Part shown: positions 1 through 56,450 of the stretch, one piece after another
How positions within the stretch are numbered: the stretch's first letter is position 1
How the letters are laid out: each line of letters begins with the position of its first letter
Source of the DNA: Gammaproteobacteria bacterium
GTDB taxonomy: Bacteria > Pseudomonadota > Gammaproteobacteria > Steroidobacterales > GCA-2729495
NCBI GenBank assembly: GCA_009692345.1
Contig: SHZI01000004.1
Coordinates: forward strand, 1-56,450
Reading direction: 5' to 3'
Length of the DNA stretch: 56,450 bases
Notes under the pieces: model-generated
The model's database searches: none
Told to the model about the DNA's origin: nothing
Seen by the model: only the letters and a program-made list of their open reading frames with translations
Made by a program: the position numbers and the translations under genes

Positions 1-867
1 CCCTTCGAATCCCTCTACGTAAACACCCGGTTCGGGCGCACGCACCTGCTGGCCACGGGGCCCAGGGACGCGCCTCCCCTGTTCCTCATTTCCGGCGTCG
101 CCGGCTGCGCGCCGCTCTGGCGCCGGCAACTCGAGTCCCTGAGCACGGACTTCCGCGTCTATGCCATGGATATTCCGGGCCAGCCCGGCCGCAGCGACCC
201 GAACCCGCCCTCATTCCTGAACGAGGACTACTCCGACTGGTTGCTGGACGTCCTGGATGACCTCAGCATCGAGCGCGCGCACTTTGCCGGGATCAGCGCA
301 GGGGCCTGGATTGCCATGCGCTTCGCCAGCCTGCACCCCCAGCGCACCCGCAAGGTCGTCATGCTCGGACCGACCGGCATCTCCGGGGCCCGGCTGCCCG
401 TGAAGATCTGGCTGGGCCGCGTCGCCCAGAAGTGGAAGAACGCCGATGTGCTGCAGGATGACCTCACGGCCCGTTCCGTCTCGTCGAAGAGCCCGGGCGG
501 CACCTTCGGCACCTTTGACCGGCAGCTGGCCAGGGCGATGGCCCTGTGCACCCGGCACTACCGGGTCGACCGGTCCCTCGGCATTTACAACGAGGCCACG
601 GGCAAGGTGAACATCTGGGCAGGACTGCTGGTGCTCCGCAAGTTCTTTCTGCCCGAGAAGGATGCCGTGTTGCGCCAGTTTGCGGTGCCCGGGCTGCTGG
701 TGTTCGGCGAGCACGAGGTGCTCTATGACCCCCATGCAGTGGGCCGCAAGGCGCAAAAGCTCATGGGCAATATTCGCGTCGAAGTCATTGCCGGAGCCGG
801 ACACGCCGCCATCTACGACCGGCCGGAAGTCGTGGATCCCCTGGTCATTGAGTTTCTGCGCGCGTGA
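1..867 (+). CDS. alpha/beta hydrolase (5'-truncated by window edge)
   Basis: The reading frame is open from base 1, so the gene begins upstream; 288 residues are visible. The alpha/beta-hydrolase fold is recognisable from an oxyanion-type segment (LISGVAG, near visible residue 30), the nucleophile elbow GISAGA with its serine near residue 99, an acid candidate after PGLLVFGEHE, and the catalytic histidine in GAGHAA near the C-terminus. The family covers esterases, lipases, haloperoxidases and C-C hydrolases; nothing here fixes the substrate. The stop overlaps the GTG of the next gene (GTGA), so the two are probably co-transcribed. Confidence 0.85.
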   Translation, partial: PFESLYVNTRFGRTHLLATGPRDAPPLFLISGVAGCAPLWRRQLESLSTDFRVYAMDIPGQPGRSDPNPPSFLNEDYSDWLLDVLDDLSIERAHFAGISAGAWIAMRFASLHPQRTRKVVMLGPTGISGARLPVKIWLGRVAQKWKNADVLQDDLTARSVSSKSPGGTFGTFDRQLARAMALCTRHYRVDRSLGIYNEATGKVNIWAGLLVLRKFFLPEKDAVLRQFAVPGLLVFGEHEVLYDPHAVGRKAQKLMGNIRVEVIAGAGHAAIYDRPEVVDPLVIEFLRA

Positions 868-1454
868 TCCGTTTCTTGATACTCCTCCTGCCGGTCCTGC
901 TTGCTCCCGTCACCGCGTTCGCTCATGAAGGCTCCAGCCTCCCCTACGGCTCCTTCATTGCGGGACTCGCCCACCCCGTACTGGGTACCGATCACTTCCT
1001 GGCCATGGTGAGCGTCGGCATCCTGAGCGCGCAGATCGGCGGGCGAGCGATCTGGACCGTACCGACCACCTTTGTGTCCGTCATGGCCATTGGCGGCCTG
1101 CTGGGCTGGCTGAACGTGGGCCTGACGTCGATCGAGCTCGGCATTTCCTTCTCCGTGCTGATTCTGGGGATTGCGATTGCCGCCGACCGGAAGCTGCCAG
1201 TCCTCGTGGCCATGGGGGCCGTCGGCATCTTCGCCATCTTCCACGGCTACGCCCACGGCGCCGAAATGCCCACCGTTGCCAACGCGCTGACGTACGGACT
1301 GGGCTTCATGACCGGCACCGCCTTTTTGCACGTGGCCGGCCTGGTCGTCGGGGATATCTCCCAGCACTACGCCCGTGGCAAGATCCTGCTGCGCATTGCC
1401 GGTGCAGCTATCGCCGGCGTGGGCACCTGGTTCCTCGTGGGTCTTGCCGGTTAG
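864..1454 (+). CDS. hupE: HupE/UreJ family membrane protein
   Basis: This 196-residue protein has an N-terminal signal-like helix ending in TAFAHEG, followed by about five further hydrophobic segments. The two family signatures are present: HPVLGTDHFLAMVSVG near residue 33 and GYAHGAEMP near residue 130, whose histidines and acidic residues are thought to bind metal. HupE/UreJ proteins are inner-membrane permeases linked to nickel or cobalt uptake for hydrogenase or urease. Neither enzyme is encoded in this window, so the metal and purpose are unknown. The GTG start overlaps the previous stop, and the DUF6512-like gene follows 12 bp later. Confidence 0.85.
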   Translation: MIRFLILLLPVLLAPVTAFAHEGSSLPYGSFIAGLAHPVLGTDHFLAMVSVGILSAQIGGRAIWTVPTTFVSVMAIGGLLGWLNVGLTSIELGISFSVLILGIAIAADRKLPVLVAMGAVGIFAIFHGYAHGAEMPTVANALTYGLGFMTGTAFLHVAGLVVGDISQHYARGKILLRIAGAAIAGVGTWFLVGLAG

Positions 1455-1466
1455 GAGTGCAGACAG

Positions 1467-2171
1467 ATGTCCGCAACGAAACGCCCGAATGGCCGCCTGA
1501 AACTTGCTCTGTGGGACATCGGCACCGTCTTCTGGGTGTGCATTGTCGGGTCCACCCTGCACTTTGCCTTTGAGCTCAGCGAGTACTGGCGGCCGATGGC
1601 CCTCTTCGGCGCGGTCAACGAGAGCGCCTGGGAACACACCAAGATGTATTTCTGGCCGGGGCTCTTCGCCGCCCTGGTGCAGTACACCTACACCCGGGAC
1701 GTGGCCAACAATTACTGGCTGGGCAAGGCCGCCGCGCTGGCGCTCACTCCCTTCCTGATCTGGGTGACCTACTTCAGCTACATGAGCTGGGTGGCGTCAT
1801 CGGGGGGCAAGGCCAGCCTGCCCACCATGCTGTCCATCATGGTTCTGGGCATCAGCGTGGGGCAGGCGACCAGCTGGTACATCCTCACGCGGCCGCCCTT
1901 CCAGGTTGACACCCGCCGCTATGCAGCCGGCACCATCGCTGCGCTCACTGCCGTCTTCGCCACCTTCTCCTACTTTCCACCCAGGGCCTTCCTGTTTGAG
2001 AACTTCTTCTGCTACCAGTACACCGGCGAGCACGGCATTCTTGACGACTACGGGCCCTATCGGGTGTTCGTCAAGGTGGAGGCGGACGGGGCAACAAAAG
2101 CGGGTGGCGGCGTGAATTACTGCGCGGGAAGGCAGCGAAGCACTGCTCCGGTGGCCCCAGACGCCGGTTAG
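1467..2171 (+). CDS. DUF6512-like integral membrane protein
   Basis: The protein has 234 residues and about six hydrophobic segments. Its clearest landmark is VNESAWEHTKMYFWPG near residues 51-66, which matches my memory of the conserved NE-x-x-WEH-x-K motif of DUF6512 (formerly hypothetical membrane proteins). The C-terminal 35 residues are polar and glycine-rich and look poorly conserved. The start is an ATG behind AGGAG (in ttaggagtgc). The function of the family is unknown. Close coupling to the HupE-like gene suggests a shared membrane or metal-related role, which is inference only. Confidence 0.7.
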   Translation: MSATKRPNGRLKLALWDIGTVFWVCIVGSTLHFAFELSEYWRPMALFGAVNESAWEHTKMYFWPGLFAALVQYTYTRDVANNYWLGKAAALALTPFLIWVTYFSYMSWVASSGGKASLPTMLSIMVLGISVGQATSWYILTRPPFQVDTRRYAAGTIAALTAVFATFSYFPPRAFLFENFFCYQYTGEHGILDDYGPYRVFVKVEADGATKAGGGVNYCAGRQRSTAPVAPDAG

Positions 2172-2246
2172 CACAGCTTCTGACAAATCGCCGCAGACGC
2201 TGATGGGCAGATTGCGCTAGTCTGCTGCAGACGGTCGGAGAGCCGC

Positions 2247-2849
2247 ATGCCTGTTACCCTGCAAATCACCCGTGCACTGCCTGCCGACGCCCAGGTCATC
2301 GCCGAGATGTCCCGGCGTCTTGTCGAGTTCGGACTCCCCTGGACCTGGACGCCGGCCCGGGTTGCCCGTCACCTGCAGCACCCCCAGTCGCTGGTGCTGG
2401 CCGTGCGGACCAATGGCACCAGCAATCCCATGCTGGTCGCCTTCGCCATCATGCATTTCGGAGACGACATCGCCCACCTGAACCTGCTCGGTGTGGACAG
2501 CCGCTGGCAGCGCCGGGGACTGGGCCGCCGTCTCGTGGCGTGGCTGGAGAAATCCGCCCTCACCGCCGGGACGTTCTCGCTGTGTCTCGAGGTGCGGGCC
2601 CGCAACCCTGTGGCGCTGCTCTTCTACCGGGAACTGGGCTTTACCGAGACTGGCCGGGTGCCCCGCTACTACAGTGGCCGCGAGGATGCCCTGCGACTGA
2701 TGAAGGACCTGCGCCATCCGCTGGCGCGGAGCTGGCCGGAGCTGGAGACGGGGGCCTGGTCGGCCGGCGTCGACCCGGATCCGGCGGGCGGGCCGTCCGC
2801 CGCCGAGTGGCTGGCTAGCCACTTCAAGAAGCAGGAACCACAGCGGTAG
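2247..2849 (+). CDS. GNAT family N-acetyltransferase
   Basis: The protein has 200 residues. The acetyl-CoA pyrophosphate-binding signature of the GNAT fold is present as RWQRRGLGRRLVAWLE near residues 86-101, preceded by the beta-4 strand (HLNLLGVD) and followed by the typical RNPVALLFYRELGF helix-strand near residue 125, as in RimI-like enzymes. The last 40 residues fall outside the domain. Substrate cannot be told from sequence. It stands alone between the membrane-protein genes and tRNA-Thr. Confidence 0.85.
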   Translation: MPVTLQITRALPADAQVIAEMSRRLVEFGLPWTWTPARVARHLQHPQSLVLAVRTNGTSNPMLVAFAIMHFGDDIAHLNLLGVDSRWQRRGLGRRLVAWLEKSALTAGTFSLCLEVRARNPVALLFYRELGFTETGRVPRYYSGREDALRLMKDLRHPLARSWPELETGAWSAGVDPDPAGGPSAAEWLASHFKKQEPQR

Positions 2850-2854
2850 TGCAG

Positions 2855-2902
2855 GTGTGGTGCCGGAGAGGTGTGGTGCCGGAGAGGTGTGGTGCCGGAG
2901 AG
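2855..2902. repeat. 16-bp tandem repeat x3 derived from the tRNA-Thr 3' end
   Basis: Three perfect head-to-tail copies of gtgtggtgccggagag occupy this stretch. The copy nearest the tRNA includes the last 13 nucleotides of tRNA-Thr (CCA, discriminator, acceptor strand), so the two outer copies are duplications of the tRNA 3' end and the 3 bp beyond it. Confidence 0.9.
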
Positions 2903-2965
2903 AGGAGTCGAACCTCCGACCCCCGCATTACGAATGCGGTGCTCTGCCAACTGAGCTACCCCGGC
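2890..2965 (-). tRNA. tRNA-Thr (anticodon CGU)
   Basis: Read on the minus strand, this 76-nt sequence folds as a complete cloverleaf. The acceptor stem GCCGGGG pairs with CTCCGGC (one G-U), the D arm contains AGCTCAGTTGG, the anticodon stem CCGCA/TGCGG encloses loop TTCGTAA with anticodon CGT, and the T loop is TTCGACT. The CCA end is encoded. The anticodon reads the threonine codon ACG. Confidence 0.97.
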
Positions 2966-2976
2966 GACCGCGCGGA

Positions 2977-3005
2977 AGTATAGGGAATCAGCCCCCGCTC
3001 ATCAA
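2977..3005 (-). promoter_or_regulatory. sigma70-type promoter of tRNA-Thr
   Basis: On the minus strand, TTGATG is followed after exactly 17 bp by TATACT, which ends 11 bp before the mature tRNA 5' end. The sequence between -10 and tRNA is GC-rich (CCGCGCGG), like a stringent-type discriminator. Spacing and both hexamers fit a strong housekeeping promoter. Confidence 0.75.
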
Positions 3006-3011
3006 ACAGCC

Positions 3012-3065
3012 GTAGGAGCGCCTGTGGGCGCGATTGGAATTGATCGCGCCTAAAGGCGCTCCTGC
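3012..3065. repeat. REP-like palindromic element, copy 1
   Basis: An imperfect inverted repeat: gtaggagcgcc...gggcgcgat on the left and atcgcgcc...ggcgctcctgc on the right around a short AT-richer centre. The right half contains the TAG stop of the Irr-like gene and encodes its last residues (QERL). The left half abuts the tRNA-Thr promoter. It can form a long hairpin and could act as a terminator or mRNA stabiliser. Three related copies occur in the window. Confidence 0.88.
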
Positions 3066-3466
3066 AGCCGCCGCACCCGGATAAGCACCTCGACGCTCGC
3101 GGCCTGGGTCCCCTCCGGCAAGGTCGGGAGCCGCAGCAGTTCGACGTCCGCGGCATCGATGTCCCGGAGTTCGCCGGTTTCCTCATCGAGAAAGTGATGG
3201 TGGGCTGTCGTCGTGGAGTCGTACACGACCCGGCTGGGATGCACCGCGACCTCCCGCAGGATGCCCGCCCGGGACAGCAGATTGAGCGTGTTGTAGACCG
3301 TCGCCTTGGAGATGCGGCTCCCGGACTGACGGAGGGCCTGGAGCAACTGGTCTGCCGACACGTGACAGGGGCCGGCCAGCAGCAACATCCCGACCTCGAC
3401 CCGCTGGGGGGTGGGCTTTACCCCGTGGGCGCTCAGTGTGGCTTCGACGTCAGCCTTCAAGGTCAT
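3050..3466 (-). CDS. Fur-superfamily regulator, Irr-like
   Basis: The protein has 138 residues from the ATG at 3466; an upstream in-frame TTG at 3484 is less likely. The winged-helix N-terminus (GVKPTPQRVEVGMLL, then SKATVYNTLNLL) is typical of Fur proteins. The dimerisation domain carries the HHH motif (AHHHFLDEETGEL) and ends near VEVLIRVRR. It lacks the CxxC pairs of the structural zinc site of Fur, PerR and Zur. That combination resembles Irr-type iron/heme-responsive regulators, but no N-terminal heme-regulatory motif is visible. The terminal QERL and stop come from a REP-like element. It faces the pilus cluster divergently; its targets are unknown. Confidence 0.82.
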   Translation of the reverse strand: MTLKADVEATLSAHGVKPTPQRVEVGMLLLAGPCHVSADQLLQALRQSGSRISKATVYNTLNLLSRAGILREVAVHPSRVVYDSTTTAHHHFLDEETGELRDIDAADVELLRLPTLPEGTQAASVEVLIRVRRLQERL

Positions 3467-3555
3467 GGGTGAATAATAGCGCAAGTGCCGAAACTCGCTA
3501 GTGAGGCTGCTTTGTGCGCTGGCCGCATCCCGGACCTGCGGCTACCGTGCACCCC

Positions 3556-4083
3556 ATGCCCCGCTCGCCCGGCTTCACACTGCTCGAACTCCTCATCACA
3601 CTGGCCATCGGCGCGGTGCTCCTGACCCTCGCTGTCCCCGCATTTACCAGCCTGGTGCTCGACTCGCGGCTGACCAGTGCGGTGAACCGCTTCGTGCACG
3701 GGATGTACGTCGCCCGGCACGAAGCCCTGAAGTCCGGCGCCGACGTGGCGCTCTGCAGGAGTTCCAGCGGCAGGCAATGCATCCAGGCAGGGCGCTGGGA
3801 AACCGGGTTTATCGTCTTCGTCAACCGGGACCAGGACGACCCGCCCCGGGTCGATAGTGGCGAACCCATCCTGCAGGTGGAAGGCAGACTGCCTGCCGGC
3901 GCGATCCTGGCCAATCGCAATGCCTTTGTCTTCCGGCCCTGGGGCCGTTCCGTCAACGGCACCCTTACGTTCTGCGACCGGCGGGGCAACCCCAGTGCCC
4001 GGGCGGTCGTGGTGAGCTACACCGGCAGGCCCCGGGCCACCTCCGCGGGCGAAGCTAACGGTTCAGTGAAGTGTCCAGCCTAG
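3556..4083 (+). CDS. fimT: FimT/GspH-type minor pseudopilin
   Basis: The protein has 175 residues from the ATG that begins MPRSPGFTLLELL. The prepilin peptidase site is G|FTLLE, with glutamate at +5, followed by a long hydrophobic helix. The rest fits the GspH/FimT family, including a C-terminal segment FCDRRGNPSARAVVVSYTGR that closely matches the family end. Minor pseudopilins of this type prime type IV pilus assembly in the inner membrane. The longer ORF start is rejected because it would precede the leader by 14 residues. It is the first gene of the pilus cluster; no clear Shine-Dalgarno sequence precedes it. Confidence 0.85.
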   Translation: MPRSPGFTLLELLITLAIGAVLLTLAVPAFTSLVLDSRLTSAVNRFVHGMYVARHEALKSGADVALCRSSSGRQCIQAGRWETGFIVFVNRDQDDPPRVDSGEPILQVEGRLPAGAILANRNAFVFRPWGRSVNGTLTFCDRRGNPSARAVVVSYTGRPRATSAGEANGSVKCPA

Positions 4084-4210
4084 AAATTTGCATGGCCTAC
4101 AAAATTACTCTTCATCCCCTCCGCTGCGCCAGCCATCGGCCGGACAGATTCTCCCCGCTGTATCACGGCAGGATACGTCTCAGGCGCGTGGTGCGTGGCC
4201 GGCAGCTGCG

Positions 4211-4633
4211 GTGCGTATCCAGCAACAGGAAGAACAACGAGCACGGGGCTTCAGCCTCATTGAACCCATGGTGGTACGGGGCGTCGTGGCCATTGCCCTC
4301 GGCATCGGCGCGCCCCTCTTTGCCACCCTCGCGGCCAACAACCGCATGAGCAGTGCCAGCAACGATCTGGTCAGCAGCCTGCTGGCCGCCCGGAGTGAAG
4401 CCCTCAAGCGCCAGGTTACGGTGACGCTGTGTCCCACGCCCGCTGGCGCAGGCAACTGCGTCGCTGGCGGCAGCCTGGGAACGGGGTGGACCGTCTTCGT
4501 GGATCGCAATGCGGATGGGGCCATCAGCGCCGACGATGTCGTGATCCAGCAGCCTGGGGCGCTGGAGGCGGACCTTCGGGATGGCGTCACGGCGACGCCG
4601 ATACCGGGGCGGGGGTCGCCGCAGGTCGCTTGA
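4211..4633 (+). CDS. second FimT/FimU-like pseudopilin, probably degenerate
   Basis: An ORF continuing from 4088 contains a prepilin-like segment, RGFSLIEPMVVRGVVAIALG. I place the start at the GTG at 4211 (140 residues), which gives a short leader. The +5 glutamate is kept, but the usual ELMVVL is read as EPMVVR, putting a proline and an arginine into the export/assembly helix. The middle matches FimU-like proteins (RSEALKRQVTVTLCP, GTGWTVFVDRNADG). The expected C-terminal strands ending in ARAVVVS are missing and the frame stops early. Position before pilV fits fimU. It may be a pseudogene. Confidence 0.6.
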   Translation: MRIQQQEEQRARGFSLIEPMVVRGVVAIALGIGAPLFATLAANNRMSSASNDLVSSLLAARSEALKRQVTVTLCPTPAGAGNCVAGGSLGTGWTVFVDRNADGAISADDVVIQQPGALEADLRDGVTATPIPGRGSPQVA

Positions 4634-4723
4634 TTCAGAGTGGTCAACTGGGTCGTCAGCAACTCGTGCGCGACCGCGTCAGCCTTCAGTCTGACGCGAA
4701 TCCGCTCGGTGGTTGCTAGGACG

Positions 4724-5170
4724 TTGGTTGTTAAACACAAAGGCTTCACGCTCGTCGAGGTGCTGGTGGCCCTCGTCGTCATGTCGGTGGGCATCCTGGG
4801 CATCGCGGCGCTTTACCTGGAGGGTCTGCGGGCCGGCCGCACCGCCCTCTACCGGACGACGGCGGTCAACCTGGCAGCAGACATGGTGGATCGCATTCGG
4901 GCCAACCCCAACGCGAGGCTCGCCTATGCCGGCACGGGCCCCGGGGCCGACGGTGGCTGTGTCAACGGCCCGGTCAACTGCACGGCCGAGCAGCTCGCCG
5001 ATGACGACTGGTGTGGCTGGAGCAACCAGCTGGCTGCCCAGCTGCCCGCGGGCGCCCGTGGCGAGATCGGGATTGCGGGGGCGACACCGGTCACCTACAC
5101 CATTACGGTGGCCTGGCCAGAAATTGGCCAGGAAGAGCCGGCCACCTACTCCCTGGGTGTCCAGCAGTGA
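4724..5170 (+). CDS. pilV: type IV pilus modification/minor pilin PilV
   Basis: The mature part begins after the prepilin site KG|FTLVEVLVALVVMSVGILG and carries the family segment NLAADMVDRIRANP, with cysteine-containing loops later. The start is uncertain: TTG at 4724 gives a 148-residue protein with a seven-residue leader (AGGA lies 2 bp upstream), whereas GTG at 4640 would add 28 residues of no recognisable origin. PilV is one of the minor pilins forming the priming complex. Its stop overlaps the GTG of pilW. Confidence 0.85.
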   Translation: MVVKHKGFTLVEVLVALVVMSVGILGIAALYLEGLRAGRTALYRTTAVNLAADMVDRIRANPNARLAYAGTGPGADGGCVNGPVNCTAEQLADDDWCGWSNQLAAQLPAGARGEIGIAGATPVTYTITVAWPEIGQEEPATYSLGVQQ

Positions 5171-6141
5171 AGCGCGGGTTGCAGCTCGGCATGACGCTCA
5201 TTGAACTGACGGTGGCCATGGCCATCGGTTTGTTCCTGATCGGTGGCGTCCTGTATGTCTACAGCCAGAGCAAGAACAGCTATCGCGCGGGCGACAGCCT
5301 CGCCCGGCTGCAGGAAAGCGCCCGCTTTGCCCTGGATACTCTCGAGCCCGACGTTCGCCTGGCTCGCTACTGGGGCCTCAACTCCGAGCCCGCGCGCATC
5401 ACGGTCCCCGCCGGCATCGCCGTGACCTGCAACGGTATCGCGCCGGATTTTGACCCGCTGGATCTCGCCGATGTGGTGACAGTGCGGGACGACACCTACG
5501 ACCTGAACTGTGTGTCCTTCAACGATGCGCCCCGGGCCGGAAGTGACGTGCTGATCCTGCGCCATGCGGAACCCTGGCGGGCAGGGCTTCAGCCTGCGCC
5601 GGACCCCCAGCGCCTGCAGATCCAGACCACCCTGGCCCAGGGCACTCTGTTCAGGGATGGAGTGCTGCCCCTCACCCTGCCCGTGGGCACCGGAGCCAGC
5701 ATCAATAACGTCGCCATCAATATCTACTACGTCAGTAATCAGTCGAGTTTCGCTGCGGAGCTGCCTTCATTGCGCCGGCTGGTCCTTGGGCCTGCCGGGG
5801 ACTTTGACAACCAGGAAGTCATACCGGGCGTCGAAAACCTGCAGGTGCAGCTCGGGATGGATACCGATGGCGATGGGGACGTGGACCGTTATGTGGATGG
5901 CAATCACCCGCTGGTGACCCCGGGAGCTCCTGGCTTTGCCCCGAATGGCCGGGTAGTCGCCGTGCGCCTGTGGATGCTGGTTGGCACCCCTGCCGATGCT
6001 CCGGCCTGGGTGGACGAGCGCCGCTATGCCACGCCGGATGCCGACCTGGGCGATCTGGTCGCGGGCTCAGCTGACTATCCCTCGACCTACCGCCGCCTGC
6101 AGATCTTCAAAACCATTTTTCTCAGCAACGAGGGCGCGTAG
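5167..6141 (+). CDS. pilW: type IV pilus assembly protein PilW
   Basis: Starting at the GTG that overlaps the pilV stop, the protein is 324 residues. The prepilin leader ends at LG|MTLIELTVAMAIGLFLIGG, with glutamate at +5 and the typical YSQSKNSYR after the helix; further on RLQESARFALDTLEPDVRLA is characteristic of PilW. The ORF track start at 5011 lies inside pilV and is not credible. PilW is a minor pilin of the initiation complex and sits directly before pilX, as in other gammaproteobacteria. Confidence 0.92.
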   Translation: MKRGLQLGMTLIELTVAMAIGLFLIGGVLYVYSQSKNSYRAGDSLARLQESARFALDTLEPDVRLARYWGLNSEPARITVPAGIAVTCNGIAPDFDPLDLADVVTVRDDTYDLNCVSFNDAPRAGSDVLILRHAEPWRAGLQPAPDPQRLQIQTTLAQGTLFRDGVLPLTLPVGTGASINNVAINIYYVSNQSSFAAELPSLRRLVLGPAGDFDNQEVIPGVENLQVQLGMDTDGDGDVDRYVDGNHPLVTPGAPGFAPNGRVVAVRLWMLVGTPADAPAWVDERRYATPDADLGDLVAGSADYPSTYRRLQIFKTIFLSNEGA

Positions 6142-6594
6142 ATGCCGACCCACGCCACGCCTCCCAACCGGCAGAAGCAGTCTGGCGCCGCCCTCATCAT
6201 CAGCCTGATTCTGCTGATGGTGCTGACCGTGCTGGCGATTTCCACCATGCGGACGGCGAGCCTGGGTTTACTCATGGCAGGCAACGCCCAGTACCGGGAA
6301 ACCGCGTTCAACCTGGCCCAGTCCGGGATTGACGCCGTCCTGCGCCGGGGCGACCCGGGCGTCCTGAGCGACTGCACGGCACCAACGGCCGATCCCGTAG
6401 TGGTGGTCCCGGAACTTGGCGGCCGCTACGCCACGACGACGTGCTATCGGGGCGAGTCCATCACCCCGGGCAACAGCCTGCCCCGCGTCCCCACCTTCAA
6501 CTACGAAGTGGCCTCGACCGGCATGACCGATCAACGGGAGGCCCGGGTTCGGGTCGTCCAGGGCTACGCCATCACGGGAGCCTCCGGTCGATGA
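6142..6594 (+). CDS. pilX: type IV pilus assembly protein PilX
   Basis: The protein has 150 residues. The PilX_N signature QSGAALIISLILLMVLTVLAI at residues 13-33 is followed by GNAQYRETAFNLAQSGIDA. The ATG directly follows the pilW stop and the 3' end overlaps the next gene (ATGA). Known PilX proteins are minor pilins that work with PilY1 in pilus assembly. At 150 residues it is short for the family. Confidence 0.9.
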   Translation: MPTHATPPNRQKQSGAALIISLILLMVLTVLAISTMRTASLGLLMAGNAQYRETAFNLAQSGIDAVLRRGDPGVLSDCTAPTADPVVVVPELGGRYATTTCYRGESITPGNSLPRVPTFNYEVASTGMTDQREARVRVVQGYAITGASGR

Positions 6595-7046
6595 ACAGGC
6601 TTGCCCGCAACCGGGCCGTGACCAGCAGGCCAGGAACCATGGGTCTGGCGGCGCTGCTCCTCCTCACCTGGGGGCTGCCCGCCGCTGCCTCGCTGGGCAC
6701 CATTGAACAGGCCTACGAGCTGGCGCGCAGTGACGTGCAGCTGCCGGGCCGGCCTGAGGGCAGCCTGACGGTCCGTCCCTGTCCCACCTGCAAGCCGGTC
6801 CTGCTCAGGGTGACCACCGCCACGGGCTGGTTCATTGCCCCACAGACCCGGAAGGCCGCCGGTCAGCCCGCCCTGCTCGCGGCCTATAAAACGGCGGCGG
6901 CCAACCCGTCCACCCTGGTCTATGTCTATTACGAGCCCCAGACCAGGCGAGTGAAGCGGATCGTGCTGGACGTGCCGGCAGCGCCGTCGGCCAGGCCAGC
7001 GCCGTCGGCCAGGCCAGCAACCCAGGCCACGGAAGCCCGGCAATGA
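6591..7046 (+). CDS. exported protein of unknown function between pilX and pilY1
   Basis: This 151-residue frame is coupled by ATGA overlaps on both sides (pilX stop and pilY1 start). An N-terminal hydrophobic segment (residues 17-35, ending AAASLG) predicts export. The body has a Cys pair, RPCPTCKPV, and the segment VYVYYEPQTRRVKRIVLD. The C-terminus contains the tandem repeat APSARPAPSARPA, encoded by a direct repeat of about 15 bp. I do not recognise the family. Its position suggests a periplasmic partner of PilX or PilY1. The ORF track start at 6441 is inside pilX. Confidence 0.75.
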   Translation: MNRLARNRAVTSRPGTMGLAALLLLTWGLPAAASLGTIEQAYELARSDVQLPGRPEGSLTVRPCPTCKPVLLRVTTATGWFIAPQTRKAAGQPALLAAYKTAAANPSTLVYVYYEPQTRRVKRIVLDVPAAPSARPAPSARPATQATEARQ

Positions 7047-10000
7047 GAACCGTCCAGCGTGTTGCAGCCGTTCTGCTGGCCTGCCTGGCTCTGACTGCCC
7101 GGGCGGATGATTCGGAGTTGTTCCTGAGTGGCCCGGCTGCCGGAGTCGCCCGGGCCAACGTCCTCTTCATTATCGATACCTCCGGCAGCATGGACACGCT
7201 GGTGGCGACCCAGGCGACCTACAGCACCAGCCAGACCTTCACGGGTTGCTACGACCGCAACGCGCTGTACTTCTCCGCCACTGCATCAACCCCACCCTGT
7301 GACAGCCCCAACGTCCAGCCGAAGGCGGTCAACCGCTGCGCAGCCTCCCGCCAGCAACTCAACCAGGTGGGTTACTACTCCGACTTGCTCCTGGGTTGGG
7401 ACGTCCTGACGGGGAGCCGCCCGAACGGCGCGCTGGAGTGCGCGAGTGATCGCGGGGTCGATGGCAACGGCTCGGGCAGCCCGGGTTTTGCCGCCAACGG
7501 CCCCGACGAACCCTGGGCCGCGACCGATGCCAGCGAACCAGCCTGGCCCGCTCAGTACACGGTCTATGACGGCAACTGGCTCAACTGGCGCACTAACCCC
7601 CCCACGGTGCAGAAGAGCCGCCTCGACATCGTCAAGGAATCGGTCAACGCCCTGGCGGCCGGCCTGGAGGACGTGAACATCGGTCTGATGCGCTTCAACG
7701 GTAGTGAAGGCGGCGCGGTAATCGCTCCGCTGACCGACATCAACACCTCCCGGACTGCCTTCGTTGCCGCGGTGAACGCCCTGAACCCGGCCGGCAACAC
7801 GCCCCTGTCCGAAACCCTCTACGAAGCGGCCCAGGTCTTTCGGGGTGCCAACGTGGACTTTGGCAATACGGGCCCGGTCCGGAGTGTGGCGGGATCCCGA
7901 GTCGGTAACACGCTCACTTCCCTGCTCTACCGTTCGCCCCTCACCGAGTCCTGCAGCAAGAACTTCATCATCCTGCTGACGGATGGCGAACCGACTGCTG
8001 ACGGCGACGCGGTCAGCAAGATTACCGCCCTGCCGGACTTCGCCTCGGTGGTGGGGACCACCTGCGACGGCACCGGCGAAGGCCGCTGCCTGGACGACCT
8101 CGCGGCCTACCTGGTGCGCCACGACCTGGACGACACCCTCCCCGGCCTGCAGAACGTTGTCACCCACACCATCGGCTTCGAAGCGGACTTCCCCCTGCTC
8201 GTCAGCACGGCGACCCGGGGCGGCGGTGAGTACCACCTGGCTGACAGCACCGCGTCGCTGTCCACGGCGCTGAGCGGCATTGTGCTGTCGATCTTCGACA
8301 ATGCGGCGACTTTCGCCGCGCCCGCCGTGCCGGTGAATGCCTTCAAGCGCAGCCAGAACCTGCATGACGTCTACGTGTCGGTCTTCCAGCCCACGGAAAC
8401 CGCCCGCTGGTTTGGCAACCTCAAGAGGTACCGGTTCTCTGGTGGCCAGCTCGTCGGGAAGGACGATCGCCCTGTGATCGACCCCGTAACGGGACTCTTC
8501 GCCCGGGACGCCTTCAGCTTCTGGTCGGCAACACCGGATGGTGACCGGGTTGCCGAGGGTGGTGCGGCCAGCCGCCTGCCGGCTCCGGCGGTACGGCGCG
8601 TGTTTACCAATCTTTCCGGCACTGCCCTCTCTCTGCTCGACCCCGACGATGCTGGCGTTCAGGCTGCGCTGGCTGCGGTGCCCGTGGCCGAGCGCGCAGC
8701 CGTCATTGAATGGGCTCTGGGCCGGGACGTGGGGGACGTGGATCAGGATGGGAACGTGATGGAAGCCCGCCGGGATCTGGGCGATGCCTTCCACGTCCAG
8801 CCACTGACGGTGCTCTACGGCGAGACTGTCGACAACCCGGACGCCGCCGTGTTCGTGGCCACCAACGATGGCTACCTGCACTCCTTCGAGGCCGCCACGG
8901 GGGTAGAGAACTGGGCCTTCGTTCCCGGCCGGTTACTGCATGGTCTCTACCCTCTCTACCGGAATGCGGCTGCCGCGGCGAAGACCTACGGGCTGGATGG
9001 CGAGATCAACCTGGTCATCAGGAACGATGACGGTCGTCCGGGGCTGTCGGGCAACGAGCAGGCGATCCTCCTCTTTGGCATGGGACGGGGCGGCGATGCG
9101 GTGTATGCCGTCGACGTGACCGACCCGGCTGCACCCGCGCTGCTCTGGGAGAAGAGCAGCAGTGACAGTAGCTTTGCCGACCTCGGCCAGACCTGGTCGC
9201 CGCCGGCGGCTGCGCGGGTCGACATCGGCGGGACCGTCCGGGACGTGGTGGTCTTCGGCGGCGGGTATGACCCGGGCCAGGACCACGGCCCGTTCCGGCA
9301 GGACACGGTCGGCAATGCCATCTACATGGTTGACCTGGCCGATGGCCGCCGGGTGTGGAGCGCCGGTAGTGACGCCGCAGGGGGGCCCCACGATCTCGAA
9401 CTGCCCCGGATGAACTACTCCATTCCCGCCCCGGTGAAGCCGCTGGACCTCAACGGTGACGGCCTGGCTGAGCGCTTCTACGTGGGCGATATGGGCGGGC
9501 AGTTGTGGCGCTTTGACATCGTCAATGGCGAATCGGCGGCAACGCTCGTTGAGGGTGGGGTTCTGGCCTCGCTTGGTGGTGCCGCAGTCGCTACACCCAC
9601 CACTGCAGACCTGCGCCGGTTCTACGCAGCTCCCGACGTGGTACCCGTCATCCTGAACAACCAGCTGCTGATCTCGATCAACATTGGCTCCGGCTATCGG
9701 GGCCACCCGCTGGATACCGGGATTGCCGAGGCCTTCTTCGCCGTCCGGGACTTCAACGTATTCGGCGTCATCGACCGGACTGACTACTCCACGTCGCCGG
9801 TCTCGGTGCATCAGTTGCTCGATATCACCACCGACCTCGAGCCTGAACTGCCATTTGCTGCCGCGGGGTGGCAGCTCCGCCTGAACCAGGGCCCCGGTGA
9901 GAAGGTACTGGGCGAAGCGCTGACGGTGGACAACACCACGTTCTTCACCTCCTTTGCGCCGGGCCAGACACCGAGCGGGTGCGTCAGCGGCGCCGGCATC

Positions 10001-10261
10001 AATCGCCTCTACGCCATCAGTGTCCTCGATGGACGGCTCCGCACGAACGTCGACAGCGGCGTCGACGCGCCCCTGACTCTCGCGGACCGCTCGCGAGTCC
10101 TGAACACAGGGATCCCGGTGACGGATGTGAATCGGCTGAATACGGAGACGGGCCCGACCATCTGCGCGGGGACCCAGTGCCTCACGCCGGAAGACATGGC
10201 GCGGCTGCCGCGGCGCGCCGGGACAAAACGCACCTACTGGTTCCAGCGTGAAGGCCCTTAG
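7043..10261 (+). CDS. pilY1: type IV pilus tip adhesin/assembly protein PilY1
   Basis: The protein has 1072 residues, a signal peptide (cleavage near ARA-DD, residue 21), a von Willebrand A domain whose MIDAS motif is DTSGS at residues 45-49, then a C-terminal PilY1 beta-propeller. The propeller holds the calcium-binding loop DLNGDGLAE followed by VGDMGGQLWRFD, near residues 801-825. PilY1 is secreted, promotes pilus extension with the minor pilins, and mediates surface contact. The start overlaps the preceding stop (ATGA), and the last 14 bp overlap pilE. Confidence 0.95.
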   Translation: MRTVQRVAAVLLACLALTARADDSELFLSGPAAGVARANVLFIIDTSGSMDTLVATQATYSTSQTFTGCYDRNALYFSATASTPPCDSPNVQPKAVNRCAASRQQLNQVGYYSDLLLGWDVLTGSRPNGALECASDRGVDGNGSGSPGFAANGPDEPWAATDASEPAWPAQYTVYDGNWLNWRTNPPTVQKSRLDIVKESVNALAAGLEDVNIGLMRFNGSEGGAVIAPLTDINTSRTAFVAAVNALNPAGNTPLSETLYEAAQVFRGANVDFGNTGPVRSVAGSRVGNTLTSLLYRSPLTESCSKNFIILLTDGEPTADGDAVSKITALPDFASVVGTTCDGTGEGRCLDDLAAYLVRHDLDDTLPGLQNVVTHTIGFEADFPLLVSTATRGGGEYHLADSTASLSTALSGIVLSIFDNAATFAAPAVPVNAFKRSQNLHDVYVSVFQPTETARWFGNLKRYRFSGGQLVGKDDRPVIDPVTGLFARDAFSFWSATPDGDRVAEGGAASRLPAPAVRRVFTNLSGTALSLLDPDDAGVQAALAAVPVAERAAVIEWALGRDVGDVDQDGNVMEARRDLGDAFHVQPLTVLYGETVDNPDAAVFVATNDGYLHSFEAATGVENWAFVPGRLLHGLYPLYRNAAAAAKTYGLDGEINLVIRNDDGRPGLSGNEQAILLFGMGRGGDAVYAVDVTDPAAPALLWEKSSSDSSFADLGQTWSPPAAARVDIGGTVRDVVVFGGGYDPGQDHGPFRQDTVGNAIYMVDLADGRRVWSAGSDAAGGPHDLELPRMNYSIPAPVKPLDLNGDGLAERFYVGDMGGQLWRFDIVNGESAATLVEGGVLASLGGAAVATPTTADLRRFYAAPDVVPVILNNQLLISINIGSGYRGHPLDTGIAEAFFAVRDFNVFGVIDRTDYSTSPVSVHQLLDITTDLEPELPFAAAGWQLRLNQGPGEKVLGEALTVDNTTFFTSFAPGQTPSGCVSGAGINRLYAISVLDGRLRTNVDSGVDAPLTLADRSRVLNTGIPVTDVNRLNTETGPTICAGTQCLTPEDMARLPRRAGTKRTYWFQREGP

Positions 10262-10718
10262 TCAGCCCCTCGGTAAGGGTTTCACACTGGTCGAACTCAT
10301 GATCGTCGTGCTGATCATGGGCATCCTGGCGACCGCCAGCGTGGCGGGCTACCGGCAGTACGTCCAGCGGGCAGGCCGGGTGGACGCCACCACTGCCCTC
10401 CTCCGGGTCTCAACCGCCCAGGAGCGCTTCTACCTGCAGAACAACCAGTACGCGACCACCGCTGCGGAACTGGCCGACCCTCCGCCCGGTGGCCTGGGTA
10501 CGGCAGAAACCAGCCTTGGGCTGTATGACCTCTCTGTGGCGCCTGCGGCGGGCGGCGCCACGGTGGGTTACACGGCGACCGCCACAGCTTCAGCCAGCGG
10601 CTCCCAGCGGGACGATGACGACTGCCAGGTCTTCACCATCGACCAGAGCGGCAAGCGCAGTGCCAGCGACTCCGCTGGCACCAGTAGCGCCGCAGTCACT
10701 GCCCGCTGCTGGCGTTAG
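10248..10718 (+). CDS. pilE: PilE-type type IV pilin
   Basis: The 156-residue product begins with GTG inside the end of pilY1. The prepilin cleavage site is KG|FTLVELMIVVLIMGILA, followed by YRQYVQRAGRVDATTALLRV and the QERFYLQNNQYAT segment typical of PilE minor pilins. A C-terminal Cys pair (DDCQVF and ARCWR) could form the D-region disulfide. This gene closes the minor-pilin operon. Its last 18 bp, including the stop, are repeated once directly downstream, and its 3' end overlaps lspA on the other strand by 23 bp. Confidence 0.92.
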   Translation: MKALSQPLGKGFTLVELMIVVLIMGILATASVAGYRQYVQRAGRVDATTALLRVSTAQERFYLQNNQYATTAAELADPPPGGLGTAETSLGLYDLSVAPAAGGATVGYTATATASASGSQRDDDDCQVFTIDQSGKRSASDSAGTSSAAVTARCWR

Positions 10719-11241
10719 GCCCGCTGCTAGCGCTAGGCCCGCCGTCCGCAGCCGACGGTTGCAGCCGCCTGCCTTCCAGAAAGAAGCTGTCAATGAGCAG
10801 CAGGATCACGCCCAGCGTGATCGCGGAGTCGGCCACATTGAAGGCGGGAAACGCCCAGTGCTCGTAGTGAACCAGGATGAAGTCCACGACGTAGCCGTGT
10901 TCGAGGCGATCGATCACATTGCCGATGGCGCCGCCCAGCACCAGGACCAGCCCCAGCGGCACCACGACCCGCTCCGGGGGCTGGCGGCTGAACCACCAGA
11001 GGAGGATGCCGCTCACTACCACTGCCACGCCGGTAAAGAACCAGTTCTGCCAGCCTGAGGCACTGGCCAGGAAGCTGAACGCGGCGCCCGTATTGTGCAG
11101 GCGAACCAGGTCGAAGTACGGCAGCACAGGCAGGTGCTCAAAGAGCGCAAACGACCCCATGATGAGGCGCTTCGTGACCTGGTCAATGGCGATAACCAGA
11201 ACGCTGACGAGGAGCCAGAGGAGACTCGGTCTGTGGCTCAT
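10696..11241 (-). CDS. lspA: lipoprotein signal peptidase LspA (signal peptidase II)
   Basis: The protein has 181 residues and four hydrophobic segments. Conserved blocks are IDQVTKRL near residue 19, [10 protein letters not shown] near 49, [15 protein letters not shown] near 107-121, and FNVADSAI near 134. The aspartic-protease pair is Asp120 and Asp138 by comparison with known LspA. It cleaves prolipoproteins in the inner membrane. The C-terminal tail (about residues 161-181) is Ser/Gly-rich with [12 protein letters not shown]; this duplication is the antisense reading of the duplicated pilE 3' end. It overlaps ileS by 4 bp. Confidence 0.96.
10701..10736. repeat. 18-bp tandem duplication of the pilE 3' end
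   Basis: The last 18 bp of pilE, gcccgctgctggcgttag, are followed immediately by gcccgctgctagcgctag, with two mismatches. The first copy ends exactly on the pilE stop codon. On the minus strand both copies code for the LspA tail. Confidence 0.85.
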
Positions 11242-14033
11242 ACGAAGCTCCGGGTTTCGCCACTGCCCGCCACGTTGCTGACGCAGCGACTACAGATCTC
11301 CGGGTGAGCTGCCACAGAGCCCGTATCGGCCCGGTGATGCCAGCAGCGTACGCACTTCGTATCTGCAGCAGGCGCAGCAGCCACCCAGAACTCGCCGCCG
11401 GACAGCGCGTCGGCCGGATGCTCAGCGCCGGCCCGGACCGTAGCTGCCGACGTAATGAAGAGAAACCGCAGTTCTTCGCCCAGCTGTTCCAGCTGGCTGC
11501 GGAGCTCGCCATCGGCGTAGATGGTCAGCGTCGCATCCAGGCTGGAGCCTATGGCGCCCGACTCACGTAAAGCCTCCAGGGCGCGGGAGGCAGGCTCACG
11601 GATGGCCAGCAGGCTCGTCCAGTTAACGGCACCGGGCGCCATTTCCGGGAGTTCGTGCCAGACAGACAGCAGCACGGAGGCTGGCCGCTTGCCTGGCAGG
11701 AAACGCCAGATTTCCTCCGCGGTGAAGCTGAGTACTGGCGCCAGCCAGCGCACCATGGCCTCGAGGATATGCCACATGGCAGTCTGGGCCGACCGCCTTG
11801 GCAGACCACTGCGGGGTGTGGTGTAGAGGCGATCCTTGATCACGTCCAGATAGAACGCGCCAAGGTCGACGATGCAGAAGTTGTGCAGCTGCTGATAGAC
11901 CTTGTGAAACTCATAGGCCCCATAAGCCGCGACGATCTCACGCTGCAGGTGGGCGGTCCGGTCGAGGACCCAGCGATCCACAGCCACCAGTGCCTCGACC
12001 GGCACCGCATCCCTGGCCGGATCGAAGCCGTCCAGGTTGCCCAGCAGAAAGCGGGCCGTGTTCCGCATCCGGCGGTAGGAATCCGCCATGCGCTTCAGGA
12101 TCTCCTGGGAAACGTTCATCTCACTGCTGTAGTCGCTGGACGCGACCCACAGACGCAGGATGTCGGCCCCGAGGGAGTTCATCACGGACTGGGGCGCAAC
12201 GACATTGCCCAGGGACTTGGACATCTTGCGGCCCTTGTCATCCACCGTGAAGCCGTGGGTCAAAACCGCCCGGTAGGGCGCCGCCCCGTCCGTTGCCATC
12301 GCCGTGAGCAGCGAACTCTGGAACCAGCCCCGGTGCTGGTCGGAGCCCTCCAGATACAGGTCGGCTGGAAATCCGATCTCGGGCCGGCTCCGGGCGAGGC
12401 AGTGATGGACCATGCCAGAGTCCATCCAGACGTCCATGGTGTCTGTGACCTTGTCGTAGTCGGCCGCGGCTGCACCGAGCAGTTCCGCCGGGTCCAGGTC
12501 GAACCAGCCGTCGATACCTTTCTGTTCCATGCGCCCGGCGACGGCCTCGATAAGACCGAGGGTATCGGGGTGGAGTTCGCCGGTCTGCCGATGGATGAAC
12601 AGCGGGATGGGCACGCCCCAGGTCCGCTGCCGGGAAATGCACCAGTCCGGCCGCCCGGCCACCATGCCTTCGATACGCTCCTGCCCCCAGGCGGGGAACC
12701 AGCGCACGCCGGTGATGGCCTTGAGGGTCGCTTCACGGAGGTGATTCTGGTCGAGACTGATGAACCACTGGGGCGTGGCCCGGAAGATCAGCGGCGTCTT
12801 GTGGCGCCAGCAGTGCGGGTAACTGTGCTGGAACTTTTCCGTGTGCAGCAGATGACCGTTCTGCCGCAACAGTTCGACGATGCGGCCATTACCCTCAGTG
12901 ATGTGGACACCCGCCAGCAGCGGCGTGCCGGGCACATAGACGCCCCGGCCATCGACGGGGTTGTCCACGGGCAGCTGGTAACGCAACCCGGACTGGTAGT
13001 CGTCCTGGCCGTGGGCCGGCGCCGTGTGCACTGCGCCCGTGCCGGCATCCAGCGTCACATAGTCGGCGAGGATCACCGGGACGTCCCGGGCATAGAACGG
13101 GTGCCGGAGCGCGAGGCCCTCCAGCGCCGCCCCCTGGAAGTGCGCGAGGGTCTCGGCTCCGCGGGCGCCATAGCGCAGCAGTGCGGCCTCTGCGAGACCT
13201 TCGGCCAGCACCAGCACAACCGGTCCCCCGTCGAGCTCCGCTCTGACGAGCACATAGGGCAGCTCGCCACCCAGGGCCACCGCCTGATTAGCTGGCAGCG
13301 TCCACGGTGTTGTGGTCCAGATGGGGATCGAGACAGCGGCGCCAGGCGCCAGGCCAAGACGCTGGTAGAGCGCCGCCGCGTCCACCACGTCAAAACGGGC
13401 ATCCAGGGCGATGGACGTCCGGTCGGCGTACTCGACCTCTGCTTCAGCCAGGGCTGACCGGCAGTCGAGACACCAGTGCACCGGCTTGTAGCCCCGGAGC
13501 AGGTGGCCGTTTTTGATGATCCGGGCGAAGCCGCGGATCTGCTCAGCTTCGAAGCGGGGGTCCAGCGTCAGGTAGGGGCGATCCCAGTCACCGAGCACAC
13601 CGAGGCGACGGAAATCCCGGCGCTGGCTGTCCACCTGCTGCAGGGCGTATTCCCGGCAGGCCTTGCGGAACTCCGTGGCGCTCAGCTTCTCGCCCACCTT
13701 GCCCAGCTTTTTCTCCACCTGGTGCTCGATGGGCAGTCCGTGGCAGTCCCAGCCCGGGATATAGGGCGCATCAAAGCCCGACAGGGTCTTCGACCTGATG
13801 ATGATGTCCTTGAGGACCTTGTTGACCGCGTGGCCAATATGGATGTCGCCATTGGCGTAGGGCGGACCGTCGACGAGCAGGAAGCGCGGCCTGCCGGCAG
13901 TGGCCCTGCGGATCTCGCCGTAGAGGTCCTGCGCGTTCCACTCCGCCAGCATCTGGGGCTCCCGTTTCGCCAGATCGCCCTTCATCGGGAAGTCCGTGCG
14001 GGGGAGGTTCACCGTGTCCTTGTAGTCCGTCAC
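11238..14033 (-). CDS. ileS: isoleucyl-tRNA synthetase
   Basis: The protein has 931 residues, normal for bacterial IleRS. The class I signatures are HIGH at residues 65-68 (in [11 protein letters not shown]) and KMSKS near residue 602. The editing domain lies between them, and a C-terminal zinc-binding segment CVRCWHH...CSRC is complete. It charges tRNA-Ile with isoleucine. It starts with a GTG overlapping the ribF stop, in the conserved order murJ-ribF-ileS-lspA. Confidence 0.98.
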
Positions 14034-14974
14034 TCGTAGGTCCCTTTATCAGCAAGCAGTCGGCGGGCCTCGGCCGCATCCAGCTCCATCTGCCGGCGCA
14101 GCGCCTCGAGATCAGCAAAACGGGTCTCGTCCCGCAGGCGGGCGACAAAATCCACGCCGAGCTGGCGGCCATAGAGGTCGCCGTCGAAGTCGAAGACATG
14201 CACTTCCAGCAAGGCCCCGACACCCGCCACCGTGGGCCGGGTGCCGATGCTGGCCACCGCATCCCGGGCACCCTCATCAACACCGTGCACGCGGACGGCG
14301 AAGATGCCACTCAGGGGACTCACGAGCCTCTGCAGGCGGAGGTTCGCAGTGGGGAAGCCCAACTGCCGGCCCAGCTGCTGCCCGCGGCCAACCCGGCCCA
14401 CCATCCGGTAGGGCCGCCCCAGTAACTGCCGCGCCGTGTGCAGGTCACCGGCGGCCAGCGCACTGCGAATTGCCGTGCTTGAGACCCGCAGGGCACCCAC
14501 CGCGACGCTCCCGACCTGCTCCACGCCAAACCCGTACCGCTGACCGCCCGCCTGCAGGTGGGCCAGGGTGCCGGCCCGGCCCTGGCCAAAGCGGAAATCG
14601 TCGCCCACCACCAGATGCCGAACGCCCAGTACGCCCACCAGCAACTGCTCAATAAACGCCTCGGGGGACAGTTCCTGGAGCCGCCGCTCGAAGGGTGGGC
14701 AATACAGGTGATCGATGCCCAGGGAGCGGAGAACGAGGAACTTTTCCCGCAGGCGCATCAGGCGAGCCGGCGGCTGCTGTGGACTCATGACCTCCTGGGG
14801 CGTGGGCTCAAAGCTGAAGACCAGCGAGGGCAGGCCGCTGGCAGCCGCCTCAGCCCGCACCCGGTCGAGGATCTGCCGGTGCCCGAGGTGGACCCCGTCA
14901 AAAACCCCGATGGTTCCCACGCATCCGGACGGTACCGGTTGAACTCCTGGCCGGGGCCGGCGGAAAACATGCAT
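14030..14974 (-). CDS. ribF: bifunctional riboflavin kinase/FAD synthetase
   Basis: The protein has 314 residues. The N-terminal FAD synthetase (nucleotidyltransferase) domain shows [14 protein letters not shown] near residue 24 and [14 protein letters not shown] near 118. The C-terminal riboflavin kinase domain shows [10 protein letters not shown] and the GIFAVRV strand. It converts riboflavin to FMN and FAD, supplying the many flavoenzymes in this region. It lies 42 bp downstream of murJ and overlaps ileS by 4 bp. Confidence 0.97.
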
Positions 14975-15016
14975 GGGATGAAGCGCGCCAAAAGCGGGGA
15001 TTATAAGGTCGGCCGA

Positions 15017-16672
15017 CTACAAGTTTCGCAGCCGCATAGCCGTGGGACGCAGGCCCACGGCGAAGAGTGCCGCGAAATAGGCCAGGGCCGCACCACCCAC
15101 GGCTGCTGCGAGCCAGAAGCACCGAGTCAGAGGGTCCGCGGCCAGCCAGTCAGGGGTGGCCGGGATGGCAGACAGCAGCAGCACGGCCATGACGCCGGCC
15201 GCCACGGCAACCCGGACCAGAAACGACCCCCAGCCGGCCCCTGGCTTCAGGACCCCGGACCGCCGCAGTCCCCGATACAGCAGGGCCGAGTTGATGAAGG
15301 AACCCAGGGACGTGGTCAGCGCCAGCCCCGCGTGGGGCGCCTCCCAGCCGGCCAGTGCCCAGGGCACTACCAGCAGGAGGTTAAGGACCATCGTCGAGCC
15401 CAGCGCGATCAGGCCGACGCGAACTGGCGTCGCGGTATCCTGGCGGGCGAAGTAGCCGGGGGCGAGGACCTTCACCAGCGTGAAACCCATCAGGCCGGCA
15501 GAGTAGGCAATGAGACTGTAGCTGGACTGTTCGACATCCCGGATGCCGAACTCGCCGCCGTAAAAGAGCGTGGCCAGCAGCGGCCCGGACAGCAGCATGA
15601 GGCCGAGAGTGGCGGGTGTGACGATCAGGATCACCAGGCGCAGCGCCCAGTCCAGCGTGTTGCCAAAGTCATCCGTCGCCTGCGCCGCGTGCTGGCGGGA
15701 CAGATTGGGCAGCATCACGGTGGCGAGGGCGATACCAAACACCCCCAGCGGGAACTCCATGATGCGGTCCGAGTAATACAGCCAGCTGATGCTGCCGGTC
15801 ACCAGAAACGACGCAATGAGTGTGTCGAGCAGAATGCTGATCTGCGCCACCGAGGAACCGAAGAGTCCCGGCACCATCAGCCTGAGGATCTTGCGCACAC
15901 CGGGGTGTTTCCAGCCCCACCGGGGCAGCGGCAGGAGGCGGATGCGCGCGAGGGCAGGCAGCATGCACAGCAACTGGACGACGCCGGCGGCAAAGACCCC
16001 GGCCGCCAGCGCCATGCCGGGCCGTGCGTAGAGGGGTGCGACCCACACTGCGAAGATGATCAGCACCACGTTCAGCATCACCGGCGAGAACGCGGCTGCC
16101 ACATACCGGTGATAGGTGTTGAGGACGCCACCGGCCAGCGCTGCCAGGGACACGAACAGCAGGTAGGGAAAGGTCCAGCGCAGCATGTCAACGGCCAGCG
16201 TAAAGCGCCCCACGTCCGCTCCGCTGGTGCCGGTCGCGAAACCTGGAGCAAAGACGCCGATGAAGACCGGGGCTGCGATAGCTCCCAGGGCTGCCAGGAC
16301 CGACAGCATCACCCCGAGCGTCCCGGCGGTGCGACTGACCAGCTCCCGAACCTCCGCATGGTCCCGGGACTGGTCGTACTCGGCAAACACCGGCACGAAC
16401 GCCTGGGAGAAGGAGCCTTCCGCGAAAAAACGCCGGAAGGTGTTGGGGATCCTGAACGCCACGAAGAAGGCGTCCATCACGAGGGAAGCGCCAAAGTAGC
16501 GGGCAAAAACCACGTCCCGGACGAGACCCAGGATGCGGGAAAGAAGGGTCCAGACACCCACGGTACCGGTGGACCGGAGCAGCTTGCGGCCACTCGGCCC
16601 ATTGGGCTGGCCAACCGGCTGGTTGAAGGCCGGTTCGTTCGGCTGCTTGGCGGGCTGGGGCGATTCAGTCAT
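15017..16672 (-). CDS. murJ: lipid II flippase MurJ (MviN)
   Basis: The 551-residue product has 13-14 hydrophobic segments. The family N-terminus is clear: STGTVGVWTLLSRILGLVRDVV, then FFVAFRIPNTFRRFFAEGSFSQAFVPV near residues 65-95, a hallmark of MurJ. It flips lipid-linked peptidoglycan precursors across the inner membrane. Residues 1-30 are a polar, proline/glutamine-rich extension. It heads the murJ-ribF-ileS-lspA operon, divergent from rpsT, as in many gammaproteobacteria. Confidence 0.96.
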   Translation of the reverse strand: MTESPQPAKQPNEPAFNQPVGQPNGPSGRKLLRSTGTVGVWTLLSRILGLVRDVVFARYFGASLVMDAFFVAFRIPNTFRRFFAEGSFSQAFVPVFAEYDQSRDHAEVRELVSRTAGTLGVMLSVLAALGAIAAPVFIGVFAPGFATGTSGADVGRFTLAVDMLRWTFPYLLFVSLAALAGGVLNTYHRYVAAAFSPVMLNVVLIIFAVWVAPLYARPGMALAAGVFAAGVVQLLCMLPALARIRLLPLPRWGWKHPGVRKILRLMVPGLFGSSVAQISILLDTLIASFLVTGSISWLYYSDRIMEFPLGVFGIALATVMLPNLSRQHAAQATDDFGNTLDWALRLVILIVTPATLGLMLLSGPLLATLFYGGEFGIRDVEQSSYSLIAYSAGLMGFTLVKVLAPGYFARQDTATPVRVGLIALGSTMVLNLLLVVPWALAGWEAPHAGLALTTSLGSFINSALLYRGLRRSGVLKPGAGWGSFLVRVAVAAGVMAVLLLSAIPATPDWLAADPLTRCFWLAAAVGGAALAYFAALFAVGLRPTAMRLRNL

Positions 16673-16693
16673 GCGGGCGCCAGTCTACCGACC

Positions 16694-16723
16694 TTGACTT
16701 ACCCGGGGTTAAACCTGAAGAAT
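16694..16723 (+). promoter_or_regulatory. probable rpsT promoter
   Basis: TTGACT is followed after 18 bp by AAGAAT, leaving a leader of roughly 50 nt before the GTG start of rpsT. The -35 is close to consensus and the -10 matches at four of six positions. Confidence 0.55.
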
Positions 16724-16782
16724 ACGCGCCCGTCGCGGGCGTCCGCGGCTCCCACCTCAGCAAGACCAGTCTGGAAGTACCT

Positions 16783-17057
16783 GTGGCGAACACCAAGTCA
16801 GCAGCCAAGCGCGCCAAACAAGGCGAACGTCGTCGTCAGCATAATGTGGCCCTCCGCTCGCGGATGCGGACCGCCATCAAGAAGGTGGTCAAGGCCATCG
16901 AGGCCGGCGATACGGCTGAAGCTGCCAGCGCTTTCAAAGCCGGTGCCGCTGAGGTAGCGAGCATGGTGACCAAGGGCCTCACGCACAAGAACAAGGCTGC
17001 CCGGCACAAGAGCCGCCTGAACAAAGCCGTCAAGGCGCTGGCCACCAAGAAGAAGAA

Positions 17058-17061
<4 letters not shown>
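16783..17061 (+). CDS. rpsT: 30S ribosomal protein S20
   Basis: The protein has 92 residues, MANTKSAAKRAKQGERRRQH onward, matching S20 throughout and ending in a lysine-rich tail. S20 binds 16S rRNA in the 30S body. The start is GTG, behind GGAAG. A non-AUG start for rpsT is known elsewhere and is tied to autoregulation. The TAG stop is itself part of a REP-like palindrome. Confidence 0.97.
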
Positions 17062-18293
<1,232 letters not shown>

Positions 18294-18322
18294 TCAAGCC
18301 AAACCCGGCTTGGGTCCTGAAT

Positions 18323-18598
18323 CTAGGCAGTAGCTGGTGCGGCAGCCGAAACAACGTTGACGACCCGCCGGCCGCCAGCACCCTTGACCTCAAACAGCAC
18401 CACGCCATTCGCCTTGGCGAACAGCGTGTGATCACGGCCAAGACCCACGTTCTTGCCCGGGTGATACTGCGTACCGCGCTGGCGCACGAGAATGTTGCCG
18501 GCAATCACTGTCTCGCCGCCATACTTCTTCAGGCCGAGACGCTTTGATTCAGAATCGCGGCCGTTACGAGTACTGCCGCCTGCTTTCTTATGTGCCAT
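18323..18598 (-). CDS. rpmA: 50S ribosomal protein L27
   Basis: The protein has 91 residues, beginning [20 protein letters not shown], the invariant L27 N-terminus that reaches the peptidyl-transferase centre. The core [22 protein letters not shown] is complete. A short Ala-rich tail (VSAAAPATA) extends the usual end slightly. It follows rplU on the same strand, but the gap of about 130 bp is filled by a tandem repeat array. Confidence 0.97.
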
Positions 18599-18624
18599 GA
18601 CTTAAATCCCTCGAAGTTTGTTGT

Positions 18625-18744
18625 CAGGCGCCGCCAGCTGTGATCAGGCGCCGCCAGCTGTGATGTGATCAGGCGCTGCCAGCTGTGATCAGGCGCTGCC
18701 AGCTGTGATCAGGCGCTGCCAGCTGTGATCAGGCGCCGCCAGCG
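18625..18744. repeat. 20-bp tandem repeat array derived from the rplU 3' end
   Basis: Five near-identical 20-bp units (caggcgctgccagctgtgat or caggcgccgccagctgtgat) are followed by the terminal segment of rplU itself, which is a sixth, diverged copy. One junction carries an extra gtgat. On the minus strand each unit reads ATCACAGCTGGCGGCGCCTG, matching the end of rplU through its stop codon. The array fills the space between rplU and rpmA. Confidence 0.93.
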
Positions 18745-19046
18745 ATGCCGGTGATTTCGACCAGAGTAAACGCCTGCCGGTGACCGTGCATGCGCTTGTA
18801 GGTCGTCCGGCGCTTGAATTTGATGACAGTGAGTTTGTCGTGACGATCCTGCGCGACAACAGTGCCGGTAACCTTGGCACCGGAGATCAGGGGCTTGCCC
18901 ACCTGGACCGTGGCACCTTCGCCAACCATCAGGACCTCGGCGAATTCGACGGTGTCGCCGGCAGCCGCATCGAGTTTCTCGACTTTAACTTTTTCGCCCT
19001 GGCTGGCGCGGTACTGCTTGCCACCGGTCTTGAACACTGCGTACAT
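18729..19046 (-). CDS. rplU: 50S ribosomal protein L21
   Basis: The protein has 105 residues, MYAVFKTGGKQYRASQGEKV to the family-typical KRMHGHRQAFTLVEITGI. I use the ATG at 19046, which follows AAGGA at good spacing; the ORF track start at 19178 adds 44 unrelated residues. L21 binds 23S rRNA in the large subunit. The C-terminal codons (IAGGA stop) are the seed of the downstream 20-bp repeat array. Confidence 0.97.
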   Translation of the reverse strand: MYAVFKTGGKQYRASQGEKVKVEKLDAAAGDTVEFAEVLMVGEGATVQVGKPLISGAKVTGTVVAQDRHDKLTVIKFKRRTTYKRMHGHRQAFTLVEITGIAGGA

Positions 19047-19070
19047 CGGATTATTCCTTGAAGATCTGGT

Positions 19071-19099
19071 CCCGGTGGCTGTCCCGGTGGCTGTCCCGG
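19071..19099. repeat. 12-bp tandem repeat in the rplU leader
   Basis: The unit cccggtggctgt occurs twice in a row and then partially (cccgggtgg) just upstream of the rplU ribosome-binding site, so it lies in the transcribed leader. Confidence 0.75.
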
Positions 19100-19135
19100 G
19101 TGGGGGCCGAACACAACCCCTCGAAAAGCCGCCGA

Positions 19136-19164
19136 ATTCTAGAGGGTTAGCTACCGAGAGGCAA
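19136..19164 (-). promoter_or_regulatory. sigma70-type promoter of rplU-rpmA
   Basis: On the minus strand, TTGCCT is followed after 17 bp by TAGAAT. The predicted transcript has a leader of about 80-90 nt. The promoter overlaps the last codons of the nuclease gene, which is transcribed in the same direction. Confidence 0.65.
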
Positions 19165-19987
19165 CCTCTGCGTCGCACCCACCCAAGCCACCCAGAAGCG
19201 CGTTCAGACGCCCGGCGAGGCGGATGCCGGCCATTATGAGGCGCTGGTCGACGCTGGCGCGGGCGCGCTCCAGGTAGGCCGCCGGGAGGGCCACGGGCAG
19301 CCCCCCCGGGTCTGGGTAGTCATAGACCTGGGGCCGGAGCGCCTGGCTCTCCCGGGCCCAGTCGACGGGACTGGCGAGCAGCCAGCGCCGGCGTTCAGCG
19401 GCCGGGGGATCAGGGAGCAGTGCTGCCCGTTCCCGGGCGTTCCGGGGGCCAGCTGGTGCCAGTTGCTCCCCGTCCCAGACCGCATGGAGAGTAGTCGTTC
19501 GGCCTGCCAGCACCACAGGAATGAGAGTGCCGCCCCGATCGGTGGCCCGGCCCACGTGCAGGGGCTGGTGCAGATCGACGACGAAGTGGACAACAAAGCG
19601 CAATGCCTGGCCCCGGCGCTGGTCACCCAGGGACGTATCGGCCAGTTCCTGCTCGAAGCGCTCGAGAGCGACCAGCACATTGTCCGGATTCTGGCGGGCG
19701 GCCCGGGCGATGGAGCCCCGATCGCTCACATTCAGGTAGTGCCAGGGCTTCGTGTGCTCCCACTCGGGCAGCTGGCGAATCCAGTCCGGCCAGAGCCCGG
19801 CATCCGCGAGCGGCATGCCGGCGAGCAGCGGCTTTAAGGCAACCCGGGTTTCAGCGCAGAGGTGCTGTTCGGCAATATGCCCAGCGACGCGGTGACCGGC
19901 AGGGCCGAAAGCGCGGGCGGCAGGTGGCGCCAGCAGTGCCGCAGTCAGCAGCGCCGTGGTGACCGCATGGTGTACAGAGCGGCGCAT
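19151..19987 (-). CDS. S1/P1 family endonuclease, exported
   Basis: From the ATG at 19987 the protein has 278 residues; another in-frame ATG lies at 19996. A signal peptide ends at ARA, giving a mature N-terminus FGPAGHRVAGHIAE. The S1/P1 landmarks are PDWIR, KPWHYLNV, LRFVVHFVVDLHQPLHVG and TTLHAVWDGEQL, which supply the three-zinc-site ligands. Family members usually start the mature chain with Trp, whose amino group binds zinc; here it is Phe. These enzymes cleave single-stranded nucleic acids or 3'-nucleotides outside the cytoplasm. The gene begins back to back with ispB. Confidence 0.88.
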   Translation of the reverse strand: MRRSVHHAVTTALLTAALLAPPAARAFGPAGHRVAGHIAEQHLCAETRVALKPLLAGMPLADAGLWPDWIRQLPEWEHTKPWHYLNVSDRGSIARAARQNPDNVLVALERFEQELADTSLGDQRRGQALRFVVHFVVDLHQPLHVGRATDRGGTLIPVVLAGRTTTLHAVWDGEQLAPAGPRNARERAALLPDPPAAERRRWLLASPVDWARESQALRPQVYDYPDPGGLPVALPAAYLERARASVDQRLIMAGIRLAGRLNALLGGLGGCDAEVASR

Positions 19988-20009
19988 CGCGGGCATTATG
20001 CGTCGAGTA

Positions 20010-21008
20010 ATGCATCGCGTCCAACCGGAATTCCCACGATTTGACCTGGAAGCAGTGCGCGCCCTGCTGGGCGACGACTGGCCGGCAGTCAATCGGGAAA
20101 TCACGGCGCGTCTGCGCAGCGACGTGGCCCTGGTCAACAGCGTTGCCCACTACATCGTGGGCGGTGGGGGCAAGCGTCTGCGGCCCCTCATCACCCTCCT
20201 CGCTGCCCGGGCCTGCGGCTACCGCGGCGACCGGCACATCATCACGGCCGCGATCGTCGAGTTCATTCACACCGCCACTCTCCTCCATGACGACGTGGTG
20301 GACGCGTCCGACCTGCGCCGCGGCCAGGACACGGCCAACAGCGTCTTTGGCAACGAAGCCAGCGTGCTCGTGGGTGATTTCCTGTACTCGCGGGCCTTCC
20401 AGCTGATGGTCCAGGTTGGCCAGATGCGCATCATGGACGTGCTGGCGGATGCCACGAACACCATTGCCGAAGGCGAAGTCCTGCAGCTGATGAACTGCAA
20501 GGACCCGGAGACCACCGAACAACGGTACATGGACGTCATCTACCGGAAGACCGCCCGCCTGTTCGAGGCCGGCGCCCAGATCGGCGCCATCCTGGCAGAC
20601 CAGACCCGGGCGGTCGAAGAAGCCCTCGTGGACTACGGGCGGGAACTGGGCCTGGCCTTTCAGCTGGTGGACGATGCGCTGGACTACAGCGCCAACCCCG
20701 GCGAACTCGGCAAGCAGGTGGGCGATGACCTGGCTGAAGGCAAGCCGACCCTGCCCCTCATCTACGCGCTGCAACGGGGCTCGCCGAAGGAGCAGGTGAT
20801 GATCCGCCGGGCGATCGAGCGGGGCGGCCGGGAAGACATCCGCGCCATTCAGGCCGCCATCCAGTCGACCGGCGCCCTCGCCTACACGGCGTCCAAGGCC
20901 CGGGATTGCGCGGCGCGGGCCCGGACCGCGCTGGGCCCCGTACCCGATTCCCCCTTCAAGACCGCCCTGAACGACCTGACGGACTTCGCCGTCGAGCGCC
21001 GTTACTGA
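20010..21008 (+). CDS. ispB: octaprenyl-diphosphate synthase-type polyprenyl synthetase
   Basis: The product has 332 residues from the ATG at 20010 (another at 19998). The first aspartate-rich motif is LLHDDVVDASDLRRG near residue 90; the second is LVDDALDY near 220; GGGGKRLRPL is the conserved N-terminal substrate-binding segment. Long-chain trans-prenyl synthases make the side chain of ubiquinone. Position next to rplU-rpmA-obgE matches ispB in other gammaproteobacteria; chain length cannot be read from sequence with certainty. Confidence 0.93.
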   Translation: MHRVQPEFPRFDLEAVRALLGDDWPAVNREITARLRSDVALVNSVAHYIVGGGGKRLRPLITLLAARACGYRGDRHIITAAIVEFIHTATLLHDDVVDASDLRRGQDTANSVFGNEASVLVGDFLYSRAFQLMVQVGQMRIMDVLADATNTIAEGEVLQLMNCKDPETTEQRYMDVIYRKTARLFEAGAQIGAILADQTRAVEEALVDYGRELGLAFQLVDDALDYSANPGELGKQVGDDLAEGKPTLPLIYALQRGSPKEQVMIRRAIERGGREDIRAIQAAIQSTGALAYTASKARDCAARARTALGPVPDSPFKTALNDLTDFAVERRY

Positions 21009-21034
21009 CGCCATCCGCTGCCCGCGTATACAAT
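21005..21034 (+). promoter_or_regulatory. possible tRNA-Pro promoter
   Basis: TATACAAT lies 40 bp before the tRNA, with a weak CTGACG -35 about 17 bp upstream that overlaps the ispB stop. A GC-rich discriminator follows. Confidence 0.45.
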
Positions 21035-21074
21035 GGCCGCCGCTGCGGGCAAGCCCCGCAGATCGCAACCCGTT

Positions 21075-21151
21075 CGGGGTGTAGCTCAGCTTGGTAGAGC
21101 GCTTGCTTCGGGAGCAAGAGGTCGCAGGTTCGAATCCTGTCACCCCGACCA
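21075..21151 (+). tRNA. tRNA-Pro (anticodon CGG)
   Basis: This 77-nt cloverleaf has acceptor stem CGGGGTG/CACCCCG, D arm AGCTCAGCTTGG, anticodon stem CTTGC/GCAAG with loop TTCGGGA (anticodon CGG, codon CCG), T loop TTCGAAT and an encoded CCA. The C1-G72 pair is typical of bacterial tRNA-Pro. Confidence 0.97.
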
Positions 21152-21167
21152 ATCACGCCCAACAACC

Positions 21168-21196
21168 AAAAAGCCCCGGCCGCGTGGCGGGGCTTT
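21168..21196 (+). terminator. rho-independent terminator after tRNA-Pro
   Basis: AAAGCCCCGGCC and GGCGGGGCTTT pair into a GC-rich hairpin with a short T run, 17 bp beyond the tRNA. Confidence 0.65.
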
Positions 21197-21592
21197 CACC
21201 TGCTGCGCCCAGGGCAGCAGACTTGCGGGGCAGGTCATCTCCGTCTCCGCCCGCCCAGCCCGTGCTGGGCGACCGCCCTGCCCGGCTGCACGCCGACTTC
21301 CACCCCTGACTACCCCTCGGACGGCAGACCAACGGTCTTGCCTCTGGCCCCCCCGGCGCGGTAGGGTTCACGCACTACCAATAAGGCATACCCGCCGCCC
21401 TCTGGGGGAGGTTCTGGTTCTGGGTTTTGTCTCGCGTCAGGTCTGGAGCCGTCCGTCAGCCACCCACTTGAAGGCGGCCCGGGCCCCAGGCGCCGGGGGA
21501 AAAATGCATAACCCGCCCGCTTTGTTGGCTAACGCCTTGTCGGACAGCGCTATGGCCGACCGGGCCCCGTTATCTTTTGGAGGATTGCCGCA
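21197..21592 (+). other. intergenic leader region upstream of the GlyGly-CTERM gene
   Basis: Nearly 400 bp without a convincing ORF. It holds GC-rich inverted segments (for example cccgccctctgggggagg) and ends in a good ribosome-binding site (GGAGG, 9 bp before the ATG at 21593). I recognise no riboswitch or promoter with confidence. Confidence 0.4.
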
Positions 21593-23650
21593 ATGAGGAA
21601 GCTAAAAGCTGCAGGGATTTTTGCTGCGGGCGCGTTGGGCCTTTCCCTGGTAGCCAGCGGGCCGGCCAGCGCCGCCGCGACCACCTACATCATCGACGGC
21701 ACGTTCTCTGGGGTGCTCTACGCCTGCACCCAGATCACCTTTGCCTTCAGCGGCTCGGACTGCAGCTACGGCCGGAACCGGCTGGCCGCCAACGGCACCT
21801 GGCTCGGGCCCCTCTTTGGCGGCGCCAACTACCCCAAGGACAGCGCCCAGTCGGCACTGACCTACCTACCCACGTCGGGCGACAACGTCCCCCAGGGCTC
21901 CTCGGCCCAGGCCAACTTCATTCCCGCCACGCCGGACGGCAAGCTCAACGCGCCGCTGGACGGCGAGCTGAGCATTGACGACAACGGCACCCCGGGTGAC
22001 CCCACGGACGATATCGTCAGTGGCTCCTTCACCATCGGCGCCCTGGCCCGCAACGTGCCCACCGGCCAGTTCACCCGGGCGGTCCAGCAGTGGACCACCA
22101 TGGACAACACGCTTGTGCCGACGCCGGTCAACGCGACGGCCACCGTCGCCAATGGGGCGGGCGGCGTGGACTACGTGGTGGGCAGCCGGGGCTTCCCGAC
22201 GCCCCGCTGCTACCGCTACAACGCCGCCAACTGCTTCCCGACCGAAGACTCCGTGCCGGACTTTGGCGATGCCCGGTTCTGGGGCCCGCTTCCCCCGGCC
22301 GGTTCGGTGGGGATCGAGGCCTCAGGCCTCCTGGGTGACCCCGCCTTTGTCCCGGTCCAGCCGCCGCCCACGATCCCCACGGGCAATGTGGGGGCCAGCA
22401 CCACGGCCACGTTCACCGGGGCCTCCTGCGCGACCAATAACGGCGCTTCTGACGACTGCGCCGTCAGCCCCCTGATCTGGGGCGCGGGTGAGGATCCCGG
22501 CTTCGACAACCTGATCATGAAGATCTCCACCAACAACTCGGGTCAGATCACCTCGGCCCTCGTCTACTGGACCCAGGAGTACTTCATCGGTGCCTTCACT
22601 AATCCGGTGGAGGCCGGCTACAACAATTCCGTGGCCGCCAGCACGATCAACTTCACGGGCGAAATCCCACAACCCACCGCTCAAGATTTCGCCGCCAGCG
22701 TCCTTCAGGGCAGCAGCAATAACTCCCTTAACGCGGGGGGGAACTGCATCAGATTTACCCCTCCGGTAAGCGTGAACATTGTCACCCCGCCCACGCTGGG
22801 CACGGCGTCGGTTGTGGGCCCAGTAGGCACGCAGACGATCAGCTACGACTCGACGGGGGCTGCGGGCACTGACTCGATCGTGTACTCGTGCACAAGCGGC
22901 GCTGAGACCGACTCTGGCACCATCACCATCACGGTTGCGCCCGACTCCCTTCCCGTCTCACCCAGCGGCGGGATCACCATCTCCACCCAGGGCGCGGCCC
23001 CGGGGCCCGGGACTGCCGGCAGCCTGATTGTTTCCACCCTGCCCTCCTACTCAGCGGGCAACGCCCCCGCTCTGGTCTCCATCAGCACGCCTCCCAACGC
23101 TGTTCAGGGCACCGCAACGGTCAACTCGGCGGCCAAGACAGTCACCTTTACCCCCAGCGCCACGTTCTTCGAAGGCTCGGCGCAGTTTAGCTACGTGCTA
23201 ACGGATAACGACGGGGACGTTTCCTCCCCCGCGGGTGTGATTACGGTGACGATCCCCAATGTGTCACCTGCCATTCAGGACGGCACGATCACGACGGATC
23301 AGAACCGGGCGAGCACGGCGCAGGCCCTGGCCATCACGCCAGGGAACGGCACGATTGCTCAGGGCTTGGTGACGGTAACCACCAATGCCAGCAACGGCAG
23401 CTGCACCATCACGGGCACGGCCGCTGCGCCCACGCTGACCTATACCCCCGCTGCGGATTACGCGGGGCCGGACAGCTGCGTGGTGACCGCCACGGATGGT
23501 GACGGCTCCACCGACACCGGCACCTTCAGCATCACCGTGAATGCGGTGGACGACGCGCTCAAGCTGCCCGGTGGTGGCAGTGCGGTGGACCTCTGGAGCC
23601 TGTCGCTCCTGGGGACCCTGCCGCTGTTGCGGCGCCGTCGCCGCGCTTGA
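21593..23650 (+). CDS. secreted protein with GlyGly-CTERM sorting signal and cadherin-like repeats
   Basis: The protein has 685 residues: a signal peptide (about 28 residues, ending ASAAA), a roughly 330-residue N-terminal region I do not recognise (several Cys, Gly- and Pro-rich), then two or three Thr/Val-rich repeats of cadherin/Ig-like type (for example GTDSIVYSCTSG, EGSAQFSYVLTDNDGDVSS, PDSCVVTATDGDGSTDTG). The C-terminus is GGGS, a hydrophobic helix, then RRRRRA, the GlyGly-CTERM layout processed by rhombosortase. Such proteins usually leave through type II secretion and are surface-attached or released. No rhombosortase gene is in the window. Confidence 0.82.
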   Translation: MRKLKAAGIFAAGALGLSLVASGPASAAATTYIIDGTFSGVLYACTQITFAFSGSDCSYGRNRLAANGTWLGPLFGGANYPKDSAQSALTYLPTSGDNVPQGSSAQANFIPATPDGKLNAPLDGELSIDDNGTPGDPTDDIVSGSFTIGALARNVPTGQFTRAVQQWTTMDNTLVPTPVNATATVANGAGGVDYVVGSRGFPTPRCYRYNAANCFPTEDSVPDFGDARFWGPLPPAGSVGIEASGLLGDPAFVPVQPPPTIPTGNVGASTTATFTGASCATNNGASDDCAVSPLIWGAGEDPGFDNLIMKISTNNSGQITSALVYWTQEYFIGAFTNPVEAGYNNSVAASTINFTGEIPQPTAQDFAASVLQGSSNNSLNAGGNCIRFTPPVSVNIVTPPTLGTASVVGPVGTQTISYDSTGAAGTDSIVYSCTSGAETDSGTITITVAPDSLPVSPSGGITISTQGAAPGPGTAGSLIVSTLPSYSAGNAPALVSISTPPNAVQGTATVNSAAKTVTFTPSATFFEGSAQFSYVLTDNDGDVSSPAGVITVTIPNVSPAIQDGTITTDQNRASTAQALAITPGNGTIAQGLVTVTTNASNGSCTITGTAAAPTLTYTPAADYAGPDSCVVTATDGDGSTDTGTFSITVNAVDDALKLPGGGSAVDLWSLSLLGTLPLLRRRRRA

Positions 23651-23696
23651 TTAACGTGCGTCGCCGCGCCTGAGCCTTCGGCCACCGTGACGAACC

Positions 23697-23729
23697 AAAG
23701 CCCCCGCCAGCTGGCGGGGGCTTTTTTTT
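23697..23729 (+). terminator. strong rho-independent terminator
   Basis: AAAGCCCCCGCC and GGCGGGGGCTTT form a long GC stem with a 4-nt loop (AGCT), followed by eight T residues. It ends the GlyGly-CTERM transcript. Confidence 0.92.
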
Positions 23730-23758
23730 GAGCTCTGCGGTTGCAGTATCACGAGACC

Positions 23759-24340
23759 ATGCAGAGCTTCGACAGACCCACCATCGCTCCCAGGGAACCG
23801 TCGCCCTGGGTCCTGCGCTTTGCAGGACTCATTCCCGCCGGGGAACCCGTGCTGGACGTGGCCTGCGGGACGGGTCGCCACGCCCGACTCCTGGCGGCTC
23901 GGGGCCACCGGGTAACGGCTGTCGACCTGGACAACGACGCACTCGGGAACCTGGCTGGCGTGCCTGGCATACAGGTCCTGCAGAAGGATCTGGAAATCCC
24001 CCCCTGGCCCTTCGGGCCGGCGAGTTTCGCCGGCATCGTGATTACCAACTACCTGCACCGGGCCCACTTTCCGGCTCTGGCCGCGACGCTGCGGCCAGGG
24101 GGTGTGCTGATCATCGAGACCTTCGCCGCCGGCAACGAGCGCCTGGGGCGCCCCCGAAACCCGGCGTTTCTCCTGGCCCCCGGCGAACTTCTGGCGGCCC
24201 TGGGCGGCGCGCTGCAGGTGGTCGCCTACGAACACGGCACTGACGAGTTACCCCGCCCCGCCGTGCGGCAGCGGCTCGTCGCGGTACGCCAGGCAGAACC
24301 AGTGGCGCTGCCTGCACCGCGCCCGCAGGAGCGCCCGTAG
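23759..24340 (+). CDS. class I SAM-dependent methyltransferase
   Basis: From the ATG at 23759 the product has 193 residues; an in-frame TTG at 23741 is less likely. SAM-binding motif I is VLDVACGTGRHA, followed by the acidic VTAVDLDNDAL and a later LRPGGVLIIETF strand. It resembles small TehB-like methyltransferases; the acceptor is unknown. The last residues (PRPQERP) and the stop codon are supplied by a REP-like element. Confidence 0.85.
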   Translation: MQSFDRPTIAPREPSPWVLRFAGLIPAGEPVLDVACGTGRHARLLAARGHRVTAVDLDNDALGNLAGVPGIQVLQKDLEIPPWPFGPASFAGIVITNYLHRAHFPALAATLRPGGVLIIETFAAGNERLGRPRNPAFLLAPGELLAALGGALQVVAYEHGTDELPRPAVRQRLVAVRQAEPVALPAPRPQERP

Positions 24341-24403
24341 GAGCGCCCGCAGGAGCGCCTTTAGGCGCGATGACTATCGATCGCGCCTAAAGGCGCTCCT
24401 GCG
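24324..24403. repeat. REP-like palindromic element, copy 3
   Basis: The core ggagcgcctttaggcgcgat is mirrored by atcgcgcctaaaggcgctcc around tgactatcg. Two extra copies of the gcaggagcgcccg unit extend the left arm. The methyltransferase stop lies in the left arm and the cytochrome gene stop in the right arm, so the element joins two convergent genes. Confidence 0.92.
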
Positions 24404-25223
24404 GGCGGCCGGCCATGATGCCGCCGTGGAGCGTCACACCCTCCGTCGGCTTCGAGGTCCACAGCTGTTCTGCAAAGCGGGGAATCGCCATGGCGGCGAT
24501 CGGGAAGCACTCCACCAGCTGGGACGGCTTGCCCGGAATACCGTCCAGGGCGTAGCAGAAAAACTCCATGCCCTTGCGCTCGACGGTGTTCCAGAAACCG
24601 CGGATGGATTTCTCGCTGGAGGACACCGAGCCGTCCGCATTGAAGTAGGTGTCGAAACGCACCTCGCCGGCTGGGGTCTCCATGCGGTTGCGGGTGGTGT
24701 TGGTCATGAGGTGGTTGAAGAAGCTCGGGTAGCGCTCGGCCAGGGGTTTGCTGCGATCAATCGTCGCCGTGGCGCTCGCCGCGGCGGGCCTGGGCCAGTC
24801 TGCCGCACCGGTCTCCAGCAGCATGAAGGAGATCAGCGCCGTGCGGTCGGCTGCCGGCACCGGCTCGGGGATCAGCATCCGCGTGCCGGGAATCAGTTTC
24901 TCCGGCCCGGCGACGAACTCCCAGACCCGGGGCACGTCCCAGCTAAAGCCGGCGCTACTGAGAGCGGGCGAGGCAGCGAATCCCGGGCTGGTGCCGGCCT
25001 TGCGGCCGATGAGGCCCCAGAGATTCGGGCCCAGCAGATTACTGCCCCCGTCCGCCAGCGTGTGGCAGGCACTGCAGCGCTGGAGAAACGCCGTCCGGCC
25101 CTTCTGGTAGTCCGCGGCGACCAGCTGGTCCCGCGTGGGCATCGCCTCGGCCAGGCTGACGCTGCTGTGCAGGCTACCCACCACGCCACTGAGCAGAAGA
25201 GGCACGAGCAGTGAGCGGTGCAT
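24387..25223 (-). CDS. exported c-type cytochrome with an unassigned C-terminal domain
   Basis: The protein has 278 residues, with a signal peptide of about 27 residues. The heme c site is CSACH at residues 50-54, with LLGPNLWGLIGRKAG after it and a candidate axial Met in PGTRMLIP, so residues 35-135 form a class I cytochrome c. Residues about 150-270 form a second region (RYPSFFNHLMTNTTRNRMETPAGEVRF) that I do not recognise. It is presumably a periplasmic electron carrier. The C-terminal RPQERL and stop come from the REP-like element. Confidence 0.8.
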   Translation of the reverse strand: MHRSLLVPLLLSGVVGSLHSSVSLAEAMPTRDQLVAADYQKGRTAFLQRCSACHTLADGGSNLLGPNLWGLIGRKAGTSPGFAASPALSSAGFSWDVPRVWEFVAGPEKLIPGTRMLIPEPVPAADRTALISFMLLETGAADWPRPAAASATATIDRSKPLAERYPSFFNHLMTNTTRNRMETPAGEVRFDTYFNADGSVSSSEKSIRGFWNTVERKGMEFFCYALDGIPGKPSQLVECFPIAAMAIPRFAEQLWTSKPTEGVTLHGGIMAGRPQERL

Positions 25224-25286
25224 GGCTGAGTCACCAGTGGCGGGAACCGGCGGGATTATCCCCCGGTCCGGTGGCGATCGCCAGAT

Positions 25287-25925
25287 TCAGCCGCGGCGCT
25301 GGTCCGCCGGCCAGGCCGGCCTGGCGGTTGGGGACGACGCCAGCAGGCTGCCGATGCCCTGGGACCAGCGGGCCGGCTCGCCCACACAGTAGCCCTGGGC
25401 CCAGGTGATGCCCAGCTTGCCCAGCTTGCCCAGCAGGCCCAGTGTTGCATCGTCTTCGACAAACTCAGCGACCGTATCCAGCCGCATCACCCGGGCCACT
25501 TCGGCAATGGCGGCCACCATGGACTGGGACACGACGTTGGTCGACAGGTCCCGGATGAAGCTGCCGTCAATCTTCAGCGTGTCCACGGGAAAGAGCTTCA
25601 GGTAGGCGAAGGAACTGAGCCCGAAGCCAAAATCGTCCAGTGATGAAGTGACAGCCAACCCGGCGCAGGGTCTGCATGAAGGTCTGGGCCCGCTGCCGAG
25701 ACTCTGGCCGGAGAGATTGAGGGCAAAACGGGCCCCGGCGGTCTGATAGTTGGCAGTCAGGTTGACCCGCGGGTTGGGCTCCGCGCTCCAGATGGTGGCG
25801 CCCTCCTGGCCATGGCCGTACAGGCCGCTGAGCTGCGGCAGAAAGGCACGGAGCAGCGCCGCGTAGTCGCGGAGGACCGTCTCCCCTGCGGTACTGGCTT
25901 CCAGGCGCAAGACCACGCCTTTGCT
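25287..25925 (-). pseudogene. degenerate EAL-domain (c-di-GMP phosphodiesterase-like) gene
   Basis: The C-terminal half reads as an EAL domain: LDDFGFGLSSFAYLK, VDTLKIDGSFIRDL, DTVAEFVED and WAQGYCVGEP. Upstream, NLSGQSLG joins directly to sequence that encodes RAQTFMQTLRRVGCHF in another frame, so about 60 codons holding the EITE-type metal site are missing. A second frame change before LDDFG restores the frame. The gene also lacks its N-terminal sensory/GGDEF region. A 9-bp duplication gives GKLGKLG near the end. No active phosphodiesterase could be made. Confidence 0.85.
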
Positions 25926-26030
25926 GGTCGCTTAACCCCCCTGCAAGTGTCGTAGTTTGGCCTGAGTCAGGCGTGACCCTGCTCCCAGAAACGGCCCTCC
26001 GCCCCGGGCCAGGCAGCAGGCGGCCTGCTT

Positions 26031-26036
26031 TATACT
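26031..26036 (+). promoter_or_regulatory. -10-like element of nadA
   Basis: TATACT lies 30 bp before the nadA ATG. I see no good -35 hexamer at 16-18 bp, so only the -10 is supported. Confidence 0.35.
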
Positions 26037-26065
26037 GCCCGTGCCGCAGCCAGTTCCGACCCTGA

Positions 26066-27091
26066 ATGACCCCCCCGAACCCCGTCCTGGACTTCACTCC
26101 CGAGATTGAGCGGGAGACCCGCGACCTCTACCAGCGGGTCCGGCATGTCATTCCTGACGTGGAGTGGCCCGTCCACGCGCCGCTGATCTCCGCCATCAAC
26201 CGGCGCAAGCGCGAGCGCAAGGCCATCATTCTGGTGCACAACTACATGACGCCGGAGATCTTCCACGGGGTCGCCGACTACTCTGGCGACTCCCTGGGCC
26301 TGGCCCAGTTCGGTGAGCGCACCACCGCCGAGACCATCGTCATGTGTGGCGTGCACTTCATGGCGGAGACCGCCAAGATCCTCAGCCCTGACAAGACCGT
26401 ACTGCTGCCGGACCTGAAGGCGGGCTGTTCGCTGGCGTCGTCGATCACCGCGGCCGACGTCCGGGCCCTTCGTCAGCGGCACCCGGGCGTACCGGTAGTG
26501 ACCTATGTGAACACGTCGGCTGACGTCAAGGCAGAGTCCGACATCTGCTGTACCTCGGCCAATGCGGTTCAGGTGGTCGAGTCGCTGGGCGCCGACGAGG
26601 TGATCTTCATTCCGGACCAGTTCCTCGGGAAATACGTAGCGGGCAAGACCAGCGTCAGGCTGATCCTGTGGGCAGGCGCCTGCGAGGTTCACGAGCGCTT
26701 CTCGGGGCAGGAGTTGCGGGACTTCCGCGGCATGCACCCCGGGATTCACGTCATGGCTCACCCGGAGTGTCCGCCAGACGTGCTGGCTGAAGCGGATTTC
26801 GTGGGCTCCACGTCGGCGATGATCGGCCACGTGGGTAAACTGCGTCCCCAAAAGGTGGCGATGATCACCGAGTGCTCCATGGCGGGTAATGTGGCAGTGG
26901 AGTTCCCCGAGATCGAGTTCATTCAGCCCTGCAACCTCTGCCCGCACATGCAGCGCATCACGTTACCCAAGATTCTGCGCTGCCTCGAGACTCTTTCCCC
27001 TGCCATCGATGTGCCTCCCGATGTGGCCCAGAGGGCCCGTCAGGCCCTGGAGCGCATGCTGGCCGTGGGCCGTGGCGCTGCCCGCGACTGA
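26066..27091 (+). CDS. nadA: quinolinate synthase A
   Basis: The 341-residue protein carries the NadA landmarks: ILVHNYMTPEIFHGVADYSGDSLGLAQ near residues 55-82, and the three cysteines of its [4Fe-4S] cluster in KAGCSLA, HPECPPD and CNLCPHM. It condenses iminoaspartate with dihydroxyacetone phosphate to quinolinate in NAD biosynthesis. nadB follows 19 bp later, giving both steps of the pathway together. Confidence 0.96.
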   Translation: MTPPNPVLDFTPEIERETRDLYQRVRHVIPDVEWPVHAPLISAINRRKRERKAIILVHNYMTPEIFHGVADYSGDSLGLAQFGERTTAETIVMCGVHFMAETAKILSPDKTVLLPDLKAGCSLASSITAADVRALRQRHPGVPVVTYVNTSADVKAESDICCTSANAVQVVESLGADEVIFIPDQFLGKYVAGKTSVRLILWAGACEVHERFSGQELRDFRGMHPGIHVMAHPECPPDVLAEADFVGSTSAMIGHVGKLRPQKVAMITECSMAGNVAVEFPEIEFIQPCNLCPHMQRITLPKILRCLETLSPAIDVPPDVAQRARQALERMLAVGRGAARD

Positions 27092-27110
27092 TGCCCGGCG
27101 CGCAAAACCC

Positions 27111-28748
27111 GTGACCACCTCGGCAACTTTTGACGTCCTCGTCCTGGGGGGCGGCCTTGGCGGACTCTCCACGGCGCTGCGGCTGGCGGATGCCGGACTC
27201 AGCGTCGGTGTACTGCGCAAGAAGCCCTCGGCGGAGAGTTCCAGCGCGTGGGCCCAGGGCGGCATCGCCGCCGCCATGGACGGCGACGACACCCCTGCCC
27301 AGCACGCCGCGGATACCCTGGTGGCGGGCGCAGGCCTGTGCCGGCCGGCAACCGTTGACTTCGTCACGGGCCAGGCGCCCGCTGCAATCCGCTGGCTGCA
27401 AAGCCAGGGCGTGGCGTTCACCCTTCCGGCACCCGACAACTCCGACGGCCCCGGTGAACTGCACCTGACCCGGGAAGGTGGTCATTCCCGGCGGCGCATC
27501 GTGCACGCCGAGGATGCGACCGGCAGGGTAGTCATTGCGGGCCTCGAAGCCCGGGTGGCGGAACACAACGGCATCCAGCTGCTGGATGACCGGATTGGTA
27601 TCGACCTCATCACGACCTGGAAGCAGCGGATTCCCGGACCCAACCGCTGCGTCGGGGTCTACGCCCTCAACCGGACGTCCGGGCGGGTGGAAACCATCGC
27701 CGCTCGCAGCATCGTTCTGGCGACCGGTGGGGCGTCCAAGATCTATCTCTACACGACGAATCCGGACACCTCCACCGGTGATGGCATAGCCATGGCCTGG
27801 CGGGCAGGCTGCCGGGTTGCCAACATGGAATTCGTGCAGTTCCACCCCACCTGCCTGTTTCACCCGCTGGCGAAATCCGAACTGATTTCGGAAGCAGTCC
27901 GGGGCGAAGGTGGCCTGCTGCGCCTGCCGGACGGCCGGCGCTTCATGGACGCCCACGACTCGCGGGCCGAACTCGCCCCCCGGGATATCGTCGCCCGGGC
28001 CATTGATGCCGAGATGAAGCGTGGCGGCTTCGACTGCGTGTACCTCGACATCAGCCACAGGCCCGCTGCCGAGATCCTGCATCACTTCCCGAACATCGCC
28101 CAGCGCCTCAAGACGTTCGGGATCGACATGACCAGGGACCCGATTCCCGTCGTGCCGGCAGCGCATTACAGCTGCGGTGGCATCGTCACGGATCTCACGG
28201 CAGCGACGGACCTTGCCGGCCTCTACGCCGTGGGTGAATGCACCTGGACCGGCCTGCACGGTGCCAACCGGCTGGCCAGTAACTCCCTGCTGGAGTGCGT
28301 GGTGTTCGGCGCCGCGGCCAGCGCACGCATTGTCAGTGAGCTCGCCACAGCGCCCCCGCCCCTGACCGGCCTCGTCGCCTGGGACGAAAGCCGCGTGACA
28401 GACACGGACGAGCAGGTCATCGTGTCCCACAACTGGGAGGAGCTGCGGCGTTTCATGTGGGACTACGTCGGCATCGTGAGAACCAACAAGCGGCTGGCCC
28501 GCGCGCGGCACCGGGTAGATCTGCTGCACGAGGAGATTGCCGAGTTCTACAACCACTTCCGCGTGACCAACGACCTCATCGAGTTGCGCAATCTCGCCCT
28601 GGTCGCGGAGCTGACGATTCTCAGCGCCCAGTCCCGGCAGGAAAGCCGCGGCCTGCACTTCAACCGGGACTACCCCTCAGCGCTCCCGGACCGGGAAGCC
28701 CGGGACACCATCCTCATTCCGGGCGGCGCTGCAAGTAGGCGTTCGTAA
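27111..28748 (+). CDS. nadB: L-aspartate oxidase
   Basis: Starting from the GTG at 27111 the product has 545 residues. The FAD-binding N-terminus is DVLVLGGGLGGLSTALRLADAG; the succinate dehydrogenase/fumarate reductase-type core includes SAWAQGGIAA, MEFVQFHPTCL, HYSCGGI and GLHGANRLASNSLLEC, and a C-terminal helical domain ends in GLHFNRDYP. It oxidises aspartate to iminoaspartate for NadA. The ORF track start at 26889 is inside nadA. The 3' end overlaps the next gene on the other strand by 35 bp. Confidence 0.96.
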   Translation: MTTSATFDVLVLGGGLGGLSTALRLADAGLSVGVLRKKPSAESSSAWAQGGIAAAMDGDDTPAQHAADTLVAGAGLCRPATVDFVTGQAPAAIRWLQSQGVAFTLPAPDNSDGPGELHLTREGGHSRRRIVHAEDATGRVVIAGLEARVAEHNGIQLLDDRIGIDLITTWKQRIPGPNRCVGVYALNRTSGRVETIAARSIVLATGGASKIYLYTTNPDTSTGDGIAMAWRAGCRVANMEFVQFHPTCLFHPLAKSELISEAVRGEGGLLRLPDGRRFMDAHDSRAELAPRDIVARAIDAEMKRGGFDCVYLDISHRPAAEILHHFPNIAQRLKTFGIDMTRDPIPVVPAAHYSCGGIVTDLTAATDLAGLYAVGECTWTGLHGANRLASNSLLECVVFGAAASARIVSELATAPPPLTGLVAWDESRVTDTDEQVIVSHNWEELRRFMWDYVGIVRTNKRLARARHRVDLLHEEIAEFYNHFRVTNDLIELRNLALVAELTILSAQSRQESRGLHFNRDYPSALPDREARDTILIPGGAASRRS

Positions 28749-29949
28749 TCCCGGCGAGGCTGGTCGTGCCGGCGAACTGCATCGTGCGCTGCAGTTCGCT
28801 GTCGAGTATGGCCAGAACCTTGGCCACGCCCTTCTCGCCGTAGGCACCGAGCCCGTACAGGTAGGGCCGGCCCACGCACACGGCAGTCGCGCCCAGCGCC
28901 AGCGCCTTGAAGATGTCCGTCCCGCGCCGGATGCCACCGTCCATCAGCACGGGGATGCGACCGGCCGTGACGGCGACCACTTCAGGCAGGCACTCCAGGG
29001 TGCCACGCCCGCTCTCTTCCTGACGCCCGCCGTGGTTGGAGACGATGATCCCGTCCACCCCGGCGCGCACTGCGAGTTCGGTATCTTCCCGGGTCACGAT
29101 GCCCTTGAGCAGGATTGGCAGGCGCGTGTTCGCCCGGAGCCAATCCACGACTGCCCAGGTGAGCGCAGGGTCGCCGATGCGGGCAGGCCCCTTGTAGCCT
29201 GCGAAGTTGCCCATCGCCGGTGGGCCCTTGCCAGTGGCCTGGCGCGTGGCGCTGCGGGCAAACCAGCGTTCCCCTTCCCGATTGCCCCGGGTGGGGGAAT
29301 CGACCGTCAGCGCCACGGCCAGACAACCCGCCGCCTCGGCAGCTGCCAGCAGGTACCGCATCAGGCCCTGATCCGGCGACGCATAGAGCTGGAACCACAG
29401 GGGCGCTGTGCCAGCCGCCCGGATTGCGCCGATGCTGCTGCTGGTCACCGTTGAGGCGATCAGGAGATGGCCCCGCTCGGAGGCTCCCCGCATGGTGGCG
29501 AGCTCACCCTCGGCGTGAATCGTCTGCTGGGCGCCCACTGGCGCCAGCACCAACGGCGACGACAACGCCTGGCCCAGGAGCTTCAGACTGGTATCGATAC
29601 GGCTGACATCCACGAGACGGCGGACCCGCAGCTGCCAGGCGTCGAAGGCCGCCCGGTTGGCCTCCACGGTCCGCTGATCGTCCGCACCATTGACGATGAA
29701 ATGCCAGGTTTCCAGGTCCAGGGCCTTCTGGGCAGCGCGCTGCATCTGGAACCCATCGAGAACCTGATCCAGGGTTTCCGGAACGGCGAATTCCGGACGG
29801 GCCAGCGCCCGGCGCGGCAGCAGCAAGCCCGGTGCCAGAATGCCGGTCGCTGCGATCAGCGGCGACTGGAGCAGAAAACGAACCAGCTGGCGCCGGGCCT
29901 GCTGGCGCTCGTTAAGGGCGCGAGGGGACCATGCTTCCCGGCGGGTCAC
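28714..29949 (-). CDS. FMN-dependent 2-hydroxy-acid dehydrogenase/oxidase with Tat-like leader
   Basis: Starting at the GTG that overlaps the upstream stop (GTGA), the protein has 411 residues. A Tat-like leader (ARRQLVRFLLQS...ALARPE, about 50 residues) precedes an FMN-binding TIM barrel. Key blocks are LAPVGAQQTIHAEGELATMRGA, LTVDSPTRGNRE, LLKGIVTREDT and IIVSNHGGRQ, the last holding the catalytic His and Arg. It resembles lactate oxidase/LldD. Family members oxidise lactate, glycolate or mandelate. Export would place it in the periplasm, unlike typical LldD. Confidence 0.85.
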   Translation of the reverse strand: MTRREAWSPRALNERQQARRQLVRFLLQSPLIAATGILAPGLLLPRRALARPEFAVPETLDQVLDGFQMQRAAQKALDLETWHFIVNGADDQRTVEANRAAFDAWQLRVRRLVDVSRIDTSLKLLGQALSSPLVLAPVGAQQTIHAEGELATMRGASERGHLLIASTVTSSSIGAIRAAGTAPLWFQLYASPDQGLMRYLLAAAEAAGCLAVALTVDSPTRGNREGERWFARSATRQATGKGPPAMGNFAGYKGPARIGDPALTWAVVDWLRANTRLPILLKGIVTREDTELAVRAGVDGIIVSNHGGRQEESGRGTLECLPEVVAVTAGRIPVLMDGGIRRGTDIFKALALGATAVCVGRPYLYGLGAYGEKGVAKVLAILDSELQRTMQFAGTTSLAGITNAYLQRRPE

Positions 29950-30608
29950 GGCCGCGGCTTGCCGGAGGGATCCCCGCCGTGGCGTTCCTGGTACTGCGCA
30001 TCGGTCTGGGTACTGAAGGCCTTGAAATCCGGCTGCACAATCTTCTGCCGGAGCGCCTTGATATAGGTGTCGGGCCCGAGGGGACACTGGGCGTACAGGA
30101 GGTGTTTCCAGCCGTCGGGCTTCTTCCGGAAGATGGTGAGGCAGCGATCAAAACCGGCGGTGGGTGGCGTGGGCGGGCCGATCGCCAGATCGATTTCGTA
30201 GAAGTGATCAAACAAGGCAAGCGTGAGATCCGGCGCCAGGGCCTTCACGTGGAGGTTGGAGAACTGCCAGCGGAACGCCCGCAGCACCCGCCGGCTGGGG
30301 CCCCAGTACTTCTCAATCTCCGGCCAGGTTCTGAAAGGCGTCTCGATCTCTTCCGGGACGTACCAGGGCTCCGGATCATCGGCATCCCAGACCTCCTTCA
30401 GGCGAAAGAAGTGCTGGCTGTTCCAGATCTCCGCCGTCGTCTTCAGGACGGCATCGATTTCGGTCCAGAGCCGGGTCGGTCCGGTGGCCGTTTCCGCAGC
30501 GCCGGGCAGCGCTGCAGCCAGACCGCCCAGGGCGGCCATCATCTGCAATGCCGTGCGGCGATCGAAGCCGCTCGTGGGTAAATCGGGTGCGTCTGGCTGA
30601 GCATTCAT
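29946..30608 (-). CDS. NTF2/SnoaL-like protein with Tat-like signal
   Basis: The product has 220 residues. The N-terminus FDRRTALQMMAALGGLAAALPG has a twin arginine and a hydrophobic stretch ending in an Ala-rich cleavage region. The rest looks like a single cone-shaped NTF2/DUF4440-type domain (LWTEIDAVLKTTAEIWNSQ, LHVKALAPDLTLALFDHFYE, GWKHLLYAQCPLG). I cannot assign a function. It is translationally coupled to the hydroxy-acid dehydrogenase gene. Confidence 0.7.
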   Translation of the reverse strand: MNAQPDAPDLPTSGFDRRTALQMMAALGGLAAALPGAAETATGPTRLWTEIDAVLKTTAEIWNSQHFFRLKEVWDADDPEPWYVPEEIETPFRTWPEIEKYWGPSRRVLRAFRWQFSNLHVKALAPDLTLALFDHFYEIDLAIGPPTPPTAGFDRCLTIFRKKPDGWKHLLYAQCPLGPDTYIKALRQKIVQPDFKAFSTQTDAQYQERHGGDPSGKPRP

Positions 30609-30683
30609 CCGGCGGACACTCCTGCTTCAGGTCACGAGCCAACCATACCGTGCTGGACATAAACAGTGCTGGCCGCACCTTAA

Positions 30684-30696
30684 GTTTCCGGGAAAC
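30684..30696. promoter_or_regulatory. perfect 13-bp palindrome upstream of the aceE-like gene
   Basis: GTTTCC-G-GGAAAC is perfectly symmetric and lies a few bp upstream of a TATCCT hexamer, 65 bp before the ATG at 30761. That position suits an operator for a dimeric regulator. The regulator is unknown. Confidence 0.5.
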
Positions 30697-30760
30697 GGGT
30701 TATCCTCTGACCGTTTGGCGGACGGCCCGGTGGCCGGCTGCCGGGAGGAAGTGAGCCGGC

Positions 30761-33460
30761 ATGGCGGTCCGACGATCAGATCTCGAACGGGGCGACGACG
30801 AACTCAGGGAGTGGGTCGAGTCCATCGACTCCGTCCTGCGGACTGAAGGTCCCGAGCGGGCGAAGGCCCTGTTCCGCGCTGTGCGGGACTACCTCACGGA
30901 TGCCCACGTGATCGTCGAGGACGCGACGCTCAACACCCCCTACCGCAACACCATCCCCCTGGAACAGCAACCAGCCTACCCGGGTGCTATCGACGTCGAG
31001 CGGCGGATCGAGAACATCAACCGCTGGAACGCCATGGCGATGGTGCTGCGGGGTTACGACAGCGGCACCGGTGTTGGCGGGCACATCGGCACCTACGCGT
31101 CCGGGGCCACCATGCTTGAGGTGGGCCTGAACCACTTTTTCCGGAGCAAGGGGCCGGACTACGGTGGGGATCTGGTCAGCATCCAGGCGCACTGCTCACC
31201 GGGGATCTACGCCCGGGCCTTTCTCGAAGGGAGGCTCTCCGTCACGCAGCTGGAGAACTTCCGCCGGGAACTCCAGCCGGGGGGTGGCCTGTCCTCCTAC
31301 CCGCATCCCCGCAACATGCCCGACTTCTGGGTTTCGCCCTGCGCCTCCATGGGCCTGTCGACCCCCAGTTGCATCTATCAGGCCCGTTTCGCGAAGTACC
31401 TGGAAAGCCGCGGCCTGAAGCCGAAAAACGGCGGCAAGATCTGGAACTTCATCGGCGACGGTGAATCCGACGAGCCGGAAGTCCTGGGCACGATCAATAT
31501 CGCCTCCCGGGAGCAACTGGACAACCTGATTCTCGTCGCCAACTGCAACCTGCAGCGGCTGGATGGCCCGGTGCGGGGCAACGGCAAGATCATCCAGGAA
31601 CTCGAACGCAGCTTCCGGGGCGCCGGGTGGAACGTGATCAAGGTCATCTGGAGCGGCGAATGGGACTCGCTGTTCGCGATTGACCACGAAGGAGTCCTGC
31701 AGGCGCGCATGGAGCAGGCCGTGGACGGCGACTACCAGATGTACTCGGTCTCCAGTGGCCCGGAAGTCCGGGCCCACTGGAACGGCACGGACAGTCGCCT
31801 GACCGACATCATGCGGCACCTGTCTGACGAGGAGATCCGCGGCATCAAGCGCGGCGGTCACGACCAGCGCAAGATCTATGCTGCTTTTGCCCGGGCCATG
31901 GAGAGCAATGGCCGGCCGACTGCGATCCTGATCAAGACCATCAAGGGCTACGGCATGCAGGGCTACGAGGGCTCCAATGTCGTGCACCAGAAGAAGAACC
32001 TCAACGTGGAGGAGCGGCAGGAAACGGGCCGGCGGCTGGGCATCCCGCTGTCGGACGAAGCGCTGGCCCGGGCGGATTTTTACAGGCCCGCACCGGAGAG
32101 CGAGGAACTCCGGTACCTGACAGAGCGTCGCAGGGCGCTCGGCGGCAGCTGGCCCCAGCGGACTGTCAACTGCCCGCCACTCGCCGCGCCGGAGCTCACG
32201 CTCTTCCAGGAACAGCTCGCCGGTTCGGGCGACAGACCGCTCTCCACGACGATGGCCTTCGTGCGCATGCTGTCCAAGCTCATGGATCATCCGGGCGTCG
32301 GGCGGTACATCGTGCCGATCGTGCCGGATGAAGCCCGCACCTTCGGTATGGAGGCACTGTTTCGCAAGGCCGGAATTTACTCGTCGGAGGGCCAGAAGTA
32401 CCGGCCGGTGGACAGCTCGACGCTGATGCCCTACCGGGAGGCCACCGACGGCCAGATCCTGCAGGAAGGCATCTGCGAAGCGGGCGCGATGGCCTCGTTC
32501 ATGGCGGCCGGCACCGCCTACGCGGTGCACGGTGTGCCCACGATCCCCTTCTATATCTTCTATTCGATATTCGGCTTCCAGCGCGTGGGCGACATGATCT
32601 GGAGCTGCGGCGACATGCTGTGCCGGGGATTTCTGCTCGGTGGCACCTCGGGCCGCACCACGCTGAATGGCGAAGGGCTGCAGCACCAGGACGGCCACTC
32701 CCAGGTGATCGCCAGCACCGTGCCCAACCTGCTGAGCTACGACCCCGCCTTCGCCTGCGAACTGGCGGTCATCGTGCGGGAAGGCCTCCGGCGGATGTAC
32801 GAACTGCAGGAGAACCTTTTCTATTACATCACCATCCACAACGAGAACTACGCCATGCCTGCCCTGGGTGAGGCGCCGGCCGACGGCATCATTCGCGGCA
32901 TGTACCGTTTCTCAGCCAGCCCGGCGGCCAGCCAGCCGCAGCGCAAGGCGCACCTGTTTGGCAGCGGTGCGATCATGACGGAAGTGCTGCGGGCACAGAC
33001 GCTGCTGAAGGATCTGGGCGTGTCTGCCGACGTGTGGAGTGTGACGAGCTATAACGAACTCTCCCGCGAAGCCCTGCGGGTGGAGCGGGAGAATCTCCTG
33101 GCGGGAGGGTCAGCCAACGGCAGCAACCACAGCCAGCCCTGGGTCCAGAAACTGCTGGCCAGGGAGACCGGCGTCTTCATTGCCGCCAGTGACTACATGA
33201 AGGCCCTGCCCCTCAGCATCTCCCCCTGGGTACCCGGGCCGTACGTGGTGCTGGGGACGGACGGCTTTGGCCTGAGCGAGTCCCGGCCGGATCTGCGCAA
33301 CTGGTTTGAGGTGAGCGGCGAGTACGTGGCCTGGGCGGCGCTGGCGGCGCTGGGGGAACAGGGGCTGGTCACCCCGGGAGAACTGGCCGCCGCCGCCCAC
33401 TCGCTGGGCATCCGGGCGGATAAAGTGGATCCCGCCTACGGCGGACCCGCCAGCCGCTAA
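30761..33460 (+). CDS. AceE-type homodimeric 2-oxoacid dehydrogenase E1
   Basis: The protein has 899 residues, similar to E. coli AceE (887), and aligns along its length. The thiamine diphosphate motif is GDGESDEPE...NCNLQRLDG near residues 232-270; HIGTYASGATMLEVGLNHFF and GEGLQHQDGHS carry the conserved histidines. It starts at an ATG behind GGAGG. No E2 or E3 gene is adjacent, unlike usual aceEF operons. The nearby propionyl-CoA genes raise the possibility that it is a 2-oxobutyrate dehydrogenase E1 (MdeB-like); pyruvate remains the default. Confidence 0.9.
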   Translation: MAVRRSDLERGDDELREWVESIDSVLRTEGPERAKALFRAVRDYLTDAHVIVEDATLNTPYRNTIPLEQQPAYPGAIDVERRIENINRWNAMAMVLRGYDSGTGVGGHIGTYASGATMLEVGLNHFFRSKGPDYGGDLVSIQAHCSPGIYARAFLEGRLSVTQLENFRRELQPGGGLSSYPHPRNMPDFWVSPCASMGLSTPSCIYQARFAKYLESRGLKPKNGGKIWNFIGDGESDEPEVLGTINIASREQLDNLILVANCNLQRLDGPVRGNGKIIQELERSFRGAGWNVIKVIWSGEWDSLFAIDHEGVLQARMEQAVDGDYQMYSVSSGPEVRAHWNGTDSRLTDIMRHLSDEEIRGIKRGGHDQRKIYAAFARAMESNGRPTAILIKTIKGYGMQGYEGSNVVHQKKNLNVEERQETGRRLGIPLSDEALARADFYRPAPESEELRYLTERRRALGGSWPQRTVNCPPLAAPELTLFQEQLAGSGDRPLSTTMAFVRMLSKLMDHPGVGRYIVPIVPDEARTFGMEALFRKAGIYSSEGQKYRPVDSSTLMPYREATDGQILQEGICEAGAMASFMAAGTAYAVHGVPTIPFYIFYSIFGFQRVGDMIWSCGDMLCRGFLLGGTSGRTTLNGEGLQHQDGHSQVIASTVPNLLSYDPAFACELAVIVREGLRRMYELQENLFYYITIHNENYAMPALGEAPADGIIRGMYRFSASPAASQPQRKAHLFGSGAIMTEVLRAQTLLKDLGVSADVWSVTSYNELSREALRVERENLLAGGSANGSNHSQPWVQKLLARETGVFIAASDYMKALPLSISPWVPGPYVVLGTDGFGLSESRPDLRNWFEVSGEYVAWAALAALGEQGLVTPGELAAAAHSLGIRADKVDPAYGGPASR

Positions 33461-33710
33461 ATCAGGCGACCGCGGGGACCGGGACTACGGTGGGTACTAC
33501 GCCGGTGATCTCGAGAACGAATTTCTTCTGGATGAAGGCCTGGCCACCGGGTTGAGCGCTCGAGGCTGTTAGGGTGTTCTGGACCAGAACGGCGACGTCG
33601 TTCGCGAGCGCGGCAAAAGCCGACCGGGGGCTGATCGGAGTGCTGATCAAGCTCCAGGGCTGAGGCGGGTTTACCGTGTTACCGGACGCCTCAGGTATTC
33701 TTCCCTCCCC

Positions 33711-34622
33711 ATGACCCTTGCCCCTCTGACCCTGCCCCGCCGCTCCGTCCTGTACGTCCCCGGCAGCAATGCCCGGGCTCTGGCGAAGTCGGCTTCCCTG
33801 CCCGCCGACGGCCTGATTCTCGACCTGGAGGACGCCGTCCTGCCGGCGGCAAAACTGGGCGCACGGGCCGCCGTCCTGGCCGCCGTGGCCGAACAAGCCT
33901 TCGGGCACCGGGAGGTGGTGGTGCGGATCAACGCGCTGGATACCGAATGGGGTATGGGCGACCTGCAGGCGGCGGCACTCAGCGGTGTCGACGGCATATT
34001 ACTGCCCAAGGTGGAGGGCGCGGCCACCCTCCTCAAGGCCGCCTACGTTTTGGAACAGATGGGCGCACCGGACAGCCTGCGACTGTGGAGCATGGCGGAA
34101 ACTCCCCGGGGCATCCTGAACCTGGATGCCATCGCCCGCTGCACGCCCCGCCTCAGCGTCATCGTGCTGGGCACCGCGGATCTGGGCAAGGCCCTGCGGG
34201 TTCCTGAAGTCGCGGGCCGCGCAGCCCTCGTCCCTGCCCTCGCCCACTGCGTGCTCGCGGCTCGCGCCGCAGGTCTTGATATACTGGACGGCGTTTATGC
34301 ACGCCTGACGGACTTGAGCGGCTTCGAGGCAGAGTGCCTGCAGGGCAGGCAGCTGGGGTTCGACGGCAAGACCCTGCTTCACCCCGACCAGCTTCCGCTC
34401 TGTAATGACGCCTTTGGAGTCTCGGCCACCGAGGCGGCCGGTGCAGCGGAGCTCATTGCAGCCTGGGAAGCCGCCGCTGCCTCCGGCGCGGGTGTGGCGG
34501 TTCACGAGGGGCGGCTGGTCGAGCGGCTGCACGTCGAGGCGGCGCAGCGCCAGCTGGCGCTCTATCAGACTATCCACGACCGGACGATGCCGACGCAGGC
34601 ACCCGGAACGCGACCGGCTTAG
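33711..34622 (+). CDS. HpcH/HpaI-family acyl-CoA lyase, CitE/CLYBL-like
   Basis: The product has 303 residues. The family signature [11 protein letters not shown] near residue 10 is followed by [15 protein letters not shown] near 34, [25 protein letters not shown] and [13 protein letters not shown]. Glu and Asp in SMAETPRG and LDLEDA are the usual metal ligands. Relatives cleave citryl-, malyl-, methylmalyl- or citramalyl-CoA. Location directly before methylmalonyl-CoA mutase (8 bp gap) favours a citramalyl- or methylmalyl-CoA lyase or thioesterase role, by inference. Confidence 0.83.
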
Positions 34623-34630
34623 GTATCGGC

Positions 34631-36784
<2,154 letters not shown>

Positions 36785-36817
36785 TCTCCAGGTTTTTCCG
36801 GACAAGGGTAGTTACGC

Positions 36818-38350
36818 ATGCAGGACGTACTCCAGCAGCTGCAAGAGAAGCGCGCCGCCGCACTTCTGGGCGGTGGCCAGCAACGCATCGATGCCCAGCA
36901 CGGCAAGGGCAAGCTGACCGCCCGTGAGCGTCTTGCTATCCTCCTCGACGACGGCAGTTTCGAGGAGTGGGACATGTTCGTCGAACACCGCTGCACCGAC
37001 TTCGGCATGGAGGACCAGAAGGTCACGGGTGATGGCGTGATCACCGGCTACGGCACCATCAACGGCCGGCTGGTTTTCGTCTTCAGCCAGGACTTCACGG
37101 TGTTTGGCGGCTCGCTGTCCGAGGCCCATGCGGAGAAAATCTGCAAGGTCATGGACCAGGCCATGAAAGTCGGGGCGCCACTCATCGGCATCAACGATTC
37201 GGGCGGCGCCCGGATCCAGGAAGGCGTGGCCTCCCTGGGTGGCTACGCGGAAGTCTTCCAGCGCAATATGCTGGCCTCCGGGGTGATCCCGCAGATTTCG
37301 CTGATCATGGGTCCGTGTGCCGGCGGGGCGGTGTACTCCCCCGCCATCACGGACTTCGTCTTCATGGTGAAGGACAGCTCCTACATGTTTGTCACCGGGC
37401 CCGATGTGGTGAAGACCGTGACCCACGAGGAGGTCACCGCCGAACAGCTGGGAGGAGCCATTACCCACAGTTCCAGGTCCGGTGTCGCGGACCTCGCGCT
37501 GGAGAACGACGTGGAAGCCCTGCTGACCACGCGCCGCTTCTTCAATTTCCTGCCGTCCAACAACCGGGACAAGCCGCCTGTCTGGCCCTGCGAGGACCCG
37601 GCCACACGAGAAGAGGCCTCCCTGGATACGCTGGTCCCGGACGACCCCGCAAAACCCTACGACATCAAGGAACTCATTACGAAGATCGCCGACGAGGGCG
37701 ACTTCTTCGAGGTCCAGCCCGACTACGCGAAGAACATGGTCATCGGTTTCATCCGGCTCGAAGGGGCGCCCGTGGGCGTGGTCGCCAATCAGCCGATGGT
37801 GCTGGCCGGCTGCCTGGACATCAGTTCGTCAACCAAGGGCGCCCGCTTCGTCCGGTTCTGCGATGCCTTCAGCATCCCTATCCTGACCCTGGTCGACGTG
37901 CCCGGGTTCATGCCCGGCACCACCCAGGAGTATGGCGGCATCATCAAGCACGGGGCGAAACTGCTCTATGCCTACGCCGAAGCCACGGTGCCTAAAGTCA
38001 CCCTGATTACCCGCAAGGCCTATGGCGGCGCTTATGACGTCATGGCGTCGAAGCATCTCCGGGGTGACGTGAACATGGCCTGGCCGAGTGCCGAGATCGC
38101 CGTCATGGGACCGAAGGGGGCCGTGGAAATCATCTTCCGCAAGGCCCTCGGCGACCCCGCGGCGATCGCTGCCCGCACGGAAGAGTACCGCCGCAAGTTT
38201 GCGAACCCCTTTATTGCCGGCAGCCGTGGCTATATTGACGACGTGATCATGCCCCGGCAGACCCGGGCCCGCGTCTGCCGCTCCCTGGCCATGCTGCTCA
38301 ACAAGCAGGTCACCAATCCGTGGCGCAAGCACGGCAACATTCCACTCTAG
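36818..38350 (+). CDS. pccB: propionyl-CoA carboxylase beta subunit
   Basis: The product has 510 residues with the carboxyltransferase landmarks: [47 protein letters not shown] near residue 166, and FVDVPGF-like [18 protein letters not shown], then [13 protein letters not shown]. It transfers carboxyl from biotin to propionyl-CoA, giving methylmalonyl-CoA. pccA follows 15 bp later, so substrate preference for propionyl- over methylcrotonyl-CoA is inferred from context and similarity. Confidence 0.94.
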
Positions 38351-38365
38351 GATCCCTATCGCCGC

Positions 38366-40351
38366 ATGTTCAAGAAGATCCTCATCGCCAACCGCGGCGA
38401 AATCGCCTGCCGGGTTATCCGCACGGCCCGACTGATGGGCATCCGTACGGTCGCCGTGTACTCCGACGCAGACCGCCATGCCCTCCATGTCCGGCTGGCC
38501 GACGAGGCTGTCCGCATTGGTCCGGCGCCCTCCGCCCAGAGCTACCTCGTCATCGACAACATCGTCGCGGCCTGCAAGGCCACGGGCGCAGATGCGGTGC
38601 ATCCAGGCTACGGGTTCCTGTCCGAGAAGACGGCCTTCGCGGCAGCGCTTGAGAAGGCCGGTGTGGCCTTCATCGGCCCTAAGGCCCACGCCATCACCGC
38701 CATGGGGGACAAGATCGAATCCAAGAAGCTGGCGATGAAGGCCGGCGTCAGCACGATCCCCGGCTACACCGACGTCATTGATGGCCCGGAGCACGCGGTG
38801 AAGGTCGCCCGGGACATTGGCTACCCCGTGATGCTGAAGGCCAGCGCGGGCGGCGGCGGCAAAGGCATGCGGGTGGTACGCAACGACGACGAATGCCGCG
38901 ACGGTTTTCAGCGGGCCACCAACGAGGCCGTGTCGGGCTTTGGCGATGGCCGGGTCTTCGCGGAGAAGTACATTGAGGAACCGCGCCACATCGAGATCCA
39001 GATTCTCGCTGATGCCCACGGCAACATCCTCTACCTGAACGAACGGGAGTGCTCGATCCAGCGGCGCCACCAGAAGGTTATCGAGGAGGCGCCCTCCGCC
39101 TTTCTGGATGCCAAGACCCGCAAGGCCATGGGCGAGCAGGCCGTGGCCCTCTCCCGCGCCGTGGACTACCAGTCGGCGGGCACCGTCGAGTTCATCGTCG
39201 ACAAGAACCGCAATTTCTACTTCCTGGAAATGAACACCCGTCTGCAGGTGGAGCACCCCGTCACTGAGCTCATCACCGGTCTGGACCTGGTCGAGCTGAT
39301 GATTCGCGTGGCGGCCGGCGAGAAGCTGCCCCTGAAGCAGAGCGACGTGAAGATCAACGGCTGGGCGCTGGAAGCCCGGGTTTACGCCGAGGATCCGTTC
39401 CGGAACTTCCTCCCGTCCATCGGACGACTGGTGCGCTGCCAGCCCCCGGCGGCGTCAGATTCGGTCCGGGTCGACACCGGCATCGAGGAAGGCAGCGAAG
39501 TCTCGATGTACTACGACCCGATGATCGCGAAACTGATTACCAGCGGGAGGACGCGGGACGAGGCCATCGACCGGATGGCGGATGCGCTGGACGCGTACCA
39601 CATCCGGGGGGTGTCCCATAACATCAGCTTCCTCAATGCACTGGTCTGCCACCCGCGCTTCCGGGAGGGCCGCATCAGCACCAACTTCATTGCAGAAGAG
39701 TATCCGGACGGCTTTCACTCTGCGGACGTGGCTCAGGCAGAGCCGCACCTGCCCATCGTGATTGCCGCGATGATCCACCGCCGGTTCATGGACCGTGCCG
39801 CCAAACTCTCAGGCCAGCTGCCAAGCCACGAACGCAAAGTGGGCAGCGCCTTCGTCGTGGTCATCGCGGAACAGCAGCATGCCGTCAGTGTCGTGCCCGT
39901 GGCCGGCGGCCACGAGGTCCGGCTCGGAGGCCGCACCCACCGGGTCAGCACGGCCTGGCAATTTGGCGATGCCCTGATCCGGGCCGACGTTGATGGCCGG
40001 AGCGTCTGCTTCCAGCTGGATCGGGTCGGGGTCCGGTACCGCCTCAGCTACCGCGGCGCGCAGCTCGATGCCCTCGTGTGCGAACCCCGGGCCGCCGAGT
40101 TAAGCCGGCTGATGCTGCCCAAGGTGCCGCCGGACCTGTCCAAGTTCCTGCTGTCGCCGATGCCAGGGCTGCTGGTCCGTCTGGCAGTGACCGTCGGCCA
40201 GGAACTGAAGGCCGGGGAAGAGATCGCGGTGGTCGAAGCGATGAAAATGGAGAACAGCCTCCGGGCCACGGACGACGTCACGGTCAAGAAGATCCTTGCC
40301 GAGCAGGGGCAGAGCCTCGTCGTGGATCAACCCATCATCGAGTTCGGCTGA
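38366..40351 (+). CDS. pccA: propionyl-CoA carboxylase alpha subunit (biotin carboxylase + BCCP)
   Basis: The protein has 661 residues. The biotin carboxylase part starts KKILIANRGEIACRVIRTAR and includes the ATP-grasp loop KASAGGGGKGMRVV near residue 155 and EMNTRLQVEHPVTE near 292. The BT-like domain follows, then the biotinyl domain with AMKMEN, whose Lys is near residue 626. It carboxylates its own biotin for transfer by PccB. Confidence 0.95.
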   Translation: MFKKILIANRGEIACRVIRTARLMGIRTVAVYSDADRHALHVRLADEAVRIGPAPSAQSYLVIDNIVAACKATGADAVHPGYGFLSEKTAFAAALEKAGVAFIGPKAHAITAMGDKIESKKLAMKAGVSTIPGYTDVIDGPEHAVKVARDIGYPVMLKASAGGGGKGMRVVRNDDECRDGFQRATNEAVSGFGDGRVFAEKYIEEPRHIEIQILADAHGNILYLNERECSIQRRHQKVIEEAPSAFLDAKTRKAMGEQAVALSRAVDYQSAGTVEFIVDKNRNFYFLEMNTRLQVEHPVTELITGLDLVELMIRVAAGEKLPLKQSDVKINGWALEARVYAEDPFRNFLPSIGRLVRCQPPAASDSVRVDTGIEEGSEVSMYYDPMIAKLITSGRTRDEAIDRMADALDAYHIRGVSHNISFLNALVCHPRFREGRISTNFIAEEYPDGFHSADVAQAEPHLPIVIAAMIHRRFMDRAAKLSGQLPSHERKVGSAFVVVIAEQQHAVSVVPVAGGHEVRLGGRTHRVSTAWQFGDALIRADVDGRSVCFQLDRVGVRYRLSYRGAQLDALVCEPRAAELSRLMLPKVPPDLSKFLLSPMPGLLVRLAVTVGQELKAGEEIAVVEAMKMENSLRATDDVTVKKILAEQGQSLVVDQPIIEFG

Positions 40352-40355
40352 GGCC

Positions 40356-41363
40356 GTGGCGGCGGAGGCGGCCAGGCAGACCCCCGAACAGCTCGCCAGC
40401 GAGGTGCGCTCCGGCGAGCGCCGCGCGCTGGGCCGGGCCATCACGCTGATCGAGTCCAGTCATCCCGACGACCGGGACCCCGCCAACCGGCTCCTTGACC
40501 TGCTCGCACCCCACGCCGGAAGCTCCGTCCGTCTGGGAATCTCCGGTGTCCCGGGGGTCGGCAAGTCCACCTTCATCGAGAGCCTGGGGAACCGGCTCAT
40601 CGACGCGGGGCACCGGGTGGCGGTCCTGGCGGTGGATCCCTCCTCCGCGCTGTCGGGTGGCTCCATTCTGGGCGACAAGACCCGCATGGAAACCCTGTCC
40701 CGACGGCTGGAGGCTTTCATCCGGCCATCGCCCGCCGGTGGCACCCTGGGTGGGGTCACGCGCCACACGCGGGAAACGCTGGTGCTGGCCGAGGCCGCCG
40801 GCTTCGACGTCGTGATCGTCGAGACCGTGGGCGTTGGCCAGTCTGAAACGGCAGTCGCTGACCTGACCGACCTGTTCCTGCTGCTGCTGTTGCCCGGTGG
40901 CGGCGACGAACTGCAGGGCATCAAGCGGGGCATCGTGGAGCTGGCGGACCTCATCGTCGTGAACAAGGCCGACGGCGACCTGAGCGCCGCCGCCGAGCGC
41001 GCCGCCGCCGATTACCGGAACGCCCTGCATTTCCTGCGCCCGCGGTCGGCCCACTGGACAGTGCCCGTCGCCACCTGTTCCGCACTCCAGGGCACCGGCA
41101 TCGACCGGATCTGGGCGCTGGTCGAGGACTATCAACGCGTCATGACCTCCAGCGGCGACCTGCAGGCCAAGCGCGCAGCCCAGGCCCGGCGGTGGCTGTG
41201 GAGTGAAACCGCAGAGCAAGTCATGGCGCGACTGCGGGAAGACCCGGCCGTGCGGGAACGCGTCCAGGCGCTGGAACAGGCGGTAAGCGCCGGGAGAGTT
41301 TCACCGCGCGTGGCGGCCCAGCAACTGGTGACCAGATTCTGGAAGGAAGGTCAGGAAAAGTGA
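40356..41363 (+). CDS. meaB: methylmalonyl-CoA mutase-associated GTPase MeaB
   Basis: Starting from the GTG at 40356, 4 bp after the pccA stop, the product has 335 residues. It shows the G3E GTPase features: Walker A GVPGVGKST near residue 64, VDPSSALSGGSILGDKTRM, the FIRPSPAGGTLGGV switch segment, VETVGVGQSE, and NKAD. MeaB protects the mutase and gates delivery of adenosylcobalamin. The ORF track start at 40296 lies within pccA. Confidence 0.95.
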   Translation: MAAEAARQTPEQLASEVRSGERRALGRAITLIESSHPDDRDPANRLLDLLAPHAGSSVRLGISGVPGVGKSTFIESLGNRLIDAGHRVAVLAVDPSSALSGGSILGDKTRMETLSRRLEAFIRPSPAGGTLGGVTRHTRETLVLAEAAGFDVVIVETVGVGQSETAVADLTDLFLLLLLPGGGDELQGIKRGIVELADLIVVNKADGDLSAAAERAAADYRNALHFLRPRSAHWTVPVATCSALQGTGIDRIWALVEDYQRVMTSSGDLQAKRAAQARRWLWSETAEQVMARLREDPAVRERVQALEQAVSAGRVSPRVAAQQLVTRFWKEGQEK

Positions 41364-41764
41364 TCGGACGACTTAACCACGTGGCCATTGTGGTCCCGGA
41401 CCTCAAGGCTGCTGCGGCGATTTATCGGGACACGCTCGGCGCACGAGTGTCTGCCCCGATGGATCTTCCTGACCACGGCGTCACGACCGTCTTCGTGGAA
41501 CTGCCGAATACGAAGATCGAGCTGCTCTGCCCGCTGGGGGCGAACTCTCCCATCGCCAAATTTCTCCAGGCCAATCCGAGTGGCGGGATGCACCATGTCT
41601 GTTATGAGGTCGCTGACCTCAGCGCGGCACGGGACCGGCTGGTGAGAGCGGGGGCCCGCGTCCTGGGCGATGGGGAACCGAGAACCGGCGCTCATGGGAA
41701 GCCGGTGCTATTCCTCCATCCGAAGGATTTTTGCGGGACGCTGGTGGAACTGGAACAGGTCTGA
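41360..41764 (+). CDS. mce: methylmalonyl-CoA epimerase
   Basis: The protein has 134 residues of the glyoxalase/VOC fold. LNHVAIVVPDLKAA near residue 4, VELPNTKIELLCPLG near 47, GGMHHVCYEV near 74 and the terminal FCGTLVELEQ supply the metal ligands (His, Gln/Glu, His, Glu). It interconverts (S)- and (R)-methylmalonyl-CoA, linking PCC to the mutase. The GTG start overlaps the meaB stop (GTGA). Confidence 0.95.
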   Translation: MIGRLNHVAIVVPDLKAAAAIYRDTLGARVSAPMDLPDHGVTTVFVELPNTKIELLCPLGANSPIAKFLQANPSGGMHHVCYEVADLSAARDRLVRAGARVLGDGEPRTGAHGKPVLFLHPKDFCGTLVELEQV

Positions 41765-41774
41765 GACAGCGGCC

Positions 41775-42533
41775 CTACTCCCCTACCGCCGCCTCCACCT
41801 CCGCCACCAGTTTCGCCATCCGCGCTTCCAGTTCCTGACGCAGGCGCCCCAGGTCGTCCGTGCCGGACCCCGGGGGAATCCGGAAAGGCTCGGCCACCGC
41901 GATAGCCACTTTCGCGAACGGCAGGGGCACGATGAAGCGGTCCCAGCTGTTCCAGCGCATGCAGGGCCTGGCCGCGTAGGCGATCAGGATGATGGGGACC
42001 TTGGTCATGCGCGCCAGCAGGATCGTGCCGGTCTTGAACTCGTGGATGGGGCCGGTCGGCCCGTCGGGCGTGATGACCAGCGAGGTTTGCTGGCCCACCA
42101 GCACGTCGTACATGTCCTTCAGCGCCTGGCCAGCCGACCGCTTCGACGAGCCCCGGAGAACGCCAGCGCCCCAGCGCCGGATGATGGCCGCCGGCACTTC
42201 ACCACTCACCGACGGGCTGGTCAGAAAGGAGATCTTCAGGCCGTTCCGGACCTGCATCAGGAGGAACCTGCCGCAGAAGATCTGCATCTGGTGCCAGTAG
42301 GACACTATCGCGGCGGCCTCACTGGCCTGGAGGCGCTCCAGATGCTCAGCGCCGCGGACCGGCAGCAGCCGGCAGGTCGCCGCCAGAAGAGCCAGGATCC
42401 CCCGGGCCAGAAAAGTGATCATGGCGTACCAGACACGCCGACCAGCAGACATCCGCCGCCGCGAGGACCCGGGAAGACCGGTCGGGCGAAAGCGCTTGGC
42501 GCGCTGGCTGGCTGCATAGGGTTGCTCGCTCAC
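41775..42533 (-). CDS. DUF374/LPLAT-family acyltransferase
   Basis: The product has 252 residues from a GTG; an ATG 27 codons in is an alternative. A hydrophobic N-terminal helix (ILALLAATCRLLPV) precedes the acyltransferase region, with SYWHQMQIF in place of the usual HxxxxD block, GSSKRSAGQALKDM, and VITPDGPTGPIHEFKTG near residue 155. DUF374 proteins are thought to be lysophospholipid- or lipid A-type acyltransferases of the inner membrane. It is divergent from the P450 gene, with only 20 bp between start codons. Confidence 0.82.
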   Translation of the reverse strand: MSEQPYAASQRAKRFRPTGLPGSSRRRMSAGRRVWYAMITFLARGILALLAATCRLLPVRGAEHLERLQASEAAAIVSYWHQMQIFCGRFLLMQVRNGLKISFLTSPSVSGEVPAAIIRRWGAGVLRGSSKRSAGQALKDMYDVLVGQQTSLVITPDGPTGPIHEFKTGTILLARMTKVPIILIAYAARPCMRWNSWDRFIVPLPFAKVAIAVAEPFRIPPGSGTDDLGRLRQELEARMAKLVAEVEAAVGE

Positions 42534-42553
42534 GGTTGCTAGAATACCCGCCC

Positions 42554-43924
42554 ATGAAGTCCCGTGAGAATGATTCCCCGGGTTCCGTCCGGGATGGCGC
42601 CGGGGAGCCTGGCCTGCCGGACGGTCCCGCTGAATTCCACACCATTGGGCCGGATCAGCAGACGTTCGCGGCCCTGGGCCGCTGGGTGCCTGAGTACGGC
42701 GACCTGTTCTGCGTGCAGTCCAGGGATCGCCGTGATCCCAGTCTGGTCGTCAGCAGCCCCGACTACCTCAAGCACATCCTGTTGAGCAATCACGAGAACT
42801 ACGCCAAGGGCGTTGGCTTCGAGCGGGTCAAGATGCTGCTGGGGAACGGCATCATCGTGAGTGATGGCGAGGACTGGCGCCGCCAGCGGACGATGATGCA
42901 ACCGGGCTTCAGCCGGGCAAACATTGCCCGCTTGTCGCAGCCCATGCGCGGCCAGAACCAGGCACTCCGGGACCAGTGGCGCCTGCTGGCGGATACCGGC
43001 CAGACCATCGACATCACAACCGCCATGAGCCGGCTGGGGCTGGAAATCATCCTCCGCTCCATATTCAGCAGTGACCTTGACCGGATGGTTGACCAGGAGG
43101 GCGGCAATCCGTTTGCCTTTCTGGCAGAGGACACCACACGGGATATCCAGACTGCAGTGCGCTTTCGCAACCTGGCGCGACTCACCCTCTGGCTCGTGGC
43201 AGACCGGCGCGGGACCGGCGAGCGGCCGTTCGATTTCCTGTCCCTGCTCATGGATGCCAGGGACCGCAAGTCCGGTGCTGGCATGACCGACAAAGAACTG
43301 CTGGACGAGGTCAATACGCTGATCATTGCCGGGCACGAGACCTCCGCAGGCACCCTCAACTGGGTCTGGTACCTGCTGAGTCAGCACCCGGATGTCGAGG
43401 AGCGCCTCCTGACAGAACTCGCCCGGGTAACGCCGGGAGACGACTTCAGCTTTGATCAGCTGATGGATCTCAACTACACAGCCTGCGTTCTCAAGGAGAC
43501 ACTGCGCCTGTATCCCCCGGTCTGGCTGTTCTCTCGCCGTGCCAGGCAAGAGGATCACCTGGGGGAGTTTCGGGTGCCGGCCGGCGCCCATATCTTCATC
43601 GCGCCCTACTTCCTCCATCGGCGCCCGGCACTGTGGCCGGATCCGGAACGCTTTGACCCCGACCGCTTCGATGAGTCCCGGTCACCTCCGGTCGACCGGT
43701 TCGCCTTCATACCGTTTTCGGCCGGGGCACGCCGTTGCATTGGTGACTACTTCTCCTTCGTCGAGATGCAGATGCATCTGGCCCTGCTCGCGCCGCGCTT
43801 CGAACTCAGCCTGGAGGTACAATCTTCCCTGGGGCCCAGCGAGCCCATTACCCTTGATCCGGCAGTGAACCTGCGCACGCTCCACAGCATCCACCTCAAG
43901 GTCCGGCATCGAAATGCCCCCTGA
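42554..43924 (+). CDS. cytochrome P450
   Basis: From the ATG at 42554 the protein has 456 residues. P450 landmarks are complete: I-helix AGHETSAGTL near residue 259, ETLRLYPP near 315 (ExxR), the PERFDPDRF segment, and the heme loop FSAGARRCIGDYF with the cysteine ligand near 395. No reductase or ferredoxin is fused or adjacent. The style (HENYAKG, RRQRTMMQPGFS) is of the soluble CYP102/CYP110-like, often fatty-acid-oxidising type. It overlaps the fatty-acyl-AMP ligase gene by 11 bp. A TAGAAT hexamer 8 bp before the ATG suggests a very short leader. Confidence 0.93.
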   Translation: MKSRENDSPGSVRDGAGEPGLPDGPAEFHTIGPDQQTFAALGRWVPEYGDLFCVQSRDRRDPSLVVSSPDYLKHILLSNHENYAKGVGFERVKMLLGNGIIVSDGEDWRRQRTMMQPGFSRANIARLSQPMRGQNQALRDQWRLLADTGQTIDITTAMSRLGLEIILRSIFSSDLDRMVDQEGGNPFAFLAEDTTRDIQTAVRFRNLARLTLWLVADRRGTGERPFDFLSLLMDARDRKSGAGMTDKELLDEVNTLIIAGHETSAGTLNWVWYLLSQHPDVEERLLTELARVTPGDDFSFDQLMDLNYTACVLKETLRLYPPVWLFSRRARQEDHLGEFRVPAGAHIFIAPYFLHRRPALWPDPERFDPDRFDESRSPPVDRFAFIPFSAGARRCIGDYFSFVEMQMHLALLAPRFELSLEVQSSLGPSEPITLDPAVNLRTLHSIHLKVRHRNAP

Positions 43925-45893
43925 AGCAATGGCCTCAGACCTGCCCACCACGCTAGTCGACGTTCTCGCCACTCGCGGTGACTCGAACCGGCGCATCCAC
44001 TATCTGGATGGACAGAATGACCGGCGCAGCGTCACGTTTAGCGGCCTGCGCTCTGCCGCGGTCGGCGTGCTGTTCCACCTCCAGGCATTTGGCGCCCAAC
44101 CCGGCGACAGGGTGATCCTGCACACCTCCAGCAATGAGCAGTTCCTGGACGGCTTCTGGGCCTGTCTCCTTGGGGGGCTGGTGCCGGTGCCGGTGGCCGT
44201 CGGTATCAGCGACGATCATCGGCTGAAGCTTCTGCAGGTTTTCGCCACGCTGGGCAATCCACTCGTCTACACGGAGGAAGGTCAGAGGAGCCGGCTCCAG
44301 GACTATGGCAGGGCAAGCGGCACTGCAGGCCAGGTTGATGCAGTGAACAGGCGGTCGCTGTTCGTCGAGCAGGTTACAGACATTTCCCGCCCGGGGCGGG
44401 AACACCCGGTGATGCCCGATGACGTTGCGTTCATTCAGTTTTCCTCGGGCTCCACGAGCACGCCAAAGGGCGTGTTACTGACTCACCGGAACCTGCTGAC
44501 CAATATCCGCGCAATGATTGAGGGCGCACGCTTCACTGATCAGGACATTTCCTTAAGCTGGATGCCGCTGACTCACGACATGGGCCTTATCGGGCTGCAC
44601 CTCTGCATGCTCACCGCGAACATCGAGCACACCATCATGGACACCCGGGTGTTCAGCCGGCGCCCACTGCTCTGGCTCGAGGAGGCCAGCCGGCTGCGGG
44701 CCACGGTCCTGTGCTCCCCGAATTTCGGTTACAAGCACTTTCTCAAAGTCTATGACTCCAAGGGTGTCAACGGCCTCGATCTGTCCGCTGTACGCCTGCT
44801 GATCAACGGTGCCGAGCCCATTTCGATTCCACTTTGCGAACGGTTCATGCAGGAGATGCAGCGCTTCGGGCTGGCGCGCACCGCAATGTATCCGGTCTAC
44901 GGGCTGGCCGAAGCGAGCCTCGCAGTGACACTGCCAGGGCCCGGGCATGCGTATCGTTCGGTGCTGGTGGAACGCGCGTCACTTGCAGTGGGCAGCACCG
45001 TCGCCCTTGCTGAGCCCGGTACTGCCAGCGGACTTGAACTCATGACTGTGGGCAAGCCGGTCCGCGACTGCGAGCTCCGGGTAGCCGGCGACGACGACCT
45101 GCCGCTCGCGGCAGGCACTGTCGGGCACCTGCAGATCCGGGGGGGCAACGTGACGAGCGGCTATGTGGGACTGCCCGCGGACCAGCAGCCGCTAACCGCT
45201 GATGGCTGGCTGCGCACGGGGGATCTCGGCTTCCTGACCGTGCCGGAAGGTGATCTGGTGGTCACCGGCCGGCAGAAGGAGATCATCTTTGTCAACGGCC
45301 TGAACTACTACCCCAATGACCTGGAGGCCATTGCCGAAAAGTACGCAGGCGTAGAGCTGGGCAAGATGGCCGCGGCAGGCTCCCGCAAGGCCGGCGGCGA
45401 GGACGAAGAGCTGCTGCTGTTCCTCCTCAATCGCGGCTCAGCTGCGGATTTCCTGCCCGTGGCCAATCAACTGCGGCGGCAAATTACCGAACACACCGGA
45501 CTGAACGTGGCCCACGTGATTCCAGTCAGAAATCTGCCCAAGACCACCAGCGGCAAGCTGCAGCGGGGCAAGCTTGCCCAGGCGTATGCCGACGGCGAGT
45601 ACGATGCGGTGGTGGCGGAGCTGGATGCGCTGGCGGTAGCGAGCGCCCGCAAGGCGGCAGCGGGCGGCTCAGACCTGCAGACAAAGATCCGGCACCTCTG
45701 CGCCTCGGTCATCACCGACCGGGAGATTGGCCTGGATGATGACTTTTTCGAGCTTGGCGTAAGCTCATTATCGCTGGCCCAGATCCATGAGCGCATCGAC
45801 GAGGAGTATCCGGGTCAGCTCGATGTGGAGGATCTGTTTACGAAATCCACAATCCGGGCTGTCGCGGCGCACCTTGAGGAGAAGGGCCTATGA
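43914..45893 (+). CDS. fatty-acyl-AMP ligase with C-terminal acyl carrier domain
   Basis: The 659-residue protein has an adenylation domain (FSSGSTSTPKGVLLTH near residue 178; SWMPLTHDMGLIG; VYGLAEASLAV; LRTGDLGF; GRQKEIIFVNG). The domain order and PLTHDMGLIG are typical of fatty-acyl-AMP ligases (FAAL) rather than CoA ligases. Residues about 585-659 form a carrier domain with FFELGVSSLSL, whose Ser is the probable phosphopantetheine site. It should activate a fatty acid and load it on its own carrier, probably for the coupled P450 or a later enzyme. Confidence 0.9.
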   Translation: MPPEAMASDLPTTLVDVLATRGDSNRRIHYLDGQNDRRSVTFSGLRSAAVGVLFHLQAFGAQPGDRVILHTSSNEQFLDGFWACLLGGLVPVPVAVGISDDHRLKLLQVFATLGNPLVYTEEGQRSRLQDYGRASGTAGQVDAVNRRSLFVEQVTDISRPGREHPVMPDDVAFIQFSSGSTSTPKGVLLTHRNLLTNIRAMIEGARFTDQDISLSWMPLTHDMGLIGLHLCMLTANIEHTIMDTRVFSRRPLLWLEEASRLRATVLCSPNFGYKHFLKVYDSKGVNGLDLSAVRLLINGAEPISIPLCERFMQEMQRFGLARTAMYPVYGLAEASLAVTLPGPGHAYRSVLVERASLAVGSTVALAEPGTASGLELMTVGKPVRDCELRVAGDDDLPLAAGTVGHLQIRGGNVTSGYVGLPADQQPLTADGWLRTGDLGFLTVPEGDLVVTGRQKEIIFVNGLNYYPNDLEAIAEKYAGVELGKMAAAGSRKAGGEDEELLLFLLNRGSAADFLPVANQLRRQITEHTGLNVAHVIPVRNLPKTTSGKLQRGKLAQAYADGEYDAVVAELDALAVASARKAAAGGSDLQTKIRHLCASVITDREIGLDDDFFELGVSSLSLAQIHERIDEEYPGQLDVEDLFTKSTIRAVAAHLEEKGL

Positions 45894-46147
45894 CCCTGAA
45901 CATTCCCGGCCACCAGGCACTCCGCAAGATCCTCGTCCTGAATCCCAAGGGTGGCTCGGGCCAGACGACGCTCGCCATGAATCTGGCCGGGTACTTCGCC
46001 TCGCTGGGACGGCCCGTCGCCCACGCCATCCTGGTCCCGGTGCTCCCGTCAGCCATCGATATCCATGCGGCGTCCCGGTCGATTGCCGACCTTCTGCTGG
46101 TTGCGAACGCGATGCAGAAGGTACCTGCAGAAGGTACCGGACCTTAG
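45890..46147 (+). pseudogene. ParA-like ATPase remnant
   Basis: This 85-codon frame overlaps the previous stop (ATGA). It starts like a ParA/MinD-family ATPase, KILVLNPKGGSGQTTLAMNLAGYFASLG, but the signature lysine of the P-loop (GKTT) is Gln. It then jumps to HAILVPVLPSAIDIHAASRSIADLLLVAN, which in intact relatives lies much later, so 60 or more codons with the Walker A' and B Asp are missing. The rest of the C-terminus is replaced by sequence containing a 13-bp duplication (gcagaaggtacct). It is almost certainly non-functional. Confidence 0.8.
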
Positions 46148-46162
46148 TTTTTTCAGTTTTTT
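46131..46162 (+). terminator. possible terminator between convergent genes
   Basis: AAGGT-ACCGG-ACCTT forms a short hairpin followed by two T-runs (agttttttcagttttttt). The stem is only 5 bp, so strength is doubtful. Confidence 0.45.
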
Positions 46163-46626
46163 TAGTTGTTGCCGCCGTGGGTTGCGTAGACGGTGGTCTT
46201 GCCATCCTTGCCCAGACTGAGCACGTCATAGGCAGGGGCGCCAGGCGCGTCCATACCCGGCGAGCCGGCCGGCATGCCCGGCGCTGTCAGCCCGAGGATT
46301 CCGGGCTTCTCCTTCAGTAGCCGCCGCACGTCACTGGCGGGCACATGGCCTTCGATGACGTAACCGCCCACCGTAGCGGTGTGGCAGGACGCCAGATTCA
46401 GCGGCACGCCGTTCGCTTTCTTGATCGGATCCACCTTGTCGAGATCCGTCACCTCGACGCGAAACCCCGCCGCCTCCATGTGCCTGACCCACTTGCCGCA
46501 ACAGCCGCAGCTGGGCGTCTTCCAGACCTTCAGGACGGGCAACTCCAGGGACTCGCCGGCGCGGACACCCCCTGCCACGAGCAGAAACGCCATTATCAGA
46601 CCCGCTGCGCTGCGCCGCTTCAACAT
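46162..46626 (-). CDS. DUF411 family exported metal-binding protein
   Basis: From the ATG at 46626 the product has 154 residues; the longer ORF is not convincing. A signal peptide (residues 1-24, ending RAGES) is followed by the DUF411 core: KTPSCGCCGKWVRHMEAAGF (CxCC near residue 40), SCHTATVGGYVIEGHVPA near 80, and LLKEKPGILGLTAPGMPAGSPGM near 105. The Cys, His and Met residues suggest copper or another soft metal; relatives are found in metal-resistance loci. It probably acts in the periplasm. Confidence 0.88.
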   Translation of the reverse strand: MLKRRSAAGLIMAFLLVAGGVRAGESLELPVLKVWKTPSCGCCGKWVRHMEAAGFRVEVTDLDKVDPIKKANGVPLNLASCHTATVGGYVIEGHVPASDVRRLLKEKPGILGLTAPGMPAGSPGMDAPGAPAYDVLSLGKDGKTTVYATHGGNN

Positions 46627-46661
46627 CCTCAGCCCTCCAGAAATCGAGTCAGGCCCACGGC

Positions 46662-47306
46662 CTACGGCGCCGTCCGGGTCCGCTCCCGAAAAAACTCTAT
46701 GACCGCCGGTAAAATGGAAATGATGATGATGCCGATCACTACCGCCGAGAAGTTTTCCTTGACGAGCCGCACGTTGGCGAAGAAGTACCCGGCGGGAACC
46801 AGCAGCAGCACCCACAACATGCTGCCTGCCACGTTGTAGAACTGATAGCGGAGGTGCGCCATCTGGCCCACGCCCGCAGCAAAGGGCGCCACTGTCCGGA
46901 CAATCGGCACGAAGCGGGCAATGACGATGGTCTTGCCGCCGTAACGGGCGAAATAGGCCTGGGTCTTGTCGAGGTACTTCTGATTGATCAGCCCCGGAAA
47001 CCGGCGCTGCAACTCTGTGCCGGCCAGACGGCCAACCCAGTAGTTGACCGCATTACCGAGAATAGCTGCGGCAATGAGCAGGACGCAGAGCGCCAGGACA
47101 TCGAGCCGCCCCGAGGCGGCAACTGCCCCGGCAGCGAACAACAGTGAATCGCCGGGCAGCAGGGGCATGACCACGAGTCCCGTCTCGCAGAAGATGATGA
47201 GAAAGAGGATCGCGTAGATCCAGATGCCGTAGTTGGCTACGAGCTCATCCAGATGGACATCCAGGTTCAGGATGAAATCGACGAGGTACAGCAACAGGTC
47301 AACCAA
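46662..47306 (-). CDS. DedA family membrane protein
   Basis: The protein has 214 residues from a TTG start; no ATG suits the conserved N-terminus. The DedA hallmarks are IFCETGLVVMPLLPGDSLLF near residue 39, GNAVNYWVGRLAG near 85, and ARFVPIVRTVAPFAAGVGQM near 129, with a re-entrant helix and flanking membrane segments. DedA proteins act as lipid (undecaprenyl-phosphate or phospholipid) transporters/scramblases. It precedes the DUF411 gene by about 35 bp. Confidence 0.92.
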   Translation of the reverse strand: MVDLLLYLVDFILNLDVHLDELVANYGIWIYAILFLIIFCETGLVVMPLLPGDSLLFAAGAVAASGRLDVLALCVLLIAAAILGNAVNYWVGRLAGTELQRRFPGLINQKYLDKTQAYFARYGGKTIVIARFVPIVRTVAPFAAGVGQMAHLRYQFYNVAGSMLWVLLLVPAGYFFANVRLVKENFSAVVIGIIIISILPAVIEFFRERTRTAP

Positions 47307-47316
47307 GACGTCCAGT

Positions 47317-48288
47317 TTAACCGCCGAACGCGGCTGCTGCCGCGTGGAGGGTCTCGCAATTTATCGCTGCGACGTGGCGCGCCTCGACACCGCTGGCCTT
47401 GAGGGTTTTCCGGATGATGCCCTCCAGATTGGGCCGCTTGGCCGCGGGTCCGTCCTCCGCCCCCAGGCCCCCGCCGAACTCAATGAAGGTCGTCACCTGC
47501 TGCGCGATAGCCGTATTCAGGCAGCCGACCCAGTTCACGGGATTGAACAACTGGAAGAACAGTCGCGTCCGGATCGAATCAGGTTCGTGCAGTACGCCGG
47601 TGTAGTTGGAGAGTACCCCGACGGTGGGTGCGGAGAACGTCACCCGCTCCAGGTCGTCCCGGAACAGCAGGGCCGCCGTCACCATGAAATAGGTATGAAA
47701 GGCCCCTTCAGTCGCCAGGCGAATGGCGCGCTTCCGGGGCATGCGCTCGGCGAGATCCAGGGCCAGTGCGTCCAGATCGCTGTCACGCCCGCCAACCACA
47801 GTCTGGTCTGGGAGGTTACAACTCGCGACCTGGCAGAAGTGGCGATCCGCCAGAGGCCGCGCCGTGTCAATGTCCAGGGTGAGCGCCAGCATGCCGCCTT
47901 CGCCGTGCTCGCCCATCAACTCGCCCCGGCGCCGCACCAGTCGGAGCGCATCCTCGAAACCCAGTGCGCCAGCCGCCACCAGCGCGCTGTACTCGCCAAG
48001 GCTGTGGCCTGCGGCCAGCGCCGGCTGAAGCCCGCCACCGGTCAGTTCCTCAAACACCCGCAGGCAGGCGATCTCGTGGGTCAGGAGTGCCGGTTGCGTA
48101 TTGCGGGTGAGGCCAATCTCGCCAGCCGGATCAGCAAAGGACAACTCCCGGAGATCGAAGCCAAGCACTTCGTTGGCCCGGTCGTAAACCTGGCGGGCGG
48201 CAGCAAACTCCTGGTAGAGATCGCTCCCCATGCCCCGGTACTGGGAACCCTGGCCGGGAAACACAAACATGACGCGCTGGTCGCTCAC
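47317..48288 (-). CDS. fabD: FabD-like malonyl-CoA:ACP transacylase
   Basis: From the GTG at 48288, behind GGGAGAG, the product has 323 residues. It has the N-terminal FVFPGQGSQYRGMG, the nucleophile elbow GHSLGEYSAL near residue 98, an Arg block, and the His in EGAFHTYFM near 199. It loads malonyl on ACP for fatty acid synthesis. No other fab gene is near; the P450/FAAL pair lies 3.4 kb away. It may be a housekeeping paralogue or serve a specialised lipid pathway. The ORF track extension to 48588 overlaps avtA and is unlikely. Confidence 0.88.
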   Translation of the reverse strand: MSDQRVMFVFPGQGSQYRGMGSDLYQEFAAARQVYDRANEVLGFDLRELSFADPAGEIGLTRNTQPALLTHEIACLRVFEELTGGGLQPALAAGHSLGEYSALVAAGALGFEDALRLVRRRGELMGEHGEGGMLALTLDIDTARPLADRHFCQVASCNLPDQTVVGGRDSDLDALALDLAERMPRKRAIRLATEGAFHTYFMVTAALLFRDDLERVTFSAPTVGVLSNYTGVLHEPDSIRTRLFFQLFNPVNWVGCLNTAIAQQVTTFIEFGGGLGAEDGPAAKRPNLEGIIRKTLKASGVEARHVAAINCETLHAAAAAFGG

Positions 48289-48397
48289 CGACTCTCCCTG
48301 AGGCTGATGCTGTGCCTCGTACCTGGCTGGCCGCAGAGGATACGGGTGACTCCCTGCGGCGACAACCGGGGCGCCGCCATCGCCGGTGCCAGCAGGG

Positions 48398-49672
48398 TCA
48401 GTGCTGCCAGCGGCGGGCCTCATCGCCGAGAATCGCAATGCCCCGCCGGACGGTTTCCTCATCACGAGCGTAGGTAATTCGCAGGCACTGATCCCGGTGC
48501 GGCCAGTGCGCCTCTGGTGGCTCGCTGAGCCCCGGGAAGAAGTGGTGGCCCGAGAGCACCAGCACACCGCGAGCCTTGAGGCGGGCATACAGCTCAGCGC
48601 TGGTGATCGAGAGCCGCGGCAGCCACAGCCAGAGAAACAGAGCGCCCTCCGGGGTGTGCACGTGCCAGTCGCAGCCGTCCAGCGCCTCCCGCAGCCAGGC
48701 CAGGGCCTGCAGGGCCCGGCGTTGATAGAAGGGCCGGATCACCTCCCGGGACAGGCGCACGATCTCGCCGCTGGCCACCAGGTCCCGGACGAGGACAGGC
48801 CCGACGCTCCCCACGGCGAGGCTGGTTACTGCCGTCATGGCCCCGAGTGCCGTAATGATCTCGGGACGGGCGATGACCATCCCGGTGCGCAGGCCGGGCA
48901 GTCCGAGCTTCGACAGGCTCATGCAGACAATGACATTCTCGTCCCAGATCGGCGTGGCGGCGGTGAACACGATCTGGGGAAACGGCAACCCGTAAGCACT
49001 GTCGAGAATCAACGGCACTTCGAGGCGGCGGGCCAGCGCCCGGAGGCGGTGGACTTCATCGTCGGTCAGCACGTTGCCCGTCGGGTTGGTGGGCCTCGAG
49101 GCACAGATCGCCGCCACAGTGCCGGGCAGGTCACTGGTGCCATCGAGGGCAGCAAAATCGACGTGGTACTTGAACAGACGCTCCGGCAGATGCTCGATGA
49201 CGGGCCGTTGCGCGACGAACAGATCCTGCGTGACGCCCAGGTCACCATAGCCAATGTACTCGGGCGTCAGGGGCAAGAGGATGCGCTGCTCACCGCCAGC
49301 AGCCGACGGTCCGGCCAGCAGATTGAACAGCAGGAAGAAGCCCTGCTGGCTGCCGGCTGTCAGGGCAATGTTCTCGGGGCCGACGTCCCAGCCGCACTCC
49401 CGTCGCAGGAGCCCTGCCAGCGCGGACCGGAAGGTCTGTTCACCCAGCGGGTCCGGGTAGTCCGCCACCAGGCGCCGGAAGTCCCGGTCGTCATCGAGCA
49501 CCGCGTGGAACCGTTCCCGGAACACGGCGAGCATCTCGGGTATGTGGGCCGGATTGCCCCCACCCAGCATCAGCGGCGGGACGGCCGCGGCCATGGCGGC
49601 GCCGAGATCGGTCATCAGCTCGACCGCCCCTGCGGGGCGGGTGAAGCGCTGGCCAAAGCAGGAGAATTTCAT
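48398..49672 (-). CDS. avtA: AvtA-like valine-pyruvate aminotransferase
   Basis: Starting at MKFSCFGQRFTRPAGAVELM (ATG at 49672) the protein has 424 residues. It is a fold-type I PLP enzyme: PPLMLGGGNPAHIPEM near residue 33, SRPTNPTGNVLTDDE, and the Schiff-base lysine in SLSKLGLPGLRTGM near 253. The N-terminus closely matches E. coli AvtA (FSLFGDKFTRHSG as remembered). It would move amino groups between alanine and 2-oxoisovalerate. It is divergent from a TetR gene, with a palindrome between them. Confidence 0.88.
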   Translation of the reverse strand: MKFSCFGQRFTRPAGAVELMTDLGAAMAAAVPPLMLGGGNPAHIPEMLAVFRERFHAVLDDDRDFRRLVADYPDPLGEQTFRSALAGLLRRECGWDVGPENIALTAGSQQGFFLLFNLLAGPSAAGGEQRILLPLTPEYIGYGDLGVTQDLFVAQRPVIEHLPERLFKYHVDFAALDGTSDLPGTVAAICASRPTNPTGNVLTDDEVHRLRALARRLEVPLILDSAYGLPFPQIVFTAATPIWDENVIVCMSLSKLGLPGLRTGMVIARPEIITALGAMTAVTSLAVGSVGPVLVRDLVASGEIVRLSREVIRPFYQRRALQALAWLREALDGCDWHVHTPEGALFLWLWLPRLSITSAELYARLKARGVLVLSGHHFFPGLSEPPEAHWPHRDQCLRITYARDEETVRRGIAILGDEARRWQH

Positions 49673-49700
49673 GGGCTTCAGCTCGTTGAGCGGCACGCTA

Positions 49701-49728
49701 CAACACTGTTCGATATGATACAGTGCTG
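49701..49728. promoter_or_regulatory. putative TetR operator
   Basis: CAACACTGT and ACAGTGCTG are inverted, matching at eight of nine positions around a 10-bp spacer (tcgatatgat). The site lies between the divergent avtA and tetR genes, where self-regulating TetR proteins usually bind. Confidence 0.6.
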
Positions 49729-49751
49729 TTTCATCGATCAGATGCCACCCC

Positions 49752-50369
49752 ATGCCCGCTCCCGCCACTACGGTCCGTCTGCCAGCCACCGATTCGGCCA
49801 GCCAGAAGATCCGCTCCCGGCAGGATGGTACCCGGTCCCGCATCCTGACCGAGAGCGCGGCCCTGTTCGTGGGCCAGGGCTACGAACACGTCAGCGTGGA
49901 ACAGATCCTCGCGGCAGCCGATATCGCCCGCAGCAGCTTCTACCGCTTCTTTGCCAACCGTGAAGAGGTGCTGACTGCCATCATCAGGCCCGTGTTTGCC
50001 GCCGGCCTCACCCACCTTGAAGCCGTCACGGCCCGGGATGCCCGGGGGATTCTGGACGGGATTTTTGCCACCTATCTGGCCCTGTGGGCCGCTAGCCCCG
50101 CCGCGCTTCGCCTCGCCACGCGCACGGGTGGCGTCTACTTCGACCTGTTCCGGGACCTGCACACCCCCTTCCGGGAGCGGATCACCGCACTTCTGCGCCT
50201 GGCAGAGCCTGGTGGCCAGCTACTCAACAACAGCGCCGAGTACTCGGCGCGCCTGCTGGCCCGGGCAGCCGTGCCGGTGATGGAGGTCTACCACCGGGAC
50301 GTCCGTTTCGCCGCCCTGTTCCAGTCGACAATGCGGGGCCTGTTGCTGAGGCCGGGACCACCGGTGTAG
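49752..50369 (+). CDS. TetR family transcriptional regulator
   Basis: The product has 205 residues. The helix-turn-helix region is SRILTESAALFVGQGYEHVSVEQILAAADIARSSFYRFFANREEVL at about 29-75, canonical for TetR. The ligand-binding helices are variable and give no clue to the effector. The gene lies between avtA (divergent) and the TonB-dependent receptor (115 bp downstream), either of which may be its target. Confidence 0.92.
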   Translation: MPAPATTVRLPATDSASQKIRSRQDGTRSRILTESAALFVGQGYEHVSVEQILAAADIARSSFYRFFANREEVLTAIIRPVFAAGLTHLEAVTARDARGILDGIFATYLALWAASPAALRLATRTGGVYFDLFRDLHTPFRERITALLRLAEPGGQLLNNSAEYSARLLARAAVPVMEVYHRDVRFAALFQSTMRGLLLRPGPPV

Positions 50370-50426
50370 GCTCGCGGAATATGTCTGCTTAAGCCTGTTC
50401 GCTTCTTTGCTTTCAATAAACAGGGT

Positions 50427-50470
50427 CCGGCACAAGCGCCCACAGACCCCGGCACAAGCGCCCACAGACC
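50427..50470. repeat. perfect 22-bp tandem duplication upstream of the TonB receptor
   Basis: ccggcacaagcgcccacagacc is present twice head to tail, ending 13 bp before the receptor ATG. It is in the probable leader or promoter region. Confidence 0.92.
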
Positions 50471-50483
50471 AAGGTGTAACGGT

Positions 50484-53400
50484 ATGGCGTCCTCCCGCAT
50501 CCGCCTGTCCCTGGCCGTGACGGCAGCAGTGACCTTAAGCCCCCTGCCCCTGCTTTTGCCCGCTACCGGCTGGGCGCAGATCGAAGAAATCATAGTGAGC
50601 GCCCGGAAGCGGGCGGAAAGCCTGCAGGAGGTGCCCATTGCAGTGGACGTGCTCACGTCGGAGCAGCTGGAGCGCAAGTCCATCAACAGCCTTGCTGACA
50701 TCACCAAGAGCCTCTCCTCCGTGGAGTTCGACGAGGGCGCCTCGAGGAGCGACACGCGCATCACCATCCGTGGTCTCTCGCCCACCCGGGGCCGGCAGAA
50801 CGTGGCAGTGCTGGTCGATGGCATCGACGTCTCCACGGAAGCCATCAGCAACTCGGGCGGCGGCTCGCTGCTGAACACCCGGATTGTCGACATCGAGCGG
50901 ATCGAAGTCGTGAAAGGCCCCCAGCTGGCGCTTTACGGCCGGAGCGCCTTCGCCGGCGCCATCCAGTACGTCACCAAGGACCCGTCGGAAGTTTTCGAGG
51001 CCACGCTGAACGCAGACGCCAGTCTGGAAGACCAGTACGACGCCTCCCTGAGCATGAGTGGCCCCGTGCTGGGTGACAAGCTGGGCCTGCGCTTCAACGC
51101 CGCCTGGTGGGACGAGCAGGGCTATTACGAGAACTCGCTGACGGGCAACGATCTCGGCACCGATACGGGCTACGCCTTCGGCCTGACGGCCAAGTCCCAG
51201 GTCACCGACACCTTCACGCTCAAGTTCCGTGCCGAGTACGAGGATCAGCAGGTGGGGCCCGCCCCCACCGCGTTCCTGAAATTCAACGCCGAGACGGCAT
51301 TGCCGGAGACGACGACCAATCCCTTTACTGATCCGGTCTCCGGGACCCAGTATCCGGCCCTCTTCCGGTGCTTCGAAAAGATTGCCAGCAAGACCTGGAA
51401 CCAGGCGCTCGTGGACCGCAATAACCGGCTCTACGATCCGAACTACACGCCGACGGGGCCCAATCCGGCCCTGCCCAACGCGCTCTACAGCAGCCCCTAC
51501 TGCGAAACCGCGGTGGCGAGCTTCCTCGGCGCACCCCGGAACCTCAAGAAAGGTGACATCGCGGTCGCCACGAACCCGTTTACCAATGACGACTACGAGG
51601 GCATCGACCGGCAGCTGCTCCGCTTCTCCCTGGTCTCGGAGTGGGACGTGGGCTCGGGCACTCTCAGTGCCCACACGGGCTACATCCACGAGCAGTCCAA
51701 GGAAGATGCGGACAACGGCAAATTCGGCTTTGCGCCGGCGCCGGATTCGATATCGCCACTGACGGGCGCCGCCTACACGGACGGCGGCGTCAATGCCTTC
51801 ATCCTGAATACGGACAAGCTGACGACCCAGTTCAGCCAGGAAATCATGTTCCGTACCAACTACGATGGACCCCTCCAGGCCACCCTGGGCGCGCTCTACT
51901 GGCAGGAAGACGTGGGCAACGCCAGCAACTCGCTCACCGTCCAGGGCTCCGGTAGCCATTGCGCCTGGTCCAGCCTGAGCGGGATCACGTTTGATCAGCT
52001 TGGCTTTGTCGAGCCCGGCACCGGCTGCTACGGCTACACGGAACGGGCCGTAGGGCCACTCATCCGGGGCGGCTTCAATTTCGGCGACGGGACGCCCTAC
52101 GACGGTATCGGGCAGTACAAGGAATCAACCCCGGCGGACCGCAATACCGAACACCGATCCTTCTTCGGCCAGCTGGAGTACGAGATCACCCCCAGCGTGA
52201 ACGCGATCTTTGAGGGTCGCTACAGCGTTGAGACCGTCGAAGTCATCGGGCCGGTGTTCCTGAAGCCCACGGCCTCCGGCGGCCCCGGCAGCTGGAACCC
52301 CTGTGGCATCTTCTTCCGGCCCTGCACCGACAGCTGGATGTTCGGCGCGCCCAACTCGTTCTCCACGGCCGCGCACTCCTTCGGTGGCCCCCTCTACAGC
52401 CAGGCCGCCTTCGAGAACTGGTACGACTCCTACAACCCCAATGCCCTCATCGACGCGAACCGCCCGGAACTGGGCCTCCTGCGGGACATCATTCCGTCGC
52501 AATGCCGGAACGACCAGGGCGTCATCGACCGGCTGGCCAACGTGGACGCGGGCAATCCGGATCAGTTCGACCTCTTTAACCCGTCCTGCAACGGCAGCAT
52601 TTCCAGGGACGACAACTGGTTCTCCCCCAAGCTCACCGTTGCCTGGCAGGTCAACGATGATCTGAATGCCTACGCGTCCTGGTCCATTGCCGAGAAGCCG
52701 GGTGGCTTTTCCACCCTGAGTATTGGCTCGAGCGGGTTGAACCGGGAATTGCTCGAGTTCAAGCCCGAGAAGCTGACGGTCTGGGAGGTCGGTGCAAAGA
52801 GCCAGTGGCTGGATCAAACCCTGGTAGTCAATACGGCGGCGTTCTTTCAGGACTTCACGGACAAGCAGACTCTGGTCTCCGTCCTGAACGCTGCCGGCGA
52901 CCGGCTGGTCAACAAGCTGGAGAACCTGGACGGCGCGCAGGTTCTTGGCCTCGAGATGGATGTGTCGTGGGCGCCCATGACCCCGTTCCTCGGGGGCAAC
53001 TGGAAGCTGACCGGCGGCTATACCTACCTGGATGCAGAGTATGTCGACGCGCCGGGCGAGAACACCTCCTTCACGTTCATCGCTGGCGCGGGCAACTGCG
53101 CGCCCAAGATCGTGACCGCTCAGAGCGGCAATGCCTCCGTGGTCTGCGTGGTCAGCCTGGATGGCAAGCGCCTGGAAGATGCGCCGGCGGGCAAGTTTGT
53201 GGGCACCATCGGCTACGAGCTGCCGCTGGCGGACGACCTGACCTTCTTCGCTGAGACCGACCTGCTCTGGGTGGCCAAGCGCTATATCGAGGCCACCAAT
53301 GAGAACTGGGTGGAACCCGACACCAACGTCGATTTTATCGCCGGCCTGCGCACAGAACGCTGGGAGGTGATGGGTTACGTCTCCAACGTCTTCGACGACG

Positions 53401-53630
53401 ACACCATTGCTTCGGCGGCGGGTGGCCCGAGCCTGTCCTGCTGCTTCACACTGGGCAGTGGCATCGACCTGGTCAACCAGCAGACGCCAGTAGCCAGTCC
53501 GTCGACCGGGGAACCGGGCAAGACGGTAACCCTGGAACTGCCCCAGTTCCGCTTCGCTTTCGCACCGGATCCCCGGGTTATCGGCATCCGGACCAAGTAC
53601 AAGTTTGGCGGCGAGCAGGGGCGGCGGTAG
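50484..53630 (+). CDS. TonB-dependent outer-membrane receptor
   Basis: The protein has 1048 residues with a signal peptide ending near WAQ (residue 33). The TonB box region is EEIIVSARKRAESLQEVPIAV, followed by the plug (DVLTSEQLERKSINSLADI, RGLSPTRGRQNVAVLVDGIDV, ERIEVVKGPQLALYGRSAFAGAIQYVTKDP) and a long beta-barrel with extended loops. It lacks the usual aromatic C-terminus: it ends VIGIRTKYKFGGEQGRR. The ligand is unknown; this type is common in bacteria that import steroids, aromatics or complex carbon. Its stop codon lies in a REP-like element. Confidence 0.94.
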   Translation: MASSRIRLSLAVTAAVTLSPLPLLLPATGWAQIEEIIVSARKRAESLQEVPIAVDVLTSEQLERKSINSLADITKSLSSVEFDEGASRSDTRITIRGLSPTRGRQNVAVLVDGIDVSTEAISNSGGGSLLNTRIVDIERIEVVKGPQLALYGRSAFAGAIQYVTKDPSEVFEATLNADASLEDQYDASLSMSGPVLGDKLGLRFNAAWWDEQGYYENSLTGNDLGTDTGYAFGLTAKSQVTDTFTLKFRAEYEDQQVGPAPTAFLKFNAETALPETTTNPFTDPVSGTQYPALFRCFEKIASKTWNQALVDRNNRLYDPNYTPTGPNPALPNALYSSPYCETAVASFLGAPRNLKKGDIAVATNPFTNDDYEGIDRQLLRFSLVSEWDVGSGTLSAHTGYIHEQSKEDADNGKFGFAPAPDSISPLTGAAYTDGGVNAFILNTDKLTTQFSQEIMFRTNYDGPLQATLGALYWQEDVGNASNSLTVQGSGSHCAWSSLSGITFDQLGFVEPGTGCYGYTERAVGPLIRGGFNFGDGTPYDGIGQYKESTPADRNTEHRSFFGQLEYEITPSVNAIFEGRYSVETVEVIGPVFLKPTASGGPGSWNPCGIFFRPCTDSWMFGAPNSFSTAAHSFGGPLYSQAAFENWYDSYNPNALIDANRPELGLLRDIIPSQCRNDQGVIDRLANVDAGNPDQFDLFNPSCNGSISRDDNWFSPKLTVAWQVNDDLNAYASWSIAEKPGGFSTLSIGSSGLNRELLEFKPEKLTVWEVGAKSQWLDQTLVVNTAAFFQDFTDKQTLVSVLNAAGDRLVNKLENLDGAQVLGLEMDVSWAPMTPFLGGNWKLTGGYTYLDAEYVDAPGENTSFTFIAGAGNCAPKIVTAQSGNASVVCVVSLDGKRLEDAPAGKFVGTIGYELPLADDLTFFAETDLLWVAKRYIEATNENWVEPDTNVDFIAGLRTERWEVMGYVSNVFDDDTIASAAGGPSLSCCFTLGSGIDLVNQQTPVASPSTGEPGKTVTLELPQFRFAFAPDPRVIGIRTKYKFGGEQGRR

Positions 53631-53681
53631 GAGCGCCGACCGGCGCGATCAGCAACAGCTCGCGCCGGTCGGCGCTCCTAC
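53627..53681. repeat. REP-like palindromic element, copy 4
   Basis: gtaggagcgccgaccggcgcgatc pairs almost perfectly with ctcgcgccggtcggcgctcctac around agcaacag. The left TAG is the stop of the TonB receptor and the right arm supplies the TAG of the convergent aldehyde dehydrogenase gene. The stem exceeds 20 bp, so it could terminate both transcripts. Confidence 0.93.
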
Positions 53682-55108
53682 AGCGCGTTGTAGCCCAGGA
53701 CTACTTTCAGCTCCACGAAATCGGCCAGGCCAAACTCGCCCCACTCCCGTCCGTTACCGGACTGCTTGAAGCCGCCAAAGGGCGCGTTCAGGACCATGTC
53801 GGCGCCATTGATATGCACCATACCCGCGCGGATCTGGCTGGCAGCCCGGCGGGCGACGGTGCGATCCGTGGCCCAGACGTAGGCCGCCAGGCCGTAGGGC
53901 GTGTCGTTGGCGATGCGAATGGCATCGGCTTCCGTCTCGTAGGGCAGGATCGCGAGCACCGGGCCGAAGATTTCCTCCCGGGCGATCGTCATGTCGTTGC
54001 GCACGCCGCCGAAAATTGTCGGCCGCACGAAGTAGCCGCGGGTTAGTCCCGCAGGCCGCCCCTCGCCACCCGTCACCAGCGTCGCACCCTCGTCGATGCC
54101 AGCACGAATCAGCCGCTGGATCCTGTCGAACTGCAGCTGGCTGACGACGGGTCCCAGCTTCGTGGCCGGCTCCCGCGGATCACCCGTGACGATGCCGTCT
54201 GCCACCTCTTTCGCGAGGGCCATGGCCCGGGCCTGGAGTCGCGCTGGTACGAGCATCCGGGTGGGCGCATTGCAGGCCTGGCCGGTGTTGCTGAAGCAGT
54301 CCGCCACACCCCAGCGCACGGCGGCTTCCAGAATCTGTTCATCCAGGACGACCAGTGGCGACTTGCCACCCAGCTCCTGGTGCACCCTCTTCACCGTATC
54401 GGCACCGGCCTTGGCCACGGCGATGCCCGCCCGGGTGGAGCCGGTGAAGGACACCATGTCCACTTCCGGGTGAGTGGCCAGCGCCTGCCCGACCCCGGGG
54501 CCGTCGCCGTGGACGAGATTGAAAACGCCCTTCGGCACGCCCGCCTCGTGCATGACCTCCGCGAAGACCGTGCCGGAGAGCGGCGCAATCTCGCTGGGCT
54601 TCAGCACCATGGTGCAACCCGCGGCCAGCGCAGGCGCCACCTTGGAGGTGATCTGGTTCAGGGGCCAGTTCCAGGGGGTGATGAAGCCGCAGACACCCAC
54701 CGGTTCCCGCAGGAGACGCAGCCCGTCCCGGTCCTCACTGAAGCGGTAGGTTTCAAGCACCTGGCGGATCGTGGTCAGGTGGCCGATGCCCAGCGCGGAC
54801 TGGGAGCGCCTGGCGAAGGCCAGGGGCGCGCCCATCTCGTCGGAAATCGCCTGGGCAATGTCCCCCTGGCGACGCCGGTAGGCAGCGATCACGCGGTCAA
54901 TCAGGGCCATGCGCTCGGGGACCGTGGTCAGGGAGTAGCTGGCAAACGCCCGGCGGGCAGCAGTGACGGCGCGAGCCACGTCCCCCGCACCGCCCAGGGA
55001 GATCGTGCCAATCCGCTCCTCGGTGGCCGGATTGATGACCGGGTGGTCTCTCGGCGTCTCGGGATCAACCCAGGCCCCGTCGATATAGAATTGCCGGTAG
55101 TCATACAT
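53678..55108 (-). CDS. NAD(P)-dependent aldehyde dehydrogenase
   Basis: The 476-residue product has the ALDH superfamily motifs: FITPWNWPLNQITSKVAPAL near residue 141, the general base Glu in ELGGKSP near 245, the nucleophile Cys in SNTGQACNAPTRM near 279, and EIFGPVLAILPY near 375. It oxidises an aldehyde to a carboxylate; substrate is not evident. It begins with an ATG behind GGGAGAGGG and lies 15 bp from the divergent TVP38-oxidoreductase gene. Confidence 0.93.
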   Translation of the reverse strand: MYDYRQFYIDGAWVDPETPRDHPVINPATEERIGTISLGGAGDVARAVTAARRAFASYSLTTVPERMALIDRVIAAYRRRQGDIAQAISDEMGAPLAFARRSQSALGIGHLTTIRQVLETYRFSEDRDGLRLLREPVGVCGFITPWNWPLNQITSKVAPALAAGCTMVLKPSEIAPLSGTVFAEVMHEAGVPKGVFNLVHGDGPGVGQALATHPEVDMVSFTGSTRAGIAVAKAGADTVKRVHQELGGKSPLVVLDEQILEAAVRWGVADCFSNTGQACNAPTRMLVPARLQARAMALAKEVADGIVTGDPREPATKLGPVVSQLQFDRIQRLIRAGIDEGATLVTGGEGRPAGLTRGYFVRPTIFGGVRNDMTIAREEIFGPVLAILPYETEADAIRIANDTPYGLAAYVWATDRTVARRAASQIRAGMVHINGADMVLNAPFGGFKQSGNGREWGEFGLADFVELKVVLGYNAL

Positions 55109-55123
55109 GATCGCCCTCTCCCT

Positions 55124-56450
55124 ATGCCTCGCAAACTGATTATCGCCGGACTGGTGATCGGCGTCCTCGCCCTTTTCTTGGGCTCAGGCCTGGGGAAGTA
55201 CCTGAATTTCCAGACCCTGCTGGACGCGCTGGAGGCCATTCGCCTGCGGGCCCAGGCAGAGCCCCTGCTTTCGGGGGCGCTCTTTTTCGCTCTCTACGTC
55301 ACTGTCGCCTGCCTGAACATGCCGGGAGCCTTCATCCTGACCCCGGCCGCTGGCGCCATCTTCGGCACCCTCATCGGCTCGGTCTGGGTGTCCTTCGGCA
55401 GCACCATCGGCGCCACCATCAGTTTCCTGACGGCCCGCTACCTGTTGCGCGGGTTTTTCGAAACGCGCTTCGCGGGCGTGACCGAACGGGTCAACCGGGG
55501 CATCCGGGAAGAAGGTCCCTATTACCTGTTCGGCCTGCGCCTGGTGCCCATCTTTCCGTTCTTTGCCATCAATCCCCTCATGGGCCTGACGCGCCTGCGG
55601 ACCTGGACATTCTTCTGGGTCAGCCAGCTGGGCATGCTGCCGGGTACCGTGGTCTACGTGAATGCAGGCGCCCAGGTGGGCCGCATCGAATCCGTGAGTG
55701 GCGTGCTCTCGCCCACGCTGCTCGGCTCCTTCGCGCTGCTCGGCATTTTTCCCTTCGTGGCCAACCGCGTGATGACCTGGCTGCAGAGCCGGAAGGCCTA
55801 TGCGCGTTTCACGCAGCCCGCACACTTCGACGCCAACCTGATCGTGATTGGGGCCGGCTCGGCAGGCCTCGTGACCGCCTACGTGGCCGCTGCGGCCCGC
55901 GCGAAAGTAGTCCTGATCGAAGCGGACCGCATGGGCGGCGACTGCCTGAACACCGGCTGTGTGCCCAGCAAGGCGCTGATCCGCTCCGGGCGCGTGGCTG
56001 CGCTGGCGCGCCGGGCGACCGAATTCGGTCTGGCGTCTGCGCCGGCGGTGGGCGCCACGGGCACCGACTTCCCGGGGGTGATGGCCCGGGTCCGGCGCGT
56101 CATTGAGCGCATCGAGCCCCACGACTCAGTGGAACGCTACACCGCGCTGGGTGTCGAGTGCGTCCGCGGCCGCGCCCGGCTCACCTCACCCTGGACGGTG
56201 ACCGTGGCCACGGGCGCCGGCGAACGGACGATCACGGGCCGCAACATCGTGCTGGCGACCGGCGGGTCACCCGCCCTGCCGCCCATCCCCGGTCTTATGA
56301 GCGTTCCCCACGTCACCTCGGACAGCGTCTGGGAACTGGCCGAGCTGCCGGCCCGCCTGCTGGTGCTCGGTGGCGGCCCGATCGGCTGCGAGCTCGCCCA
56401 GGCCTTCCGCAATCTCGGCAGCGAAGTCACTCTGGTAGAAATGCTGCCCG
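55124..56450 (+). CDS. TVP38/TMEM64-type membrane domain fused to FAD disulfide oxidoreductase (3' end outside window)
   Basis: The ORF track misses this gene because it runs off the window; 442 codons are visible from the ATG at 55124. Residues 1-230 are a VTT/TVP38 membrane domain (LNMPGAFILTPAAGAIFG, FGLRLVPIFPFFAINPLMGLT, MLPGTVVYVNAGAQVG). From about residue 240 a pyridine-nucleotide disulfide oxidoreductase begins: VIGAGSAGLVTAYVAA, the redox pair in GGDCLNTGCVPSKAL near 273, and ATGGSPALPPIPG. The second part resembles mercuric reductase or dihydrolipoamide dehydrogenase. Similar fusions exist in proteobacteria; their role is unclear. Confidence 0.9.
   Translation, partial: MPRKLIIAGLVIGVLALFLGSGLGKYLNFQTLLDALEAIRLRAQAEPLLSGALFFALYVTVACLNMPGAFILTPAAGAIFGTLIGSVWVSFGSTIGATISFLTARYLLRGFFETRFAGVTERVNRGIREEGPYYLFGLRLVPIFPFFAINPLMGLTRLRTWTFFWVSQLGMLPGTVVYVNAGAQVGRIESVSGVLSPTLLGSFALLGIFPFVANRVMTWLQSRKAYARFTQPAHFDANLIVIGAGSAGLVTAYVAAAARAKVVLIEADRMGGDCLNTGCVPSKALIRSGRVAALARRATEFGLASAPAVGATGTDFPGVMARVRRVIERIEPHDSVERYTALGVECVRGRARLTSPWTVTVATGAGERTITGRNIVLATGGSPALPPIPGLMSVPHVTSDSVWELAELPARLLVLGGGPIGCELAQAFRNLGSEVTLVEMLP

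Follow-up and report, generated by a model that had tools for sequence, protein, structure and literature searches.

Stop codons coincide with the TAG of GTAG-type REP elements at gene ends in a gammaproteobacterial genus

The closest described relatives of the elements analyzed here are the GTAG-tagged REPs, whose termini were reported by Di Nocera et al. (2013; PMC3733652) to "often provide" TAG stop codons. In other RAYT systems GTAG acts as a recognition or guide motif and cleavage takes place at CT or CA dinucleotides, not at GTAG (PMC8266576). In E. coli, REPs placed up to 15 nt from stop codons stall ribosomes and lower translation, according to Liang et al. (2015) as cited in PMC12306157. 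The use of a REP head as a stop codon has been known since 2013, and it is unusually strong in the genome described below. New here are an orthologue test, the stop-loss origin of protein tails, the occupancy of stops and the swapping of repeats at conserved addresses; beyond Di Nocera et al. (2013), no earlier report testing orthologues was found in the open-access literature, outside which most subscription papers lie. For the question of how REPs select and retain their sites this genus offers a sharp test case: its species range from REP-rich through REP-poor to REP-free, a single address (the TAG stop) dominates, the RAYT locus is conserved and the swapping of elements at fixed addresses can be seen.

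The window, a stretch of 56,450 nucleotides, is contig C29 of a 2.34-Mb draft assembly that is 92% complete. A preliminary description had recorded four palindromes and seven abutting gene ends in it, and direct reading confirmed them all. Based on Pfam, the seven flanking genes encode a Fur family protein, S20, Obg, a methyltransferase, a cytochrome c, a TonB receptor and an aldehyde dehydrogenase. The first element (3012..3065) is a REP pair (REPIN) with a GTAG head at 3012-3015 on the plus strand and a GCAG head at 3062-3065 on the minus strand. The Fur/Irr-like gene (3050..3466, minus strand) stops inside it at TAG 3050-3052 and ends in QERL; in the related genome G002 its stop is four codons earlier, at the head position. 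The second element (17058..17159), as seen by direct reading and RNA folding, is a pair with a longer spacer and GTAG heads at both ends. The stop codon of rpsT (ribosomal protein S20; 16783..17061, plus strand), TAG 17059-17061, is the head TAG, as it is in G002, while obgE (17088..18185, minus strand) continues through one REP arm, read in the GTA frame, and has its last 23 residues and its TGA stop, 72 nt in, within the element. At 24325..24402, direct reading and folding revealed a cluster of truncated tandem heads (GCAG, GTAG, GCAG) followed by an inverted unit with a GCAG head. The methyltransferase gene (23849..24340, plus strand) reads the CAG of the first head as Q and uses the second tandem head's TAG as its stop, leaving the tail QERP, and the cytochrome c gene (24387..25223, minus strand) has the tail QERL, read through a GCAG head, where G002 has GTAG and stops four codons earlier. 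The fourth element (53627..53681) is a pair with the loop GACC and GTAG heads at both ends; one head TAG is the stop of the TonB-dependent receptor gene (50484..53630, plus strand) and the other that of the aldehyde dehydrogenase gene (53678..55108, minus strand). Six of the seven stops are a TAG within the element, with the element-encoded end of obgE as the exception, and the first description of the tails holds: the Irr-like protein and cytochrome c end in QERL, the methyltransferase in QERP. Elsewhere in the window, the 16-bp GGTGTGGTGCCGGAGA is repeated three times in exact tandem at 2854-2901, and the last copy overlaps a tRNA-Thr(CGT) at 2890-2965 (minus strand) at its 3' (CCA) end; this triplicated 3' end is perhaps an integration scar.

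The unit of the elements is the 22-bp GTAGGAGCGCCNNNNGGCGCGA, mostly arranged as inverted pairs (REPINs), with some single or clustered copies. Allowing one mismatch, the 22-mer had 86 forward and 92 reverse matches in the draft genome (178 in all), whereas its reversed pattern, used as a control on the same assembly with the same tolerance, had none in either direction (0+0), so the matches are not due to chance. The commonest arrangement was the '+-' pair of 54-56 bp. The elements share the attributes by which GTAG-type REPs are recognized: an imperfect palindrome of 20-40 bp, a terminal GTAG, high copy number and inverted pairs capable of forming a hairpin. Together with a cognate RAYT in the lineage, these data bear out the initial suspicion of a REP-like family. 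Between 1 and 226 matches to the 22-mer were counted in genomes of the same genus, and 0-2 in other genera of that family. The majority of the REPs lay outside called genes, that is, mainly in intergenic positions. Gaps with a REP were convergent in 56 cases, co-directional in 42 and divergent in 5 (n=103), compared with 40, 270 and 95 among gaps without one (n=405), and the heads pointed at gene ends, in most cases within convergent gaps. In contig C62 (L068 2819-7715), several REP clusters fell inside two called frames of more than 1,700 codons each; either these REPs lie in coding sequence or the frames were miscalled.

The positions of stops relative to heads were measured in 624 kb made up of the window, the surroundings of elements and additional contigs; element-centred stretches were complemented by whole contigs or 20-kb pieces, and gene ends were called throughout by a simple codon-usage script. 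With up to two substitutions allowed, this sample contained 141 GTAG and 41 GCAG heads. Of the GTAG heads, 95 faced the 3' end of a gene at a distance of 80 nt or less, and for 72 of these (76%) the stop fell exactly at the head's TAG (bases 2-4, position +4), whereas one or two would be expected from uniform placement; most of the remaining ones were located 1-21 nt behind a native stop. The use of the head TAG as a stop and the concentration of copies at gene ends, both proposed from the window, thus hold in the sampled 624 kb, and the opposite pattern, copies mainly between genes with stops that do not overlap them, was looked for and is not what these counts describe. The preliminary claim that this concerns every protein gene touched by an element does not hold genome-wide: about a quarter of such heads follow a native stop or have a gene reading deeper into the element. 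In the less biased stretches the stop lay at the head in 21/26 cases in the window genome, 40/55 in G002 and 6/6 in G003; the elements in the sampled stretches of G004, G006 and G007 were too few for a rate. At GCAG heads, seven gene ends were found at +16, in the same frame as +4. Heads in the stop frame were GTAG in 80 cases and GCAG in 7, against 66 and 33 elsewhere (p 3e-5); the T of the head is retained where the head serves as stop. Among REP-free genes of the window genome, 33% end in TAG.

We consider it probable that the elements establish themselves and persist at gene ends, which often already had a TAG, hence the match between head and stop. They belong to the GTAG type of REPs and REPINs already known and are associated with the RAYT of the genus (Y1, IS200/IS605-like); a single trinucleotide would double as the stop of the gene and as a piece of the head recognized by the RAYT. 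RAYT-driven insertion or exchange at (Y)GTAG would create the match, and purifying selection against insertions elsewhere may assist it.

A RAYT gene, whose search had been suggested at the outset, was indeed found, intact and REP-flanked in G002 and as a pseudogene in the window genome. G002, G004 and G006 share a common locus in which the RAYT lies between REP pairs and its own stop is a head TAG; the gene is intact in G002, where the product passes the NCBIfam model NF047646 (139.6 bits, cut-off 80), and forms an open frame at the same locus in G006 and G004. The copy of the window genome (contig C79, L033 856-1290) is likewise located between REP pairs, with its N-terminal part lost and one TAA nonsense codon. 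Since this gene is broken and its G002 orthologue intact, the REP population may persist without an intact transposase of its own. No Y1 transposase was found in G007, which is practically REP-free (one 22-mer match). Among the contigs searched, RAYT matches came mostly from Pseudomonas and other Proteobacteria, at 46-56% identity, and none from this genus. Two more Y1_Tnp genes (L031 1471-2175 and L032 1462-2343) have no flanking REPs; as similar Y1_Tnp genes are present in relatives, these two are probably unrelated to the GTAGGAGCGCCNNNNGGCGCGA family.

Occupancy separates the stops from other sites. REPs occupied 21 of the 44 GTAGs at stop codons in the window genome and 39 of 67 in G002, against 13/130 and 21/211 of the other intergenic GTAGs. 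In both genomes roughly one G-TAG stop in two is thus occupied. The base before the head was a pyrimidine in 78%, equally at stop and non-stop heads, compared with 54% at REP-free TAG stops. The 10-base core differed between our stretches and G002 in 38 of 73 orthologous heads, with flanks 93.7% identical. These differences often involve whole blocks (GACC for TTTA; GCC-GGC for GCG-CGC) with the stem still paired, which is hardly point mutation and suggests that repeat cores were exchanged between copies while the address stayed. A further reading, possible if on the unlikely side, is that G-TAG stops are the address of the REPIN population, where the RAYT system would install or re-install elements at about half occupancy, the stop being shared with transposase recognition. 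Concerning exact pre-insertion sites, 49 clusters of the window genome had both flanks in the G002 stretches and only 6 of these sites looked empty there; several of the six carry remnants such as GTAGGA and look like deletions. No clean empty/occupied pair that would reveal the insertion target was found between the two genomes, most sites being common to both.

Predicted RNA folds were strong: -44, -49 and -52 kcal/mol for three elements (-43.8, z -9.2, for 3012..3065 and -51.5, z -10.3, for 53627..53681) and -61 kcal/mol for the cluster at 24325, with the stop codon in or beside the stem base. Direct reading of the four elements and a scan around 53627-53681 gave no T-run, and a strong hairpin that lacks one is not a classical intrinsic (Rho-independent) terminator. 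By analogy with the E. coli REPs, an effect on translation termination or on the mRNA 3' end is plausible. Such an effect could account for the coincidence in the absence of any targeting, if insertion were broadly random and selection kept the hairpins that start at a stop as useful to the mRNA 3' end or to translation termination. The enrichment of convergent gaps (56/103 gaps with REPs, 40/405 without), the stem that begins directly at the stop, the T retained at stops and the lowered translation attributed to stop-proximal REPs of E. coli (Liang et al. 2015, as cited in PMC12306157) agree with this. Yet a hairpin 1-10 nt behind any stop should do equally well, and exact overlap exceeded such placement by 72 to 14; the flank preference before the head was also the same at stop and non-stop heads, and Pseudomonas, with the same kind of REP, showed the coincidence in only 5/30. 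We regard selection on randomly placed hairpins as doubtful.

The preliminary description had also proposed that the element replaces native 3' ends, landing in or just behind the last codons and supplying a new stop and tail. The 23 element-encoded residues of ObgE speak for this (the end is the same in G002, and in G003 ObgE also ends inside an element), as do genes 6 and 9, which are about 4 residues shorter than their element-free counterparts in G002, and the TGA or TAA in about half of the element-free same-position orthologues. The proposal was examined with 81 proteins having a stop at +4 or +16 and orthologous ends from G001-G007. In G002, 48 orthologous ends also had an element and 44 of them stopped at the same residue. 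Against element-free orthologues, genes with a REP stop ended at the same residue in 26/56 cases (46%) in G001, G004, G005 and G006 and in 16/37 (43%) in G007, and the REP-free genes taken as baseline did so in 10/27 (37%) and 7/18 (39%), respectively. Ends within 3 residues were found for 82% and 86% of the former and 93% and 83% of the latter. As the ends agree as often as in REP-free genes, the elements shifted gene ends no more than ordinary drift, and wholesale replacement is not supported by this comparison. TAG was, moreover, the stop of 19/45 same-position element-free orthologues against 15/86 of other genes (p 0.003; G002 and G003 left out), and of 8/17 against 16/137 in the nearer group with one vote per gene (p 0.001). 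About half of the nearer same-position orthologues end in TAG versus 7-18% of other genes, the other half in TGA or TAA. This excess argues that the TAG predates the element in a good share of the genes, if not provably in every one, and makes replacement an unlikely explanation. It was absent from the outgroup G007 (4/16 or 5/17 versus a background of 30%). For some genes, such as 14 and 16, all element-free relatives have TGA or TAA and the TAG may have come with the element, and an element-free TAG in G004 could be the trace of lost elements. We rejected the idea that high TAG use as such represents scars of lost elements: REP-free G007 also has 30% TAG, and there is no clear GAG excess behind REP-free TAG stops. 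Orthologues need to be checked before an element that seems to "provide" a stop is taken to have replaced the end of a gene.

As to the tails themselves, in genes 15, 49, 51, 59, 75 (Irr-like) and 78 (cytochrome c), the G002 stop is at the head position, 4 codons before that of the window genome. Because most of the G002 genes still stop at the head TAG, the tails of the window genome are mostly secondary; those of the QERL/QERP type come from stop loss in the head (TAG to CAG, once TCG), after which reading runs 4 codons to the next in-frame TAG of the element. The receptor's tail QGRR is likewise explained as read-through of a decayed extra head that is still the stop in G002. ObgE is the exception, with a true element-encoded tail. 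Gene calling might itself have produced the coincidence, by extending frames into the repeat up to its TAG. This is hardly credible despite the simple codon-usage script, because the proteins match their orthologues, element-free ones included, to the last residues and because the TAG, which only one frame in three meets, is the stop for 72 of the 75 gene ends that lie within an element behind a GTAG head.

The family resembles the GTAG-tagged REP superfamily (PMC3733652), notably Pseudomonas GTAG-1, in its GTAG head, short palindrome, single or inverted-pair arrangement and RAYT link, as well as in its intergenic location, mostly at convergent or co-directional gene ends, with a head that often gives the TAG stop. 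It differs in having its own core, confined to one genus among the genomes searched. It also differs from the Pseudomonas GTAG REPs in the frequency of stop coincidence, about 76% here and 5/30 there when measured alike in 55 loci around related RAYTs. In the Pseudomonas loci (L292-L371) many heads, 64 of the outward ones counted, were GTGG and not GTAG, and such heads are unable to act as a TAG stop. With the REPIN/BIME and RAYT systems (Nunvar 2010, PMC2817692; Bertels and Rainey 2011, PMC3116915) it shares the inverted REP pairs and the REP-flanked RAYT of G002, G004 and G006, whereas the RAYT of the window genome is a pseudogene and cores appear to be exchanged at fixed addresses between species. 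Finally, the stop-proximal REPs of E. coli, as far as Liang et al. (2015) is represented in PMC12306157, likewise place a stable hairpin right behind the gene end; unlike them, the elements of this genus include the stop codon itself, which by sequence and predicted fold is part of both the repeat and the stem base.

Follow-up and report, generated by a model that had tools for sequence, protein, structure and literature searches.

The window, a 56,450-nucleotide stretch of DNA, carries three adjacent genes (hereafter the triad) that encode a DUF374 (LpxJ-like) acyltransferase of the LPLAT fold, a cytochrome P450 and a predicted fatty-acyl-AMP ligase (FAAL) fused to a C-terminal carrier domain. 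The DUF374 gene (41775..42533, minus strand; 252 aa, GTG start) is divergent to the P450 gene, with the two start codons 20 bp apart. The P450 gene (42554..43924, plus strand; 456 aa) begins with the ATG at 42554, and its stop codon ends at 43924. It is followed head to tail by the ligase gene (43914-45893, plus strand; 659 aa, Pfam AMP-binding and PP-binding). The first-pass annotation had described these two genes as overlapping, and we find both intact by motifs and Pfam, with a real overlap of 11 bp if the first ATG of the ligase (43914) is used. The next methionine (M6, 43929), the better conserved of the two, lines up with the start of the L028 ligase, from the closest relative, and would give a 4-bp gap, so the exact overlap hinges on the start codon. 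Downstream, a decayed ParA/MinD-like ORF (45890..46147, plus strand; 85 aa) overlaps the ligase stop by 4 bp (ATGA). This companion gene is confined to the same genus and measures 265-268 aa in three congeners; the window copy has lost two internal segments, and its Walker A motif reads GQTT instead of GKTT (Lys to Gln). It probably lies outside the chemistry of the triad. The other neighbours of the triad in the window are propionyl-CoA genes, DUF411 and DedA-type genes, and there are no LPS genes near it in the window.

The P450 matches the Pfam p450 family in a profile search (E=1.3e-73), and its signature motifs are all intact (FSAGARRCIG for heme, KETLR, AGHETS and PERF), so that the class patterns FxxGxRxCxG, ExxR and the I-helix AGxxT are all found. 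The heme ligand is Cys395 (codon 43736-43738). This is the sole P450 of the 2.34-Mb genome. Its AlphaFold model (pLDDT 80) is matched by CYP97, CYP184A1 (7wzm, a complex with oleic acid) and BM3 at 23-29% identity, a range that also holds for the 50 closest PDB structures. In this comparison, made with the PDB only, no named member of a CYP family with a solved structure reaches at least 40% identity. Given these structure matches, the model fits a fatty-chain oxidase outside the CYP families of solved structure. No dedicated redox partner is present in the conserved neighbourhood of the triad; general Fer2 ferredoxins are encoded in the genome.

The ligase has an adenylation domain (about 44004-45164, plus strand; AMP-binding, residues 31-417) with the full set of core adenylation motifs, and a carrier domain (about 45687-45875, plus strand; PP-binding, residues 592-654, 47 bits). 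The putative phosphopantetheine attachment site, Ser618 (codon 45765-45767, plus strand), lies within GVSSL, aligns with the carrier Ser of McyG and is invariant among 15 homologues; the protein thus has the C-terminal carrier with phosphopantetheine Ser that defines a FAAL-ACP didomain. FAALs charge a carrier and refuse CoA (PMC8460268), and a PDB search places the ligase nearer to FAALs than to acyl-CoA ligases. Between 2e-84 and about 4e-32, it matches FAAL-type chains (McyG, the best of them including its FAAL-ACP, the Legionella and E. coli FAALs, FadD32, FadD28 and FadD23), and 4-coumarate:CoA ligases first appear at 4e-28. In E. coli FAAL (EcFAAL), the bulky residues W224, M231 and F279 close the CoA pocket and T252-R258 forms a FAAL-specific helix (PMC8460268). 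Aligned to 3pbk, the window ligase matches these with W216, M223, F271 and T244-R250, of which W216, M223, F271, T244, R249 and R250 are invariant among the 15 homologues. By these sequence tests, the window ligase is a FAAL.

Linkage and co-occurrence of the three genes in relatives

The order of the triad (divergent DUF374, P450, FAAL-ACP) is shared by three congeners, three relatives from the same family and members of several other families in the order, and it is the rule in 80 named genome loci. Pooling these with the window and an order-level set gave 73 non-redundant loci with at least 3 kb of upstream sequence; 61 of them contain the P450 and 66 the DUF374 gene. Where the DUF374 gene is linked, it is almost always divergent (72/74). 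The first-pass annotation had asked whether the P450 and the ligase come apart in relatives, and they do not: FAAL adjoins the P450 in 30 of 30 loci fetched starting from the P450. In most of the 72 pairs measured, the two genes are -4 or -1 bp apart, and in nearly all of them the distance is below 65 bp. The pair is kept at 42-50% protein identity across several families, a persistence far from what chance would give. In one locus (L118, 6606-9950), the P450 and the FAAL-ACP share one uninterrupted frame of 1114 aa, in which about 20-25 aa link the two parts; this may be a natural fusion or a MAG error. Conservation and co-occurrence in relatives strongly support the earlier proposal that the P450 and the ligase are expressed together.

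The three genes also come and go together. Across the order, 180 of the 396 genomes searched contain the P450 clade. Among 99 relatives, this clade is found in 13 of the 16 genomes with FAAL and in none of the 83 without, and the DUF374 gene accompanies FAAL in 16 of 16 genomes and occurs in 3 of the 83 others (Fisher p about 1e-13 for P450/FAAL and 1e-15 for DUF374/FAAL, neither corrected for phylogeny). The genes are present or absent together within single genera, including that of the window, where several genomes have none of the three genes (G004, 96% complete; G006, 88%; others lower). This pattern bears on the possibility that the triad is a frozen neighbourhood, passed on by vertical inheritance with no shared pathway. 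In its favour, the distances computed for the three genes of the triad and for a housekeeping gene nearby are all correlated. We therefore do not take gene-tree agreement as proof of co-evolution, since the housekeeping gene correlates about equally; much of the agreement is plain vertical descent. However, presence and absence of the three genes are strictly correlated within genera too, the DUF374 gene is retained in G049 though on another contig, and flanking genes are swapped between families while the triad stays. Because the three genes are gained and lost together, plain neighbourhood inertia is insufficient as an explanation, and we strongly disfavour this reading as very improbable.

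In several lineages (G045, G091, G072, L096, L098, L100, L108 and L112), the P450 is lost or broken and FAAL and DUF374 are kept, G072 and L100 retaining a P450 remnant. Such lineages suggest that FAAL and DUF374 form the core of the system and that the P450 is a dispensable tailoring step. By the same token, the acyltransferase may accept unoxidised chains. Remnants of the P450 gene beside intact FAAL and DUF374 genes can be seen at 11572-11988 in L037 and at 2824-3455 in L100, indicating ongoing decay.

The acyltransferase and its acceptor

LpxJ, whose family is DUF374, is an acyltransferase that acts late in lipid A assembly, where it attaches a secondary acyl chain (PMC6148475) with acyl-ACP as the donor (PMC6286764). 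The defining activity of LpxJ takes an acyl group off acyl-ACP and places it on the 3'-linked chain of lipid A. The window protein scores 57.7 bits against the DUF374 domain, for which the curated Pfam cut-off is 26.8, and it retains five of the six essential LpxJ residues: W80, H81, D157, W197 and D198 correspond to W60, H61, D132, W172 and D173 of R. typhi LpxJ, and these catalytic residues are kept in 71-72 of 72 homologues. The sixth, Asp D86 of Rickettsia LpxJ, is Ser110 in the window protein and its closest relatives and Asp in 63 of the 72 homologues. We therefore call the window protein LpxJ-like rather than LpxJ. His84, which is dispensable in LpxJ, is also replaced by Ser, here and almost throughout the homologues. 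The AlphaFold model (pLDDT 82) finds LpxM (5knk) as its top PDB match, followed by PlsC and PatA, with moderate TM-scores.

Genes found beside the triad in relatives, and absent from the window, point to carrier priming and LPS. In 15 loci, DUF374 and the P450 are separated by a gene resembling a phosphopantetheinyl transferase (PPTase); when four full-length members of this group were scanned, only one scored above the Pfam cut-off. In 18 loci, a divergent LpxL-like gene stands convergent to FAAL within 100 bp, and other relatives have GT9 heptosyltransferase and ArnC/ArnT-like genes upstream. No PKS or NRPS context recurs near the triad in relatives, which extends the earlier remark that none lies nearby in the window. 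The first-pass annotation had also suggested that the product may be a membrane modification. We favour this outcome because DUF374 is the LpxJ family (PMC6148475) and because relatives place LpxL-like, heptosyltransferase and ArnC/ArnT-like genes alongside the triad. That the DUF374 enzyme could use the product of the other two, another of its suggestions, is strongly supported by conservation and co-occurrence.

Lipid A is the most likely acceptor in our model, and the alternative is that activation and tethered oxidation are the same but that the DUF374 enzyme acylates something else, such as a phospholipid, a glycolipid or a small secreted molecule. DUF374 belongs to the broad LPLAT fold, and the fold search puts PlsC and PatA only slightly behind LpxM. 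The clade of the window has Ser in place of the essential LpxJ Asp, and the window neighbourhood is free of LPS genes. In addition, a single strong LpxL-family gene is present in most relatives, with or without the triad. This unchanged number also means that a replacement of LpxM by the DUF374 gene, which we considered, is not supported. On the other hand, the bacterial DUF374 enzymes characterised in the literature that we found are LpxJ lipid A acyltransferases (PMC6148475; PMC6286764), and LPS-type genes recur beside the triad in relatives. We regard an acceptor other than lipid A as rather unlikely.

Proposed pathway and comparison with known systems

From the observed linkage, co-occurrence, catalytic signatures and folds of the triad, we propose a pathway with lipid A as the most likely end point. 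In a first step, FAAL would use ATP to activate a free fatty acid to acyl-AMP and transfer it to the phosphopantetheine arm of the C-terminal carrier within the same protein, so that the chain would be held outside the CoA pool. In a second step, the P450, supplied with electrons by a general ferredoxin, would oxidise (most likely hydroxylate) the tethered chain. Finally, the divergently transcribed LpxJ-like DUF374 enzyme would take the modified chain off the carrier and attach it to a lipid of the outer membrane, most likely as a secondary acyl chain of lipid A. The order of the steps, the tethered substrate, the acceptor and any chain length or position of oxidation are predictions of this scheme. 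We propose the first and last steps, carrier loading and acyl transfer, on the basis of family knowledge and co-occurrence, and oxidation on the carrier from gene coupling and precedent. Against this model, we count Ser110 at the essential LpxJ Asp, the lack of a nearby LPS gene in the window and the lack of a nearby redox partner. Taken as a whole, we judge the chances of this model to be evenly balanced.

The second step could also take place off the carrier: the P450 would first oxidise a free fatty acid or another small lipid, and FAAL would then activate the oxidised acid. The fold of the P450 resembles those of the free fatty-acid hydroxylases BM3 and CYP184A1, and its loss from some FAAL/DUF374 loci implies that it need not act between those two steps. 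Yet the P450 gene is tightly coupled to the gene that encodes the carrier, at -4 or -1 bp in most loci, and the apparent P450-FAAL-ACP fusion in L118 favours a carrier-bound step. Oxidation of an acyl-ACP moreover has a precedent in BioI (CYP107H1), a P450 that oxidises a carrier-bound fatty chain in biotin synthesis. BioI differs in working on the general ACP and in cleaving the chain, and its gene is found among biotin genes; no biotin genes recur at triad loci. We consider oxidation of the free acid improbable, and retain oxidation of the tethered chain as the preferred order.

Each part of the triad is of a known kind, and the combination is not one known to us. We found no description of FAAL with P450 and an acyltransferase, of lipid A with P450 or of FAAL with lipid A in the open-access literature, and one may exist elsewhere. 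To our knowledge, no P450 and no FAAL takes part in lipid A biosynthesis, and the triad would be the first case. The logic is made plausible by AlmEFG of Vibrio cholerae, which pairs an AMP-ligase, a carrier and a relative of lipid A acyltransferases to place glycine on lipid A; there, glycine is held on a separate carrier and no oxygenase is involved. If our model is true, the triad would be an acyl-chain counterpart to this glycine system, it would tie P450 chemistry to lipid A, a link that we did not find described, and it would give a DUF374 subfamily a new function. It would also mean that a large group among the environmental Gammaproteobacteria uses oxidised fatty acids, drawn from the free pool, to edit its outer membrane. 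We tentatively advance, as a serious possibility short of probable, a pathway in which free fatty acids enter by way of the FAAL-carrier fusion, bypassing fatty acid synthesis, and the LpxJ-like transferase inserts the P450-oxidised chain into lipid A or another outer-membrane lipid. The triad would also offer a simple system, of only two or three proteins, in which to test whether a P450 oxidises a chain bound to a carrier.

Several characterised systems share individual features with the triad. LpxJ of Rickettsia, Helicobacter, Campylobacter and Wolinella has the Pfam family, the W-H / D / W-D residues and the LPLAT fold in common with the window DUF374 protein, and its acyl-ACP donor resembles the predicted carrier-bound donor of the triad. 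The window protein differs in having Ser at the positions of both the essential Asp86 and the dispensable His84, and the LpxJ papers cited here connect LpxJ with neither a ligase nor a P450 (PMC6148475; PMC6286764). In tambjamine synthesis, the FAAL-ACP didomain protein TamA has an adenylation domain fused to its own carrier, like the window ligase, and TamT, encoded nearby, is predicted to oxidise the fatty acyl chain while it is tethered (PMC5939613), as we propose for the P450 of the triad. However, TamT is an FAD dehydrogenase, the chain is released by reductive amination to a fatty amine, and the genes belong to a large natural-product cluster, whereas the triad has a P450 as oxidant and an acyltransferase as partner. 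AcpXL/LpxXL, like the triad, provides a dedicated carrier and an acyltransferase for a special lipid A chain (PMC5613085), although its chains come from elongation enzymes. The hydroxylated secondary chains of LpxN/LpxO lipid A resemble the proposed product (PMC3178793); unlike the triad, LpxO is a dioxygenase that acts on finished lipid A and LpxN takes 3-hydroxyacyl-ACP. Neither FAAL nor P450 is involved in the descriptions of AcpXL/LpxXL and LpxN/LpxO.

Variant loci in relatives

Apparent P450-FAAL fusions of 900-1650 aa in L030, L032, L033 and L034 were rejected, because their N-terminal part comes from reading the P450 region in the wrong frame, and the genuine P450 lies in a different one. 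A further apparent fusion, in L113, was set aside as two genes joined by an unresolved stretch (X in the translation). At three loci (L052, 6630-9947; L075, 6616-9947; L102, 6540-9953), a FAAL-ACP copy is accompanied by a radical SAM/SPASM gene at the usual place of the P450, and the genomes of L075 and L102 additionally have a P450-type locus. In the Woeseiaceae-type loci L035, L037, L038, L039, L040, L101 and L116, a gene for FabH (ketoacyl-ACP synthase III) lies directly 3' of FAAL, overlapping it or starting within 28 bp. In L112, one of the loci without a P450, a gene (9959-10744) begins at the FAAL stop, and its N-terminus resembles 2-keto-4-pentenoate hydratase by eye. Lastly, a region of G000 (contig C27:230-7756) combines a weak PPTase match with a divergent LpxL-like gene and is possibly a separate, aryl-polyene-like cluster.
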